NCBI GenBank assembly: GCA_963169875.1
Contig: CAUJEL010000070.1
Location: 1-35,084 of the forward strand
Origin: Candidatus Zhuqueibacterota bacterium
Lineage (GTDB): Bacteria > Zhuqueibacterota > Zhuqueibacteria > Residuimicrobiales > Residuimicrobiaceae
Direction: 5' to 3'
DNA: 35,084 nt
In this document: piece after piece, positions 1 through 35,084 of the stretch
How positions within the stretch are numbered: the first letter of the stretch is position 1
How the letters are laid out: each line of letters begins with the position of its first letter
The notes under the pieces: generated by a model
What the model was told of the DNA's origin: nothing
Database searches by the model: none
Seen by the model: the letters and a program-made list of their open reading frames with translations, nothing else
Program-made: the position numbers and the translations under genes

Positions 1-46
1 AGTAGCCGTGCACTCCGAGTGCATGGTAAATCAAACTGGTAGACAT
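1..46 (-). CDS. Transposase N-terminus, ISL3-like (partial, runs off window)
   Basis: Reading the minus strand from base 46, an ATG opens a frame whose 15 visible residues read MSTSLIYHALGVHGY. This resembles the characteristic start of ISL3-family transposases (MSTSLLYHAFG-type). A ribosome binding site (GGAG on the minus strand) lies about 8 nt upstream of the ATG. The gene continues beyond base 1, so no catalytic residue is visible. The start codon sits inside an inverted repeat described separately. The family call rests on 15 residues and on memory of the family, so it is moderate; that this is a real gene start is supported by the ribosome binding site and spacing. Confidence 0.55.
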   Translation of the reverse strand, partial: MSTSLIYHALGVHGY

Positions 47-98
47 AGTATTTGCTCCTTTCCTTGCTTGTCACTTGGAAAGTAATACTGTGTCTACC
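38..98. repeat. Inverted repeat spanning the transposase start
   Basis: Arms at 38-52 (GGTAGACATAGTATT) and 84-98 are complementary in 14 of 15 positions and enclose a 31-nt loop that contains the transposase ribosome binding site. The start codon (44-46) is inside the left arm. On the plus strand the right arm is followed by a T-run (99-105), so the structure could also act as a terminator for transcripts leaving the element. A transcript entering from the right would fold this hairpin and could bury the start codon, as is known for IS10 and IS50 read-through transcripts. The role here is inferred. Confidence 0.6.
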
Positions 99-189
99 TT
101 TTTTTCAACTAAAAAAAGTACGCATTATTCGGATGAACCAATTTTATAAAGATGCCAAAACCATGCACAAAAAGCAAGGGAAAAATAAC

Positions 190-218
190 TTGATATAAAA
201 TATTAAATTAAATATATT
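190..218 (+). promoter_or_regulatory. Candidate sigma70-type promoter for chitinase
   Basis: TTGATA at 190-195 and TATATT at 213-218 are separated by 17 nt, about 50 nt before the chitinase ATG at 270. The surrounding 180-230 stretch is extremely AT-rich, so chance matches are easy. The rest of 99-269 shows no other recognisable element. Confidence 0.35.
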
Positions 219-269
219 TATACTATTATCTCCGGATCGATTAATGATCATTTATGAGAAAGACAAAAT

Positions 270-1619
270 ATGGTTATACGAAATATCGCACTCTATCTGT
301 TAGGAATGCTCATGTCGGTGCAGACGGCTTTTTGCGGCGAACGCATTGTCGGTTACTATCCATCCTGGAATCGCTATACGACACCCGCGGAAAAGGTGCG
401 GTATCAGGATTTGACGCACATTTGTCATGCCTTCATCTGGCCCAAATCGGATGGCACGCTGGACCTGTACAGTGATCTCCTCGACCCCAAATTGAACGCC
501 ACGGCGAAATCAGCGGGTGTGCGCATGATTGTATCTGCCGGTGGCTGGGGGCAATCGGATGGGTTCGCCACCATGGCTGCCAATAATGCGGCGCGGAGTG
601 CCTTTATCACGAATATTGTCGCTTTCATGCAGAAGAACGACTATCAGGGACTGGATCTGGATTGGGAATATCCGGAGAACAGCACGCAGCGCAGCCATTT
701 CACGCGTCTGGTGCGCGAACTGCGCGCCGCTTTCGATAACATCGACTCGACCTGGTCCCTCAGTTTCGTGGTTCCGAGCGGCTCGTACAGCGCCAGCAAG
801 TTTGAATTCAATGCGCTCATCCCGTTGGTGGACTGGATCGGCTGCATGACTTATGACATGCACGGCGAATGGACCGCGCACGCGGGACACAATTCACCCC
901 TCTTCGCGCCGGCCAATGAACCCGAGGGCTCCATCGATCTCTCCATCAAATATCTTCTCCAGCAGGGTTGGCCCCGGGATAAAGTGCTCGTCGGCGTTCC
1001 TTTTTATGGCAAGCTTTTCAGTGCCAGCCAGCTCTACGGTGCGTCAACGGGTGGCACCGCTTATACCTATAAGGATATTGTAACCATGACCCGTGGCTGG
1101 ACCTATCACTGGGACGAATTGTCACAGGTACCTTATTACCAAAATTTGGAGCGCACAAAATTAATAACCTTCGATGATACCGTTTCGGTGCGCAAAAAAG
1201 CCGAATATGTCCACGCACAGGGACTCGGCGGCGTCATTGTCTGGGCCGTCGGGCAGGATAATCTCGGCGCGCAGCAGCCTCTGCTGCAGGCTTTGGCTAA
1301 AGCAATGCGCTCATCGCCAAGCGGCATTGAAAACGAAGAGCCATTTCAACAGCCTGAACAAGCAGCCCTCCTGAAGTGTTATCCGAATCCCTTCAATGAG
1401 TCGGCACAGGTTGAATTTTATCTGGCCAAAGAAGGCGCTGTCGTTTTGCGCGTTTACAGCGTGGACGGGCGCATGGTGCAGGAGATCCACCCCGGGTATT
1501 TGCCCTCGGGCTGGCATCATATGCCCTTGCACCTTCACGACCTCAGCAGCGGAGTCTATCTGTTGCAGCTGCACAGCAATGAACGGATGAGGCGGTTGAA
1601 GGTCACATTAATACGGTAA
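270..1619 (+). CDS. Exported GH18 chitinase with T9SS sorting domain
   Basis: Predicted glycoside hydrolase family 18 endochitinase, 449 aa, hydrolysing beta-1,4-GlcNAc polymers outside the cell. Residues 1-22 form a signal peptide (MVIRNIALYLLGMLMSVQTA). The TIM barrel begins with RIVGYYPSW. The active-site motif is QGLDLDWEYP, with D129, D131 and the catalytic acid E133 all present; the non-catalytic first Asp of the usual DGxDxDxE is Gln126. The substrate-binding strand CMTYDMHG carries M193, Y195 and D196, and VGVPFYG and the late barrel Trp (VIVWAVG) are also present. From about residue 365 the protein ends in a type IX secretion C-terminal domain (CYPNPFNES...SGVYLLQL), so export to the surface or medium is expected. 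The ATG at 270 gives a clean signal peptide, although its ribosome binding site (GAGAAAG) is weak. No partner gene is translationally coupled to it. Confidence 0.93.
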   Translation: MVIRNIALYLLGMLMSVQTAFCGERIVGYYPSWNRYTTPAEKVRYQDLTHICHAFIWPKSDGTLDLYSDLLDPKLNATAKSAGVRMIVSAGGWGQSDGFATMAANNAARSAFITNIVAFMQKNDYQGLDLDWEYPENSTQRSHFTRLVRELRAAFDNIDSTWSLSFVVPSGSYSASKFEFNALIPLVDWIGCMTYDMHGEWTAHAGHNSPLFAPANEPEGSIDLSIKYLLQQGWPRDKVLVGVPFYGKLFSASQLYGASTGGTAYTYKDIVTMTRGWTYHWDELSQVPYYQNLERTKLITFDDTVSVRKKAEYVHAQGLGGVIVWAVGQDNLGAQQPLLQALAKAMRSSPSGIENEEPFQQPEQAALLKCYPNPFNESAQVEFYLAKEGAVVLRVYSVDGRMVQEIHPGYLPSGWHHMPLHLHDLSSGVYLLQLHSNERMRRLKVTLIR

Positions 1620-1650
1620 CATGGTTCAAAAAAATCGAGTTTCCGCTAAA

Positions 1651-1679
1651 TGCAGGCCAGCAAGTACGGCCGGCCTGCA
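1651..1679. repeat. Stem-loop after the chitinase gene
   Basis: TGCAGGCC (1651-1658) and GGCCTGCA (1672-1679) form an 8-bp stem with a 13-nt loop, 31 nt after the chitinase stop. There is no T-run, so it is not a canonical Rho-independent terminator. It lies beside the interspersed repeat at 1711-1800, on the same side as the palindrome that accompanies the other copy. Confidence 0.5.
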
Positions 1680-1710
1680 GCGGTATATCTGTCACACCTG
1701 GGTACCCCCA

Positions 1711-1800
1711 TTTTACGCCGCCTTTTAGAGTGCAGTGACCTGTCACCGCTTTGAACGCGCGTACGCGTCCGCGTGTTCAGAGTGCCGTCGCACGCCACCA
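1711..1800 (-). repeat. Interspersed GC-rich repeat, copy A
   Basis: About 90 bp that, on the minus strand, aligns along its length with 29991-30087 on the plus strand. Shared blocks include GTGGCGTGCG, ACGCGGACGCGT, AAGCGGTGACA and AAAAGGCGGCGT. It contains two nested palindromes: an imperfect GC-rich one (about 1753-1778) and a GTGAC-type one (about 1734-1747). Short open frames crossing it are reading-frame artefacts. The rest of the 1620-1998 gap holds a stem-loop (1651-1679) and an AT-rich stretch before the next gene, with no further recognisable gene. Confidence 0.75.
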
Positions 1801-1986
1801 TGGTGAACGAATAATTTCCGCTTAATCTCACGACCCCTCTTTTTCCAATAATCGCTTCATAAAATGACATCTGCCGCTGATTTGGGCCTGATTCTTGCCT
1901 AAAGGGAGGTGATAGAGAACATAATAAATGGTTTTTCCTAAAAGGCAGAGTCACATCTTAAACAATTACAATATATTATTGCGTCC

Positions 1987-1990
1987 GAGG
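1987..1990 (+). promoter_or_regulatory. Ribosome binding site deciding start at 1999
   Basis: GAGG lies 8 nt before ATG 1999. It supports 1999 rather than the in-frame ATG at 2005, whose spacing would be 14 nt. Confidence 0.5.
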
Positions 1991-1998
1991 CTATATCT

Positions 1999-4900
1999 AT
2001 GCTGATGAAATTTCCAGGTAAAATTGACTCAATTTATCACACCTGTTTAACAACGATACTCTTTATTCTGAGCCTGATGGGTCTCATCTGTCCATCAATC
2101 ACGTCCGGACAGAACATTCGCTTCAGGGATGTGACACAGGAAAAAAAGGTGCCTGGCTGGGTGTCCAAAGGAGTCAGTATTTTGGGGCATGGGGCCTTCT
2201 GGACGGATATTTCCGGAGATTCTTTACCGGATCTGTACATCTCCAGTGCGGTGCGCGAAGCCTACGGAAAAGTGCCCGAGACATTGTACATCAGCCATGC
2301 CGATGCGGCCTATACTGAAGAGGATGGTGCACGCGGTGTGTCCGATTCATATGGCATGACTGGTTCTCATGGCGTTCTTTTCGCGGATTATGATAATGAT
2401 GGCGATCTTGATTTTTTCAACGCCACCACGGATGATCGTACTCGCCTGTATCGCAACAAAGGTAACGGTACTTTTGAAGACTATTCCAATGCGGCCAATC
2501 TCAAGGGTCCCCGCGTCACCTATCCCACCTATGGTGAAATTGGTCTGGGGACGCGTGGCATCGTCGCCTTTGACGCCGATAATGATGGCGATCTGGATCT
2601 CTATGCCACAAATTGGGGGCCGGTTGAAGATAAAAATTTAAAAGCCTGGGAAACGCCGCCGCAGCCAAATGAATTTTACATCAATAATGGGGATGGAACC
2701 TTCACTCTGTCCCAGGACCGCGGCTGCACCCCTGTCAATCCCAGCAATGAAGGCACCCAGGGCGTGACCGCGGTGGATGTGGATGAAGATGGCGACATGG
2801 ATCTCTTTGTGTGCCATCGCAATTATGCCTTTTTGGGCAATGACGAGTTGGGAAATCCCATCTTTGGCGCAGGCGCAACACCAACCCCCAATGACCTGTT
2901 CATCAACGATGGCACCGGCCATTTCACCGAAGCCAATGCGCGCGAGCGCGGCCTGCACAGCGATTCCAATGATATCAATGGCACCACTTTTGCCGATTAC
3001 GATAACGATGGCGACCTCGATGCCTTTGTGGTTCATACTGAGGAAGTAAAACAGTATGTCCGCCTCTATCGCAATAAAGGCAATGGATTTTTTACCAGAA
3101 CCGGCGTCACGGCACAGATCAAGCAATGGGGGTTCACCTGTTTTGTCTTCGATATCGATAACGATGCTGATCTGGATGTGGTCAGTCTGTCGACGCGCGA
3201 TTTTGGCCGCGTCTATCTCAACGATGGCGCTGGCAATTATACCGAACAAAGCGGAACCGGCATGGAGATTCCGGTGTATGACCCGCGCGGCGGATCCATC
3301 GCGGACATGGAAGGAGATGGCGATCTCGATCTCTATTTTGTCGATGCCAACAAGGATACCAATGCCGCCTACAGCAATCGCTTGTTCCGTAATGATACAC
3401 CCAATTCCAACAATTGGCTTAAAATTTGGGGCAGCGGCCCCAAAGGCGATTTGGGCGCCTTTGGAACCAAGATTTGGCTCTATGAAAAAGGTGGCATGGA
3501 GGATACGTCCCAATTGGTGGGGTACAAACAGATCACCAATGCCTATGGTTATCTGGCCCAGGATGACCTGGTGCAGCATTTCGGTTTGGGCACGCGCGAT
3601 TCCGTCGACGTCAAGATTAAAATGCTGGATGGAACCGTGCTCAAAACAAGTCTGAAGGCTAAAACCCGGTTCTATTTCTCCAGGCCCAACACGATCACCC
3701 TTTTGTCCGGTGATAACCAGACGGGACAGGCGGGCGCCAGGTTGACCAATCCTCTGCAAGTCCTAGTCACGGATGCCAAAGGAAAAGCTGTCCAGGGAGC
3801 GGCCGTTCAATTTGCGGCGGTCAGCGGCGGCGGCCGTTTTGCGCAGGCACAGCCCGTATACACCGATGCCAGAGGCATCGCCAGTGCCCATTATATTGTC
3901 GGCAATCTCGCCGGCGCGCAGCAGGTGACCGCGACATTGTCCGGGGTGACCGATGGCACCGTCACTTTTGTCATAACCGGTGTCAATCCTGGTCCAGCTG
4001 TCATCGAATTGGTGAGCGGTTCGGGCCAATTCGCTTTTGCCGGGCAAGTACTGGCTGATTCAATCCGTGTGCGCGTGTCCAACAGCATCGGTGCTCCACA
4101 ATCGGATCATATAGTGCATTTTGAAATTTTGACCGGAAACGGCAAGATCAAACCAGGTGATAACCTCGTCGCTGATATCCCGACCAATTCACGTGGTATG
4201 GCCTCTGTGGCATGGCAGTTGGGACCCGTTGCAGGTACTCCTCAGGCCATGCGCATCACCTCGGAGGCCAATGACACACCTCTGGCAGGTTCACCCATCG
4301 ATATCGCAGCCACTGCTCTGGAACGACCGATTGTGGCAGGACCTCCGGCAGATTTGCTTTATTTGAGTGGTGACCGACAAAGCAGTGGTGTCAATCAACT
4401 GCTGCCTGCTCCCTTTGTTGTCCAGTTGGTTGACAGTATTGGAGAACCTTGCGAGAACTATGATATCTTGTTTGAGGTCGTTTTGGGCACAGGCACCATG
4501 GATGGAGCTACCCAAAAAATAATCAAGACCGATGTGGATGGAAAGGCTTTCATTCAATTTTTGAATGGCAAAAAAGCGGGTGTGGATAATAACCGGGTTC
4601 GCGCCCGCTACGCGCCCATCACCAGGGAAGTTTATTTCGCGGCCTCAGCAGTCGCTGATATACCCGCCACTCTGACCAAAATAGATGGAGATAATCAATT
4701 CGGCGCGCAGCTGCAGACGCTGCCTAAACCGCTGCGCGTCAAGATCACCGACACATATGGCAACGCCATTCCAGCGCACCCTGTGACTTTTGCCATGACG
4801 AGCAGCGATGGCTGGGTCAATAACGTGAAAACCACTACAGTGAGTACCGATTCCAGCGGCCATGCAGCAGTTTTGTTCAAATTAGGCGAATTGCCGGGTG

Positions 4901-7900
4901 TTTATCAGGTGTCCGCAAGTTCCCAGTATGGCAATATGGCCCTGGCGGGATCCCCTCTGTCTTTCATGGCCACGGCCGTTTCGAAACCCGCGATTCTACA
5001 GCTCGCATCCGTGGACAGCATCTCGGGATTGGCCGGTCAACGCCTGGCAATACCCCTGCGCGTACGGGTCACCGACAAGGCTGGCTATGCGGTGGCCAAC
5101 CACCCTGTGACCTTTCTGGTACGCCGCGGCGGTGGCAGTTTCGATAATCAGCCGGAAGTTCTGAAATTGACCGATCAAAACGGTGTGGTGAGCGTGACCC
5201 CCACGTTGGGCCAGGCCATCGGCAAATATAACAACGTCTTTGAAGCGCAGTCATATCAGGAAGCGGGGCAACCTCTGACCAGTTCTCCCATCCGGTTTTA
5301 CGTCACCGCAAAAAAGAGTCTGGCTGCAAAAATGTACCGGGCGGGCGGTCAGGATCTCAGCGGCCAGGCCGGAGAGTTCCTGACCCAGCCTCTTGCCGTT
5401 CGCATTGTTGATAATCTGGAACAGTCCGTCCCGGGCCAGGACGTGCTGTTTGAAGTCAGCAAAGGCAGCGGCCTGCTGGGCGTTGGCCAAACAGCAAAAG
5501 TCATTGTGCAGAGTAACAGCAGCGGGGTTGCCCAGATTGCGTACCGGCTGGGAAACGAAATCGGCGCCAACAGTCAGACGGTCCGGGCCAGCGCCAATGA
5601 CGGGGTGGATATTCTGCTGAACTCTCCGATACTTTTCACCGCCAGCACGCCGTATGGTCAACCTGATTCAACGGTGTCAAGGGTAACCGCCACAACGCCT
5701 GTGGCAGCCGACGGTGTTTCTGAAAGCCAGATCGCCATCGAGGTGAAAGACAGCGCTGGGCATCCCGTGCCCGGAGAATGGATCGCTTTCCTGGTGAGCG
5801 GGGATGGTAATAGCATCACACCGCCTGAAATGCCGACAGATGCGCAGGGCCGAGCGAGTGCCATTTTGCGATCGACGGTCGCCGGAAAAAAGCAATGCCG
5901 CATCTATTTGACCGACAAAAAAATCTATCTACAGCAGAAACCGCAAATCGAGTTTGTCGCGGGAAATGCACACAAATTAGTCACGGTCTCCGGCGATTAT
6001 CAAAGCGGCATCATTAATTCAGCATTGGAGAAGCCGCTGTTGCTGCGTGCGGAAGATTTCTATGGCAATCCGGTGCCGAATAGCGTTCTTTATGTTGAAA
6101 TACCATCCGGCAACGGTGCGGTGATTCCACCGATGGACCTCTCCACCAACGATCAAGGGATCGCGCAACTTACCTGGATTCTCGGCGCCAAAGCAGGCCA
6201 ACAGCAGATTCTCGCCCGCGTTGCCGGGACCAGTGTGACGCGCACATTAACCGCTACGGCTGCGCTGCCCAGCAAAATTAATCTATTGCGTTATGCGGGC
6301 GAGGGGCAATTTGCAGTGCCAGGTGGCATTTTTGGCGATTCCTTGACCGTGAAAGTGGTGGATGCCACGGGAGCGGCTATTTCCGGTGTGGATGTAACTT
6401 TTGCCATTATGCAGGGGAGTGCTCAAGTGAGCGCTGCGTCCGCGGTGCGCAGCGATCAATTCGGGTTGGCGCGAACCCGCCTTTCAGCCGGTTACACCAT
6501 CGGCGCTGTCAAGATACGCGCCATGGTTCAGGCGGATATATATGTGGATTTCAACGCGGCAGTGTCCACCTCGGTCCCTGAACGTCTGACGATGATTTAT
6601 GGTGACAGTCTGCGCGACCGTGTCGCCATGACAATTTATCCGTTAACGGTTAAAGTGAGCGATTTTTTTTCCAATCCGGTGGCTAATGTCCCCGTCACAT
6701 TTACAACCAATGATGTAGGAACGACCGTGTTGGATGACCAGCCCATGTACACGGATAATGAGGGCCTGGTATCTGCGCGCGTTCGTCTTGGCACTTCAGT
6801 GGGTCCTGTGACCGTCCTGGCGCGTAACAATAATCTGCAGGGATCGCCGCTCGTATTCAATTTGTTCGCGGATGCGGGAACTCCTCAGAACCTCGTGATA
6901 TTTGACGGCGATCAACAATCAGCGCGCGCGATGAGTCCTTTGTCCAATCCGATCAGGACGAAGGTGATTGATCAATACGGCAACGGCGTCCCCAATCAAG
7001 TGGTGGAATTCAGCGTGCGTGCCGGTGGGGGACAGGTCTATCCCATCGTGCTGCTGACGGATATAACCGGTGTCGCGGCATCGCGCTGGACCCTGGGCAT
7101 GGATGGGACGCAGGAGGTGGCGGTAAAATGCACTGCTCTTCCGGGCATCCAGCGAATAATCACCGCACAGTTGATTCCGAATCTGGCGCCTGTCATTCGT
7201 TGCATTTCGGACACGACCATCAGCGAGACACACACCCTGGTGTTTGATGTGGAAGCTGTTGATCCCGACGGTGGTGAAGCCACTGTTCAAGCCACCAATC
7301 TGCCTGCAGGTGCCACTTTCGATGCGCTCAACAGCAGGTTATTCGTGTGGCGGCCCGATTATAAACAGCAGGGTAACTATACAGTCACCTTTAGCGCCAA
7401 GGACAACAATGGCGGGGAAACGCAAAAACCGGTCACCATTCGCGTCAAGAATTTAAACCGCCCGCCGGCCATTTATGCGTTTCAACCGGAGTCCTTCTAT
7501 CTGCTGGCTCCCACTTTCAAGCCTTGCACTTTTTGGGTGAAAGCAATCGATCAGGACAGTGATTTATTGCAGTACAGCTGGCGTTTGAATGGCAGACTCA
7601 TCGGGCAGAAAGATTCTGTGACCATTTTTACCGGCACTACGTTGCCCGCGGCATTCACGCTGGTCGCAACAGTCAGGGATCTGGCTGATTCAGTGACTCA
7701 GGAGTGGTCGGTGCAGCAGGCGACCGCTGTTGCTGAAAGGGAAATGCTGCCGCAGCATAGCAAGTTGGAGCAGAATTATCCCAATCCGTTTAATCCGGAG
7801 ACGACGATCCGCTATGAACTGGCAAAGGCGCAAAACATCGAAATGAAATTATACAATATGTCCGGACAGTTGGTGAGAACGCTGTACAGCGGTTTTGCCA

Positions 7901-8031
7901 AACCGGGCTATCATCAACAGCGCTGGGATGGCAGAGGCGACAACGGGGACTTGCTACCGTCCGGTGTGTATCAGTGTTTGTTGTCGGGAGAGACCGTCAG
8001 ACAGTCGATCAAACTTGTCTTTTTAAAGTAA
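1999..8031 (+). CDS. Giant T9SS-exported CRTAC1-like propeller/Ig protein 1
   Basis: A 2010-aa surface or secreted protein of unknown function. A signal peptide ends near residue 36 (...LICPSITSGQ). Residues about 40-470 form a seven-bladed FG-GAP/VCBS propeller: one degenerate loop (DISGDSLPD), then DYDNDGDLD, DADNDGDLD, DVDEDGDMD, DYDNDGDLD, DIDNDADLD and DMEGDGDLD calcium loops. Residues 471-560 are a UnbV/ASPIC domain (GPKGDLGAFGTKIW...VQHFGLG). Residues 564-1726 hold about eleven Ig-like Big-1-type repeats averaging 106 aa, each with a VxDxxGNxV core and a TDxxGxA strand. Residues 1727 to about 1920 are a He_PIG-like (LPAGATFD...WRPDYKQQGNYTV) plus a second Ig-like domain. Residues 1924-2010 are the T9SS tail (NYPNPFNPETTI). 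Probably co-transcribed with the next gene, 30 bp downstream. Adhesion or matrix binding is inferred from architecture; no enzymatic motif was seen. Confidence 0.9.
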   Translation: MLMKFPGKIDSIYHTCLTTILFILSLMGLICPSITSGQNIRFRDVTQEKKVPGWVSKGVSILGHGAFWTDISGDSLPDLYISSAVREAYGKVPETLYISHADAAYTEEDGARGVSDSYGMTGSHGVLFADYDNDGDLDFFNATTDDRTRLYRNKGNGTFEDYSNAANLKGPRVTYPTYGEIGLGTRGIVAFDADNDGDLDLYATNWGPVEDKNLKAWETPPQPNEFYINNGDGTFTLSQDRGCTPVNPSNEGTQGVTAVDVDEDGDMDLFVCHRNYAFLGNDELGNPIFGAGATPTPNDLFINDGTGHFTEANARERGLHSDSNDINGTTFADYDNDGDLDAFVVHTEEVKQYVRLYRNKGNGFFTRTGVTAQIKQWGFTCFVFDIDNDADLDVVSLSTRDFGRVYLNDGAGNYTEQSGTGMEIPVYDPRGGSIADMEGDGDLDLYFVDANKDTNAAYSNRLFRNDTPNSNNWLKIWGSGPKGDLGAFGTKIWLYEKGGMEDTSQLVGYKQITNAYGYLAQDDLVQHFGLGTRDSVDVKIKMLDGTVLKTSLKAKTRFYFSRPNTITLLSGDNQTGQAGARLTNPLQVLVTDAKGKAVQGAAVQFAAVSGGGRFAQAQPVYTDARGIASAHYIVGNLAGAQQVTATLSGVTDGTVTFVITGVNPGPAVIELVSGSGQFAFAGQVLADSIRVRVSNSIGAPQSDHIVHFEILTGNGKIKPGDNLVADIPTNSRGMASVAWQLGPVAGTPQAMRITSEANDTPLAGSPIDIAATALERPIVAGPPADLLYLSGDRQSSGVNQLLPAPFVVQLVDSIGEPCENYDILFEVVLGTGTMDGATQKIIKTDVDGKAFIQFLNGKKAGVDNNRVRARYAPITREVYFAASAVADIPATLTKIDGDNQFGAQLQTLPKPLRVKITDTYGNAIPAHPVTFAMTSSDGWVNNVKTTTVSTDSSGHAAVLFKLGELPGVYQVSASSQYGNMALAGSPLSFMATAVSKPAILQLASVDSISGLAGQRLAIPLRVRVTDKAGYAVANHPVTFLVRRGGGSFDNQPEVLKLTDQNGVVSVTPTLGQAIGKYNNVFEAQSYQEAGQPLTSSPIRFYVTAKKSLAAKMYRAGGQDLSGQAGEFLTQPLAVRIVDNLEQSVPGQDVLFEVSKGSGLLGVGQTAKVIVQSNSSGVAQIAYRLGNEIGANSQTVRASANDGVDILLNSPILFTASTPYGQPDSTVSRVTATTPVAADGVSESQIAIEVKDSAGHPVPGEWIAFLVSGDGNSITPPEMPTDAQGRASAILRSTVAGKKQCRIYLTDKKIYLQQKPQIEFVAGNAHKLVTVSGDYQSGIINSALEKPLLLRAEDFYGNPVPNSVLYVEIPSGNGAVIPPMDLSTNDQGIAQLTWILGAKAGQQQILARVAGTSVTRTLTATAALPSKINLLRYAGEGQFAVPGGIFGDSLTVKVVDATGAAISGVDVTFAIMQGSAQVSAASAVRSDQFGLARTRLSAGYTIGAVKIRAMVQADIYVDFNAAVSTSVPERLTMIYGDSLRDRVAMTIYPLTVKVSDFFSNPVANVPVTFTTNDVGTTVLDDQPMYTDNEGLVSARVRLGTSVGPVTVLARNNNLQGSPLVFNLFADAGTPQNLVIFDGDQQSARAMSPLSNPIRTKVIDQYGNGVPNQVVEFSVRAGGGQVYPIVLLTDITGVAASRWTLGMDGTQEVAVKCTALPGIQRIITAQLIPNLAPVIRCISDTTISETHTLVFDVEAVDPDGGEATVQATNLPAGATFDALNSRLFVWRPDYKQQGNYTVTFSAKDNNGGETQKPVTIRVKNLNRPPAIYAFQPESFYLLAPTFKPCTFWVKAIDQDSDLLQYSWRLNGRLIGQKDSVTIFTGTTLPAAFTLVATVRDLADSVTQEWSVQQATAVAEREMLPQHSKLEQNYPNPFNPETTIRYELAKAQNIEMKLYNMSGQLVRTLYSGFAKPGYHQQRWDGRGDNGDLLPSGVYQCLLSGETVRQSIKLVFLK

Positions 8032-8061
8032 ACAGTTCATCATTTTAAAATGGGTGAGGTT

Positions 8062-11000
8062 ATGTTGAAGTTACGAGCAGCTTTAGTCGCATTGATGCTG
8101 GTGGGTTTGTGGCAGTTGGTGGCAGCACAGCCTAACCATACTCGGCCTATTTTTACAGCAGATTTGCAGAGTTCGCCTACTGCCATTGGTACCGTTTGGG
8201 AGACAGCGGGAAACTACTCTTCAGCCGGATGGACCGCCAAAGCGGGTGGGCAGATGAAGATCATGTTGAACGATTGGATGCCGTTCGAGGGCACCTTGAG
8301 CGTCGACGTTAAAGGCATGAGCGGCACCGTGGTGGGCGATGACTGGATTCCATTCTCGGTATGGTCACGGGGCCATGGGAAATTCCGCATTGATGCGGTG
8401 AAATATCCCAACGACGGGAGTTTCCTGTTTGCAAAGACCGATCCCAGCAAGGTGTCCGGCAGTTCACTGGGTTTTAAGCTTTTTTCCAAACCTATCTATG
8501 ATCCGGTCAATTTCAATTCTGCACAATATGATCCGATTTCCATGAGCGCTGCGGAAACTTACACCTTGAAATTTGTATGGACCCCCGGCAAATCATATTT
8601 TCAGGTTTTTCTGAAAAGAACCGGGCAAAAAATTGCCGAGACTTCAACAAATTTTGTCAATCAATCGGAAGCCTTTCTCTTCATATTTTTAGGAAAGAGT
8701 AACGAATATTCCAGTATGGCCGGAGTGACCTATAGTAATTTAACCTTATTGGGTCCACTGAGAGACATGACCTTTTTGGATGTCAGCCGGTCGTCCGGAG
8801 CAGTCAAGGATACGACACTGGAAGCACTCAGTGTGGCTTGGGCCGATGTCAATATGGATGGTAAGGAAGATATCTATGTGTCGTATTACAACAAACCCAA
8901 CAAGTATTTTGTCTCTGCGCCCGGCAGCAATACGTTCACCGAAACAGCCGCTGCGTCCGGTCTGGATGATTCGGGCGGCTCTTTTTCGACAATTTTTGCT
9001 GATTTTTCCGGCGATGGCAAAATAGACGCTTTTGTCGGCGACTATGGCACGCCGAGCCGGTTATTGATCAATAAAGGCAATGACCTATTCGAAAATGAAG
9101 CCGGAAGCCGCAACATTAGCACCACAAACGGAAAAGTAGTCAATCCCCTGGCGATTGATGTTGAAAACGATGGCGACATTGACATATTTGTCGCCAATAA
9201 CAGTGCAGCACATGAACTCTATGTCAATAACGGCAGCGGCGTGTTCACACGCATTGAATTGTCCAGCCTGCCCATCGGCGAAGGTCCGCGCGCCGCTGCA
9301 GGCGATGTAAACAATGACGGCTATGTCGATATCTTTTATGGCCGTCGCAACGCGCCCGCGGTATTGTTGATCAACAACAAAACCGGCGGTTTTGAAGATA
9401 AGGCGTCGAGCAGTGGTTTGGCCATCACTACGGATCCCGGTGCCCCAACCCTGGCTGACCTTGATAACGATAACGATCTCGATCTGGTTTTTCCCTGGGC
9501 ACCTCCAAGCAGCTCGGATTCGGTCAAAATATATATCTACCGGAATTCGGGTGGCTCTTTCACGCAGGTGCCCTTTGTCGATCCCTACAGCTTCTATACC
9601 TATGGTGTGGCGGTCGGTGATTACGACAATGACGGATTACAGGATATCTATGCAGCGCGACGCAACAAGGCGAGCGGTGGCCGCAGTAATTATGGCAGTC
9701 GTGTTTATCGTAACACCTCCACTTCTGGTGGCATCACGTTTGCCATCTATCCGGGAACGGGTGCAGAAGTCATCTATCAGGAATCCCGAGGCAGTGCAGC
9801 CGCCGACTATGACGGAGATGGAAAACTGGATATCTATACAGCAGCCAGGGGGGCTGTTGGCAGTAACAAACGCAATTTTGGACGCAACTTTTTACTGAAA
9901 AATACCTCTACCACCGGTAATAATTTTCTCCTGGTTAATGTATTGGACAAGAAAAAACTGCCGGGTCTGCTGGGGGCAAAGGTGGAGCTGTTCGATCAAA
10001 CCGGCGTCACGGGTAAATTGCTGGGTTTTCGTGAGATCAATTCCATTCAGGGATATCAGAGCCAACCGGGCCGGATGCTTCATTTTGGCATGGGGGGCAA
10101 CACGGCCGGCGTCCTCCGAGTGACGCTGCCGGACAAACGCGTCATCCTCAAAAATGTCAATGCCAATTCTCTGGCTACCGTCGATCCCTATGGCGCCGAT
10201 CCTGTGGCCATTGCCATGGTCAAAGGCAATAACCAGAGCGCGGCCTCCATGAATGCCGTCCCTGATTCGCTCATCGTACGGGTTTATTCGGGCGACCTCG
10301 CCATGCCGGCTCAATTCCAGCCATTGGAAGGCCAAAATGTTACCTTCAAGGTCAAGCCTGGGGGAGGCGGTAAACTGCTGCTTCCCAATGGTGCTGGTGG
10401 CTCACTGTCACTGGATTCAGCCAATGTGGCGACGGACGGTCAGGGACTGGCCCGGGTGAAATTCCAGGTGGGTCCCACCGCGGGCACGAGCAATAATGTG
10501 GTGGAGGTCTATTCCTACAATAAATCGGGTCAACTGCTGGCCAATTACCCGCTGCAGACGCCGGTGACGCGGAATCCGGTAACTTTTACGGCTTCAACGA
10601 CCGTTGGCCCGGCTGCTGATTTTAGCAAAACTGCAGGCGATTTTCAACAGGGCTACAGCGGCGACTTTTTAACGGATCAACTGGAAATCACGGTGACGGA
10701 TGTCGGCGGCAACCCGGTTTCCGGCGCAGGCGTAAATTTCTCGATTGCTTCCGGTAGTGGCACCCTGGGCGACCAGGGCGTCACGCAAGTAAAAGTGACG
10801 TCCCTTGCGTCTGGAAAAGCGGCCATCAAATGGCGCCTGGGCGCGGCCATCGGCACACAGACCGCCCAGGTGACAGTCGATGGTATCACCGGCAAAACCG
10901 CGACTTTTACCGCCACGGCGACAGCGCCGCTGCGGATTCTCAGCTACATATCCGGGGACAGCACCACAGGGACCGTCAATCAATCGGCCCAATATCCACT

Positions 11001-14000
11001 GGTGGTCAAACTGACGGATGCGCAGGGGAGTGCGGTGCCTCTGGTGGCTGTACGCTTCACGGTCATCGCCGGCGGCGGCAAGCTCAACGGTCAGACGATG
11101 GTTGAAGTGCCAACCGGCAGCGACGGAACAGCCTCCATCTATCCGGTTTTAGGAACAGTGGCCGGTGACTTGAACAATGTTTTCCAGGCTACCTGTCCCA
11201 GCGCCAAAGGAACCATCAACTTTCGCATCACGGCCCGGGCCGGCAGCGCCACCAAAATGACCGAGATTTCCGGCAATGGAAAAAGCGGCAAGGTCGGCCG
11301 CCTGCTGTCGGTGCCCTTTGTCGTGCAGATTACCGATGCCTTTGGCAATGCGGTCAAAGGGTACAGCGTCGATTACTCGGTCACAGCGGGCGGTGGCACG
11401 GTGAACGGTGAGGCGGCCACGACCGTCAGCACCGACAAGAATGGCTATGCCTCCATCTATTACCGGCTTGGCACGTCCATCGGCACCAATGCAGTTACTG
11501 CTTCCGGCGCGAATCTATCCGGTTCACCGGTCATCTTCACTGCAAATGCCGAAGCCGGAAGCCCGGCCATGTTGTTCAAAATTTCCGGTGATGGTCAAAA
11601 GGGCACACTCGGTGTCGCGCTCATCCAGCCCCTGGTGGTGGCACTGAGCGATTCTTTCAGTAATCCCATTCCCGAGCATCCGGTGCAGTTCCGAGTCAGC
11701 CGCGGTAACGGCACCATCGAAGGCCAGACTTACGTCTCTGTGAACACCAACTCGTTGGGACGCGCACAGGTCATTTTTACTTTGGGCACTTCGGATTATA
11801 TCAACGAAGTGACGGTTTCGAGCCAATATCTCGGCCTGGATGTGCCCACGATTCCGTCGCCGCTGGTTTTTTCCGCCATGGTAAGCGCCGGTGATCCCGC
11901 CAAATTGGTCTATGTGAGCGGGAATTACCAGCTGGGCGCCATCAATAAACCGCTCCCGGAACCCTTTGTGGTCAAGGTGACGGATGCGCACGGCGTACCT
12001 GTCCCGGATCATACCGTGACGTTCGCCGCTTTCTCCCCCGGCGCCAATTTCTCAGGCGCCACGCTGGTATCAAAAAAGAGCGATGATAATGGTCTGGTCA
12101 GCATTCAGGCCAGCATCGGTTCAAATCCTTGCGATATCTGCAATACCTATGAAGCGATTTCTGATTTTAATGGCGTTCCCCTGGAAGGTTCCCCCATTCA
12201 AATATATGCCTCCGGGCGCATCACAACAGCCAGAAAGCTGATCTATGTTTCTGGAAACGGATCGACCGGAACGGTCGGCAAATTCCTGGCGGATACCCTG
12301 AAGGTGAGAGCAGTGGATGCGTCCGACAGACCCGTAGCAGGCCAGCCGATCACGTTTCACGTCGAATCGGGCGATGGTTTGCTGGACGGTGAGTATTCGA
12401 CGCGGGAAGTCAACAGCGGCAGCGATGGCCTTGCGAAGATTTCCCTGAAATTCGGCAGCACACCCGGAAACGTCAGGATATCCGCCTCAACCATGGACGG
12501 CATGGGTGCGCAGCTGCAAAATTCACCCATCATGTTTGAAGTGACCGCTTTGATTGGCGCATCCGATCCATTCCGGTCGACCTTGGTGGTTACCTCCCCG
12601 GTCATTGCCGATGGCAAGGAGACCGGCAAAGTGATCGTCACCTTGCGCGATGATCAGGGCAATCCTGTGCCCAACAAGCAGGTCTCCATTTTCACCAAAG
12701 GACTGGATGTGCGCGTCAATCAACCTGCCACAACCACAGATCTTTCCGGGCAGACGCAGGGCTCCATCTCTTCGACGCGCACGGGCAGCGTTAAAATCTG
12801 GACCGTGGTGGAGAATCGTCATGTGCCGCAGGATACCGCCAGGATGACCTTTGTCGCCGGATCGCCGGTGCGGTCGGTCGCCTTTGGTTCCGGGCAGATC
12901 GCGCTGCGCGGTGCTGCGCTGCCCTTGCCGCTGGGCGTCACCATCTACGATGCCAATAACAATCCGGTGCCCGATGTATCGCTCACGTTCCGCGTCAAGT
13001 CGGGTGGCGGCTCCATCGTGCAGCCGCAGCCGGTCACAACCGATGCCAATGGCAGGGCGCAGGTGAACTGGGTGCTGGGCAGCAAGATCGGCGAACAGTA
13101 TATCACCGTCGTCATTCCCAGGATCAGCAGCACGGAAATCGAATTTTGGGCCATAGCCAAACCACCGGAACCACAAACCATGACCGTGGTTCGCGGCAAC
13201 CGCCAGATTGGCTATATCAATCAAGTCCTGCCCGATTCGTTCATCGTGGCCATGCGCGATTCAGCAGGCGCACCCGCGGAGGGATTATCCATCATTTTTT
13301 CGCAGACCAAGGGCCAGGGCCAGTTTGTCAGCCCCAATCCAGTGACCACGGACAAACGCGGTTACGCGGCTGTGTTGTACAAGCCCGGCGCCGTGGCTGG
13401 AGAATACGCCGTCACCGCCTATCATACTTCCGGCCTGGTGAAGGAAATACCGTTCATCGTCCAGTCCGAGCCGACGGTTTTCCTCAGCAAACTCAAAGAC
13501 GCCAAGAGCAGCGCCAGACCCTATGAAGAGATGGAGATCCAGCTCCTGGTCAGCGATGCTTATAATCGTCCGCTCGCCAATCAGGCGGTTAAATTCGAAA
13601 TTCTCGAAGGCGGGGGCACGCTGCCTACGGCTGCACAAATCCAGACCAATGCGACCGGCCAGGCCAGTATCATATGGAAACTGGGTCTGAAGGGCAGTCA
13701 GAAGGTCAAGGCTTCCGCGGTGAATAAAGCCGGCACGCCGCTGGTTTTCTCCAGCCAGGTGGTCAACGCAGCGCCGGTGTTGACCGTCCCGGGCGATTTG
13801 AAAGTCATGGCTGGATCCCTGCTCACCTTTGGCGTTTCCGCTTATGATTCAGATGGTGATGCTGTTTCATTTGGCGCGCGCGGCTTGCCAGCGACCGCCC
13901 AATTTGATTCCACCGCATCGCGTATTTTTTCATGGACGCCGACACGCGCCATGGCGCAAGGGAATCCATACAAGGTGGCCTTCATCGTAAAAGATGCCTT

Positions 14001-14895
14001 CAACTCGGCCGATACAGCAGTGGTAACCATAACCGTTGAAACTTTGAATGTGCCGCCCACTATCGATTCGTTCGAGCCGGCGGATACGCTGGTCACTCAT
14101 TATTATGGACTTCCGGTCCTGTTCCAGGTCTCGGCCAGTGATTTGGATAACGACCAGCTCAGCTTTGAGTGGCGGTTGAATGACATGTTCGCGGGCAACC
14201 TGACGGAACTGGTGTTCCAGCCCGATCAGGCCTATTTCCCGGAGGACAATATCATTCTCGTGCGCGTTACAGATGGCAAAGAGACCCGCGAACTGCGCTG
14301 GTGGGTGCATCTCAATGTCAGCTCGGTGCGGCTCAGTGCTTTTGACGCCGTTCCGCAAAAGGGCGGTGTATTAATCAAGTGGCAAACCGCGGCTGAAAGC
14401 GAGAACCTCGGGTTCAAGGTGCTGCGTTCCCAGCAGGCAGACGGCCGCTATGAAGCGATCGTCACGGATCTCATCCCGGCCAATCAATCAGGCCTGTATA
14501 GCTACCTTGACAGGAGTGTGACGGCGGGCGAGAAGTATTATTACAAAATACAGGACGTCGACCGCTCCGGAAGAACAGCCTTGAATGGTCCGGTGGCAGC
14601 AGAGGTGCCCATGCCGGAATCTATCGCTCTGGCGCAGAATTACCCGAATCCCTTCAATCCGAGCACCACCATCAGTTATGAATTGCCGCGCGCAGCGCAG
14701 GTCGAGTTGGCAATTTATAATCTGCAGGGTCAATTGATCCGGACGCTGTGCAGCGGCCAGATGGCCCCGGGTATTCATCATGTGGTGTGGGATGCCCATG
14801 ATAGTCAGGGATTGCAAGTTCCGACCGGATTGTATTATTACCGCTTGCGCGTGGCGGATCAGGTGTTCACCCGCAAGCTGCTCTTTGCGAAATAG
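8062..14895 (+). CDS. Giant T9SS-exported propeller/Ig protein 2, with extra N-terminal domain
   Basis: About 2277 aa. ATG 8062 is preferred over ATG 8050 because it directly begins the signal peptide (MLKLRAALVALMLVGLWQLV) and follows GGTGAGG, though that spacing is tight. Residues about 25-230 form a beta-rich domain not found in the three paralogues, resembling a lectin or LamG-like jelly roll; this is a guess from pattern. Residues about 240-615 are a seven-bladed FG-GAP propeller (ADVNMDGKED, DFSGDGKID, DVENDGDID, DVNNDGYVD, DLDNDNDLD, DYDNDGLQD, DYDGDGKLD). Residues 619-712 are UnbV/ASPIC. Residues 713-1902 hold about eleven Big-1-like repeats, then He_PIG-like and Ig-like modules, an FN3-like segment from about 2089 (GGVLIKWQTAAESENLGFKV) and the T9SS tail at 2190-2277 (NYPNPFNPSTTI). 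It is the last gene of the first two-gene unit. Confidence 0.9.
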   Translation: MLKLRAALVALMLVGLWQLVAAQPNHTRPIFTADLQSSPTAIGTVWETAGNYSSAGWTAKAGGQMKIMLNDWMPFEGTLSVDVKGMSGTVVGDDWIPFSVWSRGHGKFRIDAVKYPNDGSFLFAKTDPSKVSGSSLGFKLFSKPIYDPVNFNSAQYDPISMSAAETYTLKFVWTPGKSYFQVFLKRTGQKIAETSTNFVNQSEAFLFIFLGKSNEYSSMAGVTYSNLTLLGPLRDMTFLDVSRSSGAVKDTTLEALSVAWADVNMDGKEDIYVSYYNKPNKYFVSAPGSNTFTETAAASGLDDSGGSFSTIFADFSGDGKIDAFVGDYGTPSRLLINKGNDLFENEAGSRNISTTNGKVVNPLAIDVENDGDIDIFVANNSAAHELYVNNGSGVFTRIELSSLPIGEGPRAAAGDVNNDGYVDIFYGRRNAPAVLLINNKTGGFEDKASSSGLAITTDPGAPTLADLDNDNDLDLVFPWAPPSSSDSVKIYIYRNSGGSFTQVPFVDPYSFYTYGVAVGDYDNDGLQDIYAARRNKASGGRSNYGSRVYRNTSTSGGITFAIYPGTGAEVIYQESRGSAAADYDGDGKLDIYTAARGAVGSNKRNFGRNFLLKNTSTTGNNFLLVNVLDKKKLPGLLGAKVELFDQTGVTGKLLGFREINSIQGYQSQPGRMLHFGMGGNTAGVLRVTLPDKRVILKNVNANSLATVDPYGADPVAIAMVKGNNQSAASMNAVPDSLIVRVYSGDLAMPAQFQPLEGQNVTFKVKPGGGGKLLLPNGAGGSLSLDSANVATDGQGLARVKFQVGPTAGTSNNVVEVYSYNKSGQLLANYPLQTPVTRNPVTFTASTTVGPAADFSKTAGDFQQGYSGDFLTDQLEITVTDVGGNPVSGAGVNFSIASGSGTLGDQGVTQVKVTSLASGKAAIKWRLGAAIGTQTAQVTVDGITGKTATFTATATAPLRILSYISGDSTTGTVNQSAQYPLVVKLTDAQGSAVPLVAVRFTVIAGGGKLNGQTMVEVPTGSDGTASIYPVLGTVAGDLNNVFQATCPSAKGTINFRITARAGSATKMTEISGNGKSGKVGRLLSVPFVVQITDAFGNAVKGYSVDYSVTAGGGTVNGEAATTVSTDKNGYASIYYRLGTSIGTNAVTASGANLSGSPVIFTANAEAGSPAMLFKISGDGQKGTLGVALIQPLVVALSDSFSNPIPEHPVQFRVSRGNGTIEGQTYVSVNTNSLGRAQVIFTLGTSDYINEVTVSSQYLGLDVPTIPSPLVFSAMVSAGDPAKLVYVSGNYQLGAINKPLPEPFVVKVTDAHGVPVPDHTVTFAAFSPGANFSGATLVSKKSDDNGLVSIQASIGSNPCDICNTYEAISDFNGVPLEGSPIQIYASGRITTARKLIYVSGNGSTGTVGKFLADTLKVRAVDASDRPVAGQPITFHVESGDGLLDGEYSTREVNSGSDGLAKISLKFGSTPGNVRISASTMDGMGAQLQNSPIMFEVTALIGASDPFRSTLVVTSPVIADGKETGKVIVTLRDDQGNPVPNKQVSIFTKGLDVRVNQPATTTDLSGQTQGSISSTRTGSVKIWTVVENRHVPQDTARMTFVAGSPVRSVAFGSGQIALRGAALPLPLGVTIYDANNNPVPDVSLTFRVKSGGGSIVQPQPVTTDANGRAQVNWVLGSKIGEQYITVVIPRISSTEIEFWAIAKPPEPQTMTVVRGNRQIGYINQVLPDSFIVAMRDSAGAPAEGLSIIFSQTKGQGQFVSPNPVTTDKRGYAAVLYKPGAVAGEYAVTAYHTSGLVKEIPFIVQSEPTVFLSKLKDAKSSARPYEEMEIQLLVSDAYNRPLANQAVKFEILEGGGTLPTAAQIQTNATGQASIIWKLGLKGSQKVKASAVNKAGTPLVFSSQVVNAAPVLTVPGDLKVMAGSLLTFGVSAYDSDGDAVSFGARGLPATAQFDSTASRIFSWTPTRAMAQGNPYKVAFIVKDAFNSADTAVVTITVETLNVPPTIDSFEPADTLVTHYYGLPVLFQVSASDLDNDQLSFEWRLNDMFAGNLTELVFQPDQAYFPEDNIILVRVTDGKETRELRWWVHLNVSSVRLSAFDAVPQKGGVLIKWQTAAESENLGFKVLRSQQADGRYEAIVTDLIPANQSGLYSYLDRSVTAGEKYYYKIQDVDRSGRTALNGPVAAEVPMPESIALAQNYPNPFNPSTTISYELPRAAQVELAIYNLQGQLIRTLCSGQMAPGIHHVVWDAHDSQGLQVPTGLYYYRLRVADQVFTRKLLFAK

Positions 14896-15019
14896 GTTCC
14901 ATGAGAATGGGCGGTCTAAAAAGTACGCAACATGGTATTTAACACTTGTGCATGCAGAATATGCCTGCTGCCAGGCCAGTGATGAGCAGCCACTAACTTG
15001 ATCACGCTATGATAGGCAG

Positions 15020-15077
15020 TGTTCGTAGTCCTGGCTACCACCGGTTGAAAAACTGTATAAGGGTGGAACTACGAACA
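15020..15077. repeat. Nested stem-loop element in the 14896-15261 gap
   Basis: TGTTCGTAGT (15020-15029) is exactly complementary to 15068-15077. Inside it, CCACC (15038-15042) pairs with GGTGG (15062-15066). Similar GTTCGTAGT...ACTACGAAC palindromes occur as dispersed intergenic repeats in several environmental bacterial genomes (from memory). No gene is visible in the 366-bp gap; the remainder holds the terminator at 15141-15180 and an AT-rich stretch (15218-15240) that probably contains the promoter for the next gene. Confidence 0.55.
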
Positions 15078-15140
15078 ATAGCGGAGCGGAAATTTGTACG
15101 ATCGCCCGTCCATCGATTCATAACTGACTTGCCAGTTTGT

Positions 15141-15180
15141 AAATTCGGGAGGGGCTATCGGCCCTCCCGAATTTATTTTT
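15141..15180 (+). terminator. Rho-independent terminator between the two array units
   Basis: A perfect 13-bp stem pairs 15141-15153 (AAATTCGGGAGGG) with 15162-15174, closed by an 8-nt loop and followed on the plus strand by a T-rich tail (ATTTATTTTT). It lies 245 bp after the stop of protein 2, so it separates the first two-gene unit from the second. Confidence 0.88.
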
Positions 15181-15256
15181 CGGCTGGCTTTAAAAAGTTT
15201 TCGGCATCTGTAGCAATTATTGGTATATTATATAGTTTTAGCCATTGAGGATCAAT

Positions 15257-15262
15257 AAAGGA
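15257..15262 (+). promoter_or_regulatory. Ribosome binding site that questions the start of protein 3
   Basis: AAAGGA at 15257-15262 abuts ATG 15262 but lies 8 nt before the in-frame ATG 15271. By spacing, 15271 is the better start, giving MRERKWFLQRMSLGSALF. An upstream GAGG (15247-15250) could serve ATG 15262 with 11 nt spacing. Confidence 0.5.
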
Positions 15263-18200
15263 TGTTGCGTATGCGTGAGCGTAAGTGGTTCTTGCAGCGG
15301 ATGAGTCTTGGCAGCGCTCTGTTCTTCATGTTGGGGGTCATGGTTGCACAGTCTCAGGAGATACAGTTTACCAATGCCACACAAACCTTTGGTGTCGCAG
15401 GCAATGTGGATGACACTACCGGCGCCTACTGTTACGGCCATGGCGTGGCCATGGCGGATATCAACAACGACAACAGGCCGGATATCTATATCAGCAATGC
15501 CGTGCGCTATGCCAACGGGCTCTGTGAAACCTTGTACATTACCATTCCCGGCGGGTATAAAGAGAATGATGCCGCCTGGAAGATATCCGATCCCTACGGG
15601 TGGACCGGTTCCCATGGCATCTGTTTCTTTGATTACGACAATGATGGCGATTTTGATCTCTATAATGCCACCACCGATGACCGCAGCCGCCTCTATCGCA
15701 ACAAAGGCAATGGCACTTACGAGAACGTGACGGATTTGGTTGGCTTGCCCCTGATTCGTGAATCCATGCCCGATTTTGATCCCGATCAACCATATGGCTA
15801 CGGCACCCGCGGTGTGGTGGCTTTTGATGCCAACAATGACGGCTGGATGGATCTCTATGGCACCAACTGGGGACCTGCGGAAAAACGCTATCCGCCCCCG
15901 GGAAAATCATTTGGAGATCCCATCATCACGCCGCCCCAACCCAATGAATTCTACCTCAACCAGGGCAACGGCAAATATACCCGGGTCACCAACAGCGGCG
16001 CCACCCCCATCAACCCCAGTTATTTGGGGACACAGGGCGTCGCGGTTTTTGATGCCAATGAAGACGGCAACATGGACATTTTTGTCGCCCATCGCAACTA
16101 TGTGGCCATTGATCCGGATACGAAGCAAATAGTGAAAGGACCCACCTCAAGAGCGATATACAATCAACTCTTCCTGGGGGATGGACAAGGTCACTTTACG
16201 GAAGGGGGCGGTAACGCCAACCTCAATGACGATGTGACCAATAACTGCAACGGCGCCAGCTTTGCGGACTATGATAATGATGGCGACTATGATGCTTTTA
16301 TCATTCCAACAAAAAAAACAGAAGGCCTTTCAGGATGGAAAGGTTATACACGGGTCTATAAAAATAATGGTCGTGGACAATTTACAAATGTGACCGCCCA
16401 GACTCGTATAACAATTTTTGGTTTTTCCGCCCTCTTCCTCGACGCGGATAACGATGGTGACCTGGATCTGGTCGGGCCACGGACCGGAGATAATATTTAC
16501 TTTTATCGTAATGATGGGAATGACATCTTTACCCGGGTTGACAACACCGGAACCTATTTAACCGCCGATGATCCACGCGGTGGTGGCGTCGGCGACATCG
16601 ATAACGATGGTGACCTTGATTTTTATTATGCCGACGCCAACAAGGATTTCATCACCACATCCCCGAAATATCCTGTGGTGGTGAGCAACCGCCTCTTCGT
16701 CAATAAAACCGTCACCAACAACCGCTGGCTCAAGATCACCGGCCGCGGCCCCAAAGGCGATGCCGCCGGCTTTGGCACCAAAATATGGGTCTATGAGCGC
16801 GGTTTCATGGACAGTCCAGCCCATCTGCTCGGATACCGCCAGGTCATTTCCCAATACGGCTATCTGTGCCAGGATGATCCGGTGCAGCATTTCGGCCTCG
16901 GGCAACGGGATTCTGTGGACATCAAAGTGCGCCTGCTGGACAAGACCGAGCTGTTCATGCTCAAAGTGCCGGCCAATCAGCGCATCAGTTTCAGCAAGCC
17001 GGCTCAATTCGTCATGGATAGCGGCAATAATCAACTCGGCAAACCCTCGGTGACGCTCGCCCTGCCCTTGCGTGTGCGTGTGTTTGATGCCTTTTCCAAG
17101 CCGGTGTATGGCGCTCCGGTTAATTTTAAGGCACTGGATGGTGGTTTTATTCAGGAAACCCAACCCATCTATACCGATGCTTCCGGCTACGCGGAAGTTC
17201 ATTATACGCCTGTCGCAGGTGTGGCGCAGCAGAGAATCCGCGCCGTTTGCCCCATTCTGCCCACACAAATATCCGAGTTTTCATGTTCCATTGCCAGTCC
17301 CGTCTATACGGTCAACATCCTGTCCGGGGAAGGCCAGTCGGGATATGTCAATGAAACATTGCCTTCCCCACTTGTCATTCGCGTCAACGACGCGTATGCC
17401 GCTCCGGTGAGCAAGGCGCAAGTGCGGTTCAAGGTGATCAGCGGCGGCGGCAAGGTGGCGGAAGCGGATTCCATCACCCTGGCGACCGGTCCAACGGGCC
17501 AAGCCTCGGTGTTCTGGCGCATGGGCAACGTGCCTGGCAGCAACCAGCGGGTACGGGTTTTTCTGATCGGCGACCGCACGCGCTATGCCGAATTCACGGC
17601 CACAACGTATGGGGCAGCTGCGGCCATGCAATCGTTGAGTCCGGTCTCTTTCGTCGGTGAGGCTGGAAAAGCATTACCGGATTCGCTGGTTTATCGTATC
17701 CTGGATGCCCAGAATCATGCAGTGCGCAACCATCCTGTCCGTTTCACGGTGACCGCAGGAAATGGCCTCATCAATGGCCAGAGTATGGTCACCCTCAACA
17801 GCGATCGCGATGGATTTGTCAAGGCTGAATGGATTCTGGGGCCCCAGGCTGGATTTTTTAATAACCGGCTGCAGGTCTATGCCGGCGTGCTGCAGGGATC
17901 ACCGCTGCAGGTCTCCGCTTCAGGGCAGCCCGGCGCCGCTGCGCGGCTTCTGGCGCTAAGCGGCTTGAATCAAAGCGCAGTTGCGGGAGGCAACCTGCCC
18001 GAACCGGTGGTGGTCGCTCTGCTGGACAGCCTGCAAAATCCGATTGCGAATGTGCAAATAAATGCCCTCATGGTGGCCCCCAATGGTCAGGAGACTTTAT
18101 TGAGCCCTGCCACGACCGACAGCAGCGGCCGCGCCTCTTTTCACTGGACGCTGACGGAGGTGGTGGGTGTACACCGGTTCATGGTGCGTTTTGGCGATTT

Positions 18201-19395
18201 GGACCCGGCCGAAATACGCGCTCAATCCATGGCACATGCGCCCATGTTCATTGAGATCGTCGATGGCGATGGCCAGCGCGCTTTGGTCAATAACCGTGTT
18301 GAAAAACCGTTACGCGTGCGCGTTATGGATGAGCGGCGGGCGCCCCTGTCCGCGATCCCTGTCCTTTTTCTCGATGTGAATGCCATGGGAACATTCCCGG
18401 ATGGCGCCACGGCGGTGACCAATAGTGCCGGGATCGCCAGTTGTATCTTCCAGTTTGGCGCTCATGCAGGCATCCACGAAGTGGAAGCAAAAACCGATGG
18501 GGTGGACGAGTCTGTCCTTTTCATTCTGACAGCAGATCCACGGCCCAATCATGTGCCGGTCATTTCGGCCCTCACCGATACCTCCCTCTTTGAACGGCAG
18601 CAACTGGAATTCACCGTCAACGCTGACGATGCGGATGAGGACAGTCTGCAGATATGGATGGAAGGGGTGCCGGACAGCGCCCGTTTTTCGCCAGAGACGC
18701 GCACCAATAACTGGACGCCCACCTACCAGCAGGCCGGTGAATATCAAATCATGGTCTGTGCACACGACATCATTGGAGAAGTGCAGAGACATCCCATCAC
18801 GATTCAGGTGCTGAATGTTAATCAGCCGCCGCAATTGCTCGCGTGGACGCCGGCTGACAGCATCGTCTGGACCGATGTCTTCCGTCCCTATGATTTCCTC
18901 GTTTCTGCGCACGATGGCGATGGGGATTCTTTAAAATATGCCTGGCTGCTGGATGGCGTCTATGTGGGCGCGGATTCCCTGGTGAGTCTGCTGCCCAATC
19001 CCTCCTGGACCATGCACATGGTGCTGAAAGTCAATGTATTTGATGCGGAATTCTCTGTGAGCCGCACCTGGCATATTTACCGCCAGACCGGCGCCGTCGG
19101 GGAAGCGGCGGTTGCCGCGGAATATGCGCTGTTGCAGAACCATCCCAATCCTTTCAATCCACAAACGACGATCACATTTTCCATGCCGAAAACCGATCGC
19201 GTCAGGATTTGGGTGTGCAATATTTCCGGCCAAACCGTGCGCCTCTTGAGCGATGCGATTGTCAGCAGCGGCCGTCACAGTATCACCTGGGATGGCCGCG
19301 ATGGGCGGGGAGAACTCTTGCCTTCGGGCTTGTATTACTATGGCATGGAGAGCGGCAGTTTTCGTGAAATTCGCAAATTATTATTTGTAAAATAA
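15262..19395 (+). CDS. Giant T9SS-exported CRTAC1-like propeller/Ig protein 3
   Basis: 1377 aa from ATG 15262; the ATG at 15271 has better ribosome binding site spacing and would remove three residues. A signal peptide ends near VAQSQE. The seven-bladed propeller (residues about 35-480) has loops ADINNDNRPD, DYDNDGDFD, DANNDGWMD, DANEDGNMD, DYDNDGDYD, DADNDGDLD and DIDNDGDLD. UnbV/ASPIC is at 486-577 (GRGPKGDAAGFGTKIW). There are only about five Big-1-like repeats (578-1096), then a He_PIG-like domain, an Ig-like domain (YAWLLDGVYVGADSL) and the T9SS tail at 1290-1377 (NHPNPFNPQTTI, with His replacing the usual Tyr). The propeller shares long motifs with proteins 1 and 4, such as NATTDDR, GTQGV and HRNY. 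It is the shortest paralogue and the first gene of the second unit, 20 bp before protein 4. Confidence 0.9.
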   Translation: MLRMRERKWFLQRMSLGSALFFMLGVMVAQSQEIQFTNATQTFGVAGNVDDTTGAYCYGHGVAMADINNDNRPDIYISNAVRYANGLCETLYITIPGGYKENDAAWKISDPYGWTGSHGICFFDYDNDGDFDLYNATTDDRSRLYRNKGNGTYENVTDLVGLPLIRESMPDFDPDQPYGYGTRGVVAFDANNDGWMDLYGTNWGPAEKRYPPPGKSFGDPIITPPQPNEFYLNQGNGKYTRVTNSGATPINPSYLGTQGVAVFDANEDGNMDIFVAHRNYVAIDPDTKQIVKGPTSRAIYNQLFLGDGQGHFTEGGGNANLNDDVTNNCNGASFADYDNDGDYDAFIIPTKKTEGLSGWKGYTRVYKNNGRGQFTNVTAQTRITIFGFSALFLDADNDGDLDLVGPRTGDNIYFYRNDGNDIFTRVDNTGTYLTADDPRGGGVGDIDNDGDLDFYYADANKDFITTSPKYPVVVSNRLFVNKTVTNNRWLKITGRGPKGDAAGFGTKIWVYERGFMDSPAHLLGYRQVISQYGYLCQDDPVQHFGLGQRDSVDIKVRLLDKTELFMLKVPANQRISFSKPAQFVMDSGNNQLGKPSVTLALPLRVRVFDAFSKPVYGAPVNFKALDGGFIQETQPIYTDASGYAEVHYTPVAGVAQQRIRAVCPILPTQISEFSCSIASPVYTVNILSGEGQSGYVNETLPSPLVIRVNDAYAAPVSKAQVRFKVISGGGKVAEADSITLATGPTGQASVFWRMGNVPGSNQRVRVFLIGDRTRYAEFTATTYGAAAAMQSLSPVSFVGEAGKALPDSLVYRILDAQNHAVRNHPVRFTVTAGNGLINGQSMVTLNSDRDGFVKAEWILGPQAGFFNNRLQVYAGVLQGSPLQVSASGQPGAAARLLALSGLNQSAVAGGNLPEPVVVALLDSLQNPIANVQINALMVAPNGQETLLSPATTDSSGRASFHWTLTEVVGVHRFMVRFGDLDPAEIRAQSMAHAPMFIEIVDGDGQRALVNNRVEKPLRVRVMDERRAPLSAIPVLFLDVNAMGTFPDGATAVTNSAGIASCIFQFGAHAGIHEVEAKTDGVDESVLFILTADPRPNHVPVISALTDTSLFERQQLEFTVNADDADEDSLQIWMEGVPDSARFSPETRTNNWTPTYQQAGEYQIMVCAHDIIGEVQRHPITIQVLNVNQPPQLLAWTPADSIVWTDVFRPYDFLVSAHDGDGDSLKYAWLLDGVYVGADSLVSLLPNPSWTMHMVLKVNVFDAEFSVSRTWHIYRQTGAVGEAAVAAEYALLQNHPNPFNPQTTITFSMPKTDRVRIWVCNISGQTVRLLSDAIVSSGRHSITWDGRDGRGELLPSGLYYYGMESGSFREIRKLLFVK

Positions 19396-19415
19396 TTGGA
19401 GAGGAATGTTTCGCT

Positions 19416-22400
19416 ATGAACAGGATGGGTGCGGTGAAGGAGTCGGGTTTCCTCAAAACAGGTTTATTGATCTTTTTTTGTCTTTTGGCCATGCGGCCCG
19501 TTCTCTGGGCTCAACAAATCAGTTTCACCAATGTCACCGATGCCATGAAGGCCTGGGGGTGGCGCGTCAAAGTCGATGATGTTTGGGTCAGTGCTTATGG
19601 GCATGGCGTCTGCTGGGGCGATGTAACCAATGATTCCATTCCCGATATGTACGTGGCCAGTGCCGTGCGCAGAGCCAATGGCCGGGTTCCAGAGACTCTG
19701 TACATTGGACAGCCCAATGGCGCCGCTTTTTCCGAAGAAGATGGCAAACGCGGCTGCTCGGATGATTATGGCATGACCGGCACGCATGGCATCTCACTTT
19801 TCGATTACGATAATGACGGCGATCTGGATATCTACAATGCCACCACCGACGACCGCAACCGGCTTTACCGCAATAATGGTGCGGGTTATTTCACAGATGT
19901 TTCAGATTCGGCCAATTTGAAAGCAATCCGCGTGCCGGTCGATACCTATGGCGAACTCGGTTATGGCACCCGCGGCGTGGTCGCTTTTGATGCGGATAAT
20001 GATGGTCATATGGATCTGCTGGGCGTCAATTGGGGGCCGGTCGAGAATGTCAAGGAGGTCCCCTGGATCACGCCTGCGCAACCGAATGAATTTTATCACA
20101 ACAACGGCAATGGCACTTTTAGCAAAGAGGATAATCGCGGACTGACACATCCGCCCAATCCCAGCAATATCGGTACGCAGGGCGTCACGGCCGCGGATGT
20201 CAACAACGATGGCTGGATGGATATTTTCATCTGCCACCGCAATTATGCCTTTGTCGGTGTGGATACTGCGGGGAGAGAGTTGTTCGGCCCTGGTCCCATT
20301 CCGGCGCCGAATCAACTGTTGATCAATGACGGCACCGGCCATTTTAAGGATGAGACCCGGGCGCGCGGTCTTTACGACGCGAGTAATGATTGCAATGGCG
20401 CCACCTTCGCCGATTACGATAATGATGGTGACCTTGATGCATTTGTGGTGCCCAAGGACATTACGGTAAAATATCTAAGCGTCTATGAAAACGATGGCCA
20501 TGGCTATTTTACCAACATCAGCAGTCGTGTCAAGGTCATTTTATACGGATTTTCTTGTGTGATGGGAGATTTGAATAATGACGGCTGGCTGGATATCTTT
20601 GCTTCCCTCTCCTATGGCAACTCCATCGTCTATCTCAATAATGGAACGAAAAATTTTAACCTCATATCCAATTCCGGCGTCGAGATTACGGCGTATGACC
20701 CCCGTGGTGCTGGGCTGGCCGATTACGATCTGGATGGTGATCTGGATGTCTACTATGTGGACGCTAATAAAGATCTGAAAAGCCGCTATTCTAATCGCCT
20801 GTTCCGCAACAATCTCTCAAAGGCCAATAACTGGCTTAAAGTGACCGGACGGGGTCCCAAGGGAGACGGCGGCGGATTCGGCACCAAAATCTGGCTCTTC
20901 GAATCCGGCCATATGGATGATATGAATTACCTGATCGGCTACCGTCAGGTGATGAATACCTATGGCTATCTCTGTCAGGATGACCCGGTGCAGCATTTCG
21001 GTCTTGGTTCGAAGACCCTGGTCGATGTCAAGGTTCGTTTCCTCGACGGCACAGAGCTCAAGATGGCAAATGTGGCTTCGAACCGCAAGGTGATTTTCAC
21101 GCGGCCCTATCAATTTATTAAAATAGGTGGAGACAATCAACTGGGCCAGGCAAATGCGCCGCTGCCGCAACCCCTGCGCGTCAGAGTGGTCAATGCCCAG
21201 GGACAGCCTGTTCGAGGCGCCCAGGTGCGCTTTGCCAACAAAATTGGCGATGGCAGCTTCCTGCCGGCCGATTCTGTTTTCACAGGATCGGATGGCATCG
21301 CCGCCATCACCTACGTTGTGGCGCCGGTTCTGCAGACGCAGGAAATCGTCGCCACCTGTCCGGACTTTCCGGGCGAGATATTTTTCACCGTAACCAACAC
21401 CAATCCGGCCCTGGCAAAAATTGCTCGTGCTTCCAGCTCGAATCTGACCGGATCCGCGGGACAACTCCTGCCCTCGCTGCTGCAGGCAGAAATAACCGAT
21501 ATGGCTGGTAATGCCCTGGATCATGTCCCCGTGGTTTTCAAGGTGACCCGCGGCGGCGGCAAAGTCGCAGAGGCCGATTCGGTCATGGTGCTCAGCAACG
21601 AACAGGGCGTGGCCAGCACCGCCTGGCGGCTGGGCGCCCAACCTGGAACCGCCCAACAAGTTAAAGCTTATCTGAGTTTTTCTTCCAATGAATATGTACT
21701 GTATGACGCCGTGACGGTCGGCCTGGCGAACCAGCTGATCTGGCAAAGCCAGACCAGTTATAATGCAATTGTCGGTAAGGCGCTGCCGGAGTCACTGACC
21801 GCAAAAATTGTCGATACCGCAGGGCTCCCGGTCAGTAATTATCCGGTCGTTTTTAGCATTGTGGCGGGTGACGGTTCCGTCAATGGCGTGAATGAGGTTC
21901 AGGTGTTGAGCAACAATGATGGACTCGTGCGCTGTCAATGGCGCATGGGCCCTGTCGCAGGGATTTTGAATCAGCTGCGGGTCGCTGCTGGATCAGTGGA
22001 CGGCTCGCCAGTCGAGGTGACGGCTGTGGCGTCAGCGGATCACGCCCACCGTCTCGCAAAAGTGAGTGGAGATGGACAAAGCATCCCCGCATTGCGAGAT
22101 TTTGCCAGCTCTTTGATTGTTGCCGTGACGGACACCTTTGCCAATCCGGTGGCCGGCCAACCTGTACGTTTCGAGGTGGTGCAGGGCAGCGCCACCATCA
22201 ATAACGCCGCTGTCGTGACGCTGCACACAGATGCTGCGGGACAAGCCGGTGTGTCCATGAAAGCCGGAGCCGTACCTGGTCCGGTTTCTGTAAAAGTCAC
22301 AGCGCTGTTCAATGGCCAGGAATTATACGATTCGCCGCAGTATTTTAACGCTACTGTGCTCCCCATGCCGTTGGATACGGCAAAGGGGACGATCGCTGCG

Positions 22401-24434
22401 TCCTCACCTTGTGTCGCCAATGGCCGCGAAGAGAGCACCATCACCATTCAAGCGCGTGATGCCATCAACGCGGCTGTTTCCGGTGTCCGTGTACAATTCC
22501 ATGCGACGGGTTCGAATAACACATTTCGCCCGGCGACTGTGGTAACCGATGCACAGGGGCATGCGTCCATTAAATTGATTTCCACGCGGGCGGAAAAGAA
22601 AACGATCTGGGCTGAAGTGAATGGCCAGCCGGTGAGCAGTGACTCCGCGGAGGTTGTTTTCTTGCCGGGGCCTGCCGCTTCACTGGCACAAATTGATGGA
22701 GATGGCCAGACGGGTTATGTGGGCAAAATGCTGCCAATGCCCATTCGCGTGGCGTTGACGGACAGCTTTGAAAACCCGATCACCGGGGCGCCGTTATCGG
22801 TCATCATGCAAACGCCGGATGGCAGAAGAATCGATCTGGAACGGCAGGTTACAAACGGCGCAGGACTCATTGAATATCGCTGTTTTTTGAGTCAGCAACC
22901 CGGGCAACATCATTATATCGTGGGTTATGGCACGCTGCCTGCCGTAACGTTCACGGCGGAAGCCCAGAACATTATTCCAGCCTTCCTGGAAAAAATCAGT
23001 GGTGAAGGCCAGGTGGGACTGGCCAATAAAGTGCTGACAAATCCCCTCGTGGTACGCGTGGTGGACAAGGAGGGTTCGGCCATCGCGGGCATTCCGGTCA
23101 CTTTTACGTTCAGTACGGGGTCAGGGGTATTTCCTGAAGGGGCTGCAGTCACAACCGGCACCGATGGCAAGGCGGCTCTGCTGGTGCAATTAGGAGACCA
23201 GATCGGCGATTATTATATCGATGCTGCGGTCGCGGGATTGGCAGATAAGGTAAGCTTTCTGGCAACAGTCCGTCCGCCGCGGCCTTCGCGGCTGGAAATA
23301 ATATCCGGTGATGCGCAGCGCGCGCGGCCTGGTGAATTCCTCCCCCAACCTCTTGTTGTTCGCGTGATCGATGAACTGCTGCAACCTGTTGACCGCACAG
23401 AAGTGCGCTTTGTCCCTGTTGCCGGCGGCGGATCGGTCATGCCGTCTGTCCCCGTGATGACGGGAAGCGATGGAGCAGCCTCGGTTGCCTGGGCGCTTGG
23501 CTCGGAAAATATTCAACGCTTGCGCGCAGAGGTGGTTGAACATACCCATGTTCAGGCCTTTTTCAGTGCAAATTTGCATGGCAACTATGCGCCGCTTTTA
23601 TATTGTACCTCTGACACCACCCTGTCTGAAAATCAACCGCTGTCATTCAGCGTCTTCGCCACGGATCAGGATGATGACATGATCACGCTGAGCGCCCTCG
23701 ATCTGCCGGACGGAGCTGCATTCGATTCTTTATCCGGAATTTTTACATGGACCCCGACCTATGAGCAGGCCGGACTGTACCGGATCGCTTTTATCGCCCG
23801 GGACGGTTATGGTGGAGAAACGGTCAAGGCATGTAAAATCGTCGTGAAAAATGTGGCACAACCTATTGTCATCTTATCCTACTCACCCAGCGATACTGCT
23901 TTGACGTGGGAGATGTTCACGCCCATCACGTTTGAAGTGCAAGCCCTGCATCCTGATGGCGATTCGCTGCGTTTTCAATGGCACTTTAACAATCTCGCCG
24001 TCGGCACACAATCCAGTCTGCGGGTTACACCGAATCCGACTTTTCCGCAAAAGAGTCTTGTCAGCGTCAAGTTGTTCACCCCTGAGAGCAGCACGACGTT
24101 ATCGTGGTCTCTGTCCCTGATTGCTACCGATGTAGACGTTTATCATAACAGACCAGAAAGTTTTGTGTTATCACAAAATTATCCCAATCCATTCAATCCG
24201 TCCACGCACATCCCCTTTCAGATGGCTGCGGCCGGGGAGGTGCGTCTGGCCATATTCAATCAAGCGGGGCAGATGGTGCGGATTCTGACGGATGGCATGG
24301 TGACAGCGGGTTGGCATGAAGTGATCTGGGATGGGTGTGATATGAACGGCGCGCAAGTGCCCTCCGGCACGTATTACTGCCGTATGGTAACTAATTCATT
24401 CCAGGAAATAAAAAAGCTTTTATTGTTGAAATAA
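19416..24434 (+). CDS. Giant T9SS-exported CRTAC1-like propeller/Ig protein 4
   Basis: 1672 aa. ATG 19416 follows GGAGAGGA (19398-19405) at 10 nt. A hydrophobic export signal spans residues about 10-30 (LLIFFCLLAMRPVLWAQ). The seven-bladed propeller (about 35-465) has loops GDVTNDSIPD, DYDNDGDLD, DADNDGHMD, DVNNDGWMD, DYDNDGDLD, DLNNDGWLD and DYDLDGDLD. UnbV/ASPIC is at 471-562. About eight Big-1-like repeats fill 563-1389, followed by a He_PIG-like domain (LPDGAAFDS...WTPTYEQAG), an Ig-like domain and the T9SS tail at 1585-1672 (NYPNPFNPSTHI). The propeller resembles protein 1 most closely by eye. It is separated from protein 3 by 20 bp and followed by a strong terminator. Ligand and partner are unknown; calcium-stabilised adhesin is the best guess. 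Confidence 0.9.
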   Translation: MNRMGAVKESGFLKTGLLIFFCLLAMRPVLWAQQISFTNVTDAMKAWGWRVKVDDVWVSAYGHGVCWGDVTNDSIPDMYVASAVRRANGRVPETLYIGQPNGAAFSEEDGKRGCSDDYGMTGTHGISLFDYDNDGDLDIYNATTDDRNRLYRNNGAGYFTDVSDSANLKAIRVPVDTYGELGYGTRGVVAFDADNDGHMDLLGVNWGPVENVKEVPWITPAQPNEFYHNNGNGTFSKEDNRGLTHPPNPSNIGTQGVTAADVNNDGWMDIFICHRNYAFVGVDTAGRELFGPGPIPAPNQLLINDGTGHFKDETRARGLYDASNDCNGATFADYDNDGDLDAFVVPKDITVKYLSVYENDGHGYFTNISSRVKVILYGFSCVMGDLNNDGWLDIFASLSYGNSIVYLNNGTKNFNLISNSGVEITAYDPRGAGLADYDLDGDLDVYYVDANKDLKSRYSNRLFRNNLSKANNWLKVTGRGPKGDGGGFGTKIWLFESGHMDDMNYLIGYRQVMNTYGYLCQDDPVQHFGLGSKTLVDVKVRFLDGTELKMANVASNRKVIFTRPYQFIKIGGDNQLGQANAPLPQPLRVRVVNAQGQPVRGAQVRFANKIGDGSFLPADSVFTGSDGIAAITYVVAPVLQTQEIVATCPDFPGEIFFTVTNTNPALAKIARASSSNLTGSAGQLLPSLLQAEITDMAGNALDHVPVVFKVTRGGGKVAEADSVMVLSNEQGVASTAWRLGAQPGTAQQVKAYLSFSSNEYVLYDAVTVGLANQLIWQSQTSYNAIVGKALPESLTAKIVDTAGLPVSNYPVVFSIVAGDGSVNGVNEVQVLSNNDGLVRCQWRMGPVAGILNQLRVAAGSVDGSPVEVTAVASADHAHRLAKVSGDGQSIPALRDFASSLIVAVTDTFANPVAGQPVRFEVVQGSATINNAAVVTLHTDAAGQAGVSMKAGAVPGPVSVKVTALFNGQELYDSPQYFNATVLPMPLDTAKGTIAASSPCVANGREESTITIQARDAINAAVSGVRVQFHATGSNNTFRPATVVTDAQGHASIKLISTRAEKKTIWAEVNGQPVSSDSAEVVFLPGPAASLAQIDGDGQTGYVGKMLPMPIRVALTDSFENPITGAPLSVIMQTPDGRRIDLERQVTNGAGLIEYRCFLSQQPGQHHYIVGYGTLPAVTFTAEAQNIIPAFLEKISGEGQVGLANKVLTNPLVVRVVDKEGSAIAGIPVTFTFSTGSGVFPEGAAVTTGTDGKAALLVQLGDQIGDYYIDAAVAGLADKVSFLATVRPPRPSRLEIISGDAQRARPGEFLPQPLVVRVIDELLQPVDRTEVRFVPVAGGGSVMPSVPVMTGSDGAASVAWALGSENIQRLRAEVVEHTHVQAFFSANLHGNYAPLLYCTSDTTLSENQPLSFSVFATDQDDDMITLSALDLPDGAAFDSLSGIFTWTPTYEQAGLYRIAFIARDGYGGETVKACKIVVKNVAQPIVILSYSPSDTALTWEMFTPITFEVQALHPDGDSLRFQWHFNNLAVGTQSSLRVTPNPTFPQKSLVSVKLFTPESSTTLSWSLSLIATDVDVYHNRPESFVLSQNYPNPFNPSTHIPFQMAAAGEVRLAIFNQAGQMVRILTDGMVTAGWHEVIWDGCDMNGAQVPSGTYYCRMVTNSFQEIKKLLLLK

Positions 24435-24504
24435 ATTCATTATGTTTATGACGTAAGACAGGTATCTCCGCCGCCTGGGCGAGTGTCTGGCGTACGATTT
24501 TTGC

Positions 24505-24544
24505 AGCGGTGAGAAGAACTGGGTCTCTTCTCACCGCTTTTTTT
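24505..24544 (+). terminator. Rho-independent terminator closing the paralogue array
   Basis: A perfect 13-bp stem pairs AGCGGTGAGAAGA (24505-24517) with 24526-24538 across an 8-nt loop and is followed by seven T residues. It lies 70 bp after the stop of protein 4 and isolates the array from the UbiA-family gene. Confidence 0.93.
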
Positions 24545-24601
24545 AATTCAGAGACAGAATTGACAGATTCGCAAGCAGAACATGGCCGGTTTGTGGAGGT
24601 T

Positions 24602-24608
24602 GGGAGGA
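24602..24608 (+). promoter_or_regulatory. Ribosome binding site deciding start at 24618
   Basis: GGGAGGA lies 9 nt before ATG 24618 and only 3 nt before GTG 24612, which favours 24618. It is downstream of ATG 24582, so that start is unlikely. A perfect -35-like TTGACA sits at 24560-24565 but no convincing -10 follows it. Confidence 0.6.
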
Positions 24609-24617
24609 AACGTGGGT

Positions 24618-25487
24618 ATGGTAAAGAACATCTGGATTTCGTTGCGGCCGAAGCAGTGGCTTAAAAATCTTTTTGTTTTCGCTGGTCTGTTTTTTGCCGA
24701 AGATATCTTCAACCTGGGCAAAATTCTCGACACAACGCAGGCCTTTATGCTTTTTTGTCTTGTTTCCAGCGCCGGCTATCTGGTCAATGATGTGATGGAT
24801 CGCGACAAAGACCGCCTCCATCCCCAAAAACGATTCCGCCCCATTGCCGCCGGTTCCGTGCCGGCGTGGCTGGCGTATGTCATCGCATCTGTTTTTGTTG
24901 TGCTCAGCACCATTCTGGCTTTTCATGTGCAAAGGGCTTTTGGCACCATTTTGCTGGCCTACCTGGCCTTGACGCTATCCTACTCGCTTCTCTTGAAACA
25001 GGTCATCATTCTTGATGTGGTTCTTATTGCTTCCGGTTTTGTGCTTCGCGTCATCGGCGGAACCCTGGCAGCCCGGGAAGTGGTTTCCTCCTGGCTGATC
25101 ATCTGTACTATTTTTCTGGCGCTCTTTCTCGCCTTGACAAAACGGCGCAGTGAATTCAGGGCCCTGGGCGATCACGCCGCGGCGGTGCGAAATACCCTGT
25201 CGATTTATTCGGTCGAATTTTTGGACCAGATGATCAACATCGCCACCGCAGCCTGTCTGATTTCTTATGCGCTCTATACACTGGATCCCGGTACGGTGGC
25301 CAAGTTCGAAACGCGCAATCTGGCTTTCACGCTGCCCTTCGTTATTTATGGTCTTTTCCGTTATCTTTTTTTGGTGCTGCAGCGCAACGCCGGTGAATCG
25401 CCTGAAATTGCACTGCTCTCCGACCGGCCGATCCAGATTTGCGTCCTGGCTTATCTGATCACCGTAGCCACGATTTTGTACTGGTGA
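24618..25487 (+). CDS. UbiA-family prenyltransferase, decaprenyl-phosphate phosphoribosyltransferase type
   Basis: A 289-aa polytopic membrane protein of the UbiA superfamily. The first Asp-rich motif is NDVMDRDKD (N57, D58, D61, D65), followed by HPQKRFRPIAAGSVPAWLAY. That block is close to mycobacterial DPPR synthase (Rv3806c), which transfers 5-phosphoribosyl from PRPP to polyprenyl phosphate to start synthesis of a lipid-linked pentose donor. The second region (DVVLIASGFVLRVIGG) keeps only one Asp, as in that subfamily. Eight or nine hydrophobic segments are visible and the length fits the family. It begins just after a terminator and leads a plus-strand cluster with a TPR lipoprotein (56-bp gap). 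No epimerase (DprE1/DprE2-like) is in the window, so the final sugar product is unknown. The subfamily call is good; the exact substrate is inferred. Confidence 0.85.
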   Translation: MVKNIWISLRPKQWLKNLFVFAGLFFAEDIFNLGKILDTTQAFMLFCLVSSAGYLVNDVMDRDKDRLHPQKRFRPIAAGSVPAWLAYVIASVFVVLSTILAFHVQRAFGTILLAYLALTLSYSLLLKQVIILDVVLIASGFVLRVIGGTLAAREVVSSWLIICTIFLALFLALTKRRSEFRALGDHAAAVRNTLSIYSVEFLDQMINIATAACLISYALYTLDPGTVAKFETRNLAFTLPFVIYGLFRYLFLVLQRNAGESPEIALLSDRPIQICVLAYLITVATILYW

Positions 25488-25534
25488 CCATCTTTCGAGT
25501 GCGAATAGTCAGGCATAAACAGCGACCATCTTGT

Positions 25535-25539
25535 GGAGG
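25535..25539 (+). promoter_or_regulatory. Ribosome binding site supporting a TTG start
   Basis: GGAGG lies 4 nt before TTG 25544. That start places the hydrophobic segment and lipobox at the N-terminus; the longer frame from 25439 would add 35 unrelated residues and overlap the UbiA gene. Confidence 0.6.
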
Positions 25540-25543
25540 CTCT

Positions 25544-27802
25544 TTGCTGAAGACAACTTTTATCCGGGGATTCATTGCTTTGTGCATCTGCGGGTTGTTG
25601 GCGACGGGTCTGTCCGGGTGTGCCGGCAAGCACAAGCAATCCGAAGAACAGGAGATTCGCGCCTTTTTGCAAAATTCGGCTTCTTTTTACGTACAGAAGG
25701 GCGTGGAAGCATTATCCGCCATGAACTATCAGGAGGCCTTGACGCAATTCCGTCAAGCCGAATCTCTGACCCCGTATGATCCGGTTGTGCACAATAACAA
25801 GGGCGTCGCTTTTTATCACCTCGGCCTGATCGACTCCGCTATCTATTATTATCAGACCGCCGTCCGCCTGCGGCCTGATTATACCAGAGCCTATGGGAAT
25901 CTAGCCAAAACCTATCTCGATGCTGATCAACTTGAGTATGCGTTGGCGGCTGCCGCCAAAGTGGTGCAGCTGGCGCCGGCCACGGCCCAGGGTCATATTC
26001 TGCGGGCGGAAATATTTGAAAAAAAAGGCATGGGGGCGGATGCGCTCCAGGCTTATCAGGAAGCACTTTCGATTGAACCCTGGCTCACCGACGTGCGCAA
26101 CAATCTCGGCGTGCTCTATTTCCGCAGCGGCCGTCTCGACCAGGCCATCGACATGTATCAGCAGGTGCTGGCGCGCGATTCCACTTTTTCGGTCGCTTAT
26201 TTCAATCTCGGCAATGCCCTGGCGCGCAAATGCCTGCTGGAGGATGCGCTGTTCAATTATGATAAAGCCCTGTTCTATAAGCCGGAAATGACCGCGGCGA
26301 GGAACAATCACGGTCTGATCAATCTTTTCATGGGACGGCTAACCGCAGCGAGCAGCGATTTCTATCGAGCCATTGATAACGACGATTCCGCCCCTGCATC
26401 TTATTATAATCTCTCGATCGTGCAATCGCGGTTGGATTCTTTGCCTCAGGCCTTGCGCTCCATTGAGAAGGCCATTATCCAGGATTCGCTTGTGGCCAAT
26501 TTTCATCTGCAGCATGGCCTTGTGCTTGAAAGAATGAACCGTTCGCATCAAGCCACCCTGGCCTTCAACCGCGCGGTACAACTGGATTCCACCCTCTCCA
26601 GCGGTTACAACAGCCTGGGGAATGTGCTGGCAGAGAGCGATCCCCTGCGCGCACGCAAAGCCTATGAAAAGGCCCTGGCCAATTATGACGATTTTCTCAT
26701 GCAGCGCTTTGCGCGCACCGGACGGGCCATTGACAAAGGCTATTTCGATCTGCTGGCAACCTGCAAGGACAATTGGCAGATATCCGCCGACCATGCCATG
26801 GTTTTTAACAATCTTGGCAAAGTTTATATCCGTCTGAATCAATATGACCAGGCCGCGCGCACCTTTAAACGGGCAGTCGAACTGCAGCCCGATCTCTGGG
26901 AGCCATATGAGAATTTGTCGGTCATTTATTTTGCGCAAAAAAAGGAGAGCGAAGCGAAAAAGATGATGGCGCAGGGACGCGTCAATCGCGCCCGGGCGGC
27001 CTTCAAGGTCGATTCGCTGGGGGCTGCGGACGCCATGCTGCAGGAAGCCATCCGGCTGCATCCGCGCCTGGGTGACGCCTATGCGCTTCTTGCGCTGATT
27101 TACGAGCGCCGCGGCAATCCACGAAATGCCGAAACCGCGATCAAAACAGGCCTGCGCCAGGACCGCAACAACTTTAATCTGCACGCTGCCTACGGCCGCC
27201 TGATGAGCGGGCAGAAGCGCTATGACGAGGCCATCACCCATCTGCAGGATGCGCTGCGCATAAAGCCCCATTCCGCGGATATCTATTTGCAGCTGGCAGA
27301 CATCCATAATTTGCTTGGTGATCCCACCAGGTCCGATTCACTCTATGCCCAGGGCCGGTTTTTGCGCGGCAATGACTTTGAGGAGGCTGGTTCGCTGGAT
27401 GATGCGCTGCAAGAATACCAATCGGCACAGCAAATCAACCCGGGCAAAGCGGACTATGTCGCCCGGCAAGGTTTGATCTATCTGAAAAAGCGGCTGAACA
27501 ACCAGGCGGAAAATCTGCTGAATGAAGCCCTGGCCATGGAAGAACAAAATGTGCTCGCACTGTATGGCAAGGGGTGGCTGCTGGGTGAACGCAAGCAGTA
27601 TGGCGAGGCGATACAGTTGTTGACCCGAGTGACGGCCGCAGATAGTTCCTACGCCCAGGCGTATCAAGCCCTGGCGGTTTGCAGCCTCTTTGCCGGTGAT
27701 CGGGAGAGCGCCAGGCGATACGCGGATAAAGCGCGGGCTTTGGGCATCATTCTCAAAGAAGAGTTTATTGAATCACTGCAAACACCATCTGTGAAACCTT
27801 AA
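25544..27802 (+). CDS. TPR-repeat lipoprotein
   Basis: About 752 aa from TTG 25544. The N-terminus is a lipoprotein signal: LKTTFIRGFIALCICGLLATGLSGC, written as a short charged start, a hydrophobic core and the lipobox L23-S24-G25-C26. From about residue 45 to the end the protein is almost entirely tetratricopeptide repeats, with many 34-aa units carrying the W/L-G-Y-A-F-P pattern, for example NNKGVAFYHLGLIDSAIYYY and NNLGVLYFRSGRLDQAI. TPR superhelices scaffold protein complexes, so it probably sits on the periplasmic face of a membrane as an assembly or docking factor. TPR proteins often accompany FG-GAP/UnbV proteins, here encoded just upstream. Its stop lies 14 nt before the next start, indicating one operon. 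No enzymatic domain was seen. Confidence 0.88.
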   Translation: MLKTTFIRGFIALCICGLLATGLSGCAGKHKQSEEQEIRAFLQNSASFYVQKGVEALSAMNYQEALTQFRQAESLTPYDPVVHNNKGVAFYHLGLIDSAIYYYQTAVRLRPDYTRAYGNLAKTYLDADQLEYALAAAAKVVQLAPATAQGHILRAEIFEKKGMGADALQAYQEALSIEPWLTDVRNNLGVLYFRSGRLDQAIDMYQQVLARDSTFSVAYFNLGNALARKCLLEDALFNYDKALFYKPEMTAARNNHGLINLFMGRLTAASSDFYRAIDNDDSAPASYYNLSIVQSRLDSLPQALRSIEKAIIQDSLVANFHLQHGLVLERMNRSHQATLAFNRAVQLDSTLSSGYNSLGNVLAESDPLRARKAYEKALANYDDFLMQRFARTGRAIDKGYFDLLATCKDNWQISADHAMVFNNLGKVYIRLNQYDQAARTFKRAVELQPDLWEPYENLSVIYFAQKKESEAKKMMAQGRVNRARAAFKVDSLGAADAMLQEAIRLHPRLGDAYALLALIYERRGNPRNAETAIKTGLRQDRNNFNLHAAYGRLMSGQKRYDEAITHLQDALRIKPHSADIYLQLADIHNLLGDPTRSDSLYAQGRFLRGNDFEEAGSLDDALQEYQSAQQINPGKADYVARQGLIYLKKRLNNQAENLLNEALAMEEQNVLALYGKGWLLGERKQYGEAIQLLTRVTAADSSYAQAYQALAVCSLFAGDRESARRYADKARALGIILKEEFIESLQTPSVKP

Positions 27803-27803
27803 T

Positions 27804-27810
27804 GGAAGGA
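27804..27810 (+). promoter_or_regulatory. Ribosome binding site supporting GTG start at 27817
   Basis: GGAAGGA ends 6 nt before GTG 27817. ATG 27802, which overlaps the previous stop, has no such site, and ATG 27826 is 15 nt away. Confidence 0.5.
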
Positions 27811-27816
27811 CCCGGG

Positions 27817-29877
27817 GTGTACAAGATGCATCGTACCAGTTTTCTTTTTCTGCTGTTTTCAGCCGCGCTGCTGTGCAGCTGCGAGCGCCCGTTTGAGGCG
27901 TTTGTTCTTCTGGAAAAAAATCAGCCCTGTACGATTGTAGTCGATATTTCACCGCACAGCAGTTTCGAAGCGGCCCTGGCGAAGAAAGACGAAGAATCTC
28001 CTGAGCGGCAAAGCGCTTTGCTGGCAGCACAAGAGCTGCGTCACTATCTTGCCACCATGATGAGTATACCTGAACGGCAGATCTCCATTGTGGGCGATGA
28101 TCAAGCGATCAGCGGACGCGTCCTGTTGCTGGGAATGCCGGGAAATAAATCCGCGTATACGGATGTGCGCAAAAAGCTGCAGAAATGGTGGAAGCGCACC
28201 GATCCCCATCACAAAGGCCTCATTCGTATGGATGCCGGGTATCAGGAGGAACGGCAATGGCTGGCGCTGACGGCACAGCAGCCTTCAACCATTCTCGATG
28301 CGGTTTATGCATTCCTCGAACAGCAGGGGGTTGCTTGGTATGCACCGGGTGAGCGGGATGTCTATGTGCCGGCGCAGCGTCAGATTCGCGTATCACAAGC
28401 GGCTGTCATCAAGGAGCCGGCCCTGCAGATGCGAGGATTTTTTCCGGATTGTCCGGATGATGGGAAACCGCCGGTGGCTGATCCAGCCTGGATGACCTGG
28501 TGGCTGCGGCAGCACGTGCACGAGATTCCCGCAAATTGGGCGAACGACCATTCTATTTTGACGGCATACGGTATGCGCGCTGTCCGCAGCAGCCGGCAGG
28601 TGCCGCTGGCGGGATGGCAGCCCGGATTTTGCGCGGCCAATGACTCCGTCGTCGCGGCGCTGGTAAAAAATATCCGGCCAGTGCTGGCATACGCCCAGAC
28701 CTATGTTCTGGATGGGCAGCAGGCCCTGCCGCTGTGCAGTTGTGCTGCCTGCCAGGCCTTGGGAAATGAGAGCAGCCGCCTGGTCGGCCTCCTGAATGCG
28801 CTGGGACACGCTCTGGCTGAGGCGCAGAAACAGGGAATCGTGCCCGGGGATCGCCGCTTGATCGGCATCGTGCCGGTCAAGCCGCCTGATCAACCGCTGC
28901 CACAGGACTGGCCGGCGGCCCAGGTGACGCTGGCGTTGCAGATGCAGCCGCGCTGCTATAATCACAGCATCGATGATCCTTCCTGCACCGAGGTCAATGT
29001 GCCGCTGCAGGCTTTTGTGACCGCATGGCTCAAGCAGGCGGCAAATGCGGATGTGGCCGTGGTGGAAGGGTATTACGCATCGGAATTTGCCGGACTGCCG
29101 CTCGTTTTTGATCATGTGCTGAACCGCGACCTGGCCGCCTATCGGGCCATGGGCGTGGCTGGCATCTACGGTGCGGCGCCCAACCCTTCCATGCCGGGCA
29201 TGCAAGGCTATCTGAATTACATGTACAGCCAATCCGCTTGGAACGGCCGCATGCGCGTGGACTCGCTGCGCGACGGCTATTTCTCCGCTCATTATCCCGG
29301 CACCTCCTCGGGGGTGCGGGAATACTATGATATGACCGAAGAGGCGATGGCGAATATAACCGCCTGGCGCTTTGTCATGTCCAGGCGAATCCGCGAATTG
29401 CAGCAGAACGGATTTGCCGGGGCGCTGCTGCCTTTACCGGGTTTTGCGGAACATTTCAACCTCTATCAGACGTTTTCCGAAAAAAACGATGGCGTCGATT
29501 GGGAACGTACTTTTCAACTCGTCCACGATATGCGCCATGTGATGGATGACTTGCTGGATAAAAATACACCCGATCAAACGCTGGACCGCCTGCTTCTGCT
29601 GGAAAAACAGCTGCAGTTTGCGGATTTGACCATCGGGCTCTATGACAACATGATTCGCACGCTGACTCTGGGCGCGGATGAACCGGAGATGCGCGAAGAG
29701 GCGGCTATCCGTCTGCGCGAGGTGGTGAAAAAGATGGCAGCGTTTGAGATGATCGACGGCGCCTGCGGTCAAACTTCGGCGCTGGAGCAATCGGGTATCG
29801 CAGAGGCATGTCAGGAGCTGTTGTCAAAACTGGAGAAAGAGTACGGCGTGCCGTATCAGCGGGTGTATGAGGAGTGA
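27817..29877 (+). CDS. DUF4838 / GH67-like lipoprotein
   Basis: About 686 aa from GTG 27817; the frame also opens at ATG 27802. The N-terminal hydrophobic stretch (FLFLLFSAALLCSC) ends in Cys22, a probable lipidation site. Residues about 65-190 resemble the alpha-glucuronidase (GH67) N-terminal domain: AAQELRHYLATM, then a structured segment ending ILDAVYAFLEQQGVAWYAPGERDVYVP. A DUF4838-like core follows, with the family's clustered cysteines as CSCAACQ (C307, C309, C312). The C-terminal third is helical. DUF4838 proteins occur in polysaccharide-degrading bacteria and are suspected glycoside hydrolase relatives, but their activity is not established and I cannot point to catalytic acids here. 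It is the last gene of the UbiA-TPR-DUF4838 cluster. A REP-like hairpin overlaps its stop codon. Confidence 0.78.
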   Translation: MYKMHRTSFLFLLFSAALLCSCERPFEAFVLLEKNQPCTIVVDISPHSSFEAALAKKDEESPERQSALLAAQELRHYLATMMSIPERQISIVGDDQAISGRVLLLGMPGNKSAYTDVRKKLQKWWKRTDPHHKGLIRMDAGYQEERQWLALTAQQPSTILDAVYAFLEQQGVAWYAPGERDVYVPAQRQIRVSQAAVIKEPALQMRGFFPDCPDDGKPPVADPAWMTWWLRQHVHEIPANWANDHSILTAYGMRAVRSSRQVPLAGWQPGFCAANDSVVAALVKNIRPVLAYAQTYVLDGQQALPLCSCAACQALGNESSRLVGLLNALGHALAEAQKQGIVPGDRRLIGIVPVKPPDQPLPQDWPAAQVTLALQMQPRCYNHSIDDPSCTEVNVPLQAFVTAWLKQAANADVAVVEGYYASEFAGLPLVFDHVLNRDLAAYRAMGVAGIYGAAPNPSMPGMQGYLNYMYSQSAWNGRMRVDSLRDGYFSAHYPGTSSGVREYYDMTEEAMANITAWRFVMSRRIRELQQNGFAGALLPLPGFAEHFNLYQTFSEKNDGVDWERTFQLVHDMRHVMDDLLDKNTPDQTLDRLLLLEKQLQFADLTIGLYDNMIRTLTLGADEPEMREEAAIRLREVVKKMAAFEMIDGACGQTSALEQSGIAEACQELLSKLEKEYGVPYQRVYEE

Positions 29878-29905
29878 TCATTCCCACGCTCTGTGTGGGA
29901 ATGAT
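29877..29905. repeat. REP-like hairpin at the DUF4838 stop codon
   Basis: ATCATTCCCAC (29877-29887) and GTGGGAATGAT (29895-29905) pair perfectly over 11 bp across a 7-nt loop. The sequence TTCCCACGCTCTG(C/T)GTGGGAA is, from memory, a dispersed palindromic element found in many unrelated bacterial genomes. It starts on the last base of the TGA stop, so it could protect the 3' end of the mRNA or act as a weak terminator. The 29878-30327 gap holds this element, repeat copy B and a palindrome; I see no gene in it. Confidence 0.7.
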
Positions 29906-29990
29906 GGCCAACTGCTCCTGCGGTTATGACACCATCCAGCTATTTTTGCGAGCGAAAAGCACATCACGGGATCGATCTCTAATCAGCGTT

Positions 29991-30087
29991 GTGGCGTGCG
30001 CCGGCACGAGGGCGCTTTCGAACGCGCGGACGCGTCCGCGCGTTAAAAGCGGTGACACGTCACCGCACTGCAAAAGGCGGCGTGAAA
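29991..30087 (+). repeat. Interspersed GC-rich repeat, copy B
   Basis: About 97 bp matching copy A (1711-1800) in opposite orientation. It contains a perfect 24-bp palindrome at 30021-30044 (half-site AACGCGCGGACG), flanked by CGCTTT and AAAGCG that extend the stem, and a second palindrome GGTGACACGTCACC at 30051-30064. It ends in AAAAGGCGGCGTGAAAC. Confidence 0.78.
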
Positions 30088-30098
30088 CAACTTCACTG

Positions 30099-30123
30099 CA
30101 GGTCGACGAGCCTCGTCGACCTG
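30099..30123. repeat. Perfect 12-bp-arm palindrome beside repeat copy B
   Basis: CAGGTCGACGAG (30099-30110) pairs exactly with 30112-30123 around a single base. It starts 12 nt after copy B. Copy A has a different hairpin (1651-1679) on the corresponding side, so a hairpin here may belong to the element. Confidence 0.7.
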
Positions 30124-30327
30124 ATTCCAATTGTTTATGATTTAGCAATCTGTATTGCGGCGCGTCCAGCCAAAGGCCGGGCCGTCGCTCGCCCAGGCGG
30201 GCATTTGTTAAAAGATTCCTTCTGAATGACCGGGGGGACGCAAAAAATGTCATCCAGCAGGGACCTTTTGGGAAATACCGGCTGAGCATTCGTTTACACT
30301 GATCCCTGCACAGACGCGTATCCGTGC

Positions 30328-31404
30328 TCAAATCCCCCGTTTCTTCTCAATGCTTTGCAGCAATTCCTGATAGGCCTTCCGGAAAGCAGCCACACCCTCC
30401 TGTTGCAGCCGCGCGATAATTTCATTCACGTCGATGCCGAGCCCGGCCAATCCGTTCAGGCAGGCGATCATGTCATGTCCCGGCAGCGCAGCGGCGCTGC
30501 TGCCATGATCGAAAACGGCCTTCAACGTCGCGGGCGGAATGGTGTTGACCGTGTGCTTGCCGATGAGCGCGTCGATATAGAGCGTATCGGGATAGCGCTT
30601 GTTTTTCGTGCCCGTGCTCGCCCATAACAGACGCTGGCGTTTGCCGCCCGCTGCGGCCAGCCTCTCCCAGCGCTCGCCGCTGAAAATCGCGAGAAACTGA
30701 TCATAGGTATTTGCCGCATTGGCAATGGCCGCCTTCCCCATCCACGATGTCAATCCCTTTTGTTCGAGCAATGGATCCACCGCCGCATCCAGACGGCTGA
30801 CAAAGAAAGAAGCGACCGAAGCAATGTCATGCACGGACTGATTTGCAGCCACCCTTTGCTCCAGGCCCTCGATGTAGGCAAGCGCCGTCGCAACATACTG
30901 CTCAGAGCCAAAGATGAGCGTGACGTTGACGTTGATCCCTTCGGCAATGAGGCATTTTATGGCGGGCATACCGGCGGGCGTTGCCGGCACTTTGATCATC
31001 AGGTTCGGCCTGGAAACCTCATGGTGCAACCGCCTCGCCTGGCGGATGGTGCCCTCTGTGTCGTCGGCCAGTTCCGGGCTGACTTCGAGGCTGACAAATC
31101 CATCCTCGCCATGGCTGTTATCGTAGATGCTGCGGAACAAGTCCGCGGCGTCCTGGATGTCCGCAATGGCGAGGTTTTCGAAAATTGCCTGGCTTGCCAG
31201 TCCGGACGTGGCGAATCCGATCAAGTCCGCATCGTAGGCGTCTCCCTCAGCAATGGCTTTTTGAAAGATGGCTGGATTGGAGGTGAGTCCGCGCACCCCC
31301 TGCTCGATGAGCCGCTGCAATTCGCCCCTTTTGACAAAATTCCGTTCGATGTAGTCGATCCAGATTGATTGTCCCTGCGCCAACAGATCTGTCAAAGATG
31401 TCAT
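30328..31404 (-). CDS. tal: Transaldolase
   Basis: 358 aa, cytoplasmic, pentose phosphate pathway: transfers a dihydroxyacetone unit between sedoheptulose 7-phosphate and glyceraldehyde 3-phosphate. The family motifs are clear: GVRGLTSNPAIF (residues 36-47), the Schiff-base lysine K138 in NLMIKVPATPAG, INVNVTLIF after it, and VASFFVSRLD. A late LLWASTGTKN block is typical of the longer bacterial Tal class of about 360 aa. The ATG at 31404 has only a weak ribosome binding site (GGGAT). The gene lies 168 bp downstream of the PAP2 gene, on the same strand, with a GC-rich stem-loop between, so it may have its own transcript. Confidence 0.95.
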   Translation of the reverse strand: MTSLTDLLAQGQSIWIDYIERNFVKRGELQRLIEQGVRGLTSNPAIFQKAIAEGDAYDADLIGFATSGLASQAIFENLAIADIQDAADLFRSIYDNSHGEDGFVSLEVSPELADDTEGTIRQARRLHHEVSRPNLMIKVPATPAGMPAIKCLIAEGINVNVTLIFGSEQYVATALAYIEGLEQRVAANQSVHDIASVASFFVSRLDAAVDPLLEQKGLTSWMGKAAIANAANTYDQFLAIFSGERWERLAAAGGKRQRLLWASTGTKNKRYPDTLYIDALIGKHTVNTIPPATLKAVFDHGSSAAALPGHDMIACLNGLAGLGIDVNEIIARLQQEGVAAFRKAYQELLQSIEKKRGI

Positions 31405-31431
31405 ATTTTATCCCAAGTTTGTTCCAGTTAT

Positions 31432-31460
31432 AACCCGCCGGGCGCGGAGCCCGCCGGGTT
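31432..31460. repeat. GC-rich stem-loop upstream of the transaldolase gene
   Basis: AACCCGCCGGGC (31432-31443) and GCCCGCCGGGTT (31449-31460) pair in 11 of 12 positions across a 5-nt loop, and CCCGCCGGG is also present as a direct repeat. It is 28 nt upstream of the tal start on the minus strand. There is no T-run in either direction. It may be a leader hairpin or part of a dispersed repeat. Confidence 0.5.
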
Positions 31461-31572
31461 GTTAGTGTCATGAATAAAGAACAAGGGCTTATTTGAATTC
31501 CAACTCATTTTTAAGATTTTCAGTGGGTTGTGTATCACCGAATTCCTGGTGGTTAATAATGCAAGTCAGGAT

Positions 31573-32331
31573 TTACAATCTAAAAACGAAATTGATTTGC
31601 CATTGCGGGCTGGTGTAACTCTTTTTTGCCGGCTCTTGCTCCAGACGCGCAAAACCGTCGCCAAGCAGTCCGCCGAGCAGAGCGCCAGCCAGCGCGTCGG
31701 AGAGCCAGTGACGGTCATGGTGCAGGCGCGAGATTGCGGTAACAAGCGCCAGCGCCATGGCCGGGGCCCCGGTTTTGGGGCCATACCGTTGATTCATGAA
31801 TGCTGCCACACAAAATGAGGTGGACGAATGGCCGGAGGGAAAGGAATCCCGGGTGCTGCCGTCCGGCCTGAGGCGGTGTGTTATTTTTTTAATGATCATT
31901 GTGGTGGCGCCGGTGATGATACAGGATTCGGAAAAAATCTGCCACTCTTGCAGACGTTCCTGGCGGCGCCACTCTTCCGCGCCAAAACGATCGCTGAGGA
32001 TATACACGCTCCCCAGGATATAATTACTTCCAAATCCGTAGACCTTGCCGAGCCTGGCCAGCGGTTCCGGCAGAATTCGCCCGTTGCAGCTATTGCGAAC
32101 ATCCACATCGAAACGGCCGAGTCCGGCGATGCCGCCAGCGGCGAACAGCCAGCGCGGCTGCGAGAAACTGCAATGCAGGCCCTGTGCCAGATGATCCGGA
32201 TAGGAACGGCCCCAGTCGGCGGTGGCTGCATCCTGCGGAGCACTCGAGGTAATAGCAAAGATGCAGCATGCAATCCAGAAACTCTTTTTCTTATGCAGAA
32301 GGACAGGGCAGATCATAGGCATGCCGCTCAC
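31573..32331 (-). CDS. PAP2-family membrane phosphatase
   Basis: 252 aa if GTG 32331 is the start; ATG 32322 or 32316 are alternatives. Type 2 phosphatidic acid phosphatase fold with all three signature motifs: K148-x6-R155-P156, PSGH at 165-168, and S201-R202-x5-H208-x3-D212. Such enzymes dephosphorylate lipid phosphates or diphosphates, including undecaprenyl pyrophosphate. An N-terminal hydrophobic segment (FWIACCIFAITSSA) looks like a signal or anchor. The start lies inside the 3' end of the MttB-like gene (overlap up to 41 bp), suggesting translational coupling. The substrate cannot be read from sequence; an isoprenoid phosphate would fit the nearby IPP isomerase and UbiA genes, but that is inference. 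Confidence 0.88.
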   Translation of the reverse strand: MSGMPMICPVLLHKKKSFWIACCIFAITSSAPQDAATADWGRSYPDHLAQGLHCSFSQPRWLFAAGGIAGLGRFDVDVRNSCNGRILPEPLARLGKVYGFGSNYILGSVYILSDRFGAEEWRRQERLQEWQIFSESCIITGATTMIIKKITHRLRPDGSTRDSFPSGHSSTSFCVAAFMNQRYGPKTGAPAMALALVTAISRLHHDRHWLSDALAGALLGGLLGDGFARLEQEPAKKSYTSPQWQINFVFRL

Positions 32332-33721
32332 ATTCCTTTTTCATGATATAAAACAGCTCTTGGGCCTGGTCCCGGGATACTTGAATTTGCGGCGGATCTT
32401 TCAGTATCTCCTCGACCTGGAGATGAGCCCGCCTGGTAATATCCAGGCCGCCTTCTTTTTCCCACAGCGCATACGGTTTGCGATCGATGACAGGCGCTGC
32501 GGGGCGGTAGGTTTCGCGCAGATGCCGGAGTGTATGCGGAGAGGTGAGAAAGAGTTCGCCATCGTCCAGATCACCTTCCAAATCGGGTGCGAGCTCACCA
32601 TCGCTGAGATTTATGGGCTGAACCAGGTCCAAAGCCATGCGGCAGATCTCGTGGTCGAGGATCAATTTTTCAAAAGAGATGCAGTTGATGAAATCCAGCA
32701 GACCCGGACCGGAGATGTTGTTGATGCCGCTTTGCGCTGCGATGAGGGCGCCCATGCCGGATTCCATGCCCGCCTGGGCATCGACCTGTTTGGCATCGCT
32801 GAGGCAGGCATAGGCATGTGTGGGCAGGCCCAACGCTTTGCCTGTCTGGCTGCAGGCGCAGGCGAGCCGCATGCTCTCCACGGCGCCCGATGGGGCGGTG
32901 CCGTGGCGCATGTCCAGCGTCGTGGAAGCGCCGCCCCAGATGACCGGGGCGCCGGGTTGGGCGCACTGTGCGATGACCACGCCGCTGAGGGCTTCGGCGC
33001 AATGCTGAACCAGCGCGCCTGAGAGGTCCGCCGGTCCGGTGCCGCCAGCCAGAATCATGGGGACAATTTCAGCGGGAACACCGGCGCGGGCGCAGCCCGC
33101 CAGAGCGTCCGCGCTGAGGGCGCTCCACCCCAGCGGGGAGGTCGGACAGCAATCAAAGATGGCCATGGGTTGTTCCCGTAATTTTTGCGCATCGCCGCGC
33201 ATGGTTTCCAGGAGTTTGAGCATCACAGCCAGGCCATCGGTTGTAAATACGCCCGTTACGACGGGTTTGCGGCCATAGAGCAGCGAGAGGTAGAGCCGCA
33301 TACGGTCAGCCAGTGCGGCCGGCACAGCATCGGGAACACGGCTGGTGCTCTGTCCGGCAAAGCCGGGCAGGGCATCCGTGAGCCGTGCCATGGCGATCAG
33401 ATCGGCCGCGACGGCGCGGCGCGGCTTGCCGGTCTGAAAATCGAGCAGGAAAAGTGCGGTGGAACCCGGATTGAAATGAATGTTGTCAGCCGATAAATCC
33501 ATGGCCAGCTGGCCGTCGCGATCATAGATGTGGACGGCCTCCGGGGCAGCGGCGAGGGATCGGTCGATCAATGCAGCGGGCAGACTCAGTCTGGCGCCGA
33601 TTTGGACGGCGCCATGCTCCAATAACAGCTGTTGCACCGGTTCACTCTCGATGCGCACACCGATGCGGATGAGGAGGTCCCGGGCCTCGTCTATGATGCG
33701 ATCCTTCACGCTTTGTTCCAT
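32291..33721 (-). CDS. Trimethylamine methyltransferase (MttB)-family protein
   Basis: 476 aa, full length for the MttB superfamily of corrinoid-dependent methyltransferases, which move a methyl group from a quaternary or tertiary amine to a corrinoid protein. Recognisable features are the N-terminal ARDLLIRIGVRIESEPVQQLL, INPGSTALF-like HFNPGSTALFLLD, PAEIVPMILAGGTGPADLSGALVQH, and GQ/SGINNISGPGLLDF near residue 355. The frame is open throughout, so there is no in-frame amber codon and it is a non-pyrrolysine homologue (the class that includes the glycine betaine methyltransferase MtgB). ATG 33721 follows GGAG at 4 nt. No corrinoid protein or methyl-THF transferase is adjacent. It is 25 bp after the IPP isomerase gene and overlaps PAP2. 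The substrate is unknown. Confidence 0.87.
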   Translation of the reverse strand: MEQSVKDRIIDEARDLLIRIGVRIESEPVQQLLLEHGAVQIGARLSLPAALIDRSLAAAPEAVHIYDRDGQLAMDLSADNIHFNPGSTALFLLDFQTGKPRRAVAADLIAMARLTDALPGFAGQSTSRVPDAVPAALADRMRLYLSLLYGRKPVVTGVFTTDGLAVMLKLLETMRGDAQKLREQPMAIFDCCPTSPLGWSALSADALAGCARAGVPAEIVPMILAGGTGPADLSGALVQHCAEALSGVVIAQCAQPGAPVIWGGASTTLDMRHGTAPSGAVESMRLACACSQTGKALGLPTHAYACLSDAKQVDAQAGMESGMGALIAAQSGINNISGPGLLDFINCISFEKLILDHEICRMALDLVQPINLSDGELAPDLEGDLDDGELFLTSPHTLRHLRETYRPAAPVIDRKPYALWEKEGGLDITRRAHLQVEEILKDPPQIQVSRDQAQELFYIMKKECERHAYDLPCPSA

Positions 33722-33746
33722 AACACTCCGGACAGGCCTGTCATTT

Positions 33747-34799
33747 CTATTTTTCAGTCACGGGAAAAGGGGCGTTGATGATCAGTTCCTGATGATGGTG
33801 AATCGCTTCTGCATTCCGGGCGCCGAGCAGGAAGAGGGCGATGATGAATTCGCGGCGGAAGCGTTCGATTTCCTGAATCACCCGGTCAGCCGATTCCATG
33901 GCCGGTCCGAGAAATGGCCGGGCCACGCCGCATAACGTGGCGCCGAGGATGATGGCCTTGACCATATCGAGACCTGAGCGGATGCCGCCGGAGGCGATCA
34001 GTGTCAGACGGTTTTTATAGGAGGCCAATTGCCGCAGCGCCAAAGGCGTGGGGATCCCCCAATCCTGGAACAAGAGTCCTGCGGAATTTTCCATGGATTC
34101 CTCATGGCGCGCATGCTCGATGCGGCTCCACGAGGTGCCGCCGCTGCCCGCGATATCGATGAGGTCGAGTCCATGTCTCAAGGCGATTTCGGCATCGGCC
34201 GGAGAAAATCCGGCACCGACTTCCTTGAGCAGAATTGGCCTGGACAATCGCTTCTTTTGTTCGGCGAGTTTCGCCGCGAGACCTGAAAAATTGGTGTTGC
34301 CTTCGGGCTGGATCGCCTCCTGGAGCGGATTGAGGTGAAAATAGATGCCATCGGCTTCCAGGACATCGATCGCTTCCCGAGCCTGAGTCTCGCCAAATCC
34401 GTAGTTGAGCTGGACGGCGCCGAGATTGGCCAGAAGGACCGTGGCCGGGGCAAACTGGCGCAGCTGAAAACTCGAACGGGCGGCGGGATGGGTGAACATG
34501 ACGCGCTGCGAGCCCACGGCCATGGCCACGCCGGTCGCCTCCGCGGCGATGGCGAGATTTTTGTTGATGGTGCGCAGAACTTGATGGTCGCCGCCGGTCA
34601 TGGATGAAATGACCAGAGGCAGAGAGAGCCGTTTGCCCAAAAAAGTGCTGGAGGGATCGATGGACTGCAGGTCCAGTTCCGGCAACGCGCGATGAGAGAG
34701 ATGGATGGCATCAAAATAGTCTTTGTTGCGATCCGTCTCCGCATCGGACTGAATGATATGGATATGATCAAATTTACGCCGGTTGGTTGAATCGCTCAT
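33747..34799 (-). CDS. fni: Isopentenyl-diphosphate delta-isomerase, type II
   Basis: 350 aa from ATG 34799; the frame extends to TTG 34826 but the family usually begins MSxSTxxRKxDHI, as here. FMN-dependent TIM-barrel enzyme interconverting IPP and DMAPP for isoprenoid synthesis. Visible motifs are RRKFDHI (7-13), SSMTGG (65-70), GSQR (96-99), NLGAVQ (125-130), HLNPLQEAIQPEGN (155-168), LLKEVGAG (190-197) with the conserved Lys, GSGGTSW (218-224) and SGGIRSG. The catalytic Gln (Q160) and Glu (E161) of the HLNxxQE motif are present. First gene of the minus-strand cluster with the MttB-like and PAP2 genes. Confidence 0.95.
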   Translation of the reverse strand: MSDSTNRRKFDHIHIIQSDAETDRNKDYFDAIHLSHRALPELDLQSIDPSSTFLGKRLSLPLVISSMTGGDHQVLRTINKNLAIAAEATGVAMAVGSQRVMFTHPAARSSFQLRQFAPATVLLANLGAVQLNYGFGETQAREAIDVLEADGIYFHLNPLQEAIQPEGNTNFSGLAAKLAEQKKRLSRPILLKEVGAGFSPADAEIALRHGLDLIDIAGSGGTSWSRIEHARHEESMENSAGLLFQDWGIPTPLALRQLASYKNRLTLIASGGIRSGLDMVKAIILGATLCGVARPFLGPAMESADRVIQEIERFRREFIIALFLLGARNAEAIHHHQELIINAPFPVTEK

Positions 34800-34884
34800 C
34801 GCTGATCTCGGACTTTTGGGTTCCAATTACGACCTAATTTATAAATAATAACCGAAATATCCACAAAAATCGTCCCAAAGAGTT

Positions 34885-34920
34885 TTGATAACTTGCTTGA
34901 TTTTATGGTAAAATTTTACC
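34885..34920 (+). promoter_or_regulatory. Candidate promoter with overlapping palindromic operator
   Basis: TTGATA (34885-34890) and TAAAAT (34909-34914) are 18 nt apart, a plausible sigma70-type promoter facing the lipoate ligase-like gene. A perfect 14-bp palindrome GGTAAAATTTTACC (34907-34920) covers the -10, the position of a repressor site. It lies in the divergent gap between fni and the plus-strand gene, so one regulator could act on both. Confidence 0.4.
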
Positions 34921-34926
34921 TATTTT

Positions 34927-35084
34927 ATGAGCGCGTTATGTTTGCGGGCGTTATTTCACACCAGGTCAATGTACGGGAAGAAGATGAATCTGCACGATCA
35001 GCTCTATTTGCGCATCACGGAGGAAGATCCCTTTCTGCAGGTGGTTTGGGAACCGCGCGGCCTGGCCGTGGTGATCGGGCATTC
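34927..35084 (+). CDS. Lipoate-protein ligase-like gene, N-terminus (partial)
   Basis: An open plus-strand frame runs off the window. Possible starts are ATG 34927, 34969 and 34984; the last has GGGAAG just before it and gives MNLHDQLYLRITEEDPFLQVV, followed by WEPRGLAVVIGH. The segment 'VWEPRGLAVVIGH' matches the first conserved strand of the lipoate/biotin ligase A/B fold, in which a W-E/R-P...VVxGRxQ block binds lipoyl-AMP. With only 33 to 52 residues visible, the call is tentative. It is divergent from fni. Confidence 0.5.
   Translation, partial: MSALCLRALFHTRSMYGKKMNLHDQLYLRITEEDPFLQVVWEPRGLAVVIGH

Follow-up and report, generated by a model that had tools for sequence, protein, structure and literature searches.

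Four long genes follow one another on the forward strand of the stretch of DNA presented above (the window: 35,084 nucleotides, one whole contig, C70, of a 5.0 Mb genome in 215 contigs from an uncultured bacterium), and the question that they raise is whether they form a single array of like genes or hold a smaller unit, and what such a unit might do at the cell surface. The preliminary description had them as four consecutive same-strand genes of one architecture; the open reading frames and their common strand have been confirmed (Table 1), whereas the single architecture does not hold, in that gene 2 carries an additional N-terminal domain and the number of Ig repeats differs between genes. 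The genes are spaced as two pairs, with 18 bp between genes 1 and 2, 20 bp between genes 3 and 4, and 366 bp separating the pairs; a promoter and terminator scan of the 366-bp gap 3' of gene 2 found no terminator and nothing clearly above chance. A perfect inverted repeat lies in this gap (15140-15175, 14-bp arms) and another in the gap after gene 4 (24505-24538, 13-bp arms), each with an 8-nt spacer. A repeat-driven assembly artefact is unlikely, since DNA tandem repeats are absent from the window. A recent tandem duplication into four was also rejected, because the heads of the four genes are 29-58% identical (50-58% among the type-A heads of genes 1, 3 and 4, and 29-32% between these and the gene 2 head) and because in genome G052 orthologues of all four stand in an identical order, next to the phosphoribosyltransferase and TPR genes.

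Table 1. Features of the locus, with positions in the window.
Feature	Position	Strand	Description
Gene 1 (P0001, 'partner' of B)	1999..8031	+	2010 aa; signal peptide, type-A propeller, UnbV, 11 Ig repeats, He_PIG/Ig, T9SS tail; in other genomes an orthologous rod lies immediately 5' of B
Gene 1 head	2110..3639	+	Seven-loop FG-GAP propeller and UnbV/ASPIC (Pfam, loop alignment, head tree)
Gene 1 rod	3697..7185	+	11 Ig (Big_1-like) repeats; span 1163 aa (repeat HMM)
Gene 1 canonical invasin-type Big_1	5698..5973	+	7th of 11 repeats; best Pfam Big_1/Invasin_D3 stretch (repeat HMM)
Gene 1 T9SS type-A sorting tail/FlgD_ig	7777..8028	+	TIGR04183, 24.9 bits (cut-off 23)
Gene 2 (P0002, 'B')	8050..14895	+	2281 aa (2277 aa from second Met); signal peptide, N-terminal beta domain, propeller, UnbV, 11 Ig repeats, Ig modules, Fn3-like module, T9SS tail
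Gene 2 N-terminal domain	8125..8754	+	~210 aa, lineage-specific (A2 profile)
Gene 2 head	8761..10173	+	Propeller and UnbV/ASPIC (Pfam; AlphaFold pLDDT ~90 in this part; 9etn)
Gene 2 rod	10213..13776	+	11 Ig repeats; 8th (about 12616-12873) is the canonical invasin-type Big_1
Gene 2 T9SS sorting tail	14641..14892	+	TIGR04183, 30.0 bits (cut-off 23)
Gene 3 (P0003, type A)	15262..19395	+	1377 aa; propeller, UnbV, 5 Ig repeats, He_PIG/Ig, T9SS-like tail
Gene 4 (P0004, type A)	19416..24434	+	1672 aa; propeller, UnbV, 8 Ig repeats, He_PIG/Ig, T9SS tail
UbiA-family polyprenyl-phosphate phosphoribosyltransferase	24582..25487	+	One copy in 19/22 genomes of the order
TPR lipoprotein	25439..27802	+	Orthologue single copy in 19/22 genomes of the order

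The head of each protein is matched in Pfam by FG-GAP_3 (1e-33 to 1e-37) and, after the propeller, by UnbV_ASPIC (PF07593), which lies above its cut-off in 4/4 genes (8e-6 to 1e-10). Seven DxDxDG-type loops had been counted in each gene; seven Asp loops can be aligned per head, some of them degenerate (e.g. DISGDSLPD, DVTNDSIPD), but the strict pattern Dx[DN]xDG occurs only 4, 4, 6 and 6 times in genes 1-4. The conservation of these loops suggests that the heads may bind calcium. An AlphaFold model of the gene 4 head with its first Ig repeat (pLDDT 87.9, pTM 0.91) has a strand list that we read as seven four-strand blades, which agrees with the seven-bladed propeller first proposed. The top PDB match of the gene 2 and gene 4 heads is mouse CRTAC1 (9etn; E 1.1e-28 and 1.6e-27, respectively), in both cases well ahead of the runner-up, and these alignments (TM ~0.73-0.74 on the target, ~20% identity) are long enough to cover both the propeller and UnbV/ASPIC. 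Elsewhere in the phylum, two or three UnbV/ASPIC domains can share one open frame (G044:C269, G075:C301, G076:C18).

The N-terminal domain of gene 2, as defined by the A2 profile, is present in 21/22 genomes of the order and in 25/82 of the phylum, the matches in the four phylum genomes outside the order being weak. Pfam and PDB sequence searches gave nothing substantial for this domain, and a resemblance to GH16 (E 0.015, in 2/10 members) makes it possibly a ConA/GH16-like jelly roll; AlphaFold did not resolve it, because a single sequence was the input. Proteins of about 330-610 aa without a propeller carry this domain as well; examples in the same genome (333-510 aa) lie at L203 5097-6629, L204 7189-8553 and L205 7316-8317.

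Below the heads, Big_1 (PF02369) is matched in all four genes (Pfam, 4e-26 to 1e-74), and the repeat numbers in Table 1 come from an iterated repeat HMM. A canonical invasin-type Big_1 is found in gene 4 as the 5th of 8 repeats, and the gene 3 rod has none; He_PIG/Big_9/PKD modules follow near the C-terminus of each of genes 1-4 (Pfam). Intimin models match parts of the rods only, far below cut-off, and Pfam and NCBIfam scans of genes 1-4 found no N-terminal outer-membrane beta-barrel of the intimin/invasin (type V) kind. T9SS tails also occur on two other giant proteins that have no propeller, one with 16 Ig repeats (L019 170-8167) and one with at least 10 (L017 1703-6010).

The length of these rods is constant in two of the four genes. 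Exactly 11 repeats have been found in 14/14 complete B proteins and in 9/9 headed partners, while other members of the family in the same order have 2 to 14 (2-12 in the type-A genes). The Ig span has a mean of 1161.5 aa and a standard deviation of 2.4 in the partner (eight orthologous rods, with ~36-66% rod identity), and a mean of 1169.6 aa and a standard deviation of 7.6 in B. Moreover, a given repeat best matches the repeat at the same position in 273/308 comparisons among partners and 543/605 among B proteins (89-90%), as opposed to 117/968 (12%) when partner is compared with B. This constancy of span, together with the position-specific identity of the repeats, indicates that neither protein has gained, lost or homogenised repeats. 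The two rods are out of register, with the canonical Big_1 at repeat 7 in the partner and repeat 8 in B, and their equal repeat number may therefore be coincidence. What is new at this locus is narrower than the array: a fixed eleven-repeat rod in two adjacent genes, one of which has exchangeable heads.

The evidence for exchange comes from comparing the trees of heads and rods, which were quick maximum-likelihood searches carrying SH-aLRT rather than bootstrap support, the membership of the partner group having been settled once a first head tree had been seen. Ten partner rods group together as a single clade (support 100), as do the 14 B rods, again with full support. The partner heads fall in three clades, being type A in family f1, B-derived in f4 and C116-like in f3; forcing eight of them into one clade costs 404 log units (AU p = 1.6e-68), and head monophyly is rejected for each pair of families (AU p 3e-44, 3e-13 and 3e-47). 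Orthology of the gene 1 heads between families is accordingly ruled out by the head trees, and the reverse grouping, in which the f4 partners join B, is rejected by the rod data (p 1.8e-7). Because family relationships are reflected in the rod trees, the part that has moved is the head and not the rod. In two genomes (G050 and G034) the partner is headless and starts at repeat 5, after what seems to be a signal peptide of the partner's own. Replacement of the partner head has thus happened two or more times, and two genomes have lost it.

Export by the type IX secretion system (T9SS) is supported by the tails: besides genes 1 and 2, gene 4 scores over the TIGR04183 cut-off of 23 (26.4 bits), while gene 3 falls under it (17.9 bits), and FlgD_ig/Por_Secre_tail is matched in all four (Pfam). 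The same genome encodes the T9SS core proteins SprA (863 bits, in frame) and PorU (887 bits) and has dozens of T9SS-type tails. In other bacteria, T9SS cargo is known to be attached to surface glycan. The fusion of CRTAC1-like propeller, UnbV, Ig rod and T9SS tail claimed for all four genes has thus been borne out by Pfam, with the exception that the gene 3 tail is below the TIGR04183 threshold. The proposal that this fusion had not been described as a system is upheld, in that no paper describing the propeller/UnbV, Ig rod and T9SS fusion was found in the literature searched. As for the same domain order in relatives, a profile of the UnbV-Ig junction gave spanning matches through most of the order, in family f6, where there is one Ig repeat, and to some extent in f8, but elsewhere in the phylum the matches listed cover the UnbV and Ig parts separately. 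Among 80 named relatives, only the one belonging to the same order has Ig repeats in the propeller frame, and that same genome is the only one of 30 named genomes of many phyla with a spanning junction match. In this sample, which is not a census, the fusion is confined to this order and two sister families.

The unit that recurs across the order is not the array of four, as first described, but B, often with the partner just upstream, clustered with the phosphoribosyltransferase and TPR lipoprotein genes. B is found in most genomes of the order. In addition to G052, the partner-B pair recurs in G034, G038, G045, G046, G048, G050 and G051, with 0-2 further type-A genes, and B occurs without an upstream partner in part of family f3 (G036, G042, G044), so that B does not need the partner everywhere. 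Both the phosphoribosyltransferase and the TPR gene lie within the cluster in G000, G052, G046, G045, G037 and G038. G034, G036 and G042 have the phosphoribosyltransferase beside B, with the TPR orthologue either at another place or not found; G047 and G048 have the TPR gene, but not the phosphoribosyltransferase, next to B; and in G049, G050 and G051 the two are together at a place other than that of B. The true start of the TPR lipoprotein is probably inside the listed ORF. The phosphoribosyltransferase scores 258.9 bits with NCBIfam NF008977, against an equivalog cut-off of 234, and matches a solved enzyme (PDB 8j8j) with E 2.9e-42. In other bacteria, polyprenyl-phosphate phosphoribosyltransferase starts the addition of ribofuranose, arabinofuranose or xylofuranose to surface glycans (PMC11127046). 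Our guess from gene position is that the enzyme modifies or anchors the stalks.

Further genes flank this cluster in the window. Upstream is a GH18 with a T9SS tail (270-1619), and downstream a DUF4838-like protein just under the Pfam cut-off (27802-29877), distant relatives of which are near the cluster in G045, G042 and G053; G045 and G042 also have a neighbour that, from its gene start, looks like DUF362. On the reverse strand (30328-34826) a transaldolase, a PAP2 phosphatase, an MttB-like methyltransferase homologue and a type 2 isopentenyl-diphosphate isomerase lie in a row, and this order is partly preserved in G052.

The constant rods of B and partner, together with a partner head that is swapped or lost, suggest fixed-length surface stalks with exchangeable tips, and surface stalks with a replaceable tip are the best reading of genes 1-4, one that we hold with somewhat better than even confidence. 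The four products would be secreted by the type IX system to the cell surface, and the C-terminal tail would be removed as each protein is attached there. The CRTAC1-type Ca-loop propeller and UnbV, being N-terminal, would form the distal end, with the rod of Ig repeats below. The core would be B, in several families with the partner just upstream; the rods of both, with 11 repeats and two or three C-terminal modules, may reach roughly 50-60 nm if each module measures ~4 nm, and, being of the same fixed size, would probably rise next to each other to an equal height, possibly as a pair. Of the two parts, the rod would be the constrained one and the head an exchangeable tip that may bind a ligand. 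Genes 3 and 4 would be additional type-A copies, shorter in the rod, whose insertion separated B from the phosphoribosyltransferase and TPR genes. The adhesin of the preliminary description, with a binding propeller and a distance-setting rod, is plausible on these sequences, though it has to be amended for a rod that is exactly conserved and a head that can be replaced or absent. A more specific version, in which genes 1 and 2 make a two-part appendage of fixed height with a plug-in tip (the rod intact and the CRTAC1-type heads swapped or dropped), borne on or decorated by a pentofuranose glycan whose lipid donor the neighbouring phosphoribosyltransferase would provide, is in our view distinctly improbable as a whole; the pentofuranosyl-lipid enzyme may be linked to a glycan that carries or decorates the stalks.

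One alternative is carbohydrate capture, in which the N-terminal beta domain and the propeller bind polysaccharide for nearby secreted glycosidases and the rods only space the heads from the cell. The GH18 and DUF4838-like genes mentioned above, the weak GH16 resemblance of the N-terminal domain, and the presence of sugar-active or lectin propellers further down the structural match lists (2z8r for gene 4, 6rfz for gene 2) are in its favour; however, the GH18 is not kept beside the cluster in G052, G046 or G045, type-A heads lack the N-terminal domain, and some rods persist headless, and we regard this role as unlikely. The persistence of headless partners counts in favour of a second alternative, a structural coat, where B and partner build a layer, or a field of spikes, of constant height on the surface, whose main function lies in rod-rod contacts and in which the heads are accessory. 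Exact repeat number, position-specific repeat identity and the occurrence of B in most of the order would also fit such a coat, while the retention of heads on 14/14 complete B proteins and the absence of any known surface-layer domain in Pfam speak against it, and we give it little credence. An ordinary variable adhesin family, tandem-duplicated and without a fixed unit, is very unlikely overall; it would stand for genes 3 and 4, the type-A genes differing both in repeat count and in copy number (0-2 extra), but is contradicted for genes 1 and 2 by the lack of repeat turnover in B and partner across three or more families.

Stalks with replaceable tips would be of wider interest in two respects. 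Large surface proteins built of Ig repeats are generally regarded as variable in length. In this natural case the rod has kept both its length and the identity of each of its repeats from family to family, while the tip has been exchanged; the role of the rod apart from the tip can therefore be tested directly with natural variants that have or lack the head. In addition, T9SS-exported stalks are a new context for the bacterial CRTAC1 family, which is widespread and functionally obscure.

Each part of these proteins has a counterpart in a known system. As T9SS type-A cargo (TIGR04183/PF18962), they have a Sec signal and a C-terminal sorting domain in a genome with SprA and PorU, and differ in their head-and-rod order, for which no published cargo was found in the literature searched. 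With CRTAC1 and proteins annotated as 'CRTAC1 family protein' they share the seven-bladed Asp-loop propeller and ASPIC/UnbV, 9etn being the best structural match, whereas the solved CRTAC1 chain (551 residues) has neither Ig rod nor T9SS tail. FG-GAP/UnbV has also been found fused to ice-binding domains (PMC9957290), where propeller and UnbV likewise serve as a module beside another exported domain; that domain is a different one, and an Ig rod is not listed. The gene at 24582-25487 belongs to the same enzyme family as the polyprenyl phosphoribose synthase of three-component pentofuranose systems (PMC11127046; Rv3806c, 8j8j), and here it is gene position that ties it to the stalks. The rods of intimin/invasin and other inverse autotransporters (Big_1, PF02369) resemble those of genes 1, 2 and 4 in the one canonical Big_1 that each of these has, the other repeats being Big_1-like; unlike intimin and invasin, the stalk genes have no outer-membrane barrel, place the head N-terminally and the T9SS tail C-terminally, and carry an unrelated binding domain. 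Lastly, giant Ig-repeat proteins of the BAP type are likewise large surface proteins of 80-110-aa Ig-like modules, and A. baumannii BAP is described as highly polymorphic (PMC4647330). Genes 3 and 4 do vary in repeat number between families, but in B and its partner, as opposed to the BAP type so described, the number of repeats is fixed and the identity of each is kept across families.
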